Assembly: GCF_024171605.1 (NCBI RefSeq)
Contig: NZ_JALKAA010000004.1
Location: 1 to 64,000 of the forward strand
Direction: 5' to 3'
Origin: Pontibacter sp. HSC-36F09
Lineage (GTDB): Bacteria; Bacteroidota; Bacteroidia; Cytophagales; Hymenobacteraceae
Length of the DNA stretch: 64,000 nucleotides
Both the position numbers and the translations under genes were made by a program. Below the pieces are notes generated by a model. It had not been told where the DNA came from, did no database searches, and worked only from the letters and a program-made list of their open reading frames with translations. This document shows, one piece after another, positions 1 to 64,000 of the stretch; the first letter of the stretch is position 1, and every line of letters begins with the position of its first letter.

Positions 1-108
1 CGGCTATACCTTGCGGCTATACCTTGCGGCTATACCTTGCGGCTATACCTTGCGGCTATACCTTGCGGCTATACCTTGCGGCTATACCTTGCGGCTATAC
101 CTTGCGGC
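1..108. repeat. 13-bp tandem repeat, eight copies (AGGTATA array)
   Basis: Eight exact head-to-tail copies of CGGCTATACCTTG (1-104) are followed by a partial ninth, CGGC. The array runs off the left edge, so its true length is unknown. Read on the minus strand the unit is CAAGGTATAGCCG, which contains the AGGTATA word scattered through the rest of the window. The innermost copy supplies the last codons and the TAG stop of folA (AAG GTA TAG). There are no spacers, so this is not a CRISPR array. Confidence 0.97.
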
Positions 109-586
109 GCAGCTCTTTAAAGGTATAGGCATATTTGTTCTTCTCGTCCGGCTCGTGACCTTCAACGCTAACCAACAGCCATTCTTCTTCCTTCAGCTCC
201 GGGAAAAAAGTATCGCCATCAAAGTCATGATGCACTTTGGTCAGGTAGATCGTATCCACAAAAGATAAGGCTTGCTTGTAAATTTCAGCGCCGCCGACAA
301 TGCTCACTTGCTCGCTGTCCAGTTCTTTGCCTTTCGCAATTGCTTCTTCCACCGAGTTCACCACGATGCAGCCTTCTGCCTTATAATCCTCTTGCCGCGT
401 AACGATGATGGTTGTGCGGCCTGGGAGGGGCTTGCCGATAGATTCAAACGTCTTGCGGCCCATGATCATGGGATGGCCCATGGTTTTTTGCTTAAAGTGG
501 CGCAGGTCGGCAGGTAGATGCCAGATCAACTGGTTATCCTTTCCGATAACGTTGTTCTGGGCTATGGCGACGACGATGGCAATCAT
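95..586 (-). CDS. folA: Dihydrofolate reductase
   Basis: Reduces dihydrofolate to tetrahydrofolate with NADPH in the cytoplasm, feeding thymidylate, purine and formyl-methionine synthesis. The 163-residue length is normal for the family. Seen in the sequence: NNVIGKDNQLIWHLP near the N-terminus, the catalytic acidic residue at Asp27 (same number as in E. coli), GRKTFESIG for NADPH binding, and VGGAEIYKQAL near residue 100. The C-terminus ends ELRRKV, and the stop codon lies inside the first copy of the 13-bp tandem repeat, so the array abuts the gene without changing the protein. The next gene upstream on the same strand is fmt, which uses formyl-tetrahydrofolate; the 115-bp gap suggests loose co-transcription at most. 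Confidence 0.96.
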   Translation of the reverse strand: MIAIVVAIAQNNVIGKDNQLIWHLPADLRHFKQKTMGHPMIMGRKTFESIGKPLPGRTTIIVTRQEDYKAEGCIVVNSVEEAIAKGKELDSEQVSIVGGAEIYKQALSFVDTIYLTKVHHDFDGDTFFPELKEEEWLLVSVEGHEPDEKNKYAYTFKELRRKV

Positions 587-701
587 AGGTTAATGTGCTT
601 TTTAATGTGTTAATGTGTGCTTAGAGAATGTGCCTATTGGCAAGCATAAAGTTAGGTAGTCATGATACCTGTAACCTTTGCTATACCTAAACTTGCCTTC
701 C

Positions 702-1628
702 CTATACCTCAAATTTATACCCCCTTAACAAATCCTGCACGGGCATGCGCTTTTTGCCTTCCATTTGCAGGTCCAGAATCGAGAGAGCGCCGGCGGAAGT
801 CTGCACGTGCAGGTAGGTTTTGTTGTCGGTTTGAAGCTGGCCTGGCGCTACGGTATAAGCAGTGTTCTCGAGCACTTCCGTCTTGAAAATCTTAAACGTC
901 TTCCCATCGAAGCGGGCCCAGGCGGCCGGGTAGGGGGATAGGCCGCGTATAAAATCTCGTACCTGACGGGCAGGCTGATTCCAGTTGATTTCGCAGGTTT
1001 CCTTGAAAATCTTTGGCGCATGCTTCGTCTCAGCAGTAATTTGCTGCGGCTGAGGTTGCACTTCACCGCGCTCAATGGCCTGTACCGTGCGCACGGCCAA
1101 CTCAGCTCCTGTGTGCTTTAGCTTTTCGTATAGGCTGCCGAAATCATCCTCCTCAAGAATCGGTATTCTGTCCTGGAAAATCAGGTCACCGGTGTCGATT
1201 TCGTGCTTGAGAAAAAAGGAAGTAACGCCTGTTTCTTTCTCACCGTTGATGATGGCCCAGTTGATAGGCGCCGCACCGCGGTATTGCGGCAGCAAGGAAC
1301 CGTGTATGTTGAAAGAGCCCAGCTCGGGCATTGCCCAGACCACTTCCGGGAGCATCCGGAAGGCCACGATGATCTGCAGGTTCGCCTGGTAGCTGCGCAA
1401 CTCTTCCAGAAAAGCCTCTGACTTCAGGTTGGTCGGCTGCAGCACCGGTATACCTTGCGATACAGCGTACTCCTTCACAGGCGATTGCTGTATCTTCTGG
1501 CCGCGACCCGCCGGTTTGTCAGGTGCCGTGACCACAGCTACTACCTTATAATGATGTTCGACGAGTGCTTGCAGGGTAGGCACCGCAAAGTCGGGCGTGC
1601 CCATGAACACGATTCGTAAGTCCTGCAT
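702..1628 (-). CDS. fmt: Methionyl-tRNA formyltransferase
   Basis: Transfers a formyl group from 10-formyltetrahydrofolate to initiator Met-tRNA. The 308-residue protein opens with FMGTPDFAVP and carries the folate-binding and catalytic segment NIHGSLLPQYRGAAPINW near residue 110, then the C-terminal OB-like domain. The open frame extends 36 codons further upstream, but that extension lies inside the 3' end of the preceding gene and does not look like the family. The ATG at 1628, giving MQDLRIVFMGTP, matches the known N-terminus and sits 4 bp after the stop of the NamZ-like gene, so the two are probably co-transcribed. Confidence 0.95.
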   Translation of the reverse strand: MQDLRIVFMGTPDFAVPTLQALVEHHYKVVAVVTAPDKPAGRGQKIQQSPVKEYAVSQGIPVLQPTNLKSEAFLEELRSYQANLQIIVAFRMLPEVVWAMPELGSFNIHGSLLPQYRGAAPINWAIINGEKETGVTSFFLKHEIDTGDLIFQDRIPILEEDDFGSLYEKLKHTGAELAVRTVQAIERGEVQPQPQQITAETKHAPKIFKETCEINWNQPARQVRDFIRGLSPYPAAWARFDGKTFKIFKTEVLENTAYTVAPGQLQTDNKTYLHVQTSAGALSILDLQMEGKKRMPVQDLLRGYKFEV

Positions 1629-1632
1629 GTAT

Positions 1633-2862
1633 CTATTCAAAATCAGGGTATAGCAAATAGTTTTTGCGCAGCACTTTGTAGTCCGACAAGTTTGGCTCCC
1701 AACTGGCTCTGATCTCGGTTTCGGTCTTGCCGGCAATCACTTGCTTGCGCAGTTCCGAGGTGCCCGCCAGTTTCTCGAAGAAGTTGTTGAAGAATTTCTC
1801 CTTGTTCGTCGAGTTGTTGTACATCTCCAACAGGTACTTCAGCGTAAACGGCTGCGCAAAAGACGGGTCAGTCAGATCCATGCCGTAGCACTTCACGCCT
1901 TTGTGCGGCGGGTCAGTAGCGCCCGGGGTGCTGACAGGCGTAAAGGAGTAGTCCTTCTTCTGGTAGAAAGGCGAGCCAATCACCTGGAAAGGAGTAGGTG
2001 TGCCACGTCCTACGCTCACGTTTGTTCCTTCAAAGAAACAGATGGACGGGTATAGCGCAATGGACTGTGGGTTTGGCAGGTTCGGCGAAGGACGCACCGG
2101 CAACTCGTAGGCCATCGTGTGGTCGTAGTTCTCCATCTTGATTACGGTCAGGTCGCAGCTTCTCTCGCCCTCCAGCCATTTCTCGCCGTTGATCATCTCG
2201 GCCAGTTCGCCCACCGTAAGGCCGTGCACAATCGGAATCGGGTGCATGCCCACGAAGGACTTGTGCTCCATCTCCAGCACCGGACCGTCCACGTAGTGAC
2301 CGTTCGGGTTGGGGCGATCCAGCACGAGCATCTTTTTGCCGTTTTCAGCACAGGCTTCCATGGCGTAGTGCATGGTGCTGATGTAGGTATAGAAGCGCGT
2401 GCCTACGTCCTGAATGTCGAACACGAGTACGTCGAGGTTTTGCATTTGGGCTTTCGAAGGCTTCTTGTTGCTGCCGTAAAGCGAAATGATTGGTAGGCCC
2501 GTTTTAGTGTCTTTCGCGTCCTTGATGTGCGCACCAGCGTCGGCCTCGCCACGGAAACCATGCTCAGGGGCAAAGATGGTGGTCACTTCCACACCGCGAC
2601 TGATCAGCGTATCCACAAGGTGGGTTTTGCTAATTACAGAGGTCTGGTTCACGACCATACCCACACGCTTGCCTTCGAGAAGCTTCAGGTAGCGGTCGAG
2701 CTGCTCGGCTCCCAGGACCAGCGGTTTCTGAGCAGGGGCTTGGGTGGTTTCTTCGGTAACCGGGGCGTTTTGCTCGGCGGTAGTGGCAGGTGCCTGTTTC
2801 GGGGTGCAGCTGTTGAAGCTCAGCAACAGGGCGCTGCAAAGTATAGCAAATGGTTGTGTCAT
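1633..2862 (-). CDS. DUF1343 exo-beta-N-acetylmuramidase, NamZ-like lipoprotein
   Basis: A 409-residue DUF1343 protein. Characterised members (B. subtilis NamZ and Tannerella NamZ enzymes) release N-acetylmuramic acid from the non-reducing ends of peptidoglycan fragments, so a role in muropeptide recycling is likely by family. The N-terminus is a lipoprotein signal with lipobox-like LSFNSC, followed by a Thr/Ala/Pro/Gln-rich linker to about residue 48. Family features seen: VGMVVNQTSV, FAPEHGFRGEADAG, YGSNKKP, DIQDVGTRFYTY and LDRPNPNG. It lies 4 bp upstream of fmt on the same strand. The family assignment is firm; the substrate is inferred. Confidence 0.88.
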   Translation of the reverse strand: MTQPFAILCSALLLSFNSCTPKQAPATTAEQNAPVTEETTQAPAQKPLVLGAEQLDRYLKLLEGKRVGMVVNQTSVISKTHLVDTLISRGVEVTTIFAPEHGFRGEADAGAHIKDAKDTKTGLPIISLYGSNKKPSKAQMQNLDVLVFDIQDVGTRFYTYISTMHYAMEACAENGKKMLVLDRPNPNGHYVDGPVLEMEHKSFVGMHPIPIVHGLTVGELAEMINGEKWLEGERSCDLTVIKMENYDHTMAYELPVRPSPNLPNPQSIALYPSICFFEGTNVSVGRGTPTPFQVIGSPFYQKKDYSFTPVSTPGATDPPHKGVKCYGMDLTDPSFAQPFTLKYLLEMYNNSTNKEKFFNNFFEKLAGTSELRKQVIAGKTETEIRASWEPNLSDYKVLRKNYLLYPDFE

Positions 2863-2973
2863 CAGTGTTGGTTTTTCAAGGTCGGGTTTGGAGATTCGCT
2901 TACAAAAACGAAACTTTAACAGGTTCTAAGTCAAAATTCATACCTATCTTTAAGGCAGTTTAGACGCAAGCGA

Positions 2974-4188
2974 GTGAACGTATCCAAATTCATATCTGAT
3001 AAGATTTCCGAAGTACAGGCTGGTTCTTTCACCACGTCTGTGACAAAAATAGCAATTATAAGCATAGCTGCAGGCATTGCCATTATGATTGTGTCGTTTG
3101 CAATTCTGGAGGGCTTCCGTGATGAGATAAGAAATAAGATTTTCAGCTTCGGGTCGCACTTGCAAATCAGTAAGTACGACACCAACAATTCCTTCGAAGG
3201 CGCTCCCATCAGCACGGCCACAGGTATAAATAGCACCGAGGAAATAGCAGGTATACAGCACATTCAGGGCTTCGCCCGCAAAACTGCTATCATCAAGACT
3301 GAGGACGAGGTACTGGGCGTGGTGATGAAGGGCGTGGGCGAAGACTACGACCTGAGCGCCATGCAGGCCAACTTAGACGAGGGCGGCTTGGTGACATTTT
3401 CGGACACGGCCTCTTCCAAAGATGTCATGCTCAGTCGTAAAATAGCGAACAAACTCAGGCTAAAGGTAGGGGACGAGGCGATCTTTTACTTCATCCAGAA
3501 TCCGCCGCGGGCCCGAAAACTGAAGGTGGTGGGTGTGTTCAACACCGGTTTGGAAGAGTTTGACGAGGTATTTGTCATCGGTGACCTGCAACTGATCCGC
3601 GAGCTAAACAACTGGCCCGATACCCTGGTGGGCGGCGTGGAAATTTTGCTCAAGGACTTCAACCAGATAGATCAGGTGGCCGACCAGGTGTTCGACCAGA
3701 TGAACTACGACCTGCAGCTCGAGAAAATAACCGACCGGCATGCCCAACTCTTCGACTGGCTGCAACTTTTGCGCAAGAACGTGATCATCTTTCTGGTGCT
3801 GATCATCTTTGTGGCGACCTTCAACATGGTGTCCACGGTGTTCATCATGATCATCGAGCGCATCAGCATGATTGGCGTTCTCAAAGCCATCGGTGCCACC
3901 GACGCCCAGATACGGAAGATCTTTTACTTCCGCGGTCTCAACCTGACGCTCAAAGGGATGCTGTGGGGCAACGTCATCGGCCTGGGCTTCTGTGCCATCC
4001 AGTACTTTTTCCAGGTTATCCCCCTCGACCCCGAAAACTACTACATGGACACCGTTCCTATCAGCTGGAATTTTCCTATCATCATCGCCCTCAACGTGAT
4101 CACGCTTGTGATGACCATGCTCGCCATTCTTATACCTGCCGCCATGGTGGCCCGCATTAAGCCTGTTCGGGCGATTAAGTTTGATTAG
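2974..4188 (+). CDS. FtsX/LolE-family ABC transporter permease
   Basis: A 404-residue inner-membrane permease of the MacB/FtsX/LolC-E superfamily. Layout: one N-terminal membrane helix (about 24-46, SVTKIAIISIAAGIAIMIVS region), a large periplasmic MacB-like domain, then three C-terminal helices from about residue 268 to the end, closing with ARIKPVRAIKFD as in lipoprotein-releasing (LolE-type) permeases. The start is GTG at 2974; no better ATG precedes it. No ATP-binding partner is adjacent, so the ATPase must be elsewhere. It is divergent from the NamZ-like gene across 111 bp. A lipoprotein-export role is plausible but not shown. Confidence 0.85.
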   Translation: MNVSKFISDKISEVQAGSFTTSVTKIAIISIAAGIAIMIVSFAILEGFRDEIRNKIFSFGSHLQISKYDTNNSFEGAPISTATGINSTEEIAGIQHIQGFARKTAIIKTEDEVLGVVMKGVGEDYDLSAMQANLDEGGLVTFSDTASSKDVMLSRKIANKLRLKVGDEAIFYFIQNPPRARKLKVVGVFNTGLEEFDEVFVIGDLQLIRELNNWPDTLVGGVEILLKDFNQIDQVADQVFDQMNYDLQLEKITDRHAQLFDWLQLLRKNVIIFLVLIIFVATFNMVSTVFIMIIERISMIGVLKAIGATDAQIRKIFYFRGLNLTLKGMLWGNVIGLGFCAIQYFFQVIPLDPENYYMDTVPISWNFPIIIALNVITLVMTMLAILIPAAMVARIKPVRAIKFD

Positions 4189-4246
4189 GGGGTGATTAGA
4201 CCTTATTTAAGTAACTTAGTTCATTTTCATCTAATTATGATTTTAC

Positions 4247-5001
4247 ATGAAAAGTTTAATTGAGCTTAGTTTTTTAAGGTAGGTGAATGGTATTATAATG
4301 ATGGGATTAATCATTCTATTTCAGAATGTCTGAGTGAGAAAGATTTACTATACGCTTTTATTGTTGATGAACAGGTAATGTATATTGGAAAGACTGCAAG
4401 CACTTTAAGAAGTCGTATGAATGGCTATAAAAATGCCGCGGTTTCGCAACGAACTAATATTCGAGTTAAGAATGAAATTATAAATAAATTAAAAGCAGAT
4501 AGAGTTGTGCAAATATTTGTCTTATTGGATAAGGCAAACCTTATGTTTAAAAATTATAAGGTTAGTCTTTCTGCAGGATTAGAAGATAACTTAATTGCAG
4601 CTATTCGCCCTCAATGGAATTATAGGGGTAACAACAGGATAAAAGTACAAGAATTGCCGCAAGAAGATGACAATGTGATTTTAGAAACTACTCCACCAAT
4701 CATAGGTATACTGAAAACAGTTAAAATCAAATTAGGGTCAGAATACTTGAAGAATGGTTTTTTTAATTTTTCGAAAAAGGACCTAAATTTTTTACCAGAA
4801 GAACCTATGCCCGTAAATATATATTTAGGACATGATAGTCAATATTGTTTTCAAGGTCGATTCTTATTTGCGAACCAAAATGGACAACCAAGAGTGCATG
4901 GGAATAAGAATTTAAAAAACTGGTTTCTAGATAAAAATTATAGAAAGGGTGACATTATTACAATCGACATAATTACACATGATACATATCGGTTGAATTG
5001 A
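4247..5001 (+). CDS. GIY-YIG nuclease, N-terminus in another frame across a T6-A slippery site
   Basis: The body, in frame from 4276 and with an internal ATG at 4378, has a GIY-YIG nuclease domain: LLYAFIVDEQVMYIGKT, the helix arginine in LRSRM, and the catalytic glutamate in LEDNLIAAIRPQWN. A second domain from about position 4735 has an SEYLKNGFFNF segment and GRFLFANQNGQPRVHGN, possibly a B3-like DNA-binding barrel (inference). Starting at 4378 would lose the GIY strand. The upstream ATG at 4247 reads MKSLIELSFLR then TAG at 4280, yet the -1 frame from 4276 continues KVGEWYYNDG directly into the nuclease. The junction 4270-4276 is TTTTTTA in zero-frame phase T TTT TTA. A one-base loss in the T run or programmed -1 frameshifting both fit. 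The gene is clearly more AT-rich than its neighbours, which suggests transfer. Confidence 0.75.
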
Positions 5002-5054
5002 TTGTTGGAGTAACTACTGGTTTTAGATTATTTTTGACATTAACTGTGAAATAA

Positions 5055-5084
5055 AAACGGCAGCCCATACCTGAGCTGCCGTTT
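5055..5084. terminator. Bidirectional hairpin between convergent genes
   Basis: A perfect 10-bp stem AAACGGCAGC / GCTGCCGTTT encloses a 10-nt loop, with A-rich sequence on the left and T-rich on the right, so it can end transcription of both the GIY-YIG gene (+) and mscS (-). Confidence 0.85.
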
Positions 5085-5098
5085 CCTTTTCCACTAAC

Positions 5099-5956
5099 CT
5101 ATACCTGCTGTACCGCATTCGGTGCTTGCCCATTACTTGCACCACCTACCATCTCTCTTCTTGGCACCGGCATCTGTATACCTTGCTCTTCAAAAGCTGA
5201 CTTGGCGTGTTCGTTCATGTCCCAGAAGAAAGCCCAGTAATTCTCTTTTTCGACCCAAACTCTCACGCTCAAGGTGAGGGAGTGCTCGGCAAAATTGGTT
5301 ACCACAATGGCTGGCGCTGGGTCAGGCAATACACGGTTGTCGGCTTGTATCAGATTCTGCAAAAGCTGACGCACCTTACCTATGTCGTTGTTTACCGATA
5401 CGGCAAAATTAAATTCCACGCGGCGGGTTTTCTCGATGGTATAGTTCACCACCACACTGTTGGCCAGCGGACCGTTAGGTATAAAAATCGTCTTGTTATC
5501 AGGCGTTTTCAACACCGTGTTGAAGATATTGATCATGTCTACAGTGCCGCCCTGCCCCTGCGCTTCGATGTAGTCGCCCACGCGGAAAGGCTTGATGGTC
5601 AGAATGAGCACCCCGCCCGCAAAGTTGGCAAGACTACCCTGCAAGGCCAGACCAATGGCAAGACCGGCCGAGCCGAGTATGGCAATGAACGAGGTCATCT
5701 CGACGCCCAGTTGCGCAATCACCAGAATAATCAGCAGCACGCGTAGGGCAACGGCCATGACACTTTTCAGGAACGGGCGCAGCGATACATCCACATCCTT
5801 CTTCACCATTAAATTATACACCAGGCGGTTGAGCCAGTTGATAACCCAAAGGCCAACTAACAGAGTGATAACAGCCACTACCAAACGCATACCATACACC
5901 ATCACAAAATTGGTGATAGTGGCACTGTAAGTTTCAAAATTAAAAAGGTTAGACAT
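5099..5956 (-). CDS. Small-conductance mechanosensitive channel, MscS family
   Basis: A 285-residue MscS-type channel that would open under membrane tension and relieve hypo-osmotic shock. Three N-terminal membrane segments are visible (about 17-40, 62-83 and 88-120). The third is the pore-lining helix, with the typical Gly/Ala pattern GSAGLAIGLALQGSLANFA followed by GG. Then comes the cytoplasmic beta domain with IKPFRVGDYIEA and TIFIPNGPLANSVVVNYT. Length and layout match the short E. coli MscS form. The C-terminus has a Gln/Asn/Pro-rich tail. The gene is monocistronic, between a shared terminator and an M23 peptidase gene on the same strand. Confidence 0.93.
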   Translation of the reverse strand: MSNLFNFETYSATITNFVMVYGMRLVVAVITLLVGLWVINWLNRLVYNLMVKKDVDVSLRPFLKSVMAVALRVLLIILVIAQLGVEMTSFIAILGSAGLAIGLALQGSLANFAGGVLILTIKPFRVGDYIEAQGQGGTVDMINIFNTVLKTPDNKTIFIPNGPLANSVVVNYTIEKTRRVEFNFAVSVNNDIGKVRQLLQNLIQADNRVLPDPAPAIVVTNFAEHSLTLSVRVWVEKENYWAFFWDMNEHAKSAFEEQGIQMPVPRREMVGGASNGQAPNAVQQV

Positions 5957-6047
5957 ATAGGTCTGGTTTGTGTTAAAAGCAAAACTCTGGCACCTATGAG
6001 CGGGTACCAGAGTTCAAATTTGGTCAATTTCTACAGTAAAGGCAAAA

Positions 6048-6749
6048 CTAAGCCAAGTGGCGGCATTTCAGAATCAGGTTTGGATTCGGGCAAAGGCCTT
6101 CATATACAGCTTGTTCCGACAGTCGCGCCACACCCGGATAATCTCCATTTCTCCCATCCATCGAGCACATCACCTGAAAGTGCAGGTGCGGCGGCCAGTC
6201 GCCGTTCACCGGGAACGGACCCACTTCGGCAATCTTGTCGCCTTTCCGGATTTCCTTGCCAACCGACAGTCCTTCCAAACAAGCACTGCTCAGGTGACCA
6301 TACAAGGTATAGAACGTCACTCCTTCGAGTTCATGTTCCAGGATGATGGTAGGACCATAGTCGCCGAAGTTGGCGTTGTCGGCAAAGCTGTGCACTTTGC
6401 CGTCGAGCGGGGCTAACACGGCTGTGCCCGCAGGCAGCCAAACATCTATACCTAAGTGCAGGTCGCGGCTCTCTTCGGCCACGTCGAAGTGCTGGCTGCG
6501 ACGGTAGATGAACCGGTTTTCCATATAGCCGCCCACACCGATGCTGGCGTTCTGTTCCTGCAATAGCTGGTTCACGGCCTCATTAAAGGCTTCGGTGTTG
6601 CGCAGGTCGGTTTGCTGCAGCAGCTGGTTGGCTGCCGTAAAATCAAGACGGCACACATACTCGCCGTTCAGGTCCGCATCGAGTACGGGCCCAAAAGCAA
6701 CAGTGTGCCGTCTTAGAATATCGCTAAGTTTCTTTTCGGTATTCAGCAT
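6048..6749 (-). CDS. M23 family metallopeptidase
   Basis: A 233-residue LytM/M23 peptidase. The zinc-binding set is visible: HLGIDVW near residue 102 (HxxxD) and HLHFQVM near residue 186 (HxH), with YTLYGHLS between them giving the catalytic histidine. No clear signal peptide is present: the protein starts MLNTEKKLSDILRRH, so it may be cytoplasmic or a degenerate LytM-type factor. Many Bacteroidota carry such a peptidoglycan-DD-metalloendopeptidase-like protein without a leader. It is 46 bp downstream of the HNH/AP2 gene on the same strand. Confidence 0.88.
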   Translation of the reverse strand: MLNTEKKLSDILRRHTVAFGPVLDADLNGEYVCRLDFTAANQLLQQTDLRNTEAFNEAVNQLLQEQNASIGVGGYMENRFIYRRSQHFDVAEESRDLHLGIDVWLPAGTAVLAPLDGKVHSFADNANFGDYGPTIILEHELEGVTFYTLYGHLSSACLEGLSVGKEIRKGDKIAEVGPFPVNGDWPPHLHFQVMCSMDGRNGDYPGVARLSEQAVYEGLCPNPNLILKCRHLA

Positions 6750-6796
6750 GTAGAAGTAAGGCGGGGAATGTTCCGCCAGGCAAGTATGTTGAAGAA

Positions 6797-7351
6797 TTAT
6801 GCTACTTCTTCAACATACTTGGAGAGTGTCTTCAGGCTTTTGGTCTTGCCAAAAAGCTCTTCGGATTTTTTGCTGTAAGCCTGCGCAGCTTCCTGCAGCG
6901 TGTCGAAGGTGCCGAGGTTGATGCGTTGCTTGTTATGGTGAATGATAGCGCGGTATTTCTGAGCCTCCTTGTGCACGCCGCGTACGCCCAGTTTGTTCTC
7001 CGTTTTGGCTGTGTTGCGTACAATCTTGCAGAGGGGAGCCCACTCCAGGTTTTCGAGGCGACAGTCGAGCTTGTTGCCGTTTTTGAAGTGCACATAAAGC
7101 TTGATGTTGCTTTCCGGCTTTTCAATCAGCTGTTCGCCAATCATTTTGTGCAGGTAAATGGTTTCGTTGCGGTACTTGCCGTTTTTCAGCGGCCAGTTCT
7201 TCTGGAAGAAGGCGTAACCGTTAGAGTGAATGCGCAGGTGCTTCAAAAAATCAATTTGCTGCAGGTATGCATTGTTTTGAATATACTCGTAAGTGCGGTC
7301 GTCCACCATTACGGTTTTTTCACAGTTTTTGAGAGTTAGTTTGTAGAGCAT
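6797..7351 (-). CDS. HNH-like/AP2-domain DNA-binding protein
   Basis: A 184-residue protein with two recognisable parts. Residues about 65-110 resemble an HNH_3-type endonuclease core: YLHKMIGEQL, then VHFKNGNKLDCRLENLEW, where the usual N of the NxR pair is Cys, so nuclease activity is doubtful. Residues about 121-168 are an AP2/ERF DNA-binding domain (GVRGVHKEAQKYRAII, LGTFDTLQEAAQAY), the fold known from plant transcription factors and from homing endonucleases. Such HNH-AP2 proteins are normally intron- or phage-associated; this one stands alone. No insertion-site duplication was seen. A DNA-binding role is likely; its target is unknown. Confidence 0.75.
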   Translation of the reverse strand: MLYKLTLKNCEKTVMVDDRTYEYIQNNAYLQQIDFLKHLRIHSNGYAFFQKNWPLKNGKYRNETIYLHKMIGEQLIEKPESNIKLYVHFKNGNKLDCRLENLEWAPLCKIVRNTAKTENKLGVRGVHKEAQKYRAIIHHNKQRINLGTFDTLQEAAQAYSKKSEELFGKTKSLKTLSKYVEEVA

Positions 7352-7608
7352 TGGTGTTTTCAGTAATTGTATGGTAAAGAACGGAATGCGGTGGCTGGTT
7401 AGTACCCGACTACAGTACTTGTATGTACTATGTTACAAATGTGCAGTTTTTTTTCATCCTGCGTTCTTTCTGTTAATGATTTGGTTATAATACGTGATTC
7501 AGGAAATCGGTTTTAAAAATTACCTGAAATTTTCACTGAACAGGCCAGATTGTCGTAACTTTCAGTCTGAAACCATGTTTCCCTTTAATAGACTAGTATA
7601 AAAACGAT

Positions 7609-8694
7609 ATGAGTAGCCCTTATTTCATGCTGAAGGTCGTGGAAATAACCCGCGAAACATCAGATGCGATTACGATTCACTTAGAACATCCCGATAAAAA
7701 ACCGATTCCATTCAAGGCAGGTCAATTCCTGACACTTATCCTTCTGATAGACGGAAAGAAAGTCCGCCGTTCTTATTCACTGTGTTGCGCCCCGAACGAG
7801 GGCAGTAGACTTTCAGTAACTGTTAAACGTGTAGAAGGTGGTCTGGTTTCCAATTATTTGCTTGATAATCTGAAAGTTGGACAGGAAATTGAGGTAATGG
7901 AGCCGCTCGGTAATTTTAATCTCGTGCCGGAGGCGGACAAGAGCCGTCATATCATCCTTTTCGGGGCCGGTAGCGGCATTACGCCCCTGATGTCGATGCT
8001 CAGAGCAGCCCTGCGAGAGGAGCCCAACACAAAGGTGACCTTGCTGTACGGCAACCGCGACGAAGACTCCGTTATCTTCAAGCAGCAGCTACAGGAGCTG
8101 CAGGATGCCAACCCGGAGCGCCTACGTGTGGAGTATATTTACAGCCAGCCCAAGCAGTCCTGCGACTACCGCGGCCGAATGAACCAAAGCGTGATCCTGA
8201 AGATCCTCGAGCGTCGGCAACTGTCCAAAACGACTGATGCGCTGTATTACATGTGCGGCCCTGATGGGATGATGGAGGAGGTGCGCAAGGCCCTGAATGT
8301 GCTCCACGTGCCTGCTGACCGCATTTTCCGGGAAAGTTTTGTGAGCAACAAGCTGGTGGAGCAACAGGAGCAGGAGCACCACGGCGACGTGTCTTCCTCG
8401 GATGATGATGGCGAGATTACGACCCAAACTGTGACCATTATTTACGAGGGAGCCGAGTACACCGTGACAGTGGAGCCGGACCAGACCATACTGGAAGCTG
8501 CCCTGGACCAGGACGTGGACCTGCCATACTCCTGCCAGGCTGGACTGTGTACTGCCTGCCGCGGCAAGTGCCTGAGCGGAAAAGTGCATCTGGATGAACG
8601 CGAAGGGCTGTCAGATGCCGAGCTAGACGAAGGGTACGTACTCAACTGTGTGGGCCATCCGTTAACCTCCAATGTGGTCATCGAAATAGGATAG
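7609..8694 (+). CDS. paaE: 1,2-phenylacetyl-CoA epoxidase reductase subunit
   Basis: Supplies electrons from NAD(P)H through FAD and a 2Fe-2S centre to the PaaAC di-iron oxygenase. The 361-residue protein has an FAD-binding barrel with RRSYSL (about 54-59), a ferredoxin-reductase NAD(P) domain with LFGAGSGITPLMSML (about 117-131) and MCGPDGMM, and a C-terminal plant-type ferredoxin domain with PYSCQAGLCTACRGKC and a late Cys in LNCVGHP. An acidic linker with EQQEQEHHGD and SSSDDDGE joins the reductase and ferredoxin parts. Unlike the classic paaABCDE operon, it sits about 3.6 kb from paaD on the opposite strand, so it must have its own promoter. Confidence 0.93.
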   Translation: MSSPYFMLKVVEITRETSDAITIHLEHPDKKPIPFKAGQFLTLILLIDGKKVRRSYSLCCAPNEGSRLSVTVKRVEGGLVSNYLLDNLKVGQEIEVMEPLGNFNLVPEADKSRHIILFGAGSGITPLMSMLRAALREEPNTKVTLLYGNRDEDSVIFKQQLQELQDANPERLRVEYIYSQPKQSCDYRGRMNQSVILKILERRQLSKTTDALYYMCGPDGMMEEVRKALNVLHVPADRIFRESFVSNKLVEQQEQEHHGDVSSSDDDGEITTQTVTIIYEGAEYTVTVEPDQTILEAALDQDVDLPYSCQAGLCTACRGKCLSGKVHLDEREGLSDAELDEGYVLNCVGHPLTSNVVIEIG

Positions 8695-8718
8695 AAAATA
8701 TTTGTTATAAATCAGTTT

Positions 8719-8758
8719 AGCTGCACTATATTTTACATATATAGTGCAGCTTTTTTTT
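8719..8758 (+). terminator. Rho-independent terminator of paaE
   Basis: A 13-bp perfect stem starting AGCTGCACTATAT, a short AT-rich loop, and a run of eight T at 8751-8758. An open frame that begins at 8757 would start inside it, which argues for the later start of the next gene. Confidence 0.93.
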
Positions 8759-8807
8759 GCACTTTCAGGAGAAGTGTCTATATTACCTCTTCTTTACAGA
8801 ACCATCT

Positions 8808-10538
8808 ATGAGTAAAACAGAAGCTATGATACAAGTACCCGAACGAAAGAAGCGGGTTTACCTGTCCGAAGACTTTAAAATAGATAATTGGGAAACCATA
8901 CAGCCATATTTTGAAGAACTGAAAAGCCGTGCCATCAACTCGGTGGAAGAGCTGGAGAAGTGGATGAAGGACCGCAGCGAGCTTGAGAGCGTGCTCTCCG
9001 AAGACCTGGGCTGGCGCTACATCCGCATGACCTGCGACACCCAGAACGAGGACATCACAAAGGCTTTCCAGTATTTCGTATCAGAGATAGAGCCCCAAAT
9101 AGCCCCTTACGACCACGAGCTCAACCTGAAGTTGATGCACTCGCCTTATGTGAACGGGCTTGATAAAGACAATTACCGCATCTACCTGCGCGGTGTGGAG
9201 CGTGCGCTGGAGATTTTCCGTGAAGAGAACATTCCGCTCAATACCGAAATCAGCACCAAACAGCAACAGTACGCCGCCATAACAGGGGCCATGACCGTGA
9301 CGCTGGACGGGGAGGAAATGACCCTGCAGCGCGCCGCCGACCGCCTGAAGCGCAATGAGCGTGCCGTGCGTGAAGATGCATGGCGTGCCATACAGGAGCG
9401 CCGCACGCAGGACCGTCAGAAACTCGACGACCTATTCGACGAACTGTTGAAGCTCCGCACGCAGGTGGCTAAAAACGCCGACTTCGATAACTTCCGGGAC
9501 TACATGTTCGCTGCCATGGGCCGCTTCGACTATACCCCGCAGGATTGCTTTGATTTCCACCAGTCCATCGAGGAGACCATTGTGCCTTTGCTGACAGGTA
9601 TAGACCACGAACGCAAAGAGAAGCTAGGTATAGCCGACCTGCGCCCGTGGGACCTCGACGTGGACCCGAGCGGAAAAGCCCCGTTGGAGCCGTTCCATTC
9701 AGGTGAAGAACTTTTGGAGAAGACCATACAGGTATTCTATAACCTTGACACATACCTGGGTGACTGCCTGGCCACCATGCGTGAAATGGGGCACCTGGAT
9801 CTGGAGTCGAGAAAGGGGAAGGCCCCGGGCGGGTATAACTATCCGCTGGACGAGATTGGAGTTCCGTTTATTTTCATGAACGCCACTTCGAGTCTGCGCG
9901 ACGTGATTACGATGCTGCACGAAGGCGGCCATGCGGTGCATTCTTTCCTGACGCGTGATCTGACGTTAAGCGCTTTTAAACATCCGCCGTCAGAGGTGGC
10001 CGAGCTAGCTTCTATGTCCATGGAGCTGATTTCAATGGACTACTGGGACACCTTCTTCAGCGACGAAGACGAGTTGCGCCGAGCCAAGCGCACGCACCTG
10101 GAGAGCGTACTCGAGACCTTCCCGTGGGTAGCTACCGTGGATAAGTTTCAGCACTGGCTATATGAACACCCTGAACACAAACAGGAAGAACGCCATCAGG
10201 AGTGGCTCAATATTTTCGGGCGTTTCAATCACCTGGAGGTGAACTGGAGCGGGCTCGAGAAGTATAAGCCGTTCATCTGGCAAAAGCAGCTACACATCTA
10301 CGAGGTGCCTTTCTACTATGTAGAATATGCCATGGCGCAATTAGGAGCGATAGCCGTGTGGAAGAACTACAAAGAAAATCCTTCGGAGGGATTGGCTGCT
10401 TACAAGCGCGCCCTCAGCCTGGGCTATACCGTCACGATCGGCGAAGTGTATGAAGCTGCGGGCATCAAATTCGATTTCAGCACCGCGTATATCAAGAGTC
10501 TGGTGGACTTTGTGAAAGGCGAAATGGCCAATATATAA
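8808..10538 (+). CDS. pepF: M3 family oligoendopeptidase F
   Basis: A 576-residue cytoplasmic zinc peptidase that cuts short oligopeptides. The zinc motif is MLHEGGHAVHSF, with His371, Glu372 and His375 on my numbering, and a downstream Glu in ELASMSMELISMD as third ligand. The length fits the PepF/M3 family (about 560-600 residues). The open frame could start at a TTG at 8757, but that lies in the paaE terminator; the ATG at 8808 (MSKTEAMIQV) is preferred. It is monocistronic between two terminators. The gene ends directly in a 16-bp palindrome made of two AGGTATA words. Confidence 0.92.
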   Translation: MSKTEAMIQVPERKKRVYLSEDFKIDNWETIQPYFEELKSRAINSVEELEKWMKDRSELESVLSEDLGWRYIRMTCDTQNEDITKAFQYFVSEIEPQIAPYDHELNLKLMHSPYVNGLDKDNYRIYLRGVERALEIFREENIPLNTEISTKQQQYAAITGAMTVTLDGEEMTLQRAADRLKRNERAVREDAWRAIQERRTQDRQKLDDLFDELLKLRTQVAKNADFDNFRDYMFAAMGRFDYTPQDCFDFHQSIEETIVPLLTGIDHERKEKLGIADLRPWDLDVDPSGKAPLEPFHSGEELLEKTIQVFYNLDTYLGDCLATMREMGHLDLESRKGKAPGGYNYPLDEIGVPFIFMNATSSLRDVITMLHEGGHAVHSFLTRDLTLSAFKHPPSEVAELASMSMELISMDYWDTFFSDEDELRRAKRTHLESVLETFPWVATVDKFQHWLYEHPEHKQEERHQEWLNIFGRFNHLEVNWSGLEKYKPFIWQKQLHIYEVPFYYVEYAMAQLGAIAVWKNYKENPSEGLAAYKRALSLGYTVTIGEVYEAAGIKFDFSTAYIKSLVDFVKGEMANI

Positions 10539-10553
10539 GGTATAGCTATACCT
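10538..10553. repeat. 16-bp perfect palindrome of two AGGTATA words
   Basis: AGGTATAGCTATACCT is its own reverse complement and begins on the last base of the pepF stop codon. It lies about 10 bp before the terminator hairpin of that gene. Confidence 0.9.
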
Positions 10554-10562
10554 GATCACAAG

Positions 10563-10600
10563 GCCCCGCCGTTACCCGAGAGGTAGCGGCGGGGCTTTTG
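10563..10600 (+). terminator. Rho-independent terminator of pepF
   Basis: GC-rich stem GCCCCGCCGTTAC / GTAGCGGCGGGGC (13 bp with one G-U pair), six-nt loop, followed by TTTTG. Confidence 0.9.
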
Positions 10601-10727
10601 TATACATACTCGGTTATTGGCAGCGGTTTGGCAGGTATAGCTTCCTGCCCGTTTCGATTTTTGGAACCTCGGCTACCAGTACCAGGAACTTTATCGTAGA
10701 GATTCCTATACCTGTTCACGAAGAAAA

Positions 10728-11852
10728 ATGAACCTGCTCAATCGCTTGCTTCTCGTCGGGATTCTCTTGCTGTGCATCGCTACAGCCTGTTCCACCGCGC
10801 CAACTTCCGTTTCGCAATCGGATGCGCCTCTGTCGAATGCCGAGGTAGCGCGGGCAGCCGTGGGTACGTGGATTGGTACCATCCCCTGTGCCGATTGCCC
10901 GGGCATACGCTATACCCTGGATATTAACCCGGACAGCAGTTACCGCGAGCGTATGGTGTACCAGGGCCGAAGCGCGACGCCTTTTGTGCAGTCGGGTACT
11001 TGGGGTGTAGGCAATGGCAGGGTGCAGCTGAACAAACAAGGCACAGGTAACAACCAGTTTGCCCTGGACGGCGAAGCGTTGGTGATGCTCGATGGCGACG
11101 GAAACCAGATTGAATCCCCTCTTGCCGATGCCTATCGTCTTCGTCGGAGGAGCCCCGATGAACCGGAGGACAACCCAAGCCTGTGGCGCGAGAAGTACGA
11201 ACGCGGTATCGACTTTGCCGCTGCTGGCAATGAGCCGTTCTGGTCGCTGGAAATTGACCTGGAAAAAATGATTGAGTTCCGGCTGCTGGACGAAGAAGAT
11301 GGCAGCGTGCTGACGCCTATACCTGTCGCTGAGAAGCCTGAGACAGGGGAGGGGACGATCTACAGAGTTCAGACCGTTTCGGGAAACCTGGAAATCCGGT
11401 TGATGAAAGAGAACTGCGTCAACACCATGTCTGGCCGTGAGTTTCCTTATACTGTAACAGTGTTGAAAAACGATATGGAATACAAAGGCTGCGGCATGTA
11501 CCTCCGCGACTCCCGCTTAAACGGCACCTGGAATCTGGTTGAGTTGGAAGGGAAAGCTATTAAGACCAAAGATGCTGAACAAAATCAACCTTCCTTGAAC
11601 ATAAATTTAGATGAAGGCAGGGTTTCTGGAAGAGCAGGCTGCAACAGAATAACGGGCACGCTTGAGCCAATCGGTGATAAAATCAATTTCGGTCCCATCG
11701 CCGCAACCAGAATGGCTTGTCCGGATATGGAGTTGGAGAGCCAGTTTTTGCGGGTGTTGAATGACGCGGAGTTGAGGTATAGCGTAAGTGAAGAAAGTTT
11801 GGAATTGTTGTTGGGCGGGAAGACAGTTGCTGTTTTTGCGAGGGGAGCGTAA
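10728..11852 (+). CDS. NlpE/META-domain lipoprotein
   Basis: A 374-residue envelope lipoprotein. A lipoprotein signal is visible, with lipobox-like IATACS near residue 20. Then come an NlpE N-terminal-like domain (about 45-140; GTWIGTIPCADCPGI carries its CxxC), a middle domain with GNEPFWSLEID typical of the COG3650 type, and a C-terminal META domain (about 262-372; LNGTWNLVELEG, GRAGCNRITGTL, TRMACPDM). In other bacteria NlpE relays envelope and copper stress and META proteins are linked to stress or heat tolerance, so a stress role is likely but unproven. An AGGTATA word lies in the upstream region at about 10652 and another within 25 bp of the start. Confidence 0.85.
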   Translation: MNLLNRLLLVGILLLCIATACSTAPTSVSQSDAPLSNAEVARAAVGTWIGTIPCADCPGIRYTLDINPDSSYRERMVYQGRSATPFVQSGTWGVGNGRVQLNKQGTGNNQFALDGEALVMLDGDGNQIESPLADAYRLRRRSPDEPEDNPSLWREKYERGIDFAAAGNEPFWSLEIDLEKMIEFRLLDEEDGSVLTPIPVAEKPETGEGTIYRVQTVSGNLEIRLMKENCVNTMSGREFPYTVTVLKNDMEYKGCGMYLRDSRLNGTWNLVELEGKAIKTKDAEQNQPSLNINLDEGRVSGRAGCNRITGTLEPIGDKINFGPIAATRMACPDMELESQFLRVLNDAELRYSVSEESLELLLGGKTVAVFARGA

Positions 11853-11858
11853 ATGGGG

Positions 11859-11871
11859 TATACCTATACCT
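11859..11871. repeat. Overlapping AGGTATA doublet
   Basis: TATACCTATACCT: two copies of the 7-mer share one base, 6 bp after the stop of the META lipoprotein gene. A further copy follows at about 11897. Confidence 0.85.
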
Positions 11872-11908
11872 TGCTGGCGTAGCTACTGGCTTTTGCAGGT
11901 ATAGCATA

Positions 11909-12061
11909 ATGAGTTGTTTTATAGCTTCGCCTGTGCGGCGGGCACTTACTTTTTTCCTTGATGAAAAAAGTAAGCAAAAAAATCAAGACCCTCCAAACTC
12001 GCTGAACGCTCAAACAGTGGAGTGTCGTTTGGTGCACCTGGCGGATGCTATACCTTCGTAG
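11909..12061 (+). other. 50-codon ORF resembling a dispersed Bacteroidota repeat
   Basis: The 455-bp gap between the META lipoprotein and paaD contains an open frame ATG 11909 to TAG 12061 encoding a 50-residue peptide with TFFLDEKSKQKNQDPPN. From memory, near-identical FFLDEKSKQKNQ peptides recur many times in Cytophagales and other Bacteroidota genomes, where they mark a repeated DNA element rather than a normal protein family. No obvious ribosome binding site is seen. I treat it as a repeat-derived ORF. The rest of the gap holds AGGTATA words at about 11859, 11865, 11897, 12050 and 12083. Confidence 0.5.
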
Positions 12062-12143
12062 TGAGCGTGCAAGTTACCTTTGTTATACCTACCAGTGGTT
12101 TGTGACAGTAACTACAACGTCTTATACTTATAAATCGACACCG

Positions 12144-12184
12144 GCGGGAAACCCCCCCTTTGAAGGGGGTAGGGGGATGTTAAT
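12144..12184. repeat. C/G-run repeat fragment
   Basis: CCCCCCCTTTGAAGGGGG followed by TAGGGGGATGT. The CCCCCTTTGAAGGGGG part is a near-palindrome able to form a hairpin. I recall similar CCCCCTTCAAAGGGGG-type sequences scattered between genes in Bacteroidota; that recurrence cannot be checked here. Confidence 0.45.
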
Positions 12185-12255
12185 CGTGCACAGGAATCCT
12201 GAAAATCCGTGAGGGTAGGGGCCCTCTTAAATCCTCAATATCCTGATTCAAACAA

Positions 12256-12287
12256 AAAATCGCCCGTTGTTTCCAACAGGCGATTTT
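12256..12287 (-). terminator. Terminator of the paaABCD operon
   Basis: Stem AAAATCGCCcGTTG / CAACaGGCGATTTT with one mismatch and a 4-nt loop. On the minus strand it is followed by TTTTTTGTTTG, 20 bp after the paaD stop. Confidence 0.85.
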
Positions 12288-12307
12288 CTGTTTCTTTCTC
12301 AATGTAA

Positions 12308-12793
12308 TTACAACGGCTTGAACTGCTCAAACATCTGCCGGCAATCGTTGCAGTAGTGCATGGAGCGGCATAATGTTGAGCCGAAAGGTGTGCGCAAATC
12401 TGTGTTTTCGCTGTCGCAGTAGGGGCATTTTACATGTTCCAGGATGTCCAGATCGAGAATCAAATCATACTTTGGGGGCGGTGCCAAACCGAATTCCTTT
12501 AGGTGCTGACGCCCTTTCTCCGAAAGCTTGTTACTGTCCCAGGGCTGGTCAAAAGACATAATCACGGTATGGTTGGTAATGCCATACTTATCCAGGGTGC
12601 GCTCCACGTCCTTTTTCATGTAGTCCATGGCAGGACAACCGGCAAAAGTCGGCGTCATGTTCACCGTCACGTGGCCTTCGTCAGAAATAGTCACAACCGT
12701 GATTACTCCCAAATCCACCAGTGACAACACCGGTATTTCAGGGTCTTTCACCTCCTCCAATAGGGTCAATATATTTTCTTTCGTCAGTTCCAT
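12308..12793 (-). CDS. paaD: 1,2-phenylacetyl-CoA epoxidase subunit PaaD
   Basis: A 161-residue MIP18/DUF59-type protein. PaaD is needed for epoxidase activity and is thought to help assemble the Fe-S cluster of PaaE. Seen: VKDPEIPVLSLVDLGVI near the N-terminus, the Cys motif TPTFAGCPAMDYMK near residue 50, and a C-terminal zinc-ribbon-like part with CPYCDSENT and HYCNDCRQMF. This C-terminal CxxC pair separates PaaD from general SufT-type proteins. It is the last gene of the operon, separated from paaC by 96 bp of AT-rich repeated words. Confidence 0.93.
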   Translation of the reverse strand: MELTKENILTLLEEVKDPEIPVLSLVDLGVITVVTISDEGHVTVNMTPTFAGCPAMDYMKKDVERTLDKYGITNHTVIMSFDQPWDSNKLSEKGRQHLKEFGLAPPPKYDLILDLDILEHVKCPYCDSENTDLRTPFGSTLCRSMHYCNDCRQMFEQFKPL

Positions 12794-12889
12794 GATTATT
12801 ATTTGACAAAGGATATTTTGACAAAAGACAAATGACTTTACTTTAATGCAATACCGCTTTTGTCAAATAGTCTTTAGTCCTAAAACCAA
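12794..12889. repeat. Intergenic GACAAA-word repeats between paaC and paaD
   Basis: Imperfect repeated words of the form TTTGACAAA, GACAAAGGA and GACAAAAGACAAATGACTTTA. Matching words lie around crtW (about 23955-23980, 24680-24720 and 24805-24835). They look like a dispersed low-complexity family rather than coding sequence. Confidence 0.6.
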
Positions 12890-13645
12890 TTACCACTCCG
12901 CCGTCGGATCTATCTTAAACACTTCGGCCATCTCGTCGAGAAGCGGCTGTAAGTGCTCGGTGTGCTCGCCGTGGCGACCGCCAAACTTTGGCTCAATCGT
13001 ATGCAGATCTGGTAGCTTCAAATCAGTCTTTTCAATAACAGCCTGAATGCGCTTCAACCACTCGGCTTTCACGGCTTCCTCGCCAGCGTATACGCTAGAC
13101 TCAATTAACTCCTGCTCGAACTTCGATGGCTCAAACATACTTAATGCGTAAGGTATAGCTTCGGTCAAAGAGGACTGTAATCGCAGGATGGCTTCTTCTG
13201 TAGACGAGCCCAGGTTCTTGATCCAGGTGTTGGCGTGCAGCACGTGGTATTTCACTTCGCCTTTCAGCTTGGTGGCAACTTTGGCAATGGGTTCGTAGCT
13301 CGACTGGCTCAGCATCTCGAAACGGATGATCTCGGCGTTGTCGTAGAGGAAGTGACGGATCAAACTGAAGTCGTACTCGCCGTTTGGCAGCTCTACCAAC
13401 TGGCTGTTGTGAAATTGGTTAGCGTTGCGTGTAAAGGCAACCGTATCCGGGTCAGCTTCGCCAAGGTCCTGTAGCAAGGTATAGAACGCCAGGCTATGGC
13501 CGATTTTATCCTGCGCCATCGACGAGAAGGCAATGTCTTCTTCGAGGATGGGGCCGAAGCCGGTCCACTCGGAGTTGCGGTGGCCAAGTATCAGTTGGTC
13601 GTCGGCGAGTTTGTATAAAAGGTCTTTTATCGCGAGCTCGTTCAT
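12890..13645 (-). CDS. paaC: 1,2-phenylacetyl-CoA epoxidase structural subunit PaaC
   Basis: A 251-residue ferritin-like helical subunit that pairs with PaaA in the epoxidase; it lacks a working di-iron site in characterised enzymes and serves as scaffold. Recognisable segments are LADDQLILGHRNSEWTG, EEDIAFSSMAQDKIGHS and EVKYHVLHANTWIKNLG. Length matches the family (about 250). Its ATG overlaps the paaB stop by one base (TAATG), a sign of translational coupling. Confidence 0.94.
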   Translation of the reverse strand: MNELAIKDLLYKLADDQLILGHRNSEWTGFGPILEEDIAFSSMAQDKIGHSLAFYTLLQDLGEADPDTVAFTRNANQFHNSQLVELPNGEYDFSLIRHFLYDNAEIIRFEMLSQSSYEPIAKVATKLKGEVKYHVLHANTWIKNLGSSTEEAILRLQSSLTEAIPYALSMFEPSKFEQELIESSVYAGEEAVKAEWLKRIQAVIEKTDLKLPDLHTIEPKFGGRHGEHTEHLQPLLDEMAEVFKIDPTAEW

Positions 13646-14280
13646 TAGGAGGCAGTCGTTTTGTGTTCTTCTTTATACTTTGTGATTTTGTCCATCACTT
13701 TGTAGGCGATGGCTTCGCGGTACTTTTTCTCAGGTATAGTGGTCCACATGTCCTTGTCTTCTTCCGCTGACTGCAGCACATGCTTCGATTTCATCACCCA
13801 AACATTTACAATCGGGCCTTTCTCGCCGAATTGTTTTCGTGCTTCCTGTAGTGCTTCCTGGTAAGAAGTCGCCATTACGCGACCTACATGGGCATGCGCT
13901 TTGCCGCGTTTCTTGAGGTGAAAGAATTCGTAAGCCTCAGCTTCTTCGCTGCGCTCAGTCGGTTCTTCTACAGGCATCATGTCGTATACATTTTCCTGGT
14001 CGCCTACATAGGGTGTCACCTGAATGTGCTCAGTGCGGACAATCCAAAGGCCTACACAAGCAAAGCGGCGGCTATACTGCTCTTTTGCGAACAGGAAAGC
14101 CACGTCTTCGTTTGGCGCGTGCACCGGGCCGACATAGGTATGGGCGGCTCCGTCTTTTTTCTGATGAAAAGCCTCGTATGTTTCAAACTGGTCCAGCTCC
14201 TGCTTCGGCTCAATAGCGGGCGCCTCGCCTTCCGGCAGGTTCAGTCGGGTTACTCTCGGGTCTAATGATTTTAAGCTCAT
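13645..14280 (-). CDS. paaB: PaaB with two tandem PaaB domains
   Basis: PaaB is normally a single domain of about 95 residues needed to organise the PaaAC oxygenase. This protein is 211 residues and holds two copies: about 30-90 (FETYEAFHQKKDGAAHTYVG, then LWIVRTEHI) and about 113-200 (AYEFFHLKKRGKAHAHVG, then VWVMKSKHVL, then a C-terminal helix). Both share the pattern E-x-FHxKK-G-AH-xVG, so an internal duplication and fusion is clear from the sequence. The first 29 residues are a Pro/Glu-rich leader. The second copy keeps the longer typical C-terminus. Whether both copies bind the oxygenase is unknown. Confidence 0.88.
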   Translation of the reverse strand: MSLKSLDPRVTRLNLPEGEAPAIEPKQELDQFETYEAFHQKKDGAAHTYVGPVHAPNEDVAFLFAKEQYSRRFACVGLWIVRTEHIQVTPYVGDQENVYDMMPVEEPTERSEEAEAYEFFHLKKRGKAHAHVGRVMATSYQEALQEARKQFGEKGPIVNVWVMKSKHVLQSAEEDKDMWTTIPEKKYREAIAYKVMDKITKYKEEHKTTAS

Positions 14281-14284
14281 GCTT

Positions 14285-14389
14285 CGCTAATTATGATTCA
14301 ATAATTAGAAAATAGAAATGAAGCCAAGCCTTTCAAAGAGCGTATACTCCAAATCAATTTCTAATTCATAATTTCTAATTTGCTATTGG
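14285..14389. repeat. AT-rich self-similar words between paaA and paaB
   Basis: TAATTATGATTCAATAATTAGAAAAT and later AATTTCTAATTCATAATTTC are inverted and partly repeated versions of an AATTATGAATTAGAAATT word. They can fold into hairpins in the operon mRNA. No coding frame is seen. Confidence 0.5.
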
Positions 14390-15376
14390 CTACGCCAATG
14401 GCTTCACGTATTTTGCTTTTGGGTTGAGGAGGGCTCTGCGAACCCAGGCACCACGCTCTTCGGCGGTACGGCGCACGGCAAGTCGCTCGGCGTTGCAAGG
14501 ACCGTCCCCGTTGATTACCCGTTTGAACTCATCCCAATCCGGCTCGGTATATTCCCACTGACCGGTTTCCATGTTCTTCTTCAGTTTCGGGTCTGGCACA
14601 GTCAGGCCAAGTTCCCAGATCTTCGGCACATACATGTCGAGGAACTGCTGACGGCACTCGTCATTAGAGGCCATCTTCACTTTCCAGCGCATAAGCGTTT
14701 CGGTGTGTGTACTCATTTTGTCCGATGGACCGAAGAAGGTCATAATAGGAGGCCACCAGCGGTTAAGCGCAGCCTGAATCATTTCGCGTTGCTTGGGTGA
14801 GCCGGTTGCCATGTGCACTACAGCGTCGTGGCCATACTTCAGGTGGAAAGCTTCCTCTGCACAGATACGCTCCAGCGCACGGGAGTAAGGACCGTACGAA
14901 CCTTTGGCATTTGCCATTTGGTTTACGATCGCGCCTGCGTCAATGAGCCAGGAAATGATGTTGGAGTCTGCCCAGGTATAGGCGGGGTAGTTAAACACGT
15001 TTGAGTACTTGCTCTTGCCATTGATCAGGTCAGTCAACATTTGCTCGCGTGTTTTGCCCAGTGTTTCGGCGGCACTATATAATAACTGTGCGTGACCAAC
15101 TTCGTCCTGCACCTTGGCCATTTGGGCCATTTTACGGCGGAAGCCCGGTGCGCGGGTAATCCACGTTCCCTCCGGCAGCGCACCGATTATTTCGGAGTGC
15201 GCATGTTGCTCAATCATACGAATGAGTTGCTTGCGGTAGAGCTCAGGCATCCAGTCGTTCGGCTCAATTTTCTCGCCATGGGCGATACGCGCTTCAAACT
15301 CAGCCAGCTTTGCAGGGTCTTCAGTCTGCAGGTTGTCGAATTTGGTAGCTTCAAAAACGTTTCCTCCTCCGTACAT
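14390..15376 (-). CDS. paaA: 1,2-phenylacetyl-CoA epoxidase catalytic subunit PaaA
   Basis: The di-iron oxygenase subunit that epoxidises the ring of phenylacetyl-CoA. The 328-residue length fits. The iron-binding ferritin-like motifs are visible as [28 protein letters not shown] (ExxH) and [15 protein letters not shown] (ExxH). The start [15 protein letters not shown] at 15376 is typical. It lies 80 bp downstream of the TetR gene on the same strand, and a hairpin sits in that gap. Confidence 0.95.
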
Positions 15377-15408
15377 AATATTTTCAGTTTTAAGGTTTAG
15401 TAAAAAGT

Positions 15409-15436
15409 GCCGGACTGTTAAGGTGGTCAGTCCGGC
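15409..15436 (-). terminator. Hairpin between the TetR gene and paaA
   Basis: A perfect 9-bp stem GCCGGACTG / CAGTCCGGC with a 10-nt loop. On the minus strand it is followed by ACTTTTTAC, so it could end or attenuate tetR transcription before paaA. I see no perfect TAnnTTTG promoter after it, so partial read-through is the simplest view. Confidence 0.6.
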
Positions 15437-15456
15437 TAAGGTTAGGTATAGGTAAA

Positions 15457-16029
15457 CTAGTTAAGGTTCGTCTTTAAACCATTCAGCAGCATGGCCGACA
15501 GGTTTCCGGATATTTCCGCAGGTTTCATTTTTCCTTCCGGCTTGTACCAGGTATGAATCCAGTTCAGGCCTGAGAGTATCGTCAACACGGCAAACTTCTC
15601 GTCCGGCACCTGAAACTCACCGCTGGCTATACCCTGGCGGATGATTTCGCGGAAGTAATTTTCATACCGGTCGCGCAGGGCCAAAAAATCGGTATGGTAA
15701 GGCTCACTCAAGTGGCGCCACTCCTGCAGAAACACCGCTGAAGCCTCCGTGTTGCGGGTGAGTACCTGCACATGCGCTGAAATAGCGCATTTCAGTTGCT
15801 CAGTAGCGCTGGCATCCTCATCTTTTACCGCTTCAATCGCTCCGAAAAACTCTTCTGCCATCCGGAAGCATACCCGCTGCAGAATCTCCTCTTTGGAACG
15901 GATATGCGAGTAAATGCTGGCCGCCTCTATACCCAGGGCGTTGGCCAGGTCACGCATGGATGTGGCCGAAAAACCTCTGCTCTTGAATAAGGCCGTAGCC
16001 GTCTGCTCTATCTGTTCTTTCCTGCTCAA
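15457..16029 (-). CDS. TetR-family regulator of phenylacetate genes, PaaR-like
   Basis: A 190-residue TetR repressor. Its N-terminal helix-turn-helix is clear ([38 protein letters not shown]), and the C-terminal ligand domain resembles fatty acyl/aryl-CoA responsive members. Position at the head of paaABCD and a CTAACGTTCGTTAG palindrome in its own promoter, matching the reported Thermus PaaR site CNAACGNNCGTTNG, make it the likely phenylacetyl-CoA-responsive repressor. Ligand specificity is inferred. Confidence 0.85.
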
Positions 16030-16053
16030 TTATACTTCTTATATAGCTAACAA

Positions 16054-16084
16054 CAAATGTAAACAACCTAACGTTCGTTAGCAA
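16054..16084 (-). promoter_or_regulatory. Promoter of the TetR-paa operon
   Basis: On the minus strand a -33 TTG (plus 16082-16084), a 20-bp spacer and a perfect -7 TACATTTG (plus 16054-16061) fit the Bacteroidota consensus TTTG-N19..21-TAnnTTTG. The start codon lies 25 bp downstream. Confidence 0.75.
16068..16081. promoter_or_regulatory. PaaR-type operator inside the promoter spacer
   Basis: CTAACGTTCGTTAG has 6-bp inverted arms around TT and fits the consensus CNAACGNNCGTTNG published for Thermus PaaR. It fills the -33/-7 spacer, so repressor binding would block polymerase and give autoregulation. The remaining bases up to 16345 hold no other gene; AGGTATA words occur at about 16134 and 16292. 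Confidence 0.78.
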
Positions 16085-16345
16085 GTAATTTTTACGGAGT
16101 TTAAGCCCTTGGGTTGAGTTAATATCCGGCTCCTATACCTTTTCCCTTTACTTGAAATCTAACAGAAGATTAACTGATGACCGCAGGCTGTGTGGAGGAC
16201 AACTCGACTATTGCCTAAGATTTTGTACCTGTTTTGCTGAGACATTCACCTAATTTGCTTATCTTTTTCGAGCATTAGCTATTTGCTCGCGTATACCTGA
16301 TACCGGCTTGCCGGTGTAAGAAAACCAATTTTAGAAGACATTACC

Positions 16346-17155
16346 ATGACTGACACAACACAACCACCTATCACGCAAACCATGGATTTCGTGCGCTACG
16401 AAGTAAAGGAGCGTGTTGGGTATATCACCCTGACCAGATCTGAAAAGCGAAACGCCCTGAATGCTGAAATGGTAACCGAACTGAAGCGCGCTTTTGCCGC
16501 CGCCGAAGACGACGAAACCTGCAAAGTAATTGTGCTGCGTGCCGAGGGCAAGGTGTTCTGTGCCGGTGCCGACCTCGAGTACCTGCAGCGCCTGCAGCAA
16601 TACGACTACCACGACAACCTTGCCGACTCCACCCACCTGATGGAGCTCTTCCGTCAGATCTATACCTTAAAGAAAGTGGTGATTGCCCAGGTACACGGGC
16701 ATGCCATAGCGGGCGGCTGCGGACTGGCTTCCATTTGCGACTTCACGTTTACGGTTCCTGAGGCTAAGTTCGGCTACACCGAAGTGAAGATCGGCTTTAT
16801 ACCTGCCATTGTTAAAGTGTTTCTGCTACGCAAAATAGGAGAGGCCCACGCCAAGCAACTGTTGCTTACCGGCGACCTGATCTCGGCTGCCGAGGCACAG
16901 GAATATGGTCTGGTGAATTACGTGGTGCCCGCAGACGAACTGGAAGAAAAAGTATTTGGCTTCGCCCAAAAGCTTTGCAAAGAAAATTCGCGACAGAGCA
17001 TGGAGGTGACCAAAGAGATGATAGCCCGTGTGCAGGAAATGTCGCTGGAAGAGGGCTTGCAATATGCCGCCGAGATGAACGCCGTGGCCCGTGGCAGTGA
17101 GGATTGTCAGCGCGGTATTGATGCCTTTTTAAATAAACAGTCACTGAGTTGGTAG
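16346..17155 (+). CDS. Enoyl-CoA hydratase/isomerase family protein
   Basis: A 269-residue crotonase-fold enzyme acting on acyl-CoA. Seen: SEKRNALNAEMV, the oxyanion-hole segment KVFCAGADLEYL, HGHAIAGGCGLASICDF, and the conserved EVKIGFIPA region. The closest functional groups are enoyl-CoA, methylglutaconyl-CoA and PaaG/PaaF-type hydratases; the sequence alone does not decide. Proximity to the paa operon suggests a role in phenylacetate or branched acyl-CoA breakdown. The ATG at 16346 is kept, though MDFVRYEV at 16382 is an alternative start. Confidence 0.85.
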   Translation: MTDTTQPPITQTMDFVRYEVKERVGYITLTRSEKRNALNAEMVTELKRAFAAAEDDETCKVIVLRAEGKVFCAGADLEYLQRLQQYDYHDNLADSTHLMELFRQIYTLKKVVIAQVHGHAIAGGCGLASICDFTFTVPEAKFGYTEVKIGFIPAIVKVFLLRKIGEAHAKQLLLTGDLISAAEAQEYGLVNYVVPADELEEKVFGFAQKLCKENSRQSMEVTKEMIARVQEMSLEEGLQYAAEMNAVARGSEDCQRGIDAFLNKQSLSW

Positions 17156-17199
17156 ATTTCTGTTAAGTTTTCAAAACCATTTGTTAAACTTGTTGTTGG

Positions 17200-17709
17200 A
17201 TGAGTATGCTGATGGGGCTTGGAATAATGTTAATCACTTTTGTAGCGATGGAAGGCGTGGCCTGGGCCATGCACAAGTATGTGCTGCACGGTTTTCTGTG
17301 GTTTCTGCACAAGTCTCATCATACGCATCATAAGCACGCCTTTGAGTGGAATGACCTGTTTTTTGCCTATTATGGAACCCTCGCCATGCTGTTCTTTATT
17401 TTCGGCAGCGAGCCCATTGATTATCGGTTCTGGATTGGCGCAGGCATTACACTGTATGGCGTGGCTTATTTCCTGATACACGATGTTTTCATCCACAGGC
17501 GCATCAGGCTTTTTGGTAATACGTCTAATGTTTACCTCAAAGCCTTAAACATAGCGCATAAAATGCATCATAAGCACACGGCCCGCGACGGCTCAGAATC
17601 TTATGGTATGCTGTGGGTGGCACCGAAGTATTTTAGGTCCGCATACGCAATTCTACAAAAACAACAACAAGGGGAACAGACGTGGCGCAGTACACCATCA
17701 AAGAGCTAG
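17200..17709 (+). CDS. crtZ: Beta-carotene hydroxylase
   Basis: A 169-residue membrane di-iron hydroxylase that adds 3-hydroxyl groups to the ionone rings, making zeaxanthin or, with CrtW, astaxanthin-type products. Four His clusters of the family are visible: HKYVLHG, HKSHHTHHKH, HDVFIHRR and HKMHHKHTARDG. Two to four membrane segments surround them. The 3' end overlaps the MerR regulator gene by 28 bp, so the two are translated from one mRNA. It is separated from the main crt block by the regulator and a terminator. Confidence 0.94.
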   Translation: MSMLMGLGIMLITFVAMEGVAWAMHKYVLHGFLWFLHKSHHTHHKHAFEWNDLFFAYYGTLAMLFFIFGSEPIDYRFWIGAGITLYGVAYFLIHDVFIHRRIRLFGNTSNVYLKALNIAHKMHHKHTARDGSESYGMLWVAPKYFRSAYAILQKQQQGEQTWRSTPSKS

Positions 17710-18569
17710 AACACCTCTCAGGTATCAAAGCTCATACCATCCGCATCTGGGAACAGCGCTACAATGTGCTTTGTCCCCAGCGTACCGACACTAACATCCG
17801 GTATTACAGCGACGCTGACTTAAAAACACTTCTGAATATCTCACTCCTGAACGAGCAAGGGTATAAGATATCTAAAATTGCCAGGATGAGCCCCGAACAG
17901 CTAAAGCTGACAGTGCAGCAACTGGCCGAACAGGAGAGTACAACGCTTTCGCACCACATCAACAACATGGTTACGGCTATGATCGATATGGACGAGGAGC
18001 GGTTCGACAAATCATTCTCCACTGTAACCTTGCAACTGGGCTTTCAGGATGCTATGCTACAGGTGCTATACCCTTTCCTGCATAAGATTGGCATTTTGTG
18101 GCAAACCAATAACATAAGCCCTGCGCACGAGCACTTTGTGAGCAATCTGGTGCGGCAGAAACTTATCGTGGCCATAGACGGGCAAGTGGTGAAACGCACA
18201 GAAGACACACCTACCTATCTGCTATACCTGCCGGAAGGTGAGCTGCACGAGATCGCTTTGCTTTTTATGAACTACCTAATCCGGGCACACCATCATCAGG
18301 TGATCTACCTGGGCCAGAACCTGCCTTTTGAAGATCTGAAGCAAACCTACGAGCAATTGAAGCCCGCAATCATTTGTACGGTTCTGACAATAGTGCCGGA
18401 ACGGGAGCTCGTGCAGGAATATATTGAGCGGGTGGCAGTAACTTTTCCAGATGCGCGTATTTATTTCTATGGCTACCAGGCGCAGCATAGTTTTCTTAAA
18501 TACCCAAAAAATACGCACCGCCTGAGTTGCATCAACGATTTTGAAGCGGTGTTGAAAAAAAATATTTAA
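17682..18569 (+). CDS. MerR regulator with B12-binding domain, CarH/LitR-like
   Basis: A 295-residue regulator: MerR helix-turn-helix at about 1-70 (YTIKELEHLSGIKAHTIRIWEQRYN), a helical B12-binding cap, and a Rossmann-like cobalamin domain (VIYLGQNLPFEDL). Trp140, Glu150 and His151 have the same W-x9-EH spacing as the CarH adenosylcobalamin photoreceptor. The lower-ligand region reads GELHEIA (His189), where CarH-type proteins have ExHxxG; the Gly is Ala here. It starts with GTG after a GGGGAA ribosome site and overlaps crtZ. CarH and LitR repress carotenoid genes in the dark, which fits this setting; light sensing here is inference. Confidence 0.85.
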   Translation: MAQYTIKELEHLSGIKAHTIRIWEQRYNVLCPQRTDTNIRYYSDADLKTLLNISLLNEQGYKISKIARMSPEQLKLTVQQLAEQESTTLSHHINNMVTAMIDMDEERFDKSFSTVTLQLGFQDAMLQVLYPFLHKIGILWQTNNISPAHEHFVSNLVRQKLIVAIDGQVVKRTEDTPTYLLYLPEGELHEIALLFMNYLIRAHHHQVIYLGQNLPFEDLKQTYEQLKPAIICTVLTIVPERELVQEYIERVAVTFPDARIYFYGYQAQHSFLKYPKNTHRLSCINDFEAVLKKNI

Positions 18570-18608
18570 AAGTTAAACAGCTCCCTGAAGCAGGGATAGT
18601 TCAACAAT

Positions 18609-18641
18609 AAAGGTCAAATCCGATTGGGTTTGGCCTTTTTT
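18609..18641 (+). terminator. Terminator after the crtZ-merR pair
   Basis: A 13-bp stem AAAGGTCAAATCC / GGGTTTGGCCTTT with two G-U pairs, 4-nt loop, and a TTTTTT tail. It separates crtZ-merR from the sigma factor unit. Confidence 0.88.
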
Positions 18642-18669
18642 GTTGGGTAAAATTCAATAACCAAGTTTT

Positions 18670-18776
18670 GTAAACAGTGCTGTTTGTTTACTTTAATTGA
18701 AAAAATGCTAAACAAAATTTGGCTTAAATTTATATATACCGTATAATTGTTTAGTTGTTAAAGATAAAAATTAAAC
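18670..18776. promoter_or_regulatory. Iterated TGTTTA/TAAACA sites upstream of the ECF sigma gene
   Basis: GTAAACA-N8-TGTTTAC forms a perfect 7-bp inverted repeat at 18670-18691. Further TAAACA (18709), TGTTTA (about 18748) and TAAACA (about 18772) follow before the start codon. The repetition in the control region of the carotenoid unit suggests an operator, perhaps for the adjacent MerR protein. No clear TAnnTTTG core promoter was found here. Confidence 0.5.
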
Positions 18777-18779
18777 ATT

Positions 18780-19289
18780 ATGACGGCAGTAGAATTTTCC
18801 AATCATATTCAGTTGGCAGCTGGTTCGTTGAAGCCGGTAGCTATGAACCTGACCCGCAACGCGGACGATGCCAAAGATCTGGTGCAGGAAACGTTGCTTA
18901 AGGCGCTCTCTAACCGCGACAAGTTCAACACCGGCACTAACCTGAAAGCATGGCTATACACCATCATGCGGAACACGTTTATCAACAACTACAACAAGAT
19001 AACTAAGCGCAGCAGCAATATTGACAGCACAGAGTATCTGCAGTACCTAAACACAGACGACAGCTTTGTGACAGTTAACAAAGGCACGGCGGCATTTGTG
19101 ATGAGTGATATAAAAGCGGCTATTGCCAAATTAAATGAAGAACATCGCACGCCCTTTATGATGTATTACATTGGGTATAAATACTTGGAAATAGCTGAAA
19201 AACTGAACATTCCGATCGGGACAGTGAAGAATCGCATCCACATTGCCCGCAAGGAACTGAAGAAGTTGCTACAGGTTTATGGCGACTAA
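18780..19289 (+). CDS. ECF-type RNA polymerase sigma factor
   Basis: A 169-residue sigma-70 factor with only regions 2 and 4. Region 2 is seen as [17 protein letters not shown] and [17 protein letters not shown] (about 28-70), and region 4 as [20 protein letters not shown] (about 135-155). No anti-sigma gene follows. Instead crtI begins 36 bp downstream on the same strand, so the factor is likely co-transcribed with, and may activate, the carotenoid genes. This mirrors the link between ECF factors and carotenogenesis in other bacteria; direct control is inferred. Confidence 0.9.
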
Positions 19290-19325
19290 CTACAACTAAT
19301 GCTGGGATTTTTAGTAAATTTCTAG

Positions 19326-20834
19326 ATGATGTCAAAAAAAGTAATCGTGATTGGTGCCGGCTTTTCGGGACTTTCGGCCGCCACCAGTCTGGCAGACCAG
19401 GGTTACGAAGTTACGGTGCTCGAGAAGAACGCCACTCCCGGCGGCCGTGCCCGAAGTTTTGCAGAGGCAGGCTATACCTTTGACATGGGGCCAAGCTGGT
19501 ACTGGATGCCCGACGTGTTTGAGTCTTACTTTAACAAGTTCGGCAAAACCGTTTCTGATTACTATGACCTCGTGCGGCTCGATCCGTCTTATACTGTGGT
19601 GTTTGGCGAAGCTGATTTTGTAGACGTGCCTGCTTCGCTTGACGAACTGAAGGCACTCTTTGAGCAATGGGAGCCGGGTAGTGCCGCCCGTCTCGACAAG
19701 TTTCTGGAACAGGCGTCTTATAAATACGAGGTAGGTATAAACCAGCTCGTTTACAAACCCGGTCGCTCGGTGAGTGAATTCATGAGTTTGCGCTTGCTGC
19801 TGGATGTGCTCCGCATGGATGTGTTTCAGTCCATACACGCGCATATCCGCCGCTTCTTTTCGCATGAAAAGATTATCAAGCTGATGGAATTTCCGGTGCT
19901 GTTCTTGGGAGCGCTGCCGCAAAATACCCCGGCACTTTATAGTCTGATGAATTATGCTGACATCAGCCTCGGAACGTGGTACCCGATGGGGGGCATGTAT
20001 AAGATTATCGAAGGGATGGTGCAGCTGGCTGAGGAGAAGGGGGTGTCCTTTTTGTACAACCAAGATGTGAAGAAGATTGAGGTGGAGCAAGGTATAGCCC
20101 GCCGCGTGCGAACTGCCACAGGTATGTTCGAGGCCGATGTGGTCGTGGCCAGTGCCGATTACCATCATGTGGAGCGCCATCTGTTAGCGCCGGACTTGCG
20201 AAGTTATACAAACGACTACTGGGACAAGCGGGTCATGGCGCCTTCCTGCCTGATTTTCTACTTAGGTATAGGCAAGAAGCTTGACAACCTGCGCCACCAT
20301 AATCTGTTCTTCGATGAGGATTTTGGACCGCATGCGCACGAGATTTATACCGACCCGAAATGGCCTGCTAAACCACTGTTCTATGTGTCGGCGCCTTCAG
20401 TAACCGATGCCAGTGTTGCGCCGGAAGGTTGTGAGAACCTGTTTGTGCTGATGCCAGTAGCGCCGGACTTAGAAGATACTGAAGAATTGCGGGAGCGCTA
20501 TTACGACCTGATCATGGACCGCCTCGAGCGCCTGACCAAACAGGAAGTACGCAGTGCCGTGGTATACAAGCGCAGTTACGCCCACCGCGATTTCATATCC
20601 GATTACAACGCCTTTAAAGGCAATGCTTATGGCCTGGCAAATACGCTCATGCAAACCGCCCTGCTCAAGCCCAGCCTGAAAAGCAAAAAAGTGAAGAACC
20701 TGTACTATACTGGTCAACTAACGGTGCCTGGTCCGGGTGTACCACCGTCCCTGATTTCGGGGCAGGTTGTAGCAAAGGAAGTAGCGAAGGATTATGCGTT
20801 GGCGCCGGGTCAGCGATTACCAGTGAGCAATTAA
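19326..20834 (+). CDS. crtI: Phytoene desaturase
   Basis: A 502-residue FAD-dependent desaturase/isomerase that turns phytoene into lycopene in four steps. The N-terminal dinucleotide fold reads VIVIGAGFSGLSAATSLA with EKNATPGGRARSF after it, and the C-terminus has the family segment YYTGQLTVPGPGVPPSLISG. Length is typical. Two adjacent ATG codons (19326 and 19329) are possible. It is followed 15 bp later by crtB. Confidence 0.95.
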   Translation: MMSKKVIVIGAGFSGLSAATSLADQGYEVTVLEKNATPGGRARSFAEAGYTFDMGPSWYWMPDVFESYFNKFGKTVSDYYDLVRLDPSYTVVFGEADFVDVPASLDELKALFEQWEPGSAARLDKFLEQASYKYEVGINQLVYKPGRSVSEFMSLRLLLDVLRMDVFQSIHAHIRRFFSHEKIIKLMEFPVLFLGALPQNTPALYSLMNYADISLGTWYPMGGMYKIIEGMVQLAEEKGVSFLYNQDVKKIEVEQGIARRVRTATGMFEADVVVASADYHHVERHLLAPDLRSYTNDYWDKRVMAPSCLIFYLGIGKKLDNLRHHNLFFDEDFGPHAHEIYTDPKWPAKPLFYVSAPSVTDASVAPEGCENLFVLMPVAPDLEDTEELRERYYDLIMDRLERLTKQEVRSAVVYKRSYAHRDFISDYNAFKGNAYGLANTLMQTALLKPSLKSKKVKNLYYTGQLTVPGPGVPPSLISGQVVAKEVAKDYALAPGQRLPVSN

Positions 20835-20849
20835 CGCCCCAGTAATACT

Positions 20850-21683
20850 ATGGATTTATTTAAAGACACCTGCCTGAAATGCAGCAAGCTCATTACGGAG
20901 GCGTACAGTACGTCGTTTACGCTCGGTATCAAGACGCTGCACAGCAAATTTCATGACCCGATTTATGCGATTTATGGTTTTGTGCGCTGCGCCGATGAGA
21001 TTGTAGACACCTTTCATGACTTCGATAAAAGGAAATTGCTCGACCAGTTCAGCCAACAGACTTTTGAGGCCATTGAGCAAGGTATAAGCCTGAACCCGGT
21101 GCTGCATGCTTTCCAGTGCGTGGTGAACGAGTATAAAATTGACCGTGCCTACATTGAGGCGTTTCTGAAGAGCATGGCCATGGATCTGGATGATCACGTG
21201 TATGACCCGGCCCTTTATAAAGAGTACATCTATGGCTCGGCGGAAGTAGTGGGCCTGATGTGCCTGAAAGTATTCTGCGAAGGCGATGACGAACAGTTTG
21301 AGCGGCTGAAGAAACCGGCCTGCAGCCTGGGGGCGGCCTTCCAGAAAGTCAACTTCTTACGCGACATGCAAAGCGACTTTAAGGACCGTGGCAGGGTGTA
21401 CTTTCCGGCGGTGGATATCCATACCTTTAACAATGTGTGCAAAGCGCAGATAGAGGCCGACATCGCCAAGGATTTTGAGGATGCGTACGCCGGCATACTC
21501 GCTTTGCCCCGTTCGGCACGCATGGGCGTATACCTGGCCTACGTCTATTACCAGAAGCTTTTCCGGAAAATCAAAGGGCTACCGGCAACCCATATCTTAA
21601 ATGAGCGCGTAAGAGTACCTGATAACACAAAGTTTGCCTTACTTTTGGGCTCCTATGTCAGGTACCAACTAAACGCCATTTAA
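20850..21683 (+). CDS. crtB: Phytoene synthase
   Basis: A 277-residue squalene/phytoene synthase joining two geranylgeranyl diphosphates. The first Asp motif is FVRCADEIVDTF (about 47-58) and the second is NFLRDMQSDFKDRGRVYFP (about 166-184). Both Asp-rich sites that bind the Mg-diphosphate are intact. No crtE (geranylgeranyl diphosphate synthase) lies in this cluster, so the precursor must come from elsewhere. The next gene follows after 4 bp. Confidence 0.95.
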   Translation: MDLFKDTCLKCSKLITEAYSTSFTLGIKTLHSKFHDPIYAIYGFVRCADEIVDTFHDFDKRKLLDQFSQQTFEAIEQGISLNPVLHAFQCVVNEYKIDRAYIEAFLKSMAMDLDDHVYDPALYKEYIYGSAEVVGLMCLKVFCEGDDEQFERLKKPACSLGAAFQKVNFLRDMQSDFKDRGRVYFPAVDIHTFNNVCKAQIEADIAKDFEDAYAGILALPRSARMGVYLAYVYYQKLFRKIKGLPATHILNERVRVPDNTKFALLLGSYVRYQLNAI

Positions 21684-21687
21684 CCAC

Positions 21688-22224
21688 GTGAAGAATAGCT
21701 TACCAATACTTTTCGTTTTCCTGTTTTTAAGTTTTACAGCGCTGGCTGATAAATCCAAAGATTACAAATTGTCCGTACTGCGTGTGCAGTTTCTGGAGGC
21801 CAGCAAAGACAGCAAGGCCGGCCGTGATTTTTATAAGCTGATGAGCGAGTACGAGGACAACAATCCTGTGGTGCTGGCCTACAAGGCAGTGTCAGAGGCG
21901 ATAATGGCCAAGCACGTCTGGAACCCTTACATGAAGATGAAGCATTTGCAGCAGTCTTCTGAGATATTTGAAGAGGCAGTGCAGCTGGATGCTTCTAGTC
22001 CCGAAATACGGTTTTTGCGCTTCACGGTAGAGCATTATGTGCCGCGCTACCTCAACCTGAGCAAGAACCTCGAAGCCGACAAAGCCAAAATTATCGCCGG
22101 TCTGGAACGTCACCCGAAATCCGGCTTGTCTAACGAGATGGCTCGCGACATCCGTGCTTTTATGCTGACCAAAGATCATTGCACCGAACAAGAAAAACAA
22201 AGACTCAAACGCATACCGATTTAA
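21688..22224 (+). CDS. Exported protein of unknown function in the crt cluster
   Basis: I do not recognise a characterised family. The 178-residue protein has a signal peptide (LPILFVFLFLSFTALA, about 4-20) and a helical, TPR-like body (KAGRDFYKLMSEYEDNNPVV, SSEIFEEAVQLDASSPEIRF). It starts with GTG 4 bp after crtB and ends 6 bp before the cyclase gene, so it is part of the same mRNA. A periplasmic helper role in carotenoid placement is one guess only. Its upstream and downstream spacing argues it is a real gene. Confidence 0.75.
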   Translation: MKNSLPILFVFLFLSFTALADKSKDYKLSVLRVQFLEASKDSKAGRDFYKLMSEYEDNNPVVLAYKAVSEAIMAKHVWNPYMKMKHLQQSSEIFEEAVQLDASSPEIRFLRFTVEHYVPRYLNLSKNLEADKAKIIAGLERHPKSGLSNEMARDIRAFMLTKDHCTEQEKQRLKRIPI

Positions 22225-22230
22225 ACCCTG

Positions 22231-22929
22231 ATGCCGCTATACCTATACCTGAACATTTTCACCATCCTGTTCCCGCTGCTGCTCTCTTTCGACAAAAAAG
22301 TGGCTTTTTATAAGAACTGGCCATACCTGTGGCCGGCCATCCTGATCAACGCGGCGCTGTTCATGATCTGGGATGAACTTTTCACGCAGGCAGGTATATG
22401 GGGCTTTAATCCCGAGTATCTGGTGGGTATCTATCTCTTCAATTTGCCGCTCGAAGAAGTGCTTTTCTTTATCACGGTGCCTTACGCTTGCGTCTTTATT
22501 TACGAGTGCCTGAACGCCTACATCACCAAAGACTTGTTGCAGCCTTATGCCAAGGGCATCACCTTTGTGCTTATACCTGTGCTCTTGCTCCTGGCGGTTT
22601 TTAATCTCGAGAAACTCTATACCTCCATCACCTTTACTTTGCTGGCGGCCATGCTGGGCGCCCACTACTACTATTTCAACACCCAAAAGCTGGGACGCTT
22701 CTATCTGGCTTACCTCGTGCACCTGGTGCCGTTTTTGCTGGTGAACGGTGTGCTCACCTACCTGCCCATTGTCTGGTATAACAACAGCCACAACCTGAAT
22801 CTGCGCATCGTGTCTATACCTGCGGAGGACTCTATGTACTCCATGCTGATGCTTTTGCTCACGATTTCGATTTACGAAGGCCTAAAACAGCATTTTGCTG
22901 TTAAACAATATCAACGCTTGGCTGTATAA
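22231..22929 (+). CDS. Lycopene cyclase, CrtYcd type
   Basis: A 232-residue polytopic membrane protein of the lycopene cyclase domain family: CrtYc and CrtYd-like halves fused, each with about three membrane helices. Characteristic segments are FMIWDELFTQAGIWGFNPEY in the first half (about 47-66), LFNLPLEEVLFFITVPYACV, and a second-half copy-like region near YNNSHNLNLRIVSIPAEDSM. It would cyclise lycopene to beta-carotene, feeding CrtZ and CrtW. The start reads LYLYL through two overlapping TATACCT words. Confidence 0.9.
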   Translation: MPLYLYLNIFTILFPLLLSFDKKVAFYKNWPYLWPAILINAALFMIWDELFTQAGIWGFNPEYLVGIYLFNLPLEEVLFFITVPYACVFIYECLNAYITKDLLQPYAKGITFVLIPVLLLLAVFNLEKLYTSITFTLLAAMLGAHYYYFNTQKLGRFYLAYLVHLVPFLLVNGVLTYLPIVWYNNSHNLNLRIVSIPAEDSMYSMLMLLLTISIYEGLKQHFAVKQYQRLAV

Positions 22930-22935
22930 AGGTAT

Positions 22936-23787
22936 ATGCGAAACCTTCAAGTCACCATCGATTCTAACTCAGGCTTTTGCTTCGGCGTGGTCTATGCCAT
23001 TCAAATGGCCGAAGACCTACTCGACGAGCAGGGGTATCTCTATTGCCTGGGCGATATCGTGCACAACGACGTGGAGGTGGAGCGGCTGCAGAAGCGTGGC
23101 CTGCGCATCATCGACCATGACCAACTACGGGAGCTGCGCGATGAAGCCGTACTAATTCGCGCCCACGGCGAACCACCTGCCACCTATCACATGGCCCTGC
23201 AGAATAACCTGACCTTGATAGACGCTTCCTGTCCGGTGGTGCTCAAGCTGCAGAATCGCATCAAGACATCCTACGACAAAGACGAGCGCATCTTTATTTA
23301 TGGTAAGCACGGGCACGCCGAAGTGATGGGCCTTCTGGGGCAGACAAGCAACAAGGCAGTGGTGTTCGAAAATCTGGATGAGTTGATGCAGCACGAGTTG
23401 CCGTCAAAAATCACGCTCTACAGCCAGACCACCAAAAGCACTAACAACTTCTACAATATCAAAGACACGCTCGAGCAAAAAGGCTACGAAGTAGATGCCA
23501 ACGACACCATCTGCCGGCAGGTATCCAACCGCGACAAAGACCTGCGCAAGTTTGCGGCCCAGTTCGATAAGATTATCTTCGTGTCGGGCACCAAGTCTAG
23601 TAATGGAAAAGTGCTTTACCAGGTATGCAAAGACACTAATCCGGCCACATACTTTGTGTCGAAAGTAGAGGAAATTCAATCTGAGTGGTTTGCCGACGAC
23701 GACAAAGTGGGAATCTGCGGCGCTACTTCTACACCGATGTGGCTGATGGAGGAAGTGCGCGATTTATTGCTGCGGGGAACCGTTTAG
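22936..23787 (+). CDS. ispH: 4-hydroxy-3-methylbut-2-enyl diphosphate reductase
   Basis: The last MEP-pathway enzyme, a 4Fe-4S reductase that makes IPP and DMAPP. The three cluster cysteines are in GFCFGVVYAI, DASCPVVLKL and DTICRQVSNR; active-site histidines are in LGDIVHND and GKHGHAEVMG. The 283-residue length is usual. It follows the cyclase gene after 6 bp, with an AGGTATA word in the gap, so isoprenoid supply and carotenoid synthesis share an operon here. Confidence 0.95.
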   Translation: MRNLQVTIDSNSGFCFGVVYAIQMAEDLLDEQGYLYCLGDIVHNDVEVERLQKRGLRIIDHDQLRELRDEAVLIRAHGEPPATYHMALQNNLTLIDASCPVVLKLQNRIKTSYDKDERIFIYGKHGHAEVMGLLGQTSNKAVVFENLDELMQHELPSKITLYSQTTKSTNNFYNIKDTLEQKGYEVDANDTICRQVSNRDKDLRKFAAQFDKIIFVSGTKSSNGKVLYQVCKDTNPATYFVSKVEEIQSEWFADDDKVGICGATSTPMWLMEEVRDLLLRGTV

Positions 23788-23789
23788 TC

Positions 23790-23899
23790 AGGTATAGCTT
23801 AGCTACCACAAACAAGGTATAGCCGCAAGTAAAACAGGTATAGTTAAAGCTCAAAGTTTTAGTAGTACAGGCGAATCCAACCTGGCAAATGCAGGTATA
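23790..23899. repeat. Cluster of four AGGTATA words
   Basis: Copies at 23790, 23815, 23836 and 23893, all in the same orientation (three as AGGTATAGC/AGGTATAGT types), fill most of the ispH-crtW gap. No terminator or gene was seen in this stretch. Confidence 0.85.
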
Positions 23900-23984
23900 G
23901 CACGGGATAGACGGCTGAGGTAACCATCACACGAAATTGGTAATTAATCCCGTCCTTTGTCAAAATATCTCTTGTCAAAAAACT

Positions 23985-24674
23985 ATGGCGAAGACGATCA
24001 AACGAGATAACAGAGGTATAGCCATCGCCGCCATCATTATGGCGTGCTGGTTTGGCCTGCTCGTATACCTGCTGCGCTTCCCGGTTGATTTCGCCACGCC
24101 ACTGCCTTACCTGTTTCTGTTGCTGCAGATGCACCTGTATACCGGGCTTTTTATTACTGCACACGATGCCATGCACGGCGTGGTCGCTCCCGGCCGACCA
24201 AAACTGAATCGCTTTATCGGTACCGTTACCGCTTTTCTCTTTGCTTACAATTGGTACCCGAGGCTTTTGCCGAAACATCACCAGCATCACAGGCATGTAG
24301 CCACTGAAGAGGACCCGGATTACCATCATGGTTCCTTCTGGCCCTGGTACTACAGCTTTCTGAAAAACTATATTACCTGGTGGCAAATCGTGCTGATGGC
24401 CATTACCTATAATGTGCTCCAGCTTTTTTTTCCGCTTGAGAATGTGGTGATGTTCTGGATGGTGCCTGCCATACTCGCTACGTTCCAGCTATTCTATTTC
24501 GGTACCTACCTGCCACACCGTGGCGAACACGCTCCTGATAACCGGCATAAGTCCGGCACGCAGTCCAAGAATCACTTCTGGGCCTTTGTGAGTTGTTACT
24601 TCTTCGGCTACCACTACGAGCACCACGACAAGCCCTACCTGCCGTGGTGGCAGTTGTATAAAGCGAAATCCTGA
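23985..24674 (+). CDS. crtW: Beta-carotene ketolase, CrtW type
   Basis: A 229-residue membrane fatty-acid-desaturase-fold enzyme that adds 4-keto groups to beta-ionone rings. Three His boxes are present: HDAMHG, HHQHHRHV and HYEHHDKP, with YLPHRGEHAPDNRH between the last two, as in CrtW. The frame could open at a TTG at 23937, but the ATG at 23985 (MAKTIKRDN) gives the normal length. With CrtZ it predicts astaxanthin-type or related keto-hydroxy carotenoids. It is the last gene of the carotenoid region. Confidence 0.9.
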   Translation: MAKTIKRDNRGIAIAAIIMACWFGLLVYLLRFPVDFATPLPYLFLLLQMHLYTGLFITAHDAMHGVVAPGRPKLNRFIGTVTAFLFAYNWYPRLLPKHHQHHRHVATEEDPDYHHGSFWPWYYSFLKNYITWWQIVLMAITYNVLQLFFPLENVVMFWMVPAILATFQLFYFGTYLPHRGEHAPDNRHKSGTQSKNHFWAFVSCYFFGYHYEHHDKPYLPWWQLYKAKS

Positions 24675-24725
24675 AGGATTTTGACAATGGGCCATTAGAC
24701 GAAGGACAAAAGACTTTAAGTATAG

Positions 24726-24763
24726 AAAAGGCCTACTTCTGGCAGTGCAGGAGCAGGCCTTTT
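24726..24763. terminator. Hairpin between crtW and the HMA gene
   Basis: AAAAGGCCT / AGGCCTTTT arms around a 20-nt loop, A-rich on the left and TTTTC on the right. It could serve both convergent genes. GACAAAGGA-type repeated words flank it. Confidence 0.65.
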
Positions 24764-24844
24764 CATCTTTTGTAGACTTCGGGGATTAAAGAGAAGGTGC
24801 GCTCTTTTGTCCTTTGTTAGGAAAATCCTTTGTCTCAAAGAGCC

Positions 24845-25195
24845 CTAGTGCGCGCCGGCTTCCTTGCGGCAGCAATCGTCCAGCTTGTTGTAGGCTCGCG
24901 GCGTAGCGGGCTTGTCGTCTGCATCGTAGCCGGTGTCGTTCACCGCCTTGCGGATCTTGTCTTCGTTGGTTTTTTTAGGATCAAAGGACACTGTCAGCAT
25001 TTTTGAATCCACATCCAGGTTCGATTTTTTAACGCCTTTCTCGTAAGCCATCGCTTTTTCCAGGCTCTTTTTGCACATGTCGCACACGGCTGACGTCTTG
25101 ATTTGGATTGTTTTCTCGTTGCCACTCTGAGCCTGTGCGCCGAGCGTGGCAAAGAACATCACAAATACTAAACTGAGGTTTCTGAAGATTTTCAT
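24845..25195 (-). CDS. Exported heavy-metal-associated (HMA) domain protein
   Basis: A 116-residue protein with a signal peptide (LSLVFVMFFATLGAQA) and an HMA fold of the CopZ/MerP kind; the metal site is SAVCDMCKKSL (CxxC). A second Cys pair, DDCCRKEAG, ends the protein. It would bind Cu or a similar metal in the periplasm. It lies 85 bp downstream of the TonB receptor gene on the same strand, so a metal-handling operon is likely. The metal is not determined by the sequence. Confidence 0.88.
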   Translation of the reverse strand: MKIFRNLSLVFVMFFATLGAQAQSGNEKTIQIKTSAVCDMCKKSLEKAMAYEKGVKKSNLDVDSKMLTVSFDPKKTNEDKIRKAVNDTGYDADDKPATPRAYNKLDDCCRKEAGAH

Positions 25196-25280
25196 AAGGA
25201 TATTTATTATTGGTGAATGTTAATGTATGATAATGATTTTTCTCTTTTAAAGCTGTTGGAGCTGTGCAAATGATGTGCCG

Positions 25281-27503
25281 CTACTCAATCTTAAAGCGTA
25301 TACCTGCATAAATTACCCTGCCGGTGATCGGTCCCCATACCATACTGGCATCGAAGGTCGGACCGAAGGGGTTATCAGCTCCTAAAATAGCATCTGGCTG
25401 TCTGAAGTTCAACAGGTTTTCGCCACCCACATAAATTCCCCAGCGCTTGAAAGCCCGCGATACCTGCCCGTTCAAGGTATAGAAAGCATCCGATTTACGG
25501 ACGTCCGCTTTCCCACCGTGGCCTTCCATGTAAGCCAGCGGCATTTGCCCGAAAAACTGCGTGGTCAGGTCGGCACGCCACTTGTCGAAGGGTGTTGCAA
25601 AGCCGAGGTTCACAAAAAAGCGGTGTTGTGGGATCATGGGGCGCTGCTGCAAAACACCGTTATAGGTGGTCTGTACATCGAAGTACTTATAAGCCGTCTT
25701 CACGTCAAAGCCCTTCAGTACCTCGTACTGCAACTCTGCCTGAAAACTGCGCGAGAAGGAGCGACCTTGCAGGTTGTAGAACTCCACCTGGTTGGCACTG
25801 CTGTACATGTCGGCCACCACCTGGTTTTGGAACGTGGTATAGTAGTAGTCGGTGATGAAAGCGCCAGGGCGACCGCCCAAGTCGAAGTACTGTGTAAAGG
25901 ATCCGCCCACATTCCAGGCTTTCTCCGGCTCCAGCGCCTCCCGGAACGTAAAGGCACGGTTGCTAACCAAAGCCGCCGTGTTCTCCGAAATCGGGTTAGC
26001 TACCCGGAAGCCTTTGCCTGTCGCGACCCGGAAAATGGTGTTGGGCGTGAGGTCATACTTCACGTTCAGGCGCGGGGTGAACACAGTGCCGTACAGGTTG
26101 TGAAAATCAGTTCGTGCGCCGGCCACGATGGTCAGGTTGTCAGCATTACTGAAAATGTATTCTGCGAAAATGCCCGGAACCCGTTCGGTGCGAGCCAACC
26201 TGGTTTGCTCCAATAGCTCGGTATAGTCATCGTACAAAAAACTGGCGCCTACTTTATAGGTATGGCCCGTGTGCCCGATGATGGACTGGAAAATGAAACG
26301 CAAATCACCGGTGTTCTGCTCCCCGTTGTACTGCCTGCGGCCATAAAGTGAGTTGAACTTATGGTGCACGCCCGAGGTGATGAAGCCCAGGCTCTGGTAT
26401 GGCCTCCCTGGGAAGGTATAGGAGGTCTTGTTAAAGAAAGACAGGCGCTCGGTCTCGGATTCGGTGCCATAATGCTGCGTCGGGCTCACGGGCTCACCTT
26501 TCACATAATCCATCTGCCCACCCAGTTTTGTTTCGCGCAGGGCATTAAAGCCGAACTCCGATACCCAGGTATCACCGTGGGCATATTTCCACTTGTTGTA
26601 CACGTTGTGGTGCGTGCCCAGCGCCAGGTCCATGAACCCGTCCTTGTTGCGGTCCACGCGGTTGCCCAGGTGGTCGCTGTGCAGCATCAGGAGCGTGCTC
26701 CACTTCGGGCTCACCTGCGCCGACACGTTCAGGTTGGCATCGAGCTTGGCCCGGCTGTTGCCATACAGGTTCAGGTATAGGCGTTCTGTTTTCTCAGGGT
26801 CCCGCAGCTTCACGTTTACCTGTCCCGAAATCGATTCATAGCCATTCAGCACCGAACCCATCCCTTTGATGATGTCGATGGATTCGATATAAGTGCCTGA
26901 CAGATAATTGAGACGGTAGGGAGTAGACAGGCCGCGCAGGGCAGGCACGTTGTCGGTGGTGAGCAAGGTATAGGAACCGTCCAGCCCCAGCATCTGGATC
27001 TGTTTGGCGCCCGAGACCGCGTCGGTCGTCGTTACTTCCACAGAGGCATTTGTTTCAAAGCTTTCCGCCAGGTTACAGCAGGCCGATTTCTCCAGGTCGC
27101 GGGTCGTAATGATCTGGGAGTTGGTGGGAGTGAGGGCTGAGTAGCGTGTTTGCTGTCCCTTTACCACGACTTCTTTGAGAGAGCCGGTGGAAGTGAGCGC
27201 GACAGTGATACTGGTTTTGCCACTGACGTCTATGGTGTCCGGCTTATACCCCAGGTATGAGACTATGATCTGGGGTGTAGCAGCATCCGCCAGTTGCAGC
27301 GTGAAGTTACCAGCAGCATCTGTAGAAGTGCCTTTTGTGGTGCCTTTCCAGACCGCGCTGGCCCCGATCAAGGGGGAATTGTTCGTTTTATCGACCACTC
27401 TGCCTGTGAGTTGCTGGGCAGTGGCAGGGTAGAGGATGCTTATAAAGAGTGCGAGCGTGCTGAAGATGCGGTAGAGCTGCTGCGCAGGTATAGAGAAATA
27501 CAT
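25281..27503 (-). CDS. TonB-dependent outer-membrane receptor
   Basis: A 740-residue receptor: signal peptide, a carboxypeptidase-like regulatory domain (about 30-110; LTGRVVDKTNNSPLIGASAV), a plug domain (about 125-240) and a 22-strand type barrel ending in RVIYAGIRFKIE. The plug carries an unusual CC pair in LEKSACCNLAESFETN, a feature I associate with receptors next to HMA proteins. The gene context (HYC_CC_PP-like protein upstream, HMA protein downstream) points to metal, perhaps copper, uptake. The substrate is inferred. Confidence 0.9.
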   Translation of the reverse strand: MYFSIPAQQLYRIFSTLALFISILYPATAQQLTGRVVDKTNNSPLIGASAVWKGTTKGTSTDAAGNFTLQLADAATPQIIVSYLGYKPDTIDVSGKTSITVALTSTGSLKEVVVKGQQTRYSALTPTNSQIITTRDLEKSACCNLAESFETNASVEVTTTDAVSGAKQIQMLGLDGSYTLLTTDNVPALRGLSTPYRLNYLSGTYIESIDIIKGMGSVLNGYESISGQVNVKLRDPEKTERLYLNLYGNSRAKLDANLNVSAQVSPKWSTLLMLHSDHLGNRVDRNKDGFMDLALGTHHNVYNKWKYAHGDTWVSEFGFNALRETKLGGQMDYVKGEPVSPTQHYGTESETERLSFFNKTSYTFPGRPYQSLGFITSGVHHKFNSLYGRRQYNGEQNTGDLRFIFQSIIGHTGHTYKVGASFLYDDYTELLEQTRLARTERVPGIFAEYIFSNADNLTIVAGARTDFHNLYGTVFTPRLNVKYDLTPNTIFRVATGKGFRVANPISENTAALVSNRAFTFREALEPEKAWNVGGSFTQYFDLGGRPGAFITDYYYTTFQNQVVADMYSSANQVEFYNLQGRSFSRSFQAELQYEVLKGFDVKTAYKYFDVQTTYNGVLQQRPMIPQHRFFVNLGFATPFDKWRADLTTQFFGQMPLAYMEGHGGKADVRKSDAFYTLNGQVSRAFKRWGIYVGGENLLNFRQPDAILGADNPFGPTFDASMVWGPITGRVIYAGIRFKIE

Positions 27504-27533
27504 AAATCGTAATCGCTTAAATTTTCAGAATGC

Positions 27534-27552
27534 AGGTATAGGCACAGGTATA
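27534..27552. repeat. AGGTATA pair upstream of the TonB receptor gene
   Basis: Two direct copies 12 bp apart (27534 and 27546), between the receptor start and the preceding gene; another copy overlaps the receptor's first codons near 27486. Confidence 0.8.
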
Positions 27553-27584
27553 AAAAGCAGTGCGGTTAGGGGCAAACTGAGAAT

Positions 27585-27992
27585 CTAGACGATCAGGATG
27601 TGTAGGGAATGCAATAATTGGCGTCCGTAGAGCGGGGGCGAACTGTCGGAATAGGTGAGAATGCGCTGGTCGGTGGCAACAGCCGGTGACCAGGTGGCAA
27701 AAAGTGGCGTGAAATTGACCTTAAAGAAAACCGGAAGTTCGAGTGTAAAGCCCTTCAGCGAGGACACAGGCTCCAGCTTTTCGAAGGATAACGCTGTTGT
27801 GCAGCAGTCATCTTCATCTCCTTGCTGTTCATTATGTTTCTGCGTACCAGGCTTTTGGCAGCAACTGCCGTCCTGCTCCTGCGGGGTCGTCATCCTCAGG
27901 CACAGTTGCTCACTCAGGGCCACCCCAAATGAGCCGAGCAAAATGCTCAGGGTCAGCAGCAGTAAAACCGTATGGCGGATGGTCTGATTCAC
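27585..27992 (-). CDS. HYC_CC_PP-like small exported protein
   Basis: A 135-residue protein with a signal peptide (TVLLLLTLSILLGSFGVA), Cys pairs at GSCCQKPG and DDCCTTAL, and a PP motif at SSPPLYGRQLLHSLHIL. This matches the HYC_CC_PP family, found beside TonB receptors in Bacteroidota; the usual H-Y-C is Q-L-C here. It starts with GTG and lies 81 bp upstream of the receptor gene. Metal binding by the Cys pairs is plausible. Five or six GTGG boxes lie upstream on its strand. Confidence 0.7.
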   Translation of the reverse strand: MNQTIRHTVLLLLTLSILLGSFGVALSEQLCLRMTTPQEQDGSCCQKPGTQKHNEQQGDEDDCCTTALSFEKLEPVSSLKGFTLELPVFFKVNFTPLFATWSPAVATDQRILTYSDSSPPLYGRQLLHSLHILIV

Positions 27993-28016
27993 ATCACAAA
28001 TATACGGATAATCCCC

Positions 28017-28090
28017 CCACTTTTATCACAACCTTTATCCACTCGCGGGATTGTGCCCCACTTTGTCCCACATTCTCCACTTCGTCCCAC
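28017..28090 (-). promoter_or_regulatory. Minus-strand GTGG box array
   Basis: Six CCAC words (GTGG on minus) at 28017, 28039, 28058, 28068, 28077 and 28087; the last four are spaced 10, 9 and 10 bp. Three read AAAGTGG on minus, as in MraZ-type repeats. They face the HYC_CC_PP-like gene. Confidence 0.55.
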
Positions 28091-28219
28091 TTTTGCTCAA
28101 AACATCTTGGAGCAGGGTCCGGCTATACCTGTTTTGAGTTTTAAGTAACTGTATTTCAGCAAGTTGTAATATAAGGGCTCTCGTATATTAACGAAAAGGC
28201 ATATTTCCTGCAAATAAAC

Positions 28220-28291
28220 TTATCCGCAAAATGAAGGTCTGAAATGTGGATAATGTGGATAAGTGGGGTGGATAACCATAATTTATCCACA
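28220..28291. other. Cluster of DnaA-box-like 9-mers
   Basis: TTATCCGCA (28220), two abutting TGTGGATAA (28245 and 28254), GGTGGATAA (28267) and TTATCCACA (28283) lie in 72 bp; TTATCCACT occurs at 28035. Three are exact matches to the DnaA consensus. AT-rich sequence precedes them (about 28138-28220). This may be a DnaA-controlled promoter, a titration site or part of an origin; the sequence alone does not decide. Confidence 0.65.
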
Positions 28292-28320
28292 AAGTGGTAA
28301 AAAGTGGGAGATTGTGGTTG
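28291..28320 (+). promoter_or_regulatory. Three MraZ-like decamers
   Basis: AAAGTGGTAA, AAAGTGGGAG and ATTGTGGTTG follow each other with exact 10-bp spacing. They fit the AAAGTG[T/G]N3 repeats reported for Mycoplasma MraZ and the 10-bp TGGG-type repeats in E. coli. The third overlaps the -33 element of the mraZ promoter, which suits autorepression. Confidence 0.75.
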
Positions 28321-28347
28321 CGAGCATTTGTTGTTTCGTTACATTTG
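28318..28347 (+). promoter_or_regulatory. mraZ (dcw cluster) promoter
   Basis: TTG at 28318-28320, 19-bp spacer, TACATTTG at 28340-28347; both parts fit the Bacteroidota housekeeping consensus. The start codon is 38 bp downstream. Confidence 0.8.
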
Positions 28348-28385
28348 TATACTCCGAAAACTCTACGGAGTCAACAGTCATATAC

Positions 28386-28853
28386 ATGAACTTCCTGTCT
28401 GGCGAATACGAATGCAAGATTGATCCGAAGGGAAGGTTGGTTTTACCTGCAAAGATAAAAACCAACTTGCCGGAGGCGTCGGGCAATCATGTTGTGCTGA
28501 CAAGGGGTTTTGAACCTTGCCTTGTGCTCTACCCGAAATCGGAGTGGAAGACGATCTACGACAAGGTGGCGGGTCTGAACGAGTTTAATGAGGAGTACCG
28601 CCAGTTTCAGCGCAACTTTTTCCGTGGCAACACGGAGATCGAGCTGGACGGCACGGGCCGCTTTATCGTTCCCCGCACCATGGCCCGCTTCGCCGATCTG
28701 GAGAAGGAAGCGATTGTGGTGGGCCTTGGCAACCGTGTCGAGATCTGGAACCCGGACAGGTATGAAGATTTCCTGATCAAGGACCAGCAGAGTTTCTCGC
28801 AACTGGCCGAGAAGTTTTTAGGAGATAAACCGGCTGCAGAGCCTTTGATTTAA
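28386..28853 (+). CDS. mraZ: Transcriptional regulator MraZ
   Basis: A 155-residue protein of two AbrB-like swapped-hairpin domains; each carries the DxxGRxxxP motif, seen as DPKGRLVLPAKIK (about 12) and DGTGRFIVPRTMA (about 84). MraZ binds repeats in its own promoter and regulates the dcw cluster. The open frame extends upstream to 28263, but that stretch covers the promoter and MraZ boxes, so the ATG at 28386 (MNFLSGEYECK) is the start. Its stop overlaps the rsmH start (TAATG). Confidence 0.95.
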   Translation: MNFLSGEYECKIDPKGRLVLPAKIKTNLPEASGNHVVLTRGFEPCLVLYPKSEWKTIYDKVAGLNEFNEEYRQFQRNFFRGNTEIELDGTGRFIVPRTMARFADLEKEAIVVGLGNRVEIWNPDRYEDFLIKDQQSFSQLAEKFLGDKPAAEPLI

Positions 28854-29755
28854 TGGAGTACCACAGACCAGTCATGTTGCAGGAATGCATCGACGCGCTG
28901 GAAATCAAACCAGATGGCGTGTATGTGGATGTGACGTTTGGAGGCGGCGGTCACTCTAGGGTAATCGCCAGCAAGCTGACGACCGGTCAGCTTTACTCGT
29001 TTGACCAGGACCGCGACGCGGAGGAACAGTCGAAGAAGATCGACAGTCCGGCTTTCACGTTTGTGCGCGCCAACTTCCGGGATCTGAAAAAGTACCTGCG
29101 CCTGTACAAAGTCAAAGAAGTGGACGGCATTCTGGCGGACCTGGGCGTGTCATCGCACCAGTTCGACGAAGCCGAGCGCGGTTTCTCGACCCGTTTCGAC
29201 GGTCCGCTTGACATGCGCATGGACCCGGAGTCAGGTATACCGGCAAGCGAGGTAGTGAACACCTATAGCCAGGAGCAGCTGCACAAGATCTTCGGCATAT
29301 ACGGCGAAGTGAAAAACGCCAAGACGCTGGCCGGTGTGATCGTGTCGCAACGCGCGCGCCAACCGATCGAGACGATCGGGGAGTTTAAAAAAGCCATCAG
29401 CTCCTGCACCCCGCGCGGGAAGGAGAATAAGTACCTGGCGCAAGTGTTTCAGGCGCTTCGTATCGAAGTGAACGACGAGCTGAAGGCGCTCGAGGAAATG
29501 CTGGAGCAGGCGGCCGAAGTGCTCAAGCCGGGCGGACGACTGGTGGTCATGTCCTACCACTCGCTCGAAGACCGGCTGGTGAAGAACTTCATCGCCAAGG
29601 GCAAATTCTTTGGGGAAGTGGAAAAGGACCTGTTCGGCAACGAGAAAAAACCACTCGACGCCGTCAGTCGCAAGCCGATAACAGCCTCCGAACAGGAATT
29701 GCTTGAAAACAGCCGCTCACGCAGCGCCAAACTAAGAATCGCAGAGAAGAGATAG
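28853..29755 (+). CDS. rsmH: 16S rRNA (cytosine-1402-N4)-methyltransferase
   Basis: A 300-residue SAM-dependent enzyme (MraW) that methylates C1402 of 16S rRNA. Seen: YHRPVMLQECIDAL, the SAM loop DVTFGGGGHSR, ILADLGVSSHQFDEAERGFS, and the late motif VVMSYHSLEDRLVKNF. Its start overlaps the mraZ stop, so translation is coupled. Order mraZ-rsmH-ftsL is standard. Confidence 0.96.
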   Translation: MEYHRPVMLQECIDALEIKPDGVYVDVTFGGGGHSRVIASKLTTGQLYSFDQDRDAEEQSKKIDSPAFTFVRANFRDLKKYLRLYKVKEVDGILADLGVSSHQFDEAERGFSTRFDGPLDMRMDPESGIPASEVVNTYSQEQLHKIFGIYGEVKNAKTLAGVIVSQRARQPIETIGEFKKAISSCTPRGKENKYLAQVFQALRIEVNDELKALEEMLEQAAEVLKPGGRLVVMSYHSLEDRLVKNFIAKGKFFGEVEKDLFGNEKKPLDAVSRKPITASEQELLENSRSRSAKLRIAEKR

Positions 29756-29803
29756 CGAATGTGGAAAGAGATTTAACAACAGTGTCGTAACCCAAACTTA
29801 ACT

Positions 29804-30247
29804 ATGGCTCCTAACCTTATGACTAAGACAGCTGCCGCACCCAAAGGCAACACGCTGCGCGTGAAGCACGAGGAGGAGGCAAAGGCAAAGCCGGAGGTAA
29901 AGGCTAAAAAGAAGGGGTTCAGCCTGTTCAAGTGGCTGGACAAATACACCAATGTTGATTTTCTGTTTCAGGAAGGCGTGCCGACCAAGTACCTGCCGCA
30001 CGTACTTTTCCTGACAGGTATAACGCTCTTCTACATCGGCAACACCCACTACGCCGAGAAGACCATCCGCAAAATTGCCAAAATCAAAGTAGAAACAGAA
30101 GACTTACGGGCGGACTATACCACCCTGAAGTCAGATTATATGGGCGCCAGCAAGCAGTCTGAAGTGGCGCGCAACGTGGCACCGCTGGGCCTGGTTGAAA
30201 GTTCATCTCCACCTTATCAAGTAGAAGTTGCGGAAGATGAATATTAA
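29804..30247 (+). CDS. ftsL: FtsL-like cell division protein
   Basis: A 147-residue bitopic membrane protein in the ftsL position. It has a Lys/Ala/Glu-rich cytoplasmic tail (about 1-60), one membrane helix (LPHVLFLTGITLFYIGN, about 64-80) and a coiled-coil-like outer part (KTIRKIAKIKVETEDLRADY). Bacteroidota FtsL proteins are poorly conserved and usually named by position. A start at the second Met (29819) is possible. It overlaps ftsI by 11 bp. FtsL helps activate the FtsWI septal synthase. Confidence 0.8.
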   Translation: MAPNLMTKTAAAPKGNTLRVKHEEEAKAKPEVKAKKKGFSLFKWLDKYTNVDFLFQEGVPTKYLPHVLFLTGITLFYIGNTHYAEKTIRKIAKIKVETEDLRADYTTLKSDYMGASKQSEVARNVAPLGLVESSSPPYQVEVAEDEY

Positions 30248-32336
30248 AAAGTCTATCGTACTGCGTGTACGGATCGTGTTTTTGCTGGTATGTCTTTTTG
30301 CCTGTGCTATCATGTACAAAATCGTACAGATACAGGTGCTGGACGGTACCAAGTGGAAACAGATCTCGAAGGAACGCCGCATCCGCTATCAACCGGTACC
30401 GGCTACCCGTGGCAATATCTACTCCGACAACGAGAGCATATTGGCCACGTCGCTGCCATTTTACCGCGTGGCCTTCGATCCGGCCATTGCCCAGGCAGAG
30501 ACCTTCAACACAGGTATAGATTCGCTGGCCATGCTGCTGTCACGCTTCTACAAAGACGAGTCGCCGGAATACTACCGCCGCAAGATCAAAAATGCGCGGC
30601 ATGCCGGCAGAAGGTATATACGACTCAACAGCCGCCAGATCAACTACCAGGAGAAGAAACTAATGGCGAGCTGGCCGATCTTCCGGGCGGGCAAGAACAA
30701 GGGCGGCGTGATCTTCGAGAAAGTAGAGAAGCGCTTCAAGCCTTTCGGGATGCTGGCCGAACGTACGATCGGTTTTATTAATGAGGATAAAAACGGCGCC
30801 GGCCTGGAGTACAGCTTCAACGGCGATCTGGCGGGCACCGACGGGGAGGCCCTTTTTGAGCGTATAGCGGGCGGTAACAAACCGATCTACGACGGTACTG
30901 AAGTGGCGCCGCAGAACGGCTACGACATCAAAACGACCATCGATATCAACCTGCAGGACGTGGCGGAAAATGCCCTTTATAAGGCTTTGGTGGAGAAGAA
31001 CGCCGACTACGGTTGCGTCATCCTGATGGAGGTGAAGACAGGTGAGATCAAGGCAATGGCCAACTTGGGTAAAACCAAGGGAGGTTACATTGAAGACTAT
31101 AATTACGCTGTTGGTAACCAAGGACGTACAGAGCCAGGCTCCACGTTTAAGCTGGCCTCGATGATGGCCCTGTTCGAGCATACTAACCTCGGACTGGCTG
31201 ACACAGTGGATGCCGGCGACGGCAGGTACCGCATTAAGAACACGACCATGACCGACGTGAAAATCGGCGGATACGGAAAGATTTCGATACAGGATGTCTT
31301 TGAAAAATCGTCTAACATCGGCATAGCGAAACTGATACAGGAAAACTTTGGAGACAACCAGCAGGCTTTTGTGGACTACCTGCACAAGTTCGGTCTGAGC
31401 AGCACGCTGGGTTTCCAGATGGACGGCGAAGCAAGGCCATATATTAAGAACACCAGCGACAAAACATGGTATGGTACTACGCTCACCTCCATGTCTATCG
31501 GCTACGAGATGAAGCTGGCCCCGCTCCAGACACTGGCGCTTTACAATGCCGTGGCAAACAACGGTGTGAAGGTGCAACCGATCATCGTGAAGGAGATTCG
31601 TCGCGCTGACCAAGTGGTACAGACCTTTCAGACGCGCGTACTGAACGAGCGCATTGCATCGGAAGAGACAATCAAAAAGGTGCGCACGATGCTGGAAGGC
31701 GTAGTGCAGAACGGTACTGCTAAAAATCTTAAAAATGCTGACTATAAAGTGGCCGGCAAAACCGGAACTGCCCGGAAAGTGAAAGACGGCAAGTATGTGA
31801 GACTGTACTCCACTTCGTTTGCAGGTTATTTCCCTGCCGACAACCCGAAGTACAGCTGCATTGTGATCATCGACAGCCCGAGAGGGGTGAACGTGTACGG
31901 TGGCGACGTAGCCGCGCCGGTGTTTAAGGAAGTGGCTGACAAGGCCTACGCCCGTGACCTGGCCATGCACCAGCCACTGCGCGCTCGAGTGGTACCAAAC
32001 AAAGACAGCCTGCCACAAGTGAAAGCCGGCAGTTTCGATGACCTGAGCCTAATTCTGAATAAGATCGGTATCAGCAACCACTCCACAGCTACTAATGACG
32101 ACGAGTGGGTACGCGTGACGCCGCAAATGCGCTCGCTGAAATTTGAGCCACACACGATAAGGGGCGGACAGGTACCGGACGTAACGGGCATGACGCTGCG
32201 CGACGCGCTCTTCATCCTGGGCAACCAGCACCTGAAAGTGAGTGTGGAAGGGATGGGCAAGCGTGTTGTGAAGCAGTCGGTGCAGGCGGGCACTGAAATT
32301 AATAAAGAGACTAAAATTACAATTGTACTGAGCTAA
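30237..32336 (+). CDS. ftsI: Septal penicillin-binding protein FtsI with PASTA domain
   Basis: A 699-residue class B PBP (transpeptidase) for septal peptidoglycan. After one membrane helix (about 13-32) come a dimerisation domain and the transpeptidase domain with all three motifs: PGSTFK (Ser302, Lys305), SSN (358-360) and KTG (508-510). The C-terminus is a single PASTA domain (about 640-699; GGQVPDVTGMTLRDALFIL). The frame opens at a TTG at 30228, but the ATG at 30237 is better. Stop and murE start overlap by one base. Confidence 0.94.
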   Translation: MNIKKSIVLRVRIVFLLVCLFACAIMYKIVQIQVLDGTKWKQISKERRIRYQPVPATRGNIYSDNESILATSLPFYRVAFDPAIAQAETFNTGIDSLAMLLSRFYKDESPEYYRRKIKNARHAGRRYIRLNSRQINYQEKKLMASWPIFRAGKNKGGVIFEKVEKRFKPFGMLAERTIGFINEDKNGAGLEYSFNGDLAGTDGEALFERIAGGNKPIYDGTEVAPQNGYDIKTTIDINLQDVAENALYKALVEKNADYGCVILMEVKTGEIKAMANLGKTKGGYIEDYNYAVGNQGRTEPGSTFKLASMMALFEHTNLGLADTVDAGDGRYRIKNTTMTDVKIGGYGKISIQDVFEKSSNIGIAKLIQENFGDNQQAFVDYLHKFGLSSTLGFQMDGEARPYIKNTSDKTWYGTTLTSMSIGYEMKLAPLQTLALYNAVANNGVKVQPIIVKEIRRADQVVQTFQTRVLNERIASEETIKKVRTMLEGVVQNGTAKNLKNADYKVAGKTGTARKVKDGKYVRLYSTSFAGYFPADNPKYSCIVIIDSPRGVNVYGGDVAAPVFKEVADKAYARDLAMHQPLRARVVPNKDSLPQVKAGSFDDLSLILNKIGISNHSTATNDDEWVRVTPQMRSLKFEPHTIRGGQVPDVTGMTLRDALFILGNQHLKVSVEGMGKRVVKQSVQAGTEINKETKITIVLS

Positions 32337-33802
32337 TGCAGCTACTCCAGGACATATTGAAAGACATAACCGTGCTGGAAAGCCACGGCCCACTTGACGT
32401 AATGGTTGAGTCGATCACGTTCGACTCGCGCCAGGTACGCGAAGGGGTGCTGTTTGTGGCCATGCGCGGGGTGCAGGTAGACGGACACGACTTCATGGCG
32501 AAAGCTTCGGAGGCGAAAGCCGTTGCCATTGTGTGCGAAGAACTGCCTGCGGAATTGGCCGGAGATGTTACTTATATCCGAGTAAATAATAGCGGTCAGG
32601 CCTTGGGCTTGATGGCTTCTGCTTTTTACGACCATCCATCCAGGAAACTGAAACTGGTGGGCGTAACGGGTACTAATGGCAAGACCACTTCGGTGACTTT
32701 GCTGCACAAGCTGTTCCGTGAACTGGGCTACCATGTGGGCATGATCTCCACGGTGCAGAACCAGATCGATGAGGAGGTGATCCCGTCGACGCATACCACA
32801 CCCGATGCCGTGTCCCTGAATGCGCTGCTTGACAGCATGGTGAAGGCAGGTTGCGCTTACGCCTTTATGGAGGTGAGTTCGCATGCTATGGTGCAGCAAC
32901 GTGTGTCAGGTATAACGTTTGCCGGTGGTGTGTTCACCAACATCACGCACGATCACCTGGACTACCACGGCACCTTCGACGAATACATCAAGGCGAAGAA
33001 ATCTTTCTTTGATATGCTGCCGGCCGGTGCCTTTGCCTTGATCAACGCCGACGACAAGCGCGGTCCGGTGATGGTGCAGAACACCAAAGCCGACGTGCGC
33101 TACTTCTCACTCCGCAAGATAACCGACTTCAAAGCACGCCTGATCGACAACACGTTGCAGGGACTGCACCTGGAGATAGATGGTCATGAAATCTGGGCGA
33201 AGTTGATCGGGGCATTCAATGCTTACAACCTCTTGGGGGCCTATGGCGTGGCGGTGTTGCTTAATGAAGATCCTGTAGAAGCCCTTACTGTGCTCTCGAG
33301 CCTGAATACGGCAGCGGGTCGCTTCGACTACATCGTGTCGGAGACGGAACAAATCACAGGTATAGTGGACTATGCCCATACCCCGGATGCGCTGGAGAAT
33401 GTGCTGAACACAATTCAGCAAATCCGCACACCACTGCAAACGGTGATAACAGTAGTTGGCTGTGGCGGTAACCGCGACGCAACGAAGCGCCCGGTGATGG
33501 CTGACATTGCCTGCCGCCTGAGCGACAAAGTGATCCTGACATCGGACAATCCGCGCTTTGAAGAGCCGCAGGCGATACTGGAAGACATGCAGAAAGGCGT
33601 GAAACCGCTGGACTTCAAGAAAACGCTGAGCGTGCTGGACAGGAGAGAGGCGATTCGCACGGCCTGCATGCTGGCCGGCAAAGAGGACATCATTTTGGTA
33701 GCTGGCAAAGGCCACGAGACTTATCAGGAAATAAAGGGCGTAAAATACCCATTCGACGATAAACAGGTGCTGCAGGAGACCATGCAACAGCTTGGTAAAT
33801 AA
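32336..33802 (+). CDS. murE: UDP-MurNAc-tripeptide synthetase
   Basis: A 488-residue Mur ligase that adds the third stem-peptide residue. The P-loop is VTGTNGKTTSVTLLHK (about 109-124), then STHTTPDAVSLN, MEVSSHAM, and near residue 405 DNPRFEEP. The DNPR motif is the signature of meso-diaminopimelate-adding MurE, so the peptidoglycan should be of the mDAP type. It overlaps the ftsI stop. Confidence 0.96.
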   Translation: MQLLQDILKDITVLESHGPLDVMVESITFDSRQVREGVLFVAMRGVQVDGHDFMAKASEAKAVAIVCEELPAELAGDVTYIRVNNSGQALGLMASAFYDHPSRKLKLVGVTGTNGKTTSVTLLHKLFRELGYHVGMISTVQNQIDEEVIPSTHTTPDAVSLNALLDSMVKAGCAYAFMEVSSHAMVQQRVSGITFAGGVFTNITHDHLDYHGTFDEYIKAKKSFFDMLPAGAFALINADDKRGPVMVQNTKADVRYFSLRKITDFKARLIDNTLQGLHLEIDGHEIWAKLIGAFNAYNLLGAYGVAVLLNEDPVEALTVLSSLNTAAGRFDYIVSETEQITGIVDYAHTPDALENVLNTIQQIRTPLQTVITVVGCGGNRDATKRPVMADIACRLSDKVILTSDNPRFEEPQAILEDMQKGVKPLDFKKTLSVLDRREAIRTACMLAGKEDIILVAGKGHETYQEIKGVKYPFDDKQVLQETMQQLGK

Positions 33803-33843
33803 GCTATAGAAAACAACAGAAAAACGAACAGACGCTAGATTAA

Positions 33844-35064
33844 ATGCTCTACCATCTCTTTACATACCTTGACCGTGAATACGACCTTTTGGGGGCGGGT
33901 GTATTTCAATACATCTCGTTCAGGGCAGGTATGGCAACGCTTACTTCACTACTTATTGCAATGATTTTTGGCGGCCGCTTGATCAAAATGCTGCAGCGCA
34001 AACAAGTAGGCGAGAGCATCCGCGACCTGGGTCTGGAAGGCCAGATGGAGAAGAAAGGGACCCCAACCATGGGCGGTCTGATCATCCTGTTGGCTATCCT
34101 GGTACCAACCCTTTTGTTCGCCCGTCTGGACAATATTTACATCCTGTTGATGATCGTTTCGACGTTATGGCTTGGTCTGATCGGCTTTCTGGATGACTAT
34201 ATTAAAGTGTTCAAAAAGAACAAAGAGGGACTTGCTGGAAAATTTAAGGTGCTGGGTCAGATTGGCTTAGGAATTATTGTGGGTTTGACCCTATACTTTA
34301 GTGACGATGTTGTCGTAAGACAGTACATTTTCACCGATGGCTCTACCTCCGCCGTGAACGCCACGAGCAAATGGGTGGACATCAAATCCATGATCACAAC
34401 CATTCCTTTCCGCAAAAACAACGAGCTCGACTACTGCAATCTGTTCTCTTTCGCGGGTCCGCTTTTCGCAGGCTGGTCGTGCTACCTATACATCCCATTC
34501 GTGATCCTGGTGATCACGGCCGTATCCAACGGTGCTAACATCACCGATGGCATCGACGGTCTGGCAGCGGGTACGTCGGCCATCATCGGCCTCACGCTGG
34601 CGATTTTTGCATGGATATCCGGTAACACCATTTTCGCGGACTACCTCGATATCATGTTCATCCCGAACTCAGGTGAACTGACCATTTTTGCGCTGGCCTT
34701 TGTGGGAGCCTGTGTGGGCTTTCTGTGGTATAACTCATACCCGGCGCAGGTGTTTATGGGCGACACAGGTAGTTTGGCAATTGGCGGTATCATTGCGGTG
34801 ATGGCCCTGATCGTGCGCAAAGAATTGCTTATACCTATTCTGTGCGGCATTTTCCTGGTAGAGAACCTGTCGGTGATGCTGCAGGTGAGCTACTTCAAGT
34901 ATACGAAGAAGAAATATGGTGAAGGCCGACGCATCTTTAAGATGTCGCCGCTGCATCACCATTACCAGAAAAACGGCTACCACGAATCCAAGATCGTTTC
35001 GCGCTTCTGGATTGTGGGCATCATGCTGGCGATCTTGACATTGGCAACCCTTAAACTGCGATAA
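33844..35064 (+). CDS. mraY: Phospho-MurNAc-pentapeptide translocase MraY
   Basis: A 406-residue polytopic membrane enzyme making lipid I from UDP-MurNAc-pentapeptide and undecaprenyl phosphate. Conserved segments: [30 protein letters not shown] (DD pair), [15 protein letters not shown] and [18 protein letters not shown]. It is longer than the E. coli enzyme (360) because of an insertion at about 160-205 ([17 protein letters not shown] region), typical of Bacteroidota. Confidence 0.96.
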
Positions 35065-35069
35065 GAAGG

Positions 35070-36413
35070 ATGAAACTGGCGATACTCGGAGCGGGAGAAA
35101 GTGGCGTTGGGGCAGCATTGCTGGCTAAGGCGAAGGGGCTTGATGTGTTCGTGTCTGACATGGGCCATATCAAGGAGGTATACAAAGCCAAACTCGCAAC
35201 AGCGGCTATACCTTACGAGGAAGGCACCCATACCTTCGAGCGTATCTTGGAGTCAACCGAGATCATCAAGAGCCCGGGTATACCGGAGAAGGCAGCCATC
35301 ATTCAGGAGGCGATCAAGCGTGGGATTCCGGTTATCTCAGAGATCGAGTTTGCCGGCAGGTATACCGATGCGAAGTTCATCTGCATCACGGGCACCAACG
35401 GCAAGACCACGACGACCTTGCTGACTTACCACTTGCTCAAGAGTGCGGGTATAAACGTGGGACTGGCCGGTAACATCGGCGAGAGTCTGGCTGAGAAGGT
35501 GATTGACAATAAACACGAGTATTATGTGGTGGAACTGAGCAGTTTTCAGCTCGACAACATGTACCAGTTCAAAGCACATATTGGAGTACTGTTAAATATT
35601 ACGCCAGACCACTTAGACCGGTATGGCTATGACTTAAACAAGTACGCCGCCTCTAAGATGCGCATTGCGCAGAATATGAGCGGCGCGGACTATTTTATCT
35701 ACAACAACGATGATGATATTATCCATAATGCGTTCGATTCTGCGGCTTTTGGCGGAACCACAATCCCATTCTCGCTCCAAGCAGCGACAGGTGCGAAAGT
35801 ACTATGTGAAGGAACACATGTTAAAGTAAACATCAGGTTCTTCGAAGGCGACATTGACGCTTCACGCTCGGCCCTGATCGGCAAGCACAACCAGTACAAC
35901 ACCATGGCTGCCGTGACGGTCGCCAAGCTACTGGGCATGGAAGACAGCCAGATTGAAAAGGGGCTGGAGACCTTCGAAAACGCCGAGCACCGCTTGCAGG
36001 TGATCACGGTTTCGAGGGAGGTTACCTACATCAACGACTCGAAAGCAACCAACGTGGAAGCCGTTTATTATGCCCTGGAAGGTATAAAGCAGCCGATCAT
36101 CTGGATTGCGGGCGGTGTGGACAAAGGCAACGACTACAGCGTGCTGACCGGGCTGGCCAAAGAGAAAGTGAAAGTGCTGGTTTGTCTGGGCAAAGACAAC
36201 GACAAGCTAAAAGAGGCATTCGGGCGCATTGTGCCGGTAGTGGTGGAAACCACTTCGATGGAGTATGCCGTGCGAATGGGCCGCCTGTTGTCGACGCCGG
36301 GCGATGTGGTGCTGTTGTCACCGGCTTGCGCCAGTTTCGATTTGTTCAACAATTACGAGCACCGGGGGCAGCGCTTCCGGGAGGCGGTGGAGAAGATAGT
36401 TTTGAAAAAGTAA
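35070..36413 (+). CDS. murD: UDP-MurNAc-L-alanine:D-glutamate ligase
   Basis: A 447-residue Mur ligase adding D-glutamate. N-terminal LAILGAGESGVGAALLA binds the nucleotide sugar; the P-loop is ITGTNGKTTTTLLTYH (about 108-123); the later motif YINDSKATNVEAV is seen near residue 321. It begins 5 bp after mraY. AGGTATA words occur inside the gene at several positions in different frames. Confidence 0.96.
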   Translation: MKLAILGAGESGVGAALLAKAKGLDVFVSDMGHIKEVYKAKLATAAIPYEEGTHTFERILESTEIIKSPGIPEKAAIIQEAIKRGIPVISEIEFAGRYTDAKFICITGTNGKTTTTLLTYHLLKSAGINVGLAGNIGESLAEKVIDNKHEYYVVELSSFQLDNMYQFKAHIGVLLNITPDHLDRYGYDLNKYAASKMRIAQNMSGADYFIYNNDDDIIHNAFDSAAFGGTTIPFSLQAATGAKVLCEGTHVKVNIRFFEGDIDASRSALIGKHNQYNTMAAVTVAKLLGMEDSQIEKGLETFENAEHRLQVITVSREVTYINDSKATNVEAVYYALEGIKQPIIWIAGGVDKGNDYSVLTGLAKEKVKVLVCLGKDNDKLKEAFGRIVPVVVETTSMEYAVRMGRLLSTPGDVVLLSPACASFDLFNNYEHRGQRFREAVEKIVLKK

Positions 36414-36440
36414 GATTTTTAATTTTTAGCCAAAGGTAAT

Positions 36441-37589
36441 ATGATCAAGCAGTGGTTACAGCGAAACCTGAAAGGGGACGCAGTGCTTTGGGGCATCGTG
36501 CTGATGTTCTCGCTTATCAGCATGGCAGTCGTGTATTCGGCTACCGGTACCCTGGCGTACAAGCAAAAAGACGGTAACACCGAGTACTTCCTCTTCAAGC
36601 ACTCTTCGCTGATCTTCATTGGTCTGGCCTTTATGTGGCTGGCGCACAAGATCGATTACCGCTATTATTCCCGACTCTCATTGGTAGCGCTTATCCTGGC
36701 GGTTCCCCTGTTGCTTTATACCTTCTTCTTCGGTTCGAACATCAACGAAGCGTCACGCTGGATCACGATCCCGGTGATCAACCAGACTTTCCAGCCTTCA
36801 GATTTAGCGAAACTGGCCCTGATCTCATACCTGGCCAGTATGCTCTCCAAGAAGCAAAACAACCTCGACGATTGGAAACGCAACTTGCTGCCGATCTTCG
36901 CCTGGACCGCTTTTATCTGCGCACTAATCGCCTTGACGAATACCTCCACCGCGGTGTTGCTTTTCATGACTAGTCTCTTGTTGATGTTTATTGGTCGCGT
37001 GCCGATGAAATCGCTGGCAGTTTTTGTCATAGCGGGTGCCATGTTGGGTGGGGTAGGTTTAGCGGCAGGTCAGCGTCTGGGCACGGCCATCAGTAGGGTA
37101 GAGGCCTTCTTCGACGAGTCTGAAACCGCTTTCCAGCTAGAGCAATCCTACATCGCGATTGCTACGGGCGGCGTGGTGGGCAAAGGCCCCGGCAACAGCG
37201 ACCAGCGCGATATTCTGCCACACCCTTACTCTGACTTTATCTATGCGATCATACTGGAAGAATACGGTTTGCTGGGAGGGTTATTGGTGCTCTTTCTATA
37301 CCTGGCCTTGCTCTACCGGGGCCTGGTCACGGTCACGAAAAGCAACGGTGCCTTCGGAGGTCTGCTGGCAGCCGGTCTGAGTTTCAGCCTGGTGTTGCAA
37401 GGTATGATCAACATGGGCGTAGCCGTTGGGCTGGGTCCGATTACGGGTCTGCCGCTGCCACTCCTGAGTATGGGTGGTACCTCTTTGATTTTCACGGGTA
37501 TATCCATCGGGATCATCCTGAGTGTGAGCCGTACCGTGAAGGGGGAAGAATCATTTAATTCAACCGCTAAAGTGACGGCCAATGCCTAA
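36441..37589 (+). CDS. ftsW: Lipid II polymerase FtsW (SEDS family)
   Basis: A 382-residue SEDS glycosyltransferase with about ten membrane helices, working with FtsI at the septum. Family marks: NEASRWITIPVINQTFQPSDLAKLAL split as NEASRWI and FQPSDLAKLALI, GKGPGNSDQRDILPHPYSDF, IILEEYGLLGG, and GPITGLPLPLLSMGGTSL. It overlaps murG by 8 bp. Confidence 0.95.
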   Translation: MIKQWLQRNLKGDAVLWGIVLMFSLISMAVVYSATGTLAYKQKDGNTEYFLFKHSSLIFIGLAFMWLAHKIDYRYYSRLSLVALILAVPLLLYTFFFGSNINEASRWITIPVINQTFQPSDLAKLALISYLASMLSKKQNNLDDWKRNLLPIFAWTAFICALIALTNTSTAVLLFMTSLLLMFIGRVPMKSLAVFVIAGAMLGGVGLAAGQRLGTAISRVEAFFDESETAFQLEQSYIAIATGGVVGKGPGNSDQRDILPHPYSDFIYAIILEEYGLLGGLLVLFLYLALLYRGLVTVTKSNGAFGGLLAAGLSFSLVLQGMINMGVAVGLGPITGLPLPLLSMGGTSLIFTGISIGIILSVSRTVKGEESFNSTAKVTANA

Positions 37590-38694
37590 TCCGCAGCGTC
37601 CATATCGTTTCATCATCAGCGGTGGTGGCACCGGCGGGCACATATACCCGGCAATTGCCATTGCCAACCAGATCAAGGTGTTGCACCCTGATGCGGAAAT
37701 CCTGTTTGTGGGAGCGATCGGGCGTATGGAAATGACACGTGTACCGGAAGCGGGGTATAAGATCGTGGGGCTCTGGATCAGCGGATTGCAGCGCCGCCTC
37801 ACACTGGACAACCTCTCTTTCCCCTGGAAAGTGATCTCCAGTATCCGGATGTCGCACAAGATCATCCGCGATTTCAAACCGGATGCCGTGGTAGGCGTGG
37901 GAGGCTATGCGAGTGGTCCGCTGTTGTATGCAGCGACTTCTAAGAAGATTCCGGCCCTGATACAGGAGCAGAACTCTTATGCAGGTATAACCAACAAGCT
38001 GTTGGCGAAGCGGGTGCAGAAGATTTGCGTGGCTTACAACAACATGGATGCCTTCTTCCCGGCTGAAAAGCTGGTGCTGACAGGCAACCCGGTTCGGAAA
38101 GACATCATGCAACTCGAAGGCAAACGCCGCGAGGCCTTGTTGCACTTCGGACTGACCTCTGAAAAGAAAACAATATTGGTGATAGGCGGAAGCTTGGGTG
38201 CCAGAACGATAAATCAAAGTATAGCCGCAGGTTTGCAGCAGGTCGCAGAGGCAGGTTATCAACTGATCTGGCAGACGGGCAGAGCATTTTATCCGCAGGC
38301 GCAGGAACTGGAGAAGCCGTTTACCAACGCAGGTATACGCGCTTTCGATTTCATCCGGCAGATGGATCTGGCCTATGCCGCTGCCGATGTGGTGGTGTCC
38401 AGAGCCGGAGCGCTTTCGATTTCAGAGCTTTGCCTGGCCGGAAAACCGAGCATATTGGTGCCTTCGCCGAATGTGGCTGAAGACCACCAGACTAAAAACG
38501 CCATGTCGCTGGTGCAGGAGCAAGCCGCCTTATTGGTGCGTGATGCCGATGCACTGCAACAACTTATACCTGCTGCATTAGAGCTGGCAGGAAACGAGGC
38601 AGAGCAACACCGTCTGTCGCAGAACATATTGAAACTGGCGCGGCCAAATGCCGCTGTCGATATTGTAAACGAACTGTTAAAGTTGATCAAGTGA
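37582..38694 (+). CDS. murG: UDP-GlcNAc:lipid I N-acetylglucosaminyltransferase
   Basis: A 370-residue GT28 enzyme that forms lipid II at the inner face of the membrane. Seen: FIISGGGTGGHIYPAIAIA (about 9-27), VGVGGYASGPLL, LIQEQNSYAGITN, VIGGSLGARTIN and SRAGALSISELCLAGKPSIL. It overlaps ftsW by 8 bp and murC by 4 bp, so these three genes are tightly coupled. Confidence 0.96.
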   Translation: MPNPQRPYRFIISGGGTGGHIYPAIAIANQIKVLHPDAEILFVGAIGRMEMTRVPEAGYKIVGLWISGLQRRLTLDNLSFPWKVISSIRMSHKIIRDFKPDAVVGVGGYASGPLLYAATSKKIPALIQEQNSYAGITNKLLAKRVQKICVAYNNMDAFFPAEKLVLTGNPVRKDIMQLEGKRREALLHFGLTSEKKTILVIGGSLGARTINQSIAAGLQQVAEAGYQLIWQTGRAFYPQAQELEKPFTNAGIRAFDFIRQMDLAYAAADVVVSRAGALSISELCLAGKPSILVPSPNVAEDHQTKNAMSLVQEQAALLVRDADALQQLIPAALELAGNEAEQHRLSQNILKLARPNAAVDIVNELLKLIK

Positions 38695-40085
38695 GACTGG
38701 AAGATTATAGCTATATCTATTTCCTTGGCATCGGCGGCATCGGCATGAGTGCTATCGCCCGCTGGTTCAATGCCCGGGGGCTTCCGGTATGGGGTTACGA
38801 CAAAACGCGCACCCCACTCACCGCGGCGCTGGAGCAGGAAGGCATCCGGGTACATTATGAAGATGATGTGAACCAGTTGCCACAAGAAATACTGGTGAAC
38901 AGGGAAGCTACTTTGGTGGTGCTCACGCCGGCTATACCTGCAGAGCATACCGAATGGGCTTACTTGAAGGAGCAGGGCTATACCATCAAAAAACGCTCAG
39001 AAGTGTTGGGCATTATCACGGGCTCGGCTTATACGGTGGCCGTGGCCGGGACGCATGGCAAGACAACCACTTCTTCCATCGTCACGCATTTGCTGCACGA
39101 AGGCGGCGTAGACTGTTCCGCTTTCTTGGGAGGTATAGCCACGAACCTGAACTCGAACTTGCTGATCGGAAAAGGAACGGCTGAGAAAGAGACGATTGTG
39201 GTGGAAGCTGACGAGTACGACCGTTCTTTCCTGACGCTATACCCGGACATCGCCATCGTAACCTCGGCTGACCCCGATCATCTCGATATCTATGGTGATA
39301 AAGAGGAGATGATCCGGACTTTCCAGAAGTTCATCAGTCAGGTGAAGCCCGGCGGTTACCTGATTTTGCACAGCGCTACCGATCCGCGATTACTTGAAAA
39401 AGTGCAGGACGGCGTACGGGTGATTCGCTACAGCTTGGATGAAGGCCAAAGCCATGTGCAACAGCTTGAGATACAGGGATACAGCTTTTGTTTTGACGCT
39501 GTAACACCCTTCGGTAACATAGCCCGTCTGAAACTGGCTTTGCCCGGATATCACAATGTGGAGAATGCGCTGGCCGCCCTCATAGCTGGTCAGATCATGG
39601 GTGTGTCAGAAGACAAGTTGCGGGAGGCGATGGCATCTTACAGAGGTGTGAAGCGTCGCTTTGAAATTGTGTACGAAGGGCAGGGCAAGGTATACGTTGA
39701 CGACTACGCGCATCACCCCAAAGAGATCGATGCGTTTATGACATCTTTGCGTGCCATTTACCCAAATAAAAAGCTGACCGTGGTATTTCAGCCGCATTTG
39801 TTCAGCCGTACCCGTGACTTTGCCATTGAGTTCGCACAAAGTCTGAGCGCTGCCGACGAGCTTATACTGTTGGACATATACCCGGCACGGGAAAAGCCAA
39901 TTGAAGGCGTGACATCAGAAATGATTTTAGGCCTTGTGAACGGCCCGAAGAAAATACTTTTGCATAAAGAAGACGTGACGGCCTATTTGTCCGAAAATGC
40001 TGATTTTGAGGTACTCGCAACAGTTGGAGCGGGTGATATTGATACGTTAGTGAAGCCTATAAAAAATATTTTAGAAAATAACTGA
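38691..40085 (+). CDS. murC: UDP-MurNAc:L-alanine ligase
   Basis: A 464-residue Mur ligase adding the first residue of the stem peptide. N-terminal YFLGIGGIGMSAIARWF, P-loop VAGTHGKTTTSSIVTH (about 117-132), EADEYDRSFL, and DDYAHHPKEIDA in the C-terminal domain. The start is GTG within the murG stop (GTGA). Confidence 0.96.
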   Translation: MRLEDYSYIYFLGIGGIGMSAIARWFNARGLPVWGYDKTRTPLTAALEQEGIRVHYEDDVNQLPQEILVNREATLVVLTPAIPAEHTEWAYLKEQGYTIKKRSEVLGIITGSAYTVAVAGTHGKTTTSSIVTHLLHEGGVDCSAFLGGIATNLNSNLLIGKGTAEKETIVVEADEYDRSFLTLYPDIAIVTSADPDHLDIYGDKEEMIRTFQKFISQVKPGGYLILHSATDPRLLEKVQDGVRVIRYSLDEGQSHVQQLEIQGYSFCFDAVTPFGNIARLKLALPGYHNVENALAALIAGQIMGVSEDKLREAMASYRGVKRRFEIVYEGQGKVYVDDYAHHPKEIDAFMTSLRAIYPNKKLTVVFQPHLFSRTRDFAIEFAQSLSAADELILLDIYPAREKPIEGVTSEMILGLVNGPKKILLHKEDVTAYLSENADFEVLATVGAGDIDTLVKPIKNILENN

Positions 40086-40086
40086 T

Positions 40087-40848
40087 ATGGGCTTGAATAG
40101 TAAAATAAAATCTTTAATTTTTGCATGTTGTAGCGTGGTTACCATGGCTGCACTAGCAGGGTTCGCTTCCTCTCGCCAAAATGAAAAAAAGTGTGAGAAA
40201 GTGTCAATAACAATTGATAATGAGTACAATAATTACTTTATTGGGGAAGAGGAAGTCAGAGACCTGCTGACCCGTGAGGGAGAGCGGAAACTGGAGGGTT
40301 TGCCCAACCAGCAGATCGACCTGAAGAACCTCGAAAAGCGCATTGAAGCGCACAGCTTTGTGAAAGAAGCAGAAGTGTTCAAAGCCCTGGACGGCAACAT
40401 ACAAGTAAGCATAAAACAGAACAGGCCTATAGCAAGAATTATACGACCAGATCAGGATGTCTACATCGACGCAGAGGGGAATATGCTGCCCCTTTCCGAC
40501 AGATACACCGCTCGTGTCATACCTATTACGAAGACCCGGTCCAGCAGACCGTTCGGCCGGGATTTCTTCCAGGATTCTACAGGCCAGGCCTACCTTTCCC
40601 TGCTACGTTTCATCGAGAACGACCAGTTTTGGAAAGCCCAATTAGCCCAGATGCATATCGATGAAAAGGGCAAAGTATCTTTCCTGCCGCAAGTAGGGGA
40701 GCACACCATTGAGTTTGGAAAACCGGACGAAGCGGAACAGAAATTTAAGAAGTTGATGGTCTTTTATAAAGAAGTACTACCCGTGATGGGCTGGGAGAAA
40801 TATAAGAGAGTCAACGTGGAATACGAAGATCAGATTATTTGTGAATAA
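40087..40848 (+). CDS. ftsQ: Cell division protein FtsQ/DivIB
   Basis: A 253-residue bitopic division protein in the usual murC-ftsQ-ftsA position. One membrane helix (about 9-26; IFACCSVVTMAALAGFA) is followed by a POTRA-like part (ITIDNEYNNYFIGEEEVRDL) and a beta domain. It starts 1 bp after murC. Low sequence conservation is normal for FtsQ; position and layout support the name. Confidence 0.88.
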   Translation: MGLNSKIKSLIFACCSVVTMAALAGFASSRQNEKKCEKVSITIDNEYNNYFIGEEEVRDLLTREGERKLEGLPNQQIDLKNLEKRIEAHSFVKEAEVFKALDGNIQVSIKQNRPIARIIRPDQDVYIDAEGNMLPLSDRYTARVIPITKTRSSRPFGRDFFQDSTGQAYLSLLRFIENDQFWKAQLAQMHIDEKGKVSFLPQVGEHTIEFGKPDEAEQKFKKLMVFYKEVLPVMGWEKYKRVNVEYEDQIICE

Positions 40849-40860
40849 CATATACAGCAT

Positions 40861-42156
40861 ATGCAGAACGACAAAATTGTAGTAGGCTTGGACATCGGCA
40901 CAACCAAAGTTTGCGCACTTGTTGGTCGGAAGAATGAGTATGGAAAGCTGGAAATTCTTGGGATGGGCAAAGCCATCTCGGAAGGGGTGGTACGCGGTAT
41001 TGTCAGCAATATCGACAAAACCGTTGAGGCGATCAGGAAAGCAGTTCAGCAGGCCGAAGATCAGGCGAGCATCAATATCAAGGTAGTGAACGTGGGCATT
41101 GCCGGTCAGCACATCAAGAGCCTGCAGCATAATGGCAGCATCACCCGCCAGATGACGGACGATGAGATAACGGTAGACGATGTGAATCGTCTGACAAACG
41201 ATATGTACCGTTTGGTGACACCTCCAGGCAGCGAGATCATCCATGTGATGCCGCAGGAGTACAAAGTGGACTACGAAGAAGGTATTACTGATCCGGTAGG
41301 TATGTCGGGTGTGCGACTGGAAGGCAACTTCCATATCATCACGGCACAGTCAAACGCGATCAGCAACATCAACAAATGCATCGCCCGCGCCGGACTGGAA
41401 ATCGACAACCTGATCTTGGAGCCGCTTGCCTCGAGCATGTCGGTGCTCAGCGACGAGGAGAAGGAAGCAGGGGTGGCGCTGGTAGATATTGGCGGCGGCA
41501 CGACTGATCTTGCTATCTTCAAAGACAATATTATCCGCCACACGGCAGTTCTTCCTTTCGGTGGCAACATCATCACCTCCGACATCAAGCAGGGTTGCAT
41601 GGTGATGCAGAACCAGGCGGAGCAACTGAAGGTGAAATTTGGAAAGGCGATTGCTGACGAGGCGTCAGACAATGAGATCGTTTCTATACCTGGCTTGCGT
41701 GACCGTACGCCAAAGGAAATCTCTTTGAAGAACCTGGCTTATATCATTGAGGCGAGAATGGAAGAGATCGTGGAACTGATTTACTCAGAAATTGTTCGTT
41801 CAGGGTATAGCAACAGCCTGGCCGCCGGTATCGTGATCACGGGTGGTGGCGCGCAGCTTCAGAACCTGGTGCAGTTGGTAGAGTACATCACCGGCATGGA
41901 TACCCGCATCGGCTATCCGAACGAGCACCTGGGCAAGTCGAAGATCGATGCGGTGAAGAGCCCGATGCACGCAACAGGCGTTGGCCTGGTGCTGGCCGGC
42001 TATCAGTCGCTCGACCAGCGCGAGGAGAAGCATGTGGAAGTACAGCAACCGGAAGTATACAATAAAGTAGTAACCAAAGCTGCCCCCAAAGAAGGCAGCA
42101 ACAGTAAAGGATTTCTTGGCAGAATTAAAGACCTTCTGTCGGACGATATCGATTAG
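40861..42156 (+). CDS. ftsA: Cell division protein FtsA
   Basis: A 431-residue actin-like protein that ties FtsZ filaments to the membrane. The ATPase segments are VVGLDIGTTKVCALVG (about 7-22), VDIGGGTTDLAIF and IVITGGGAQLQNLVQL. The C-terminus ends in an amphipathic helix, GFLGRIKDLLSDDID, the membrane-binding tail. A Lys/Glu-rich linker precedes it. Confidence 0.95.
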   Translation: MQNDKIVVGLDIGTTKVCALVGRKNEYGKLEILGMGKAISEGVVRGIVSNIDKTVEAIRKAVQQAEDQASINIKVVNVGIAGQHIKSLQHNGSITRQMTDDEITVDDVNRLTNDMYRLVTPPGSEIIHVMPQEYKVDYEEGITDPVGMSGVRLEGNFHIITAQSNAISNINKCIARAGLEIDNLILEPLASSMSVLSDEEKEAGVALVDIGGGTTDLAIFKDNIIRHTAVLPFGGNIITSDIKQGCMVMQNQAEQLKVKFGKAIADEASDNEIVSIPGLRDRTPKEISLKNLAYIIEARMEEIVELIYSEIVRSGYSNSLAAGIVITGGGAQLQNLVQLVEYITGMDTRIGYPNEHLGKSKIDAVKSPMHATGVGLVLAGYQSLDQREEKHVEVQQPEVYNKVVTKAAPKEGSNSKGFLGRIKDLLSDDID

Positions 42157-42202
42157 TTAGAAGCATAATTATTAGAAACCCATAATAGCAGGAGATTTTA
42201 GC

Positions 42203-43819
42203 ATGACATCAATGTACAGTTTTGACCTGCCGTCTAGCGGTAAGTCCATCATCAAGGTGATTGGCGTCGGGGGCGGAGGCAGCAACGCGGTGAACTTCAT
42301 GTACGGCCAGGGCATCAAGGATGTAGAATTCGTGATTTGCAACACGGATATGCAAGCCCTGAAAAGCAGCAGCGTACCCAACAGACTTCAGATTGGCCTG
42401 AACCTGACCGAAGGTCTGGGAGCTGGAGCCAACCCTGAAAAAGGAAAGCACGCCGCTCTAGAAAGCAAGGAGGAAATTCGTGAGCTACTCAGCAACGATA
42501 CCAAAATGGTGTTCATCACGGCTGGTATGGGGGGTGGTACTGGTACAGGTGCTGCACCCGTTATCGCTAAAGTCGCTAAAGAACTGGGTATCCTGACAGT
42601 AGGTATTGTAACGGCGCCATTTGGCTTCGAAGGCAGAAAGAAAAAGATTGCCGCAGAAAACGGCATCAAAGAGCTAAGCGAAAACTGCGACACAATACTC
42701 GTTATCCTGAACGACAAGCTGCGTGAGATGTTCGGCAACCTGGCGATCCGTGAGGCTTTCGCGAAGGCCGACAACGTACTCACCACTGCCGCTAAATCTA
42801 TTGCTGAAATTATTACCGTTACAGCCGAGATCAACGTCGATTTCGAAGACGTGAAAACGGTTATGAAAGATTCTGGAGCTGCAGTGATGGGTTCTGCAAC
42901 GACAGAAGGCGAGGGCCGTGCGCTCCGTGCCGCTGAAGAGGCGCTTTCTTCTCCATTGCTTAACAATACTGATATCCACGGTGCTCAGAAAATCCTTCTT
43001 TCTATCATGTCTGGTGACCAGGCTGAATTGGAAATGGATGAGTTGACTGAAATCACAGAATATATCCAGGACAAAGCCGGCCAGGAAGCAGAGGTAATTT
43101 TCGGTCACGGCATCGACTCTTCACTGGGTCAGAGCATCCGTGTGACGGTAATCGCCACTGGTTTCGCCAGCAGCGCTGAGGCGATCATTGAGCCAAAAAA
43201 AACAGTATTTGACCTGGAAAGTCAAAAAAAAATAGAAGTAGCTGAGCCAGCCAAGCCGGAGCAGCCCAAAATGGTGAACTTCGTTCCTGAGCCAGTAGTA
43301 GCTCCCGTGGCTACCCCTCAGCCGCCACAGCCTGTGCAGCAGCAGTTCGAGATCCGTCGTCCGATGGTAGAGCAGCCGCAGCAGCCTGTGCAGCCTCAGG
43401 CCCCGCAGCAACAGCAGTTCCAGCAGCCGCAGGCACCTCAGCCACAGCAGCCGGCTCAGCAGCAACCGCAGCGTCGCGTTTTTAACCTGGAAGGTTCCAC
43501 TACACAAGAGTTCGGCAACGGTTTTGGTGCACCACAGCAAGAAGACTATGCCACTCGCGAAGCGAAACGTCAGGAAGCAGAGCGTGAGCTGATGCGGCAA
43601 AAAGCCATCGAGCGCCGTGAGCGCCTGAAGATGCTGAGCACCGACATGACGACGAGCGAAGCCATGAAAGAAAAGATGGATGTGCCTGCATACCTGCGCC
43701 GCAATGTGGCCCTTGATTCAGTGACGCATTCTTCTGAGCGCAACATATCCCGTTTCAACCTGAACGATGACAACGAGATACTGGGCGACAACCGCTTCCT
43801 GCATGACAATGTAGACTAA
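42203..43819 (+). CDS. ftsZ: Cell division GTPase FtsZ
   Basis: A 538-residue tubulin homologue that builds the division ring. The globular domain (about 15-330) has VIGVGGGGSNAVNFM and the signature GGGTGTGAAPVIAK near residue 110. A Pro/Gln-rich linker follows (about 370-430; QPQQPVQPQAPQQQQFQQPQ). The binding peptide for FtsA is DVPAYLRRN near residue 493, and the protein continues about 40 residues past it, an extension seen in Bacteroidota. A GGAG ribosome site lies 12 bp before the ATG. It closes the dcw cluster. Confidence 0.97.
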   Translation: MTSMYSFDLPSSGKSIIKVIGVGGGGSNAVNFMYGQGIKDVEFVICNTDMQALKSSSVPNRLQIGLNLTEGLGAGANPEKGKHAALESKEEIRELLSNDTKMVFITAGMGGGTGTGAAPVIAKVAKELGILTVGIVTAPFGFEGRKKKIAAENGIKELSENCDTILVILNDKLREMFGNLAIREAFAKADNVLTTAAKSIAEIITVTAEINVDFEDVKTVMKDSGAAVMGSATTEGEGRALRAAEEALSSPLLNNTDIHGAQKILLSIMSGDQAELEMDELTEITEYIQDKAGQEAEVIFGHGIDSSLGQSIRVTVIATGFASSAEAIIEPKKTVFDLESQKKIEVAEPAKPEQPKMVNFVPEPVVAPVATPQPPQPVQQQFEIRRPMVEQPQQPVQPQAPQQQQFQQPQAPQPQQPAQQQPQRRVFNLEGSTTQEFGNGFGAPQQEDYATREAKRQEAERELMRQKAIERRERLKMLSTDMTTSEAMKEKMDVPAYLRRNVALDSVTHSSERNISRFNLNDDNEILGDNRFLHDNVD

Positions 43820-43845
43820 TCATTTATCCTGTTTTCTAATAATGT

Positions 43846-43875
43846 AAAGAGCCCGCCATTATGGTGGGCTCTTTT
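43846..43875 (+). terminator. Terminator of the dcw cluster
   Basis: Stem AAAGAGCCCGCC / GGTGGGCTCTTT with one G-U pair and a 5-nt loop, then TTTTG. The rest of the gap to 44217 has an AGGTATA word at about 43901 and an unrecognised 69-codon minus-strand frame; I see no convincing gene. Confidence 0.88.
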
Positions 43876-44217
43876 GCTTTGTGCCTGATTTCGTTAAGGG
43901 CTATACCTGTCCTGTACTTATTTCTTCACTCAAGAACAGGTTCCACACAAAAGTGGCTGGTACAAAAAGTAGCAACAGGAGTTTTGTAGCTGTCTGATAG
44001 AAGATCAATGCAGGCCGTCGCATGGCTTTCAAGCATCACCCAAACAGACAGGTTGACGAGTGTAAGCAGGGGATAAACGCGCAATAATAAAATTGGGGCC
44101 TTGTCATTGCCTGTCCATACCTTATAAAGAAGCAACGCAACAGTGGTCAGGTTAATCGGTCAAACGAGCGAAAAAAGACAGCACATGCTCAGCCGGTCGT
44201 AGGTTATAGCCTGTGTC

Positions 44218-44742
44218 TCAGAAAGAGATAAACTGATCGATCTGCTGATTCAGCAACTCCAGGTATAGCTCGTTTGTGATGGCGGTGCCATCGTAGTTCT
44301 TCTCGAACTGGGCCAGACGGGGCTTTAGTGCCAGCACGTGCATTCCCAGGTAGTTGAAGATATCCGTCAGGTGGCTCATGGCCAAGCCGCTGCCTTGTAC
44401 CCCGGAAGAGAGACCTACCAGGGCGGCTTTCTTGTTGCGGAAGGTATTGGGATACGAGAGTCCATCAATAAACGCCTTGAGCACACCTGGGAAAGAGCCG
44501 TTGTATTCCGGGACGATGAAAACAAATTTCTTTGAATCACCAATGACAGCGCTTAGCTGGTTAAAGGCTTGGTTGGTGCCAATGTTGTCATAGAGTGCAG
44601 AAGCCGTAAAGTCAGCCGGGAGATCGGCAAGGTCGAGTATCTGGTTATCAATTTGGCGCTCGTCCAGCAGCCTGGCGTATAGGTTGGCAACTGCTCTGGA
44701 GTTGGAGGAGGTTCTGTTGGTGCCCGTTATTATGGTGATCAT
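44218..44742 (-). CDS. NADPH-dependent FMN reductase family protein
   Basis: A 174-residue flavodoxin-fold enzyme of the NAD(P)H:FMN/quinone/azo reductase group. The FMN phosphate loop is TGTNRTSSNSRAVA (about 6-19), and VPEYNGSFPGVLKAFIDGLS is the second FMN-binding segment with the PEYNG motif. It likely reduces FMN or quinones in the cytoplasm. It is monocistronic, with a terminator at 44835-44867 on its upstream side that belongs to the sdh operon. Confidence 0.9.
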   Translation of the reverse strand: MITIITGTNRTSSNSRAVANLYARLLDERQIDNQILDLADLPADFTASALYDNIGTNQAFNQLSAVIGDSKKFVFIVPEYNGSFPGVLKAFIDGLSYPNTFRNKKAALVGLSSGVQGSGLAMSHLTDIFNYLGMHVLALKPRLAQFEKNYDGTAITNELYLELLNQQIDQFISF

Positions 44743-44834
44743 AGTGTCATATGGTGTTCTTCTGTAAACAGACGCTAAGCTCTATGGTTTGCAGAATGGT
44801 ATAGATGTCAGAATACAAATGCGAATATAAAAGC

Positions 44835-44867
44835 AAAAGGCGAGAACAGTTTCCTGTCTCGCCTTTT
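44835..44867 (-). terminator. Terminator of the sdhCAB operon
   Basis: Stem AAAAGGCGAGA-a-CAG / CTG-TCTCGCCTTTT with one bulged A and a TTTC loop, 22 bp after the sdhB stop; on minus the T-rich arm TTTTGC follows. Confidence 0.82.
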
Positions 44868-44889
44868 AAGCTTATTAGGATCAGGAAAA

Positions 44890-45672
44890 CTATACGTTCT
44901 CAGAGCTTGCCTTCGCTCCCAGATATTCCATATTCATCATCGCGATGTTGTCCAGCGAAATACCCACCGGGCACTCAGCAGCACAGGCACCAGTGTTTGA
45001 GCAGGCACCAAAGCCTTCCACGTCCATCTGGGCTACCATGTTCTCCACTCTTGTTTTGCGCTCTACCTTGCCTTGCGGCAGCATCGCCAGCTGCGATACC
45101 TTAGCGCTCACGAACAGCATAGCCGAAGCATTCTTACAAGCCGCCACACAAGCTCCACAACCAATACAGGTAGCAGCGTCAAACGCTTTGTCAGCGATCG
45201 TCTTAGGTATAGCAATTTCGTTTGCGTCAGGCACGCCACCTGTGTTTACGGATACGTAACCGCCAGCCTGCTGAATACGGTCGAAGGCAGAACGGTCTAC
45301 GATAAGGTCTTTATGCACCGGGAAAGCAGCTGCTCTCCAAGGCTCGATCGTGATCGTGTCGCCGTGGTTGAAGTGACGCATGTGCAACTGGCAAGTGGTT
45401 GTGCCGCGCTCCGGACCGTGCGCACGGCCGTTGATGAACAAGCTGCACATACCGCATATACCTTCGCGGCAGTCGTGGTCGAATGCTACAGGATCTTCAC
45501 CTTTCACCAGCAGTTCTTCGTTGAGCACGTCCAGCATCTCCAGAAAAGACATATCCGGAGATATGTTCTTTAGTGGATAGGTTACCAGCTGACCTGCAGA
45601 GTTTTTATCTTTTTGGCGCCAAATCTTCAATGTGAGGTCCATTGGTTTAGCATTTGGATTACTTCCAGCCAT
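44890..45672 (-). CDS. sdhB: Succinate dehydrogenase/fumarate reductase iron-sulfur subunit
   Basis: A 260-residue subunit passing electrons from the flavin to the quinone. The 2Fe-2S site is [19 protein letters not shown]; the 4Fe-4S and 3Fe-4S sites are [15 protein letters not shown] and [15 protein letters not shown]. Length and motifs match the type B enzymes of Bacteroidota. It is the last gene of sdhC-sdhA-sdhB. Confidence 0.95.
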
Positions 45673-45675
45673 CTC

Positions 45676-45748
45676 TCTTTTTAATTACGAATTAAGAATT
45701 TACGAATGAGTTAATGATCAACAAGCACTCGTACTTATTCAATATCAA
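45676..45748. repeat. AT-rich word repeat between sdhA and sdhB
   Basis: AATTACGAATTAAGAATTTACGAATGAGTTAATGATCAAC: a run of near-repeated AATTACGAATT words, similar in style to those at 14285-14389. It sits inside the operon between two coding regions. Confidence 0.5.
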
Positions 45749-47683
45749 TTATTTATAGCTGCGCTGTGTCAGCTTCACGTTTTCGAACTTCAGCTCTTCC
45801 TTGTGCAGCACCGGCTGGTTGCCAGCTCCTGTATATTCCCAGGCTGCTACATAAGCATAGTTCTCGTCGTCTCGCAGTGCCTCGTTCTCCGGTGTCTGGT
45901 ACTCTTCACGGAAGTGACCACCACAAGACTCGTTTCTGTGCAGAGCATCGTCAACCATCAGTTCACCAAGCTCCAGGAAGTCAGCTACACGGTGCGCTTT
46001 CTCCAGTGTCTGGTTCAGTTCTTCGTTTACGCCGGTCACTTTCACGTTCTGCCAGAACTCATCGCGCAGTTTGCGGATCTCCTGCTTGGCAAACTGTAAG
46101 CCTTCGGCGTTACGGGCCATACCGCAGTAATCCCACATGATCAGGCCAAGCGCCTTGTGGAAATCATCTACCGTGCGATTTCCTTTGATAGAAAGAAGAC
46201 GTTGTGTAACACTCATCACGTTTTGCTCAGCTTCCTTAAAGGCAGGGTGCTCTGTGCTCACCTTGTCGTAAGGCGTTTGTGCCAGGTAGTCACCGATGGT
46301 GTAAGGGATCACGAAATAACCGTCGGCCAGACCCTGCATCAGGGCCGAAGCACCGAGGCGGTTAGCACCGTGGTCAGAGAAGTTACACTCGCCCGTTGCG
46401 TAGAGACCCGGTATGTTGGTCATCAGGTTGTAGTCGACCCAAAGGCCACCCATGGTATAGTGTACCGCAGGGTAGATACGCATTGGGCTTTCGTAAGGGT
46501 TCTCATCTGTGATCTTGGCGTACATCTCGAAGAGGTTGCCATACTTGGCAGCAATGGCCGGTTGGCCTTCGCGTTTGATCGCATCAGCAAAGTCAAGGAA
46601 CACGGCCAGACCTGAGGAACCTACGCCACGGCCTTCATCGCATACCAACTTGGCGTTGCGTGATGCCACGTCGCGTGGCACGAGGTTACCGAAGGCAGGG
46701 TATTTGCGCTCCAGGTAGTAGTCGCGGTCTTCTTCTTTAATATCGTTTATTTTGATTTCACCCTTGCGCAGGCGCTGGGCAGTCTCAACCGTTTTCGGCA
46801 CCCATACACGGCCATCGTTACGAAGCGACTCGGACATCAGTGTCAGTTTAGACTGGTAGTCGCCGGATACAGGTATACAGGTTGGGTGAATCTGGGTGAA
46901 ACAAGGGTTTGCGAACAAAGCACCTTTCTTGTGCGCTCTCCAGGCCGCCGTAGCGTTAGAGCCCATCGCGTTGGTAGAAAGGAAGAATACGTTGCCATAG
47001 CCACCAGTTGCCAGCACCACTGCGTGTGCACTGTGCGACTCGATCTTACCTGTGATCAGGTTACGAACCACGATGCCACGCGCTTTGCCGTCCACCATCA
47101 CGAGGTCCAGCATTTCGGTGCGTGGGTACATTTTTACTTTGCCATAGGCTACCTGACGGTTCAGGGCAGAGTAGGCACCCAGCAACAACTGCTGTCCGGT
47201 TTGGCCACGCGCGTAGAACGTACGCGATACCTGTGCACCACCGAATGAACGGTTGGCCAGGAGACCGCCGTACTCACGGGCAAATGGAACACCCTGCGCC
47301 ACGCACTGGTCGATGATGTCAACAGACACCTGCGCCAGGCGGTACACGTTGGCCTCACGGGCGCGGTAGTCACCACCTTTTATGGTGTCGTAGAACAGAC
47401 GGTAGATCGAGTCGCCGTCGTTCTGGTAGTTTTTAGCGGCGTTGATACCACCCTGTGCAGCGATGGAGTGCGCACGACGTGGAGAGTCCTGGAAGCAGAA
47501 CGCTTTCACGTTATAGCCCAGTTCGCCCAGTGTGGCAGCGGCAGAAGCACCGGCAAGGCCGGTACCTACTACAATGATGTCGTATTTGCGTTTGTTGGCC
47601 GGGTTTACCAGCTTCACATTGAATTTATGCTTATCCCACTTTTCAGCTAATGCGCCTTCCGGGATTTTAGAATCTAATATCAT
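45749..47683 (-). CDS. sdhA: Succinate dehydrogenase/fumarate reductase flavoprotein subunit
   Basis: A 644-residue flavoprotein that oxidises succinate with covalently bound FAD. The FAD fold is [20 protein letters not shown] (about 35-54), the flavinylation site [15 protein letters not shown] near residue 92, and the active-site region near [14 protein letters not shown] and [14 protein letters not shown]. The length is typical for type B complexes. It lies 19 bp downstream of sdhC and 76 bp upstream of sdhB. Confidence 0.96.
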
Positions 47684-47702
47684 AGCAAGTATATTAGCTT
47701 AA

Positions 47703-48383
47703 TTACAAGTTAACGAAGAAAAAGAAGTAAAGCGGGATGAGCGCAAAACCCAGGCTGATCAGCACAGAGAATGCCACACCGAACGTTTTGATGAACGGCG
47801 TATACTTCTTGTGGGTCAGGCCCAGAGACTGGAACGCGCTCTGGAAACCGTGGATCAGGTGATAAGCCAATGCAATCATTGCGATAACATAAAGGCCTAC
47901 GTAGATTGGGTTTTTGAATGCTTTTACTACTTCAGCGTACAGGTTTGTGTACTCAGCGTTTGGAACACCCTCGAGCTCTCCGAAGCGGGCCGGCACAAAG
48001 AAGTTCCACAAGTGCACCAGCAGGAACACCAGGATAATTGTACCCAGCAGACCCATGTTGCGCGAAGACCAGGTAGAGTTCTCCTGCGGATGATTCTCAG
48101 CATAGCCAACAGGACGGGCGGCCTTGTTACGGCGCGTGAGCACGATCGCATCGTAGATGTGGAACAGGAATCCAAGTACCAGTACTATTTCCATCGTGCG
48201 GATAACGGGGTTGTTAGCCATAAAGTGGGAGTAGATGTTGAATGCCTCGCCGCCATCTTGGTAAAAAAGCGTAAGGTTACCCACAAGGTGCACCACCAGG
48301 AAGGAGCACAGAAAAAGGCCCGTTACCGACATGATGATCTTACGTCCGATTGTACTGGAAAACGTTTTAGTAAACCAATTCAT
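47703..48383 (-). CDS. sdhC: Succinate dehydrogenase cytochrome b subunit
   Basis: A 226-residue membrane anchor with five helices, the single large cytochrome b of type B complexes (two haems, no SdhD). Visible features: GLFLCSFLVVHLVGNLTLF with a haem-ligand His, GFLFHIYDAIVLTRRNKAAR, VHLWNFF, and AYHLIHGFQSAFQSLGL. First gene of the operon, with a well-formed promoter upstream. Confidence 0.94.
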   Translation of the reverse strand: MNWFTKTFSSTIGRKIIMSVTGLFLCSFLVVHLVGNLTLFYQDGGEAFNIYSHFMANNPVIRTMEIVLVLGFLFHIYDAIVLTRRNKAARPVGYAENHPQENSTWSSRNMGLLGTIILVFLLVHLWNFFVPARFGELEGVPNAEYTNLYAEVVKAFKNPIYVGLYVIAMIALAYHLIHGFQSAFQSLGLTHKKYTPFIKTFGVAFSVLISLGFALIPLYFFFFVNL

Positions 48384-48426
48384 CTGTATTTGTTAGAAGG
48401 TTAAGTAATGAATGCTTTTTAATGCC

Positions 48427-48457
48427 CAAAGGTACAAGCGGAGCCTGTATAAAACAA
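48427..48457 (-). promoter_or_regulatory. Promoter of the sdhCAB operon
   Basis: On minus: -33 TTG (plus 48455-48457), 20-bp spacer, -7 TACCTTTG (plus 48427-48434), fitting the Bacteroidota consensus; the start codon is 44 bp downstream. Confidence 0.75.
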
Positions 48458-48551
48458 TTAAATAGCATATTTTGAATCAATCTAAATTGCAATGCGTAGG
48501 ACTGAAAACCATATATTATAAACCTACTTTTCTCGCTTTTGTTGATAATAA

Positions 48552-48583
48552 AAAGGTAAAATTTCAGTTTTCATTTTACCTTT
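48552..48583. promoter_or_regulatory. Perfect 11-bp inverted repeat upstream of the CHU_C protein gene
   Basis: AAAGGTAAAAT, 10-nt spacer, ATTTTACCTTT. The right arm overlaps a -7-like TACCTTTG (48577-48584), but no -33 is found at the proper distance. It could be an operator or an mRNA hairpin. Confidence 0.6.
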
Positions 48584-48611
48584 GTTCAGCGCCAAATCTA
48601 ACTCTACGCTT

Positions 48612-51374
48612 ATGCCAAATAGTTTACGCTTGAGCTGTTGCTTGCCTGGCCGCATAGTGCTGTTGGTATTAATGTTGTTGTTGGGGTATGCAAACGTGGC
48701 GCAGGCGACGCACATCCGGGCCGGGGACATTACCGCCGTCAGGGACACAGGTCCCAATCCGAACCCCCGGAAGTTCTTTTTCACCATGGTGATGTACACC
48801 AAAACCTCCTCCACAGCCGATGACCCCAGGGTGTTCATCTCGATGGGGACAGGAGAGACCGTCACAGTGGAACGCCTGTCTGTCACCAATATCAAGCCGG
48901 ATGTAGACCGCGAGGAATTTAAGTGGGAGTATACCTTTCCGGCCAATGGTACCTATACCGTAACATGGGTGGGAGAGAACCGGAACGGCGGCATCCTGAA
49001 CATGGCCGCCCCAACTGACCAGCTCACCTTTGCCATTTCTACAACGATCTCCATCAACCCGCTGCGTGGCCTGAACAGTACGCCTATTCTGCAGGTTGCC
49101 CCAATTGACGAAGCTACTGCCGGCGAACGCTGGGTGCACAACCCGGGAGCGATTGACGCTGATGGTGATAGTCTTGCTTACAAACTGATACAGCCCCAGC
49201 ACCGCAACCAGGCAACTGGCCTGATCACGAACGTGCCCGGCTACCGCGATCCGCATACGGTGGACAACTGCCGTAACTCTACTAACACCGGACCTTCCAC
49301 CTTTACCCTCGACCCCATTACCGGGCAGCTCACCTGGGATGCTCCCTGCCGACTGGGAGAATATAACGTAGCCTTTGTAGTAGAGGAGTGGCGTACAACA
49401 GGGGCTGCTCCCGTATTGATCAGCACCGTGGTGCGCGACATGCAGATCCTGGTAGTGGATGCCCGTAACAAACCGCCGGTACTCGTGCCCCGCGATACCT
49501 GTATTGTGGCTGGCGAAACGCTGCGCACCACCATCACTGCTACCGACCCGGATGGACATTTGATCAACCTTACCGTACCGGGTACAGGCGGTATATTGCC
49601 GCCGGCTACTTTCAGAGGGACTGTCAACCAGCCAGGCCGTGCAGCCGGACAGTTAGTCTGGAACACCTCCTGCAACGATGTTCGCGCCAACCCTTACCAA
49701 CTTATTTTCAGAGCAGAGGATAATCCGCCGCCGCCCGCCAGGCAGTTGGCTGACCTGCAGCCATACCGCATTACGGTGATAGGGCCGGCTCCTCAGAACC
49801 TGCTGGCTACCGGTGAAGACCGATCCGTGCGCCTGACCTGGGACAGTTACATTTGTCAGAATGCCTCCACGATCCGCATTTACAGGCGGGAGGGACCGTC
49901 GGGCTGGCGGCCAGGGCCTTGCGAGACCGGCGTACCGGCCAGTGCGGGTTATACACTTATAGGCGAAGTAGGCAAAGACAAGACAGAGTTTTTAGACAAT
50001 AACAACGGGCAGGGCCTGACTGCAGGAGCGGAGTACTGCTACGTGATCTATGCAGAGTTCCCACGGCCTGGCGGTGGCCAGAGCATCGCCTCGCTGGAAG
50101 CCTGTGTTGTGCTGGAGCGTGACATACCTTATATTACCAACGTAACAGTAGACCGCACCGACGGAACCAACGGACAGATCACCGTTCGCTGGACGCAGCC
50201 TGGTCCAGGTATAGAGCGTCTGAATGCTCCTTTTGAATACAGGCTATACCGCAAGGTAGGGCAGGAGCCGGGTGGAGCCTATCAGCAGGTGTTCTCTTCA
50301 CGCAGACTGAGCGATACAGTGTTCGTAAACAGCGGATTGAACACAGAGGCAAATGCGTACCGCTATAAACTTGAGTTTTACAGCACCCGTACTGCGGGCG
50401 GCCCTACCCCTAACATGCTGCGCGACTCCACCTCCGCCTCCAGCGTGCGACTGGCAGCACAGGTACAAGGCACTGACGATGCAATTGCGGTTTCTCTGAA
50501 CTGGACCTACAATGTGCCCTGGAAAAATGAGGTACTCGAACATCAGATTTTTAGGGTCGTGAATGGTGAGTTGGTGCAGGTAGGAAGCGTGACGGCTTCG
50601 GCCACCGGTGGTACCTTTGTGGACAATGGCACTGCCGCCGCACCGCTGGAGCGTGGGCAGACCTACTGCTACGTGGTGCGCACCCAGGGCACTTACCAGA
50701 TAGAAGGACTACCGGAACCATTGCAGAACCTAAGCCAGGAAGTATGCGTGGAAACCCCACTCCTGATCTGTCCGCCGGAGCTGACCCTGGATGTGCTGGA
50801 CTGCGAGGCCTTCTTCGCAAACCCAACCAAGCCACCTTACCAGAATGTGCTGAACTGGGTGCCGAAGATAGGGGATGGCTGCACAGGCGAGATCGACTTC
50901 TACACCGTGTACTTCAGAGGACCGGGCGAGACGGAGTATCGCGCCATTGCCACGACCAAAGAGACCACCTATACTCATACCGGGCTGGAGTCTTTTGCCG
51001 CCTGCTACTACGTGACGGCTACCAGCATGACAGGAGAGGAAAGCGAGTCAAGCAACGAAGAGTGTAAGGACAACTGCTTCTTCTTCCAGCTGCCGAACAT
51101 CATCACGCCAAATGATGACGGCAAAAACGATGTGTTCAGACCGGATCCGAGGGCGGCATTCATACGCTCCACTACCTTCAAAGTATTTAACCGCTGGGGC
51201 GTGAAGGTATACGAAAGCAGTGCAGACCCGTATATCAATTGGCCAGGCACCGACAACGATGGTAAACGCCTCACAGATGGCGTTTACTACTACGAAGCCG
51301 AGGTAGACGTTATATCCATTGACCCTGAACGCAGCCGCACTAAATACAAAGGCTGGGTAGAAATAGTACGCTAA
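48612..51374 (+). CDS. Large surface protein with gliding-motility (CHU_C) C-terminal domain
   Basis: A 920-residue exported protein. A signal peptide (IVLLVLMLLLGYANVAQA) is followed by Ig/cadherin-like repeats, fibronectin type III-like domains in the middle (about 395-690; QNLLATGEDRSVRLTWDSY) and a C-terminal gliding-motility-associated domain (about 830-920; PNIITPNDDGKNDVF, FNRWGVKVYES, LTDGVYYYEAEV). That C-terminus is a type B sorting signal for the type IX secretion system. It likely acts at the cell surface as adhesin or matrix protein. The frame opens at a TTG at 48582, but the ATG at 48612 gives a proper signal peptide. Confidence 0.9.
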   Translation: MPNSLRLSCCLPGRIVLLVLMLLLGYANVAQATHIRAGDITAVRDTGPNPNPRKFFFTMVMYTKTSSTADDPRVFISMGTGETVTVERLSVTNIKPDVDREEFKWEYTFPANGTYTVTWVGENRNGGILNMAAPTDQLTFAISTTISINPLRGLNSTPILQVAPIDEATAGERWVHNPGAIDADGDSLAYKLIQPQHRNQATGLITNVPGYRDPHTVDNCRNSTNTGPSTFTLDPITGQLTWDAPCRLGEYNVAFVVEEWRTTGAAPVLISTVVRDMQILVVDARNKPPVLVPRDTCIVAGETLRTTITATDPDGHLINLTVPGTGGILPPATFRGTVNQPGRAAGQLVWNTSCNDVRANPYQLIFRAEDNPPPPARQLADLQPYRITVIGPAPQNLLATGEDRSVRLTWDSYICQNASTIRIYRREGPSGWRPGPCETGVPASAGYTLIGEVGKDKTEFLDNNNGQGLTAGAEYCYVIYAEFPRPGGGQSIASLEACVVLERDIPYITNVTVDRTDGTNGQITVRWTQPGPGIERLNAPFEYRLYRKVGQEPGGAYQQVFSSRRLSDTVFVNSGLNTEANAYRYKLEFYSTRTAGGPTPNMLRDSTSASSVRLAAQVQGTDDAIAVSLNWTYNVPWKNEVLEHQIFRVVNGELVQVGSVTASATGGTFVDNGTAAAPLERGQTYCYVVRTQGTYQIEGLPEPLQNLSQEVCVETPLLICPPELTLDVLDCEAFFANPTKPPYQNVLNWVPKIGDGCTGEIDFYTVYFRGPGETEYRAIATTKETTYTHTGLESFAACYYVTATSMTGEESESSNEECKDNCFFFQLPNIITPNDDGKNDVFRPDPRAAFIRSTTFKVFNRWGVKVYESSADPYINWPGTDNDGKRLTDGVYYYEAEVDVISIDPERSRTKYKGWVEIVR

Positions 51375-51802
51375 TGACAAACGAGGAACTGGACCGGCTG
51401 CAGGATTTGCCCATCGTATTTTACGATGGCACCTGCGGCTTTTGCCAGGCCAGCATACAAATCGCTTTGAAGTATAACACGAGGCAGAACCTGTATTTTG
51501 CTGCCTTGCAATCCGGGTTGGTAGAGCAGCTCGTGCCGCAGCAGCTAGTGCCTGATCCCTTGCCTGATTCCATACTTTTTTTCGAAAACGGCCAGCTCTA
51601 TACCGAGTCAGAAGCCGCCCTTCGCATTGCCCGCCATCTCAATTTTCCGTGGTCGGTGCCCTATTATTTTAGGTTTATTCCCTTATCTTTCCGCAATTTT
51701 GTGTACCGCTTCATCGCGAAACACCGCTACCGCATAGCAGGTCGCAACGAAGCCTGCATGCTGCCCAGCCCCGAAGAAAGGGCCCGGTTTGTGGCATACT
51801 AA
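51374..51802 (+). CDS. DCC family thiol-disulfide oxidoreductase-like protein
   Basis: A 142-residue DUF393/DCC protein, named after the N-terminal D-x-x-C-x-x-C motif, here VFYDGTCGFCQASIQIAL. The members have a thioredoxin-like fold with a predicted redox CxxC; a substrate is not known. Its start overlaps the stop of the preceding gene (TAATG), so it is co-transcribed with the CHU_C protein. Confidence 0.85.
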   Translation: MTNEELDRLQDLPIVFYDGTCGFCQASIQIALKYNTRQNLYFAALQSGLVEQLVPQQLVPDPLPDSILFFENGQLYTESEAALRIARHLNFPWSVPYYFRFIPLSFRNFVYRFIAKHRYRIAGRNEACMLPSPEERARFVAY

Positions 51803-51842
51803 ATTTGATTAATTGTTAAATTGTTGATGGTTAAATAGTTGT
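51803..51842. repeat. TTGTTGA/TTAAAT-word repeat
   Basis: TTGATTAATTGTTAAATTGTTGATGGTTAAATAGTTGTTGGG: imperfect repeats of a TTAAATTGTTGA word. The inverse form (CAATTCAACAATCAACAA) lies at 52010-52084, and relatives at 56350-56385 and 57636-57662. Confidence 0.55.
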
Positions 51843-51887
51843 TGGGCTTTAGCTTGCCGAACGGCTATCGCTTGTATTGCTGACTTT

Positions 51888-51974
51888 TATACCTTGGTAA
51901 CAGGTATAAGTAGTGACAGGTATAGACAGTGATAAAAGTTGGCTATATCTTGAAACGTAATCAAGGCAGGTATA
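51888..51974. repeat. AGGTATA cluster upstream of fabD
   Basis: TATACCT at 51888 and AGGTATA at 51902, 51918 and 51968. Copies at 51902 and 51918 sit in a near-repeat of ACAGGTATAaGTAGTG / ACAGGTATAgaCAGTG, 16 bp apart. Confidence 0.85.
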
Positions 51975-52009
51975 AATGGGACAAGACAGAAGCTACAATT
52001 AAGTCCTCA

Positions 52010-52084
52010 ACCTTTCAGCAATTCAACCATCAACAAATTAGCAATTCAACAATCAGCAACTAACAATCAACAATAAGCATTAAC
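52010..52084. repeat. TCAACAA-word repeat directly upstream of fabD
   Basis: A run of CAATTCAACCATCAACAA, TTAGCAATTCAACAATC, AGCAACTAACAATCAAC words. It is the reverse-complement style of the repeat at 51803-51842 and covers the region where a promoter would lie. Confidence 0.55.
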
Positions 52085-52966
52085 ATGAAAAAGGCATACG
52101 TTTTCCCGGGCCAGGGGTCGCAGTTTGTGGGTATGGGCAAGGACCTGTATGAACAGCACGAAACGGCTCGTCAGCTGTTCGAAAAAGCAAACGAAATCCT
52201 GGGATTCAACATTACAGAGATCATGTTCGGTGGCACTGACGAGGAACTGAAGCAGACCAGAGTAACACAGCCTGCTATTTTTCTGCACTCAGTAGCGCAG
52301 GCGGCCGTCGCCCAGGATTTCAACCCGGATATGGTGGCAGGTCACTCATTGGGCGAGTTTTCGGCTTTGGTTGCCAGCAAGGTGCTGAGCTTTGAAGACG
52401 GACTCAGACTGGTGTATAAAAGAGCGATGGCGATGCAGGCAGCTTGCGAGGCGAACCCGTCTACCATGGCCGCTATACTGGGTCTGGACGATGCGAAGGT
52501 AGAAGAGGTATGTGCTTCTATAGAAGGGGAAGTAGTAGTGGCAGCCAACTACAACTGCCCGGGGCAGCTAGTTATTTCTGGTTCTAACAAAGGGATTGAG
52601 ATCGCTTGTGAGAAGATGAAAGAAGCCGGTGCTAAGCGTGCCCTGCCGCTACCAGTTGGAGGAGCTTTCCACTCACCGCTCATGAAGCCGGCAGAAGAAG
52701 AACTGGCCAAAGCCATCAACGAAACAACCTTCAGTCAGGGCATCTGTCCGATCTACCAGAACGTAGACGCCATGCCGCACACCGATCCGGAAGAGATCAA
52801 GCAAAACCTGATCAGCCAGCTGACAGCCCCAGTGCGCTGGACGCAATCGGTACAGCAGATGGTAGCTGACGGCGCCACGCATTTTGTGGAGTGCGGTCCG
52901 GGCAAAGTACTGCAGGGATTGGTGAAAAAGATCGAACGTACTGCTGAGGTAAGTTCGGTCGCATAA
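52085..52966 (+). CDS. fabD: Malonyl-CoA:ACP transacylase
   Basis: A 293-residue enzyme that loads malonate onto acyl carrier protein for fatty acid synthesis. FPGQGSQFVGMG near the N-terminus, the active-site serine in VAGHSLGEFSAL near residue 91, and GGAFHSPLM with the second catalytic histidine near residue 198. The length is usual. No other fab genes lie in view. Confidence 0.95.
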   Translation: MKKAYVFPGQGSQFVGMGKDLYEQHETARQLFEKANEILGFNITEIMFGGTDEELKQTRVTQPAIFLHSVAQAAVAQDFNPDMVAGHSLGEFSALVASKVLSFEDGLRLVYKRAMAMQAACEANPSTMAAILGLDDAKVEEVCASIEGEVVVAANYNCPGQLVISGSNKGIEIACEKMKEAGAKRALPLPVGGAFHSPLMKPAEEELAKAINETTFSQGICPIYQNVDAMPHTDPEEIKQNLISQLTAPVRWTQSVQQMVADGATHFVECGPGKVLQGLVKKIERTAEVSSVA

Positions 52967-52984
52967 TACTTTGCGTGAAATTTA

Positions 52985-53025
52985 AATAGACCATTGCGGC
53001 CGCTGCTGCAATGGTCTATTTTTTA
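52985..53025 (+). terminator. Terminator of fabD
   Basis: Stem AATAGACCATTGC / GCAATGGTCTATT around a 10-nt loop, then TTTTTT. Confidence 0.92.
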
Positions 53026-53064
53026 TGTTAGGCATTTGACTCGATAACGGTAATCAGGTATAGC

Positions 53065-53685
53065 CTAACGGCCATTCTCGTCCACGGCCAACGGCGTTAC
53101 CCCCAGTCTGCTTAACTCGTCTGACAGTTTTAAAAGCTCATTTTTAATGACGTCGCTCTGCTGTAACAGTTCTTCCGGGAGGCTGATCACACGGGACAGG
53201 TATAGGTTCTCTTTCAGATGAAGTTCCTGCATGAGCGTGTCCAGCAATTCCTGGTTCTGGCCTATATGGATGAGCGGCGAGAGTTCGATCTGCACGTTTT
53301 CCTGCTTCGGATTGATGATGTTCACCCTGAAAAAATAATCACCTACTTTGCCGAACAGGTAGGTGGAAATTTCTTTCACAATGGCATTATATCCTTCAAC
53401 AGCACCGTTGAAATGTAGCGACGTGAAGGCGGGGAAATCATACAGTCGCTTTTTCTTCAGAAGTTTCTCATAGTTATTGAGCAACAGCAGGATAATGATG
53501 CCTACCGCTACCAGTGCCGCAACCAGGGCTTTCTCTGGTATCTGTTGGCTAAATGTTTCGAATGGTGCGCGCTGCCTGAACAGGACAGGTAGAAAAGTGA
53601 ACGGAAATACCAGTATGAACACAACAAGAAAGCCCCGCAAAAGGCTCTTTTTTTCGTTGGTGATGATGGTGAGCAGGTCGTTCAT
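53065..53685 (-). CDS. Membrane protein of unknown function
   Basis: I do not recognise a family. The 206-residue protein has two N-terminal membrane helices (about 17-34, LVVFILVFPFTFLPVLF; about 52-69, VAALVAVGIIILLLLNN) and a soluble C-terminal part of about 130 residues with KKKRLYDFPAFTSLHF and a Leu/Glu-rich helix near the end. Its stop is followed by the fabD terminator region. It may be a species-specific gene. Confidence 0.7.
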   Translation of the reverse strand: MNDLLTIITNEKKSLLRGFLVVFILVFPFTFLPVLFRQRAPFETFSQQIPEKALVAALVAVGIIILLLLNNYEKLLKKKRLYDFPAFTSLHFNGAVEGYNAIVKEISTYLFGKVGDYFFRVNIINPKQENVQIELSPLIHIGQNQELLDTLMQELHLKENLYLSRVISLPEELLQQSDVIKNELLKLSDELSRLGVTPLAVDENGR

Positions 53686-53840
53686 ATGCTAGTCAGAAGA
53701 GGCGCGCAAATGGCACATCGTATCACGTATACTTCGCAAGTATAGTTACCTTACAATATAGATAAAATTTTGTTTCTGTAGCTTAGCCTGTGTATAAAGT
53801 AAGGCATTTTCAGAAAAAATCATAGCTCGCCCGCAGGACG

Positions 53841-54335
53841 TTAGTTAGCGGCCAAAACAAAGAGGTGAACGGGGAGTTTATCCGGGCAATCCTGAAGGAG
53901 CTGTGTTACCGGCTGGTTGAGCACCGGGTGCATAAGCTGCGGGGCGATCTCGCTCAGCGGAAGGAGCGTGAACCGACGCAGGTGCAGTTGCGGATGGGGG
54001 ATGGTCAGGCGCTGCGACTGCATGACCAGCTGATCGTAGAACAGCATGTCGATGTCGATGACGCGGGCTCCCCAGTGCTCATGCCGGATGCGCCCCAATT
54101 CCTGTTCGATCTGGTTTATACCCTGCAACACTTGTTCCGGACTGAGCAAGGTCTTGACTTCCAGCACCTGGTTCAGGAAAGCGGGTTGGTCGGTCTTACC
54201 CCAGGCGGCGGTTTCGTAGAGGGAGGAGCTTTGCACGATGGGCCCGACCTGTGCAGCAATCTGTTCGCGGGCTTGAGACAGGTATAGCGGGCGGTCACCG
54301 AGGTTGCCGCCCAGGAGCAGGTATAGCTTAGGCAT
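53841..54335 (-). CDS. folK: 6-hydroxymethyldihydropterin pyrophosphokinase
   Basis: A 164-residue HPPK of folate synthesis. Seen: LYLLLGGNLGDRPLYLSQA at the N-terminus, SSSLYETAAWGKTDQPAFLN (about 41-60), ELGRIRHEHWGARVIDIDML (about 84-103) and IPHPQLHLRRFTLLPLSEI. All are HPPK signatures. The start MPKLYLLLGG at 54335 is preferred over a longer version starting at 54353. It overlaps the upstream hydrolase gene by 8 bp. Confidence 0.93.
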   Translation of the reverse strand: MPKLYLLLGGNLGDRPLYLSQAREQIAAQVGPIVQSSSLYETAAWGKTDQPAFLNQVLEVKTLLSPEQVLQGINQIEQELGRIRHEHWGARVIDIDMLFYDQLVMQSQRLTIPHPQLHLRRFTLLPLSEIAPQLMHPVLNQPVTQLLQDCPDKLPVHLFVLAAN

Positions 54336-55185
54336 GTTTGTTGAAAAAGGCAATGCTCAGGTCGGCAGCTGCTTTGGCTGCTGCGGGCAATTCTTCCTGC
54401 GGGTAAGGGTGCTGTCCGCCAAAAGAGTGGTCGGCGCCGGGCAGCAGGTATAGTTCGGCATCTGGTTTCCAGGTATGCAGATCGTGCGCCATCTGCACAG
54501 GCAGCGTTTCATCTTCCTCGCCATGGAGTATAAGCAGAGGTTGCTGCATTTTCTGAATCACCTTCGGAATTTCCAGTCGCTCCACGTTGGCCAGGTAATC
54601 TTCTACAATCTGGTAGTAGAGCGGCATGCGTATACCTGTGCGGGCATTGGTCACCCACTGCACGCCCTCTTTTTTCCAGGATTCTTTTTCCAGCTCATCC
54701 CACCGTTGGTCAAAATTATTCACAGCAGCCCAGGTGGCCACGGCCCTTACACGGGTATCTTCAGCAGCTTTGAGTATAACGGATCCGCCGCCGCGGCTGT
54801 GGCCGATGAGGTAAATGCGGTCGAGGTTCATCTCGTTTTGTGGCAGCGGTCCTTCTTCGTCGTGCACCAGGTCGAGGAGCGATTTCAAATCCTCGAGCTC
54901 AATGCTGAAGTTGTTGCGGCCAAAAGCTTCCATGTCGTGCAGGTCCGAATCGTTGTCGATGCTGGTACCGTTGTGGGAGAAGTTGAATTTGATGAACACA
55001 AAGCCCTGACCAGCGAAGTAATCAGCCAGCAGGTTAAAGTGGCCCCAATCCTTAAAACCTTTGAAACCATGGGTGTAGATGACGACCGGTTTTCTGTTTC
55101 CGTCCTGGGTATAAGTGGCGTCAGCGGTGAAAGGACGCTCGTGCTCCGGGTATACCACGAAGTCTACTTTAAGTGTGTCTGCCAT
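54328..55185 (-). CDS. Alpha/beta hydrolase family protein
   Basis: A 285-residue hydrolase with VVIYTHGFKGFKDWGHF (oxyanion region), the nucleophile elbow LIGHSRGGGSVIL (GxSxG; Ser in HSRGG), LLILHGEEDETLPVQMA and LPGADHSFGG carrying the acid and the catalytic His. The family of dienelactone hydrolase-type esterases covers many substrates, so none is assigned. The frame begins 21 codons upstream; the ATG at 55185 (MADTLKVDF) gives a normal N-terminus. It overlaps folK. Confidence 0.85.
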   Translation of the reverse strand: MADTLKVDFVVYPEHERPFTADATYTQDGNRKPVVIYTHGFKGFKDWGHFNLLADYFAGQGFVFIKFNFSHNGTSIDNDSDLHDMEAFGRNNFSIELEDLKSLLDLVHDEEGPLPQNEMNLDRIYLIGHSRGGGSVILKAAEDTRVRAVATWAAVNNFDQRWDELEKESWKKEGVQWVTNARTGIRMPLYYQIVEDYLANVERLEIPKVIQKMQQPLLILHGEEDETLPVQMAHDLHTWKPDAELYLLPGADHSFGGQHPYPQEELPAAAKAAADLSIAFFNKHA

Positions 55186-55364
55186 GGCGCGATGTGCTGT
55201 ATTATCAGAAGGCAATATAGTTATTTTAAGCAAGCGGTAAACCAGCACGAGGCTATGCTGTTGGTAAACTATACCTGCGGGCTCAACTTAAGATTATTTA
55301 AACGCTGATTTGCTTTACTTGTTTGGAAACGACCCCCACACCTTGTAATATTGCGGAATATCGC

Positions 55365-56345
55365 ATGAGCATTAGCCTAAAGGAAATACAAGCGCCCATT
55401 GCCCAGGAGATGGAGCTGTTCGAGAAGAAGTTCAGGACTTCAATGAAGTCTAAGGTACTGCTGCTCGACAAGATCATGAGCTACATCGTAAAGCGCAAAG
55501 GCAAGCAGATGCGGCCGATGTTCGTGTTCTTTATGGCCAAGCTTTTCCGTGGCGACGCCATCGGCGATGCCACTTATCGCGGAGCCGCTCTCATCGAGCT
55601 ATTGCACACGGCCACCCTTGTGCACGACGACGTGGTGGACGAAGCCAACTACCGCCGCGGTTTCTTCTCTGTTAACGCACTCTGGAAAAACAAGATTGCC
55701 GTGCTGGTAGGCGACTACCTGCTCTCCAAAGGCCTGTTGCTTTCGCTGCAAAACGATGACTACGAGCTGCTTAAGATCGTGTCGAATGCTGTGCGTGAGA
55801 TGAGCGAAGGCGAGTTGCTGCAAATCGAAAAAGCCCGCCGCCTGGACATCGATGAGTCTGTCTATTTCGACATCATCCGCCAGAAAACCGCTTCGCTCAT
55901 TGCTTCCTGTTGCGCGGTAGGCGCTGCCTCTGCCGGTGCCTCCAAAGAGGACATCGAGAAAGCCCGTTTGTTTGGTGAAAAGGTAGGTATAGCGTTCCAG
56001 ATCAAAGACGACCTGTTCGACTACGGCACGGCAGAGATCGGCAAGCCGGTTGGCATCGACATCAAGGAAAAGAAGATGACACTGCCGCTGATCCACGCCC
56101 TGCGCGAAGCTGACTGGATGACGCGCCGCCGCGTGATCTACAACGTGAAAAACAACAACGGCGACAACAAGCGCGTGCAGCAGGTGATCGACTATGTGAA
56201 AACCTCTGGCGGTATACAGTACACCATCGAGGCGATGAACCAATACCACGCCGAGGCCCTGGCCATCCTCCATACCTTCCCCGCCTCCCCATCCCGCACC
56301 TCCCTGGAGCAACTGATCGCCTACACGATAGAGCGCGAGAAGTAG
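55365..56345 (+). CDS. Polyprenyl diphosphate synthase
   Basis: A 326-residue trans-prenyltransferase. The first Asp-rich motif is LVHDDVVDEANYRRG (DDxxD), the second is FQIKDDLFDYGTAEIGKP. The residues before the first motif (GAALIELLHTATLVHDD) lack bulky aromatic stops, which suggests a long-chain product such as the menaquinone side chain; product length is inference. It could also supply GGPP, as no crtE is seen. The frame begins at a TTG at 55323; the ATG at 55365 (MSISLKEIQ) is preferred. Confidence 0.9.
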   Translation: MSISLKEIQAPIAQEMELFEKKFRTSMKSKVLLLDKIMSYIVKRKGKQMRPMFVFFMAKLFRGDAIGDATYRGAALIELLHTATLVHDDVVDEANYRRGFFSVNALWKNKIAVLVGDYLLSKGLLLSLQNDDYELLKIVSNAVREMSEGELLQIEKARRLDIDESVYFDIIRQKTASLIASCCAVGAASAGASKEDIEKARLFGEKVGIAFQIKDDLFDYGTAEIGKPVGIDIKEKKMTLPLIHALREADWMTRRRVIYNVKNNNGDNKRVQQVIDYVKTSGGIQYTIEAMNQYHAEALAILHTFPASPSRTSLEQLIAYTIEREK

Positions 56346-56349
56346 GATT

Positions 56350-56385
56350 GAATAGTTAAATGTTGATGGTTAAATTGTTTTGACA
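56350..56385. repeat. TTAAATTGTTGA-word repeat
   Basis: TGAATAGTTAAATGTTGATGGTTAAATTGTTTTG, directly after the polyprenyl synthase stop; same style as 51803-51842. Confidence 0.5.
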
Positions 56386-56440
56386 CTGTGGTTCTGACCT
56401 CGGAGTGTGTGCAGTTCTCTCGAATGTCTTAGGTAACAGC

Positions 56441-56453
56441 TATACCTATACCT
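56441..56453. repeat. Overlapping AGGTATA doublet
   Basis: TATACCTATACCT, as at 11859; a third near-copy (TATCCCTA) follows. Confidence 0.85.
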
Positions 56454-56554
56454 ATCCCTAGCTGACAAAGGCGAATCTGCTTTTCAATTCCAATGTCATT
56501 TTGACCTGGGGTAGGAGCCCAATACCGTCAACTTAAGCCATGATTAACTCCAGC

Positions 56555-56655
56555 TGTCATCTCGAAGAAAGGAGAGATCTGGATTGTTTCAATATTCGCG
56601 CACTATTGCAGATTTCTCCCAAAACGAGAGCCCCCACTCCCGGGTTGGAATGACA
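56555..56655. repeat. TGTCAT...ATGACA inverted-repeat element
   Basis: A 101-bp stretch opens with TGTCATCTCGAAGAAAGGAG and closes with GGGTTGGAATGACA; inside, GAGATCTGGATTG and GCAGATTTCTCCC pair roughly. The pattern TGTCAT-TCGAA ... AGATTTCTCC ... GGAATGACA is one I recall as a dispersed repeat in Bacteroidota. Outer partial copies (TGTCATTTTGACC near 56490, ATGACAGAATT near 56668, GGGATGACAAATG near 56761) suggest nested or repeated insertion. The 547-bp gap 56346-56892 has no gene that I can support. Confidence 0.6.
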
Positions 56656-56892
56656 AATTAGGCCTTAAGATGACAGAATTGGGGAGGAAGGCCCCCACTA
56701 CTAGAGAAAATCCGGATTGTCGAAATCTTTATAATAGACCCGGTATTCTCATCAGTATTCGGGATGACAAATGGGAAGCCGCTATTTCTATACCTAGCCA
56801 ATCAGAAATATCTGTAAACCTCCTATTGAAATCTGTAATCTTTAGAGGCAGATGCGTAGGTAATTTTGAGGGTGCAAAAAAACCTGTGAAAA

Positions 56893-57516
56893 ATGAGTCT
56901 CAATACCAACAATTGGAACCGGCTGCGCTATACGGTATACCTGCCCATTTATGACCTGATTGCTGACCGGGTTTTCCGAAAGCACCGCCAGCGTTCCATC
57001 CAGCTGCTGCAAGCCAAACCCAATGACGCCATCCTGATTGTCGGTGCGGGTACCGGACTTGACCTGCCATACCTGCAAGGATACACTCACATCACTGCCA
57101 ACGACATTACCCCTGGCATGATCAGCAGGCTGAAATCCCGTGCCGAACAGTTAGCTATACCTGTGGAGGCGCAAGTGATGAACGGGCAGCAACTGCCCTA
57201 TCCTGACAATAGTTTCGATGCTGTTATCCTGCACCTGATCATTGCGGTTATACCTGATCCGGTGGCCTGCATCAAGGAAGTAGAGCGGGTTCTAAAGCCG
57301 GGCGGCAAGGTGATGGTTTTCGATAAGTTTTTACCCGACGGGCAGAAACCCTCGTTGCTGCGGCGCCTCTTTAACCAGGTAGCCGGTACGCTCTTTTCTG
57401 ACATCAACCGCAGCATCGGCAGCATCGCCAGCCATACTTCCCTGCAGGTGGAGCTGAATGAGCCGGCTGCACTTGGAGGCACGTTCCGGATTGTGCGGCT
57501 TCGGAAACTAGTGTAG
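56893..57516 (+). CDS. SAM-dependent methyltransferase
   Basis: A 207-residue class I methyltransferase (Methyltransf_11/UbiE-like). The SAM loop is ILIVGAGTGLDLPYL (about 53-67), the acidic residue region TANDITPGMISRL, and the later motif EVERVLKPGGKVMVFDKF (about 131-148). It may act on a lipid or quinone; the substrate is unknown. It is monocistronic and followed by a strong terminator. Confidence 0.88.
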   Translation: MSLNTNNWNRLRYTVYLPIYDLIADRVFRKHRQRSIQLLQAKPNDAILIVGAGTGLDLPYLQGYTHITANDITPGMISRLKSRAEQLAIPVEAQVMNGQQLPYPDNSFDAVILHLIIAVIPDPVACIKEVERVLKPGGKVMVFDKFLPDGQKPSLLRRLFNQVAGTLFSDINRSIGSIASHTSLQVELNEPAALGGTFRIVRLRKLV

Positions 57517-57594
57517 CTCCAGAGCTACGAAAGTGAGAGAAAATTAAATTTTAGGTACTGAGTTCAACATAAAAGGGCAAAAGGTATGCAAAAC

Positions 57595-57626
57595 AAAGGC
57601 CGCTACTGCACTAGTAGCGGCCTTTG
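57595..57626. terminator. Terminator after the methyltransferase gene
   Basis: A perfect 13-bp stem AAAGGCCGCTACT / AGTAGCGGCCTTT with a 5-nt loop and T-rich flank; may act for both convergent genes. Confidence 0.9.
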
Positions 57627-57661
57627 TTATACCTGCCGATCAAACAATCAGTAATCAACAA

Positions 57662-58927
57662 TTAAATTTTCTCCGCCAGCAGCTCATCCATCGTCTTGTT
57701 AAAATCTGCTACCCATTCTTCGTAGTACTTGCCGGTGCCGGGGCCAGAGAATCCGGTGTGGATCTTGCGCACTTTACCCTGGCGGTCGATGAAGATGGTG
57801 GTGGGGAAGGAGAGGACATGGTTTAGCGCCGGCAATGCCTGCGCGGCAGCTTCTTTGTCGGCCGGACCCGCGTAGAGCAGGTCGTACTCGATGTCAAAGC
57901 GGTCTTTCATCTTAGTCAGGCGCGGCACGGCTTGCTCGTAACCTTTCGTGCGCTCAAAACCCAGTCCGATGATCTCCAGGCCGCGGTCTTTGTTCTTGCT
58001 GTAGTAAGGGGCCAGGAACTGGGTCTCGTCCATACAGTTCGGGCACCAGGAACCCAGCAGTTGCACCAGCACCACCTTGCCCTGGTACTTGTCGTCCGAC
58101 AAGGATACCTTGTTCCCTTCCAGATCCGGGAAGGTAAACTCCAGCGACTCGTAGCCTGGCTTCAGGAAAGTCAGTTCGTTGGCGTTGGCCAGCTCGGCGT
58201 TCTCGTTGCGCTTGGCTGTCCAGGACTCGTAGTCGTAGAGGCCGGCAAAGTACTCGCCTTGCAACGTACTGTCCGCACTTGGTTTGGCTGTGAACAGGTA
58301 GTCGTGGTTGCCGTCAAAAGTCGACAGCTTCAGCTCATTGCCTTCCACCTGACCTTCCAGGTAACGGTAGTCGCCGGTTTGCGTGATGAATGTGCCGGTA
58401 ACGTGATTGTCTTTCTGCTCAAACACACCGATAGCCGGGTAGGTTTTGCCATCTTTCTTTGTAAAAGTCACTTCCCACTTGCCGGTATAGTCAAAAGTAG
58501 CCGGAGCGGGGTTTTCCTTGAAGCGATTGGTCTTGCCATGCTCGGCTGTAAAAGGAACGGAGTAGGGCTTGGACAGGTCGTTTCGGGTGAAGCGGCCGGC
58601 CATTTTATCGCCGTCTACTTTCGCAATCAGGTCGGCGTCGAAAATGTGCAGCCGTATCCGGAGCGAATCGCCCTCTTGATGAAATTCATCCACCAGAATG
58701 CGTTCATCGGCGTTCACCAGGTATAGCACGGTCTTGCCGTTCTGTTCTTCTGCTTCCATGATGAACGGAATCTCCTGGCCCTGGGCCTGGAGGGCAACCC
58801 GCCAAGAACCCGGTTTGATGGTGTTATCAGTAGATGTCATAGAGCCACAGGAGGTTAATAGCTGCGTGAATGACAAAGCCAACAACAAAATCAGCCTTGC
58901 CGGGGTATTAAAACAAGTACGTATCAT
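57662..58927 (-). CDS. TlpA-like thioredoxin-fold lipoprotein
   Basis: A 421-residue envelope lipoprotein with signal and lipobox-like LLTSCG (about 22-27), an N-terminal DUF-type beta-rich region (about 40-240; GSWRVALQAQGQEIPFIM), and a C-terminal TlpA/AhpC-TSA-type thioredoxin domain (about 255-421; LQLLGSWCPNCMDETQFL shown in part: VLVQLLGSWCPNCMDE). The CPNC site suits a periplasmic disulfide reductase. The cis-Pro region FPTTIFID is intact. Its partner proteins are not in view. Confidence 0.9.
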   Translation of the reverse strand: MIRTCFNTPARLILLLALSFTQLLTSCGSMTSTDNTIKPGSWRVALQAQGQEIPFIMEAEEQNGKTVLYLVNADERILVDEFHQEGDSLRIRLHIFDADLIAKVDGDKMAGRFTRNDLSKPYSVPFTAEHGKTNRFKENPAPATFDYTGKWEVTFTKKDGKTYPAIGVFEQKDNHVTGTFITQTGDYRYLEGQVEGNELKLSTFDGNHDYLFTAKPSADSTLQGEYFAGLYDYESWTAKRNENAELANANELTFLKPGYESLEFTFPDLEGNKVSLSDDKYQGKVVLVQLLGSWCPNCMDETQFLAPYYSKNKDRGLEIIGLGFERTKGYEQAVPRLTKMKDRFDIEYDLLYAGPADKEAAAQALPALNHVLSFPTTIFIDRQGKVRKIHTGFSGPGTGKYYEEWVADFNKTMDELLAEKI

Positions 58928-59020
58928 ACGGCAAAATTACGAGAAGGAATCGTTAAATGCGAAACATGAGAACGAATAGCACAGGCGGTGGTGGAAATGT
59001 TATATTCATGACCGCTAATG

Positions 59021-59052
59021 TTGTGCTTAAACACTCATATTTCGTACATTTG
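59021..59052 (+). promoter_or_regulatory. Promoter of the aconitase gene
   Basis: TTG at 59021-59023, 21-bp spacer, TACATTTG at 59045-59052; start codon 45 bp downstream. Confidence 0.75.
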
Positions 59053-59097
59053 TAAACTTCACAATGAAGCATTAAACATCATAACAATAGCAAAACT

Positions 59098-61377
59098 ATG
59101 GCATTTGATTTAGGAATGATCAAGGCAGTGTATGCCGGGATGGCCGAGCGCGTGAATGCTGCCCGTAACGCAGTAGGCAGACCGCTTACCCTAACAGAGA
59201 AAATCTTGTACGCGCACCTTTTCGATGGCAACGCGACACAGTCTTTTGAGCGCGGCAAGACCTATGTGGACTTCGCTCCGGACAGAGTGGCTATGCAGGA
59301 CGCCACAGCGCAAATGGCCTTGCTTCAGTTTATGCAGGCTGGCAAGCCGCAGGTGGCTGTGCCTTCTACGGTACATTGCGATCACCTGATCCAGGCTCGT
59401 GTAGGTGCTGACCAGGACTTGCAAGACGCTTATACTGAAAACAAAGAGGTATACGATTTCCTTGCCTCTGTTTCAAATAAATATGGCATCGGCTTCTGGA
59501 AGCCAGGTGCCGGTATCATCCACCAGGTGGTACTCGAGAACTACGCCTTCCCGGGCGGTATGATGATCGGTACGGACTCCCACACACCAAACGCCGGTGG
59601 TCTAGGTATGATCGCGATCGGTGTGGGTGGCGCTGATGCTGTAGACGTAATGTCCGGCATGGCCTGGGAGCTTAAATTCCCGAAAGTGATTGGTGTAAAA
59701 CTGACCGGCAAGATGAGCGGCTGGACTTCACCGAAAGACGTGATCCTGAAAGTTGCCGGTATCCTGACTGTGAAAGGTGGAACGGGCGCTATCGTAGAGT
59801 ACTTCGGCGAAGGTGCTGAGTCTATGTCTTGTACCGGCAAAGGTACTATTTGTAACATGGGTGCCGAGATCGGGGCGACTACTTCAGTGTTCTCTTACGA
59901 TGACAGCATGCGTGCGTACCTGCGCGCCACCAACCGCGAAGAAGTGGTAGAAATGGCGGACGAGGTGGCAGGCTACCTGCGTGCAGACGACGAGGTATAC
60001 GCTGACCCGGCTGCTTTCTACGACCAGCTGATCGAGATCGACTTGTCTACACTGGAGCCGCACGTGAACGGTCCGTTCACGCCAGACGCTGCCTGGCCGA
60101 TTTCTCAGTTTGCTGCTGTTGTAAAAGAGCACAACTGGCCAGCTAAACTGGAAGTAGGTCTGATTGGTTCTTGCACCAATTCCTCTTATGAAGACTTGAC
60201 CCGTTCGGCTTCAATTGCTGAGCAGGCGGTGTCTAAAAAACTGGTTGCACAAGCTGAGTTTACCATCACGCCGGGTTCTGAACTCGTGCGCTTCACAACA
60301 GCCCGTGATGGCTTGTTGGATACATTCGCTCAGATGGGCGGTGTGGTACTGGCAAACGCCTGCGGACCGTGCATCGGTCAGTGGGCCCGTCACACCGACG
60401 ACCCGACCCGCAAAAACTCCATTATCACCTCATTCAACCGTAACTTCGCCAAGCGTAACGACGGCAACCCGAACACACACGCGTTCGTGGCCTCTCCTGA
60501 GATCGTAACTGCTTTCGCTATTGCCGGTGACCTGACTTTCAACCCACTGGTTGACAAGCTGATCAACTCCGATGGAGAAGAAGTAATGCTGGATGAGCCA
60601 AGAGGCATCGAATTGCCACCACAGGGCTTCGCCGTAGAAGACGCAGGCTATGTAGCCCCAGCCGAAGACGGTAGCAGCGTAGAAGTGGTAGTAGATCCGA
60701 AGTCTGACCGTCTGCAGTTGCTGGAAGGCTTTAAGCCATGGGAAGGCACCGACCTGAAAGGTATGAAGCTACTCATCAAAGCACAGGGCAAGTGTACGAC
60801 TGACCACATCTCCATGGCTGGTCCTTGGTTGAAGTACCGTGGTCACCTCGACAACATCTCCAACAACATGTTAATTGGTGCCATCAACGCCTTCAATGGT
60901 GAGGCCAACAAGGTATACAACGACATGACGCGTGGTTACGACACCGTACCTGCCACGGCCCGTACTTACAAGGCTGCCGGCATCGGTACCGTAGTAGTAG
61001 GTGACGAGAACTATGGTGAAGGTTCATCCCGTGAGCACGCTGCCATGGAGCCGCGCTTCCTGGGTGTTCGTGCCGTTATTGTGAAGTCATTCGCACGTAT
61101 CCACGAAACCAACCTGAAGAAGCAGGGTATGCTGGGTCTTACATTCGCCAATAAAGCCGACTACGACCTGATCGAGGAGAAAGATACGATCGATATCCTG
61201 GGTCTGGAGGATTTCAAACCGGGTCAGCCGCTGAAAGTGGTGTTGACGCACAAAGACGGTTCTCAGGATGCCTTCATGGTAAACCATACCTACAACGAAG
61301 GACAGATCGAGTGGTTCAAGGCTGGTTCAGCCCTTAACCTGATCCGTTTGCAGCAAAAGCAGTCAGCTAACGGTTAA
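59098..61377 (+). CDS. Aconitate hydratase
   Basis: A 759-residue 4Fe-4S enzyme converting citrate to isocitrate in the TCA cycle. The cluster cysteines are Cys359 in [11 protein letters not shown] and Cys422/Cys425 in [26 protein letters not shown] and the C-terminal swivel-domain [18 protein letters not shown] motif are present. Length and sequence match the mitochondrial-type aconitase, which is common in Bacteroidota. It is monocistronic with promoter and terminator. Together with sdhCAB it gives two TCA cycle steps in this window. Confidence 0.95.
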
Positions 61378-61401
61378 TTAGCAGTTAGCTGCCCATAATA
61401 G

Positions 61402-61434
61402 AAACGCCCCGCTCGACAGAGCGGGGCGTTTTGT
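61402..61434 (+). terminator. Terminator of the aconitase gene
   Basis: Perfect 13-bp stem AAACGCCCCGCTC / GAGCGGGGCGTTT with a GACA loop and TTTTGTTTT tail. Two AGGTATA words follow at about 61445 and 61461. Confidence 0.94.
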
Positions 61435-61474
61435 TTTACTGCAAGGTATAGCTTGTGCTAAGGTATAGCTCCGG

Positions 61475-64000
61475 TTATGGTCTGATGATCAGCAGGCGAC
61501 TCGTCGTGGTATTGTTTTCGTACGTCAGCTGAACAATGTAAAACCCTTCTGCCAGACCGTTCAGGTCAAAAATGGCCTCGTGCGGCATACGGCTGCGTAG
61601 TTTCAGACTAACCCGCCGTCCCATGGCATCCGTCATGAACAGGATGAGTGGGGCGTCCGCCTTCGGCAAAGCAATATGCAGTTCGTGCACAGCCGGGTTC
61701 GGGTATACCAGGAAATTGGGAGGAGCAGGAATTATAGTTTCGACTTGCTTGATCTCTATCCGCCGCGTAACAGTGTCTTCACCACAATCAGAAGAATTCG
61801 AGACAATCAGGGAAACATCATAGTTGCCAGGCAGTTCATAGGTATAGCTGGGGTGCTGCTCCGTGGAGGTGTCTCCGTTGCCAAAATTCCATCGCCAACT
61901 GCTGCCATGCTCGCTTTCATTGCGAAAGTCGATGCTCTTGCCGGGTTCCATTTGTTCTTGTGGCTGCACGATGCTAAAGCCAGCTATGGGAGAATTGGCT
62001 ACCACCAACTGGAAAGGTACCAGTGGACTGTCAAACAAGGAGTCGGCGTTGCAAACGTAGAGGATAGTGCTCGTATCGAGTGCGGTGATTTTGAAGTTGC
62101 TGCCTGCGCCTAGGAGCTTTGTTTTGGCTTCGTCAGCAAAAAACTTGAACTGTTTGCCGCCTGCTGGCGCCAGGCTGATCGAAGCACCCACACACACTGT
62201 ATCGATGATGGCCAAAGGCGCTGGCCCGGCTTTCATGACCTGGTATTTTGTGAGCGCAGCTCTGGCGTTCTGTTGAAGATGTTCCAGATCGTCGCCGGCC
62301 ACAATGGCAAACGAAACCAGTTGGCTCTGGCCCGGCGCTAATTTGTTGGCCGTCGTGCCCACGACATGGGCCACATCATTGCCGTAGCCGCTGCCCCAGG
62401 CTTTCTTCCTGGCCACGCCACCCGAAAGTGCTTTATTTTTCTCTTGTGTGCTAAAGCCGTCGGCAATTGCAAAGGTAGAGGAGCCCCCGGACAGGTTATC
62501 GATTGCGTAATAAGAAGGAGGGGTGACCGAAAGCAGACTTATACCTGCATAAGGCGATGCCTGTCCCATGTTATAGACGTATCCCATTTTCAGCGTTTCG
62601 TCCCAGTCGGCTACGTTCATGTAGGCATCCGTTATATTCCAGTCAGCGAACAGGCCGGCATGGAGCGTTTCGATCGTGTCTGGCGTGACATTGCGAATGC
62701 GGTACTCTAAAATAATATAGTCGGCGTCAGGAGACTCGCTCCAGGCCATGCCTTTGTAGCTCACCTGCACGCCTGCCTGGGCCGGAGCCGGGAATTTGTC
62801 GCGCATCACGCCACTGATCTCCTGATCCGCATCTTCTGTGTTATGGCGCAGCCGGGCAGATTTCACTGATACAAAGTCATTGTCCGTTTGCCAACTGGCA
62901 TTGCGCACATTGTCCGATATACGGTCCGGGGCAGCGGCGACCATTAACCCACCTTCAAAAATCATGGAAGTGCCGCCTTTGTAGGTGATACCGATGCCCT
63001 GTCCGAAATTATACCCGTTATACCCGAGGTTACCTTTACTGGTCAGGGTAACATGCAGGTTATTGGCCGTCAGCATCAGGTAGTCAGGGTTGACCGGTAA
63101 CTGGAAGTATTGAAAGTCCTGGTACGCGCCGTCCGCAAAACCGACTCTGAAAGTGGCCTGTGCATTGTGAGGCGCATCGGGGAGCACCACAAACCGGAAT
63201 GGCTTGCTGTGGTTGTTACTTGTCGCCAGCGTACCCATGGCACCAATGTTGAGTTCATTATCATCCAACACCTTGATAAAAGGCGAGGTTGAGGTGAGTG
63301 TTAACTTGAGGGCAGTAGTAGGGTCGAGATAATTCATCATGCTCAGGTGAATCAGCAGCGTGTCGCCGATCTGAGCCACCTTGTTGTCAACGACGCTGAA
63401 AGAAGTACAACGCACTGACTTTGCCTGAATGTCCCGAAGCGCTCTTTTCACATTCAGGCGGCCTCTGCCAAGAAGTTCGAAATAAGAAGCATTACCAGAC
63501 AGGTGATAGATATTATCTGAAGTAGCTCTCAGCCTCTCAATTACCTGCACGGCGTTGAGGTGTGGCAACTGAGAACGCAACAAAGCGGCAGCGCCTGCCA
63601 CCTGAGGAGAAGCATAAGATGTGCCATATCCTCTGCTATAAGCATCATCTCTTGAGATAGCTGTAGTATAAATACCGGAACTGGGAGCGGTAACATCAAC
63701 TTTATAATTCCAGGTTTGGCCACTGGTTTTCACATCGTTGTTAGTACCTCCTACTGAGAGTACATTCTCATAAGCTGCAGGATAAATATTAACTTTTGCA
63801 TTGGTATTACCACAAGCGGCTACAATGACCACATCACGATCAAGTGCGGCGTAATTGATGATGTCCTGTTCAAATTTAGAAGACCCTTCCCCGCCCCATG
63901 ACAGATTAATGATACTACAACCCTTGTCAGCTGCGTATACAATGGCTTCGTATCCTCCAAAGCTGCCATATTCAGTAGAAGGAAAAACCTTGATTGGTAA
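61475..64000 (-). CDS. S8 subtilisin-like peptidase with PKD and type IX sorting domains (5' end outside window)
   Basis: The frame stays open to the right edge, so the N-terminus, with the catalytic Asp and His, lies outside. Inside: SIINLSWGG, the oxyanion Asn region VAACGNTNA, and the catalytic Ser in GYGTSYASPQVAGAA (about position 63618). A long middle region with Ig-like folds follows, then a PKD domain (WRWNFGNGDTSTEQHPSYTY) and a C-terminal type A sorting signal (NFLVYPNPAVHELHIALP, ending TTTSRLLIIRP). It is a secreted or surface protease exported by the type IX system. A GTG at 63832 also opens the frame but is not the real start, since the domain begins upstream. Confidence 0.9.
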   Translation of the reverse strand, partial: LPIKVFPSTEYGSFGGYEAIVYAADKGCSIINLSWGGEGSSKFEQDIINYAALDRDVVIVAACGNTNAKVNIYPAAYENVLSVGGTNNDVKTSGQTWNYKVDVTAPSSGIYTTAISRDDAYSRGYGTSYASPQVAGAAALLRSQLPHLNAVQVIERLRATSDNIYHLSGNASYFELLGRGRLNVKRALRDIQAKSVRCTSFSVVDNKVAQIGDTLLIHLSMMNYLDPTTALKLTLTSTSPFIKVLDDNELNIGAMGTLATSNNHSKPFRFVVLPDAPHNAQATFRVGFADGAYQDFQYFQLPVNPDYLMLTANNLHVTLTSKGNLGYNGYNFGQGIGITYKGGTSMIFEGGLMVAAAPDRISDNVRNASWQTDNDFVSVKSARLRHNTEDADQEISGVMRDKFPAPAQAGVQVSYKGMAWSESPDADYIILEYRIRNVTPDTIETLHAGLFADWNITDAYMNVADWDETLKMGYVYNMGQASPYAGISLLSVTPPSYYAIDNLSGGSSTFAIADGFSTQEKNKALSGGVARKKAWGSGYGNDVAHVVGTTANKLAPGQSQLVSFAIVAGDDLEHLQQNARAALTKYQVMKAGPAPLAIIDTVCVGASISLAPAGGKQFKFFADEAKTKLLGAGSNFKITALDTSTILYVCNADSLFDSPLVPFQLVVANSPIAGFSIVQPQEQMEPGKSIDFRNESEHGSSWRWNFGNGDTSTEQHPSYTYELPGNYDVSLIVSNSSDCGEDTVTRRIEIKQVETIIPAPPNFLVYPNPAVHELHIALPKADAPLILFMTDAMGRRVSLKLRSRMPHEAIFDLNGLAEGFYIVQLTYENNTTTSRLLIIRP

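Follow-up and report, generated by a model that had tools for sequence, protein, structure and literature searches.

What accounts for the abundance of a single seven-letter word, AGGTATA, in 64 kb of DNA from the harmless environmental bacterium Pontibacter (the window, by which we mean the whole stretch analysed)? The initial annotation had counted about 125 copies, against some 8 expected by chance at even base composition, had placed them in both orientations and in several reading frames, and had read them as a possible uptake-like motif. The exact copies of AGGTATA or its complement TATACCT number 128 (70 on the forward strand, 58 on the reverse), dispersed over positions 1-64000, and they make it the top-ranking 7-mer of the window by count. 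The expectation is indeed about 8 at even base composition, and 10.6 under a second-order Markov model. Copies occur in both orientations and, within genes, in all three phases on both strands. The word is preceded by C more often than by A and rarely by G, and is followed by G (rarely T) and then by C (rarely T).

Abundance in the window and in the genome

Part of this abundance lies in tight groups. The tandem array at 1-108 on the reverse strand comprises 8.3 units of the 13-bp sequence CGGCTATACCTTG and contains eight copies, the number first reported for it. An inverted pair (AGGTATAGCTATACCT, 10538-10553) sits at the end of the ORF 8757-10538, and a cluster of three copies, two overlapping (TATACCTATACCT) and one inverted, occupies 11859-11903 directly past the ORF 10728-11852. 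Four forward copies at 23790-23899 begin directly past the ORF 22936-23787. Of three forward copies at 27486-27552, the first falls within the 5' end of the reverse-strand ORF 25281-27503 and the others in the gap ahead of the ORF 27585-27992 (also reverse). A four-copy cluster at 51888-51974, downstream of the ORF 51374-51802, shows copies gained and lost among aligned relatives. Finally, two forward copies (61444-61467) lie in the convergent gap between the ORFs 59098-61377 (forward) and 61475-63832 (reverse).

The excess extends well beyond the window. A 224-kb sample of the same genome has 497 copies where the second-order Markov model predicts 40.7, a 12-fold excess that composition fails to explain and that reaches about 39-fold for AGGTATAG. 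For the 210 possible orderings of the letters of AGGTATA, the median count in this sample is 20. Over the 4.43 Mb genome, CAAGGTATAGC occurs 227 times and its reversed control once. So large an excess of a short word, throughout the genome and on both strands, is a trait of uptake sequences of the DUS/USS type.

Dialects across the genus

Comparison with related genomes showed that AGGTATA belongs to a set of at least three dialects built on a TATA core (AGGTATA, AAGTATA and AACTATA), which differ from one another by one or two letters. Of 50 Pontibacter genomes, 39 carry a dialect, three of them two dialects together, and 11 have no clear one. AAGGTATAGC has 408-693 copies in 12 of the 50 genomes and 16-61 in the remaining 38 (reversed control 5-20), AAAGTATAA has at least 669 copies in 23, and CAACTATAG at least 701 in seven, three of which also have more than 700 copies of AAAGTATAA. 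In other genera of the same family (23 genomes), the 10-mer of the window is found 1-25 times per genome and its reversed control 3-20 times. All dialects share the TATA core and, after it, a deficit of T, and a preceding G is rare in two of them and reduced in the third. In the phylogeny, the species with AGGTATA group as one clade, whose sister P. ruber carries AAGTATA, and those with AACTATA form another; the ComEC tree of all 50 genomes agrees with these clades. Dialects with a conserved core that match the phylogeny are thus present here, as in DUS/USS-type systems.

Dialects could have replaced each other by conversion of old sites in place. We rejected this possibility: at 29 AGGTATA sites, AAGTATA occupies only one to three orthologous positions in nine of ten AAGTATA species, and in P. 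oryzae it is outside the eight commonest words shown at these sites. Most sites must therefore be new. Candidate further dialects in the motif-poor genomes G027 and G025/G041 turned out to be dispersed or tandem repeats. Other candidate words in motif-poor genomes are TATATA (G042) and variants of GGTATA (G036).

The distribution of copies follows the expected constraint on sequence. With genes called mechanically as the longest non-overlapping ORFs, without a gene finder, AGGTATA has an overall density of 5.34 per kb between genes and 1.91 per kb in coding sequence, which bears out the enrichment after stop codons noted earlier, as an intergenic one. In convergent, tandem and divergent intergenic regions and in coding sequence, respectively, densities per kb are 8.18, 4.93, 1.86 and 1.91 for the AGG dialect, 6.53, 4.86, 3.78 and 2.08 for the AAG dialect, and 9.91, 8.09, 3.22 and 1.82 for the AAC dialect. 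Copies are therefore densest in convergent intergenic regions, where constraint is weakest. Between species that share about 83-92% nucleotide identity, copies are gained and lost. As in DUS/USS-type systems, the word is scarce in recently acquired mobile DNA, in the sole island examined: a 20-kb stretch of the motif-rich genome G028, carrying a relaxase gene and one of MmeI type, contains a single copy.

Competence genes and possible erosion of the word

Transformation genes, another trait of DUS/USS-type systems, are present and kept. ComEC and DprA have matches in all 50 genomes, and an open frame of 304-346 residues with HHH_3 domains (HhH/comEA-like) is found in 49. ComEC is interrupted in three genomes (G009, G017 and G021) and DprA in two (G009 and G021), the same two in which the HhH gene has stops; in G017 comEC alone is broken, by a frameshift. 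The three genes are thus kept across the genus and broken together in G009 and G021.

These two genomes differ in the fate of the word. In G021, intergenic density is 1.47 per kb, whereas G020 has 3.65 and G012 has 3.86 (p about 4e-7, with copies treated as independent), and AAAGTATAA has 930 copies, against 1370-3427 in its eight sister genomes. Only the intergenic density is low; the coding density equals that of the sisters. In contrast, G009 shows no loss of the word (4.43 per kb between genes), which is explained here only by a later loss of the genes; the dN/dS of the broken comEC did not date the losses. Low counts of AAAGTATAA are also found in G001 and G019 (669 and 714) despite intact ComEC and DprA. 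The ratio of exact to one-mismatch copies in an 8-mer test is 0.280 in G001, from seven exact copies, and 0.279 in G021. Genome G008 has intact comEC and dprA, yet its ratio of intergenic to coding density (1.05) is below that of G021 (1.38). Since ComEC and DprA are also uninterrupted in the 11 genomes without a clear dialect, competence genes alone do not predict the word.

Explanations and the putative machinery

Among the functions first proposed, the uptake-like reading is favoured over methylation or repair of the HIP1 type, the latter judged on two methylase families. We consider it likely that Pontibacter uses a self-recognition tag in natural transformation, with AGGTATA(G) as its local dialect, and the best reading is a DNA-uptake-sequence system that arose independently of those of Neisseria and Haemophilus. 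We infer its specificity, receptor, DNA path and drive as follows. A putative surface receptor, probably not a type IV pilin, would bind DNA bearing the word and pass it to the HhH/ComEA-like protein and then to ComEC, after which DprA and RecA would recombine it into the chromosome. Fragments containing the word would be imported more often and replace homologues lacking it, so that the word could spread as a molecular drive, fastest where the sequence is free to change, and would erode once competence is lost. Changes in receptor specificity would produce the AAGTATA, AGGTATA and AACTATA dialects. Two observations fit this proposal poorly: clusters and arrays exceed the need of one site per fragment, and the words of different dialects rarely share an orthologous site.

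Other processes can fill genomes with a short word. An artefact of composition or codon use might be suspected because 177 of 795 ATA codons (22%) in a sample of G000 fall within the motif, which links codon counts and motif, but we count it as already refuted by the Markov excess, the rarity of same-letter arrangements, the higher density between genes than within them, and the occurrence on both strands in all phases. It is improbable, though less so than this, that an orphan DNA methyltransferase and a bias of methyl-directed repair create and fix the word, with dialects tracking methylase specificity. The cyanobacterial HIP1 and alternate HIPs are broadly comparable in the passages covered (PMC4390886): HIP1 is iterated genome-wide, and some lineages use alternate words. 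Palindromes such as CCTAGG and GCTAGC are over-represented at some loci in Hymenobacter. Yet HIP1 is palindromic and linked to orphan methylases, whereas the Pontibacter words are asymmetric and the carriers share no strong methylase of the two families examined (PMC4390886, in part, for HIP1). N6_N4_Mtase (PF01555) lacks a match in G003 and G011, both AGGTATA genomes, and in G017, G030, G037 and G044 of the AACTATA group; Eco57I (PF07669) exceeds the cut-off in 46 of the 50 genomes, mostly with weak, partial matches, and those over 100 bits are patchily distributed, with none in G000. Nor does such a process predict a low intergenic density in a genome lacking functional comEC, dprA and HhH gene.

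A signal that stimulates or orients recombination, after uptake or in repair rather than at the cell surface, is slightly less probable still. Chi sites are over-represented short words too, and a word with a post-uptake role would likewise decay with competence. But words of the Chi type are expected to favour the leading strand, and with GC skew as its proxy we found no bias towards the G-rich strand in the three dialects (644 vs 605, 257 vs 231 and 128 vs 106 copies); dialect shifts within one genus would also mean that a core repair enzyme changed repeatedly. Similarly improbable, and marginally the weaker of the two, is a binding site for a nucleoid or chromosome-organising protein, with selection acting on the density of sites along the chromosome. 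It would suit a genome-wide, orientation-neutral word several-fold above chance, but not its lack of a clear dialect in 11 of 50 close relatives, its turnover between species, its near absence from one mobile island, or its sparseness between the genes of one competence-dead genome (G021).

If the uptake reading holds, how does the system compare with known ones? The USS of Pasteurellaceae spread by uptake and recombination. They too occupy both strands, in hundreds to thousands of copies per genome, with unequal orientation inside genes (PMC2346458, PMC1626085, PMC7811141, in the passages covered), but the word and the phylum are others and a pilus motor was not found in Pontibacter. The DUS of Neisseriaceae, in the parts of the source covered (PMC3630211), are likewise short asymmetric words with overlapping inverted pairs and dialects whose conserved core follows the core-genome phylogeny; S. 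muelleri has two dialects at once, and Kingella oralis has 5918 copies in 2.4 Mb, up to about 2.5 per kb. Pontibacter differs by its TATA core (instead of CTG), its unrelated phylum, its putative uptake without a detected type IV pilus motor, and its opposite-facing neighbours, which are not in excess (PMC3630211). Inverted pairs act as terminators in DUS/USS-type systems; close ones occur in Pontibacter, but opposite-facing neighbours make up 212 of 488. Within Bacteroidota, transformation of Riemerella requires comEC, dprA and an HhH protein, in a machinery described as unlike the well-known ones, and R. columbina reportedly prefers its own DNA; its putative uptake k-mers are A- or T-rich runs (Table 3), and the passages covered do not describe dialects (PMC8459023, PMC8383284, PMC7965970).

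We lean, with less assurance than for the tag itself, towards a third independent uptake-sequence system, pilus-free, in Bacteroidota, with an outer-membrane receptor whose specificity switched at least twice in one genus. Where covered, the sources discuss uptake sequences for two proteobacterial families (PMC7811141, PMC1939737), and among the matches listed in the literature searched, which mostly excludes subscription papers, the Pontibacter motif had no earlier description. New here are the dialects following phylogeny, the relation of density to constraint, and the joint breakage of competence genes. If true, the tagging of own DNA for transformation would have arisen again with other machinery, natural transformation would be a general and long-retained trait of Pontibacter, and the word would offer a handle for finding the outer-membrane DNA receptor of this group. 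How such words originate, spread and erode could then be tested directly on natural experiments: the dialects, the genomes with two of them, and the pair in which competence was lost.

The search for this receptor gave mostly exclusions. No type IV pilus motor of the T2SSE/PilB/PilT family was found among the 50 genomes: in most genomes 31 of the first-look candidates were scored with the profile of the motor family, and they gave only partial matches of 38-66 residues, barely above the cut-off in three genomes. A type IV pilus whose receptor is a minor pilin like ComP, as is typical of DUS/USS systems, was thus not observed, and a ComP-type receptor is not expected. Two markers drawn from Riemerella were rejected (PMC8459023, PMC8383284, PMC7965970, in part): DUF5689, a domain of its transformation protein RA0C_RS04920, is found in 22 of 50 genomes without any link to dialect, and NamZ/DUF1343 (PF07075), reported essential there, is in all 50 and discriminates nothing. 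The DUF5689 proteins come in two sizes, about 413-450 and 1099-1299 residues, and two of five loci read adjoin SusD-like genes, as judged by eye from the sequence. Over approximately 10 kb on each side of comEC in 15 genomes, housekeeping genes were the only obvious shared content, and no linked receptor stood out. A 3188-residue adhesin-like ORF, absent within about 10 kb of comEC in the other genomes read, lies near this gene in G000.

Abundance and placement of the motif

The window-wide excess of AGGTATA/TATACCT claimed by the initial annotation is borne out: the word is the commonest 7-mer of the window, with 128 exact copies (70 on one strand, 58 on the other) where a second-order Markov model expects 10.6. 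Nor is the excess confined to the window: 224 kb sampled from this genome contain 497 copies where 40.7 are expected, which extrapolates to about 9,800 for the whole genome. In this sample, AGGTATAG was observed 291 times against 7.5 expected and CAGGTATAGC 86 times against 0.9. When the letters of AGGTATA are reordered, the resulting 210 words have a median count of 20. The 11-mer CAAGGTATAGC has 227 copies in 4.43 Mb and its reversed control has one. The core is seldom preceded by G or followed by T, and conservation extends little past about ten bases.

The copies concentrate between genes. In the sample of the window's genome (G000), AGGTATA has a density of 1.91 per kb in ORFs and 5.34 between them. 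By ORF arrangement, convergent pairs have 8.18 per kb in the gap, tandem pairs 4.93 and divergent pairs 1.86. Samples rich in the related words AAGTATA or AACTATA rank these three classes identically, and the rise from divergent to convergent gaps follows the weakening of constraint. Some copies are clustered. Tandem arrays of the own word lie at positions 1-108 of the window and in sampled loci L105 and L024 of the AGGTATA group, as well as L033 and L044 of the AAGTATA group. Among aligned relatives, clusters lie downstream of ftsZ in BT731 and P. amylolyticus, and a single copy in the window species. Motif sites in mur/fts genes were common to the window and a relative more often than same-letter control words in 8 of 11 comparisons of 14 sites each; sharing was about equal to the control in P. 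indicus and below it in P. amylolyticus and P. ruber. A mobile island of the motif-rich genome G028, with a MobA-type relaxase, an MmeI-type restriction-modification gene and, by reading, metal-efflux genes, holds one copy in 20 kb (L013:1-20000). A report on Neisseriaceae describes integrative elements identified via the genomic distribution of uptake-sequence dialects (PMC7371117).

Dialects across the genus

An FtsZ search assigns the window to Pontibacter, and a tree of eight cell-wall and division genes gives P. sp. HSC-14F20, P. sp. BT731, P. virosus and P. amylolyticus as its nearest named relatives. Whole-genome counts of the 10-mer AAGGTATAGC are bimodal, with 408-693 copies in 12 of 50 Pontibacter genomes and 16-61 in the remaining 38 (reversed control, 5-20). 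Unbiased word counts showed that AAGTATA or AACTATA mostly replaces AGGTATA in the other Pontibacter samples. AAAGTATAA has at least 669 copies in 23 of the 50 genomes and CAACTATAG at least 701 in seven, of which three (G032, G026 and G046) are two-dialect genomes that also have more than 700 copies of AAAGTATAA. Eleven genomes have no clear dialect (G002, G007, G023, G024, G025, G027, G033, G036, G041, G042 and G045), some being intermediate, such as G007 with 434 copies of AAAGTATAA. Outside the genus, 23 genomes of the family carry 1-25 copies of the window's 10-mer and 3-20 of its control. In the eight-gene tree, the AGGTATA species form one clade, to which P. ruber, with AAGTATA, is sister; a second clade holds the AACTATA species, and its sister is P. 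vulgaris. A ComEC tree of all 50 genomes agrees.

Full-text searches, covering part of the matches and few subscription papers, found neither a description of the Pontibacter motif nor uptake-sequence dialects beyond Neisseriaceae and Pasteurellaceae. For Riemerella and Flavobacterium, the candidate k-mers in Table 3 of one study are A- or T-rich runs (PMC7965970).

Probable DNA uptake tag and competence genes

The word is probably an uptake tag: a putative surface receptor would favour DNA carrying it, and imported DNA would recombine, spreading copies by biased replacement. A Chi-like signal is disfavoured by the lack of a preferred orientation relative to the G-rich strand (644:605, 257:231 and 128:106). 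An origin like that of HIP1 is similarly disfavoured, because the word lacks symmetry and, in the two methylase families examined, its carriers have no PF01555 enzyme in common and no strong PF07669 one. We do not file the putative uptake tag among the pilus-dependent DUS/USS families, yet it would work like them. The type IV pilus motor family gave partial matches alone (38-66 residues), in most genomes among the part of the first-look candidates that was scored, and a Neisseria-type receptor is thus not expected. TonB-type outer-membrane proteins would be the natural place for a receptor, since proteins of this kind and tonB genes are described as affecting Riemerella transformation (PMC8459023, PMC8383284). 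DUF5689 was considered as a receptor marker and rejected, as its distribution did not follow the dialects. An adhesin-like ORF of 3188 residues is situated some 6 kb away from comEC in G000 (contig C2:702892-712458; L151:16892 onward, L110).

Riemerella transformation is reported to require ComEC, DprA and an HhH protein, all essential (PMC8459023), and R. columbina to prefer its own DNA (PMC7965970). ComEC (PF03772) and DprA (PF02481) are present in all 50 Pontibacter genomes, and 49 of these also have an HhH/ComEA-like gene whose open frame spans 304-346 residues and includes HHH_3 domains (319 residues and three domains in G000); the frames of G021 have merely 87 and 75 residues. The NamZ/DUF1343 family is also present in 50 of 50 genomes, and a minus-strand ORF at 1633-2862 of the window overlaps a match to it (G000:C4:2068-2664); the DUF1343 gene of Riemerella was reported essential for transformation.

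comEC is interrupted in three of the 50 genomes (G009, G017 and G021) and dprA in two (G009 and G021), both genes being uninterrupted in the remaining 47. The single comEC frameshift of G017 may be a sequencing error. All three competence genes are damaged in G021 and in G009. In G021, two stops and a frameshift interrupt comEC, two stops dprA, and three stops and two frameshifts the HhH gene. In G009, comEC has lost a stretch close to its 3' end and carries two stops and at least one frameshift, dprA contains one stop and one frameshift, and the HhH gene has a single early stop. This joint loss argues that the genes serve a single process, which is under selection in other genomes.

G021 has 930 copies of AAAGTATAA against 1370-3427 in its eight sister genomes of the ComEC tree. 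Over 160 kb, its intergenic AAGTATA density is 1.47 per kb, whereas G020 has 3.65 and G012 has 3.86 (p about 4e-7, treating clustered copies as independent), and its coding density (1.07 per kb) is the same as in the sisters. Pooling nine sister samples gives a larger contrast (215 in 35.6 kb); six of the nine come from the motif-dense mur locus, however, as does a quarter of what was sampled from G012, and we therefore rely on the smaller contrast. The intergenic copies of G021 thus look eroded and the genic ones not yet, as expected if the drive had stopped. Several genomes count against this. G009, with the same genes broken, still has 4.43 intergenic copies per kb and a 10-mer count of 638; that it has fewer lesions in the HhH gene suggests a later loss, but dN/dS dated neither event. 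Low counts also occur without lesions in comEC or dprA, in G001 and G019. In an 8-mer test, G001 and G021 have the same exact-to-one-mismatch ratio (0.280, on seven exact copies, and 0.279, respectively), and the intergenic/coding ratio is 1.05 in G008, with intact comEC and dprA, and 1.38 in G021. The comparison therefore yields a single supportive case and a neutral one, plus some noise.

Other over-represented words

Several genomes have words of other kinds. G042, which lacks the three known dialects, is enriched in TATATA-type words (L114, L158, L171, L172 and L173), with ATATATA at 5.0 per kb between genes against 0.5 in coding sequence; these are possibly a further dialect, or possibly A+T-rich spacers. 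G027 carries dispersed and tandem GGTAGAGA-type repeats (L157:1550-2026), and a CATTAGAATAATT repeat is common to G025 and G041 (L113, L155, L167, L023 and L156 cover the repeats of these three genomes). In Hymenobacter, some loci (L088, L093, L091, L094, L089, L096 and L072) have other strongly over-represented words (CTACCCC, TAGGCC and the palindromic CCTAGG and GCTAGC). Unlike those of Pontibacter, these words are not strongly concentrated between genes, and they may be a different, HIP1-like phenomenon. Finally, AACGCTA in a 20-kb sample of G050, from the same family (L182), and CTAATCA in one of G092, from the same order (L207), are far denser between than within ORFs, and both are probably small repeats.
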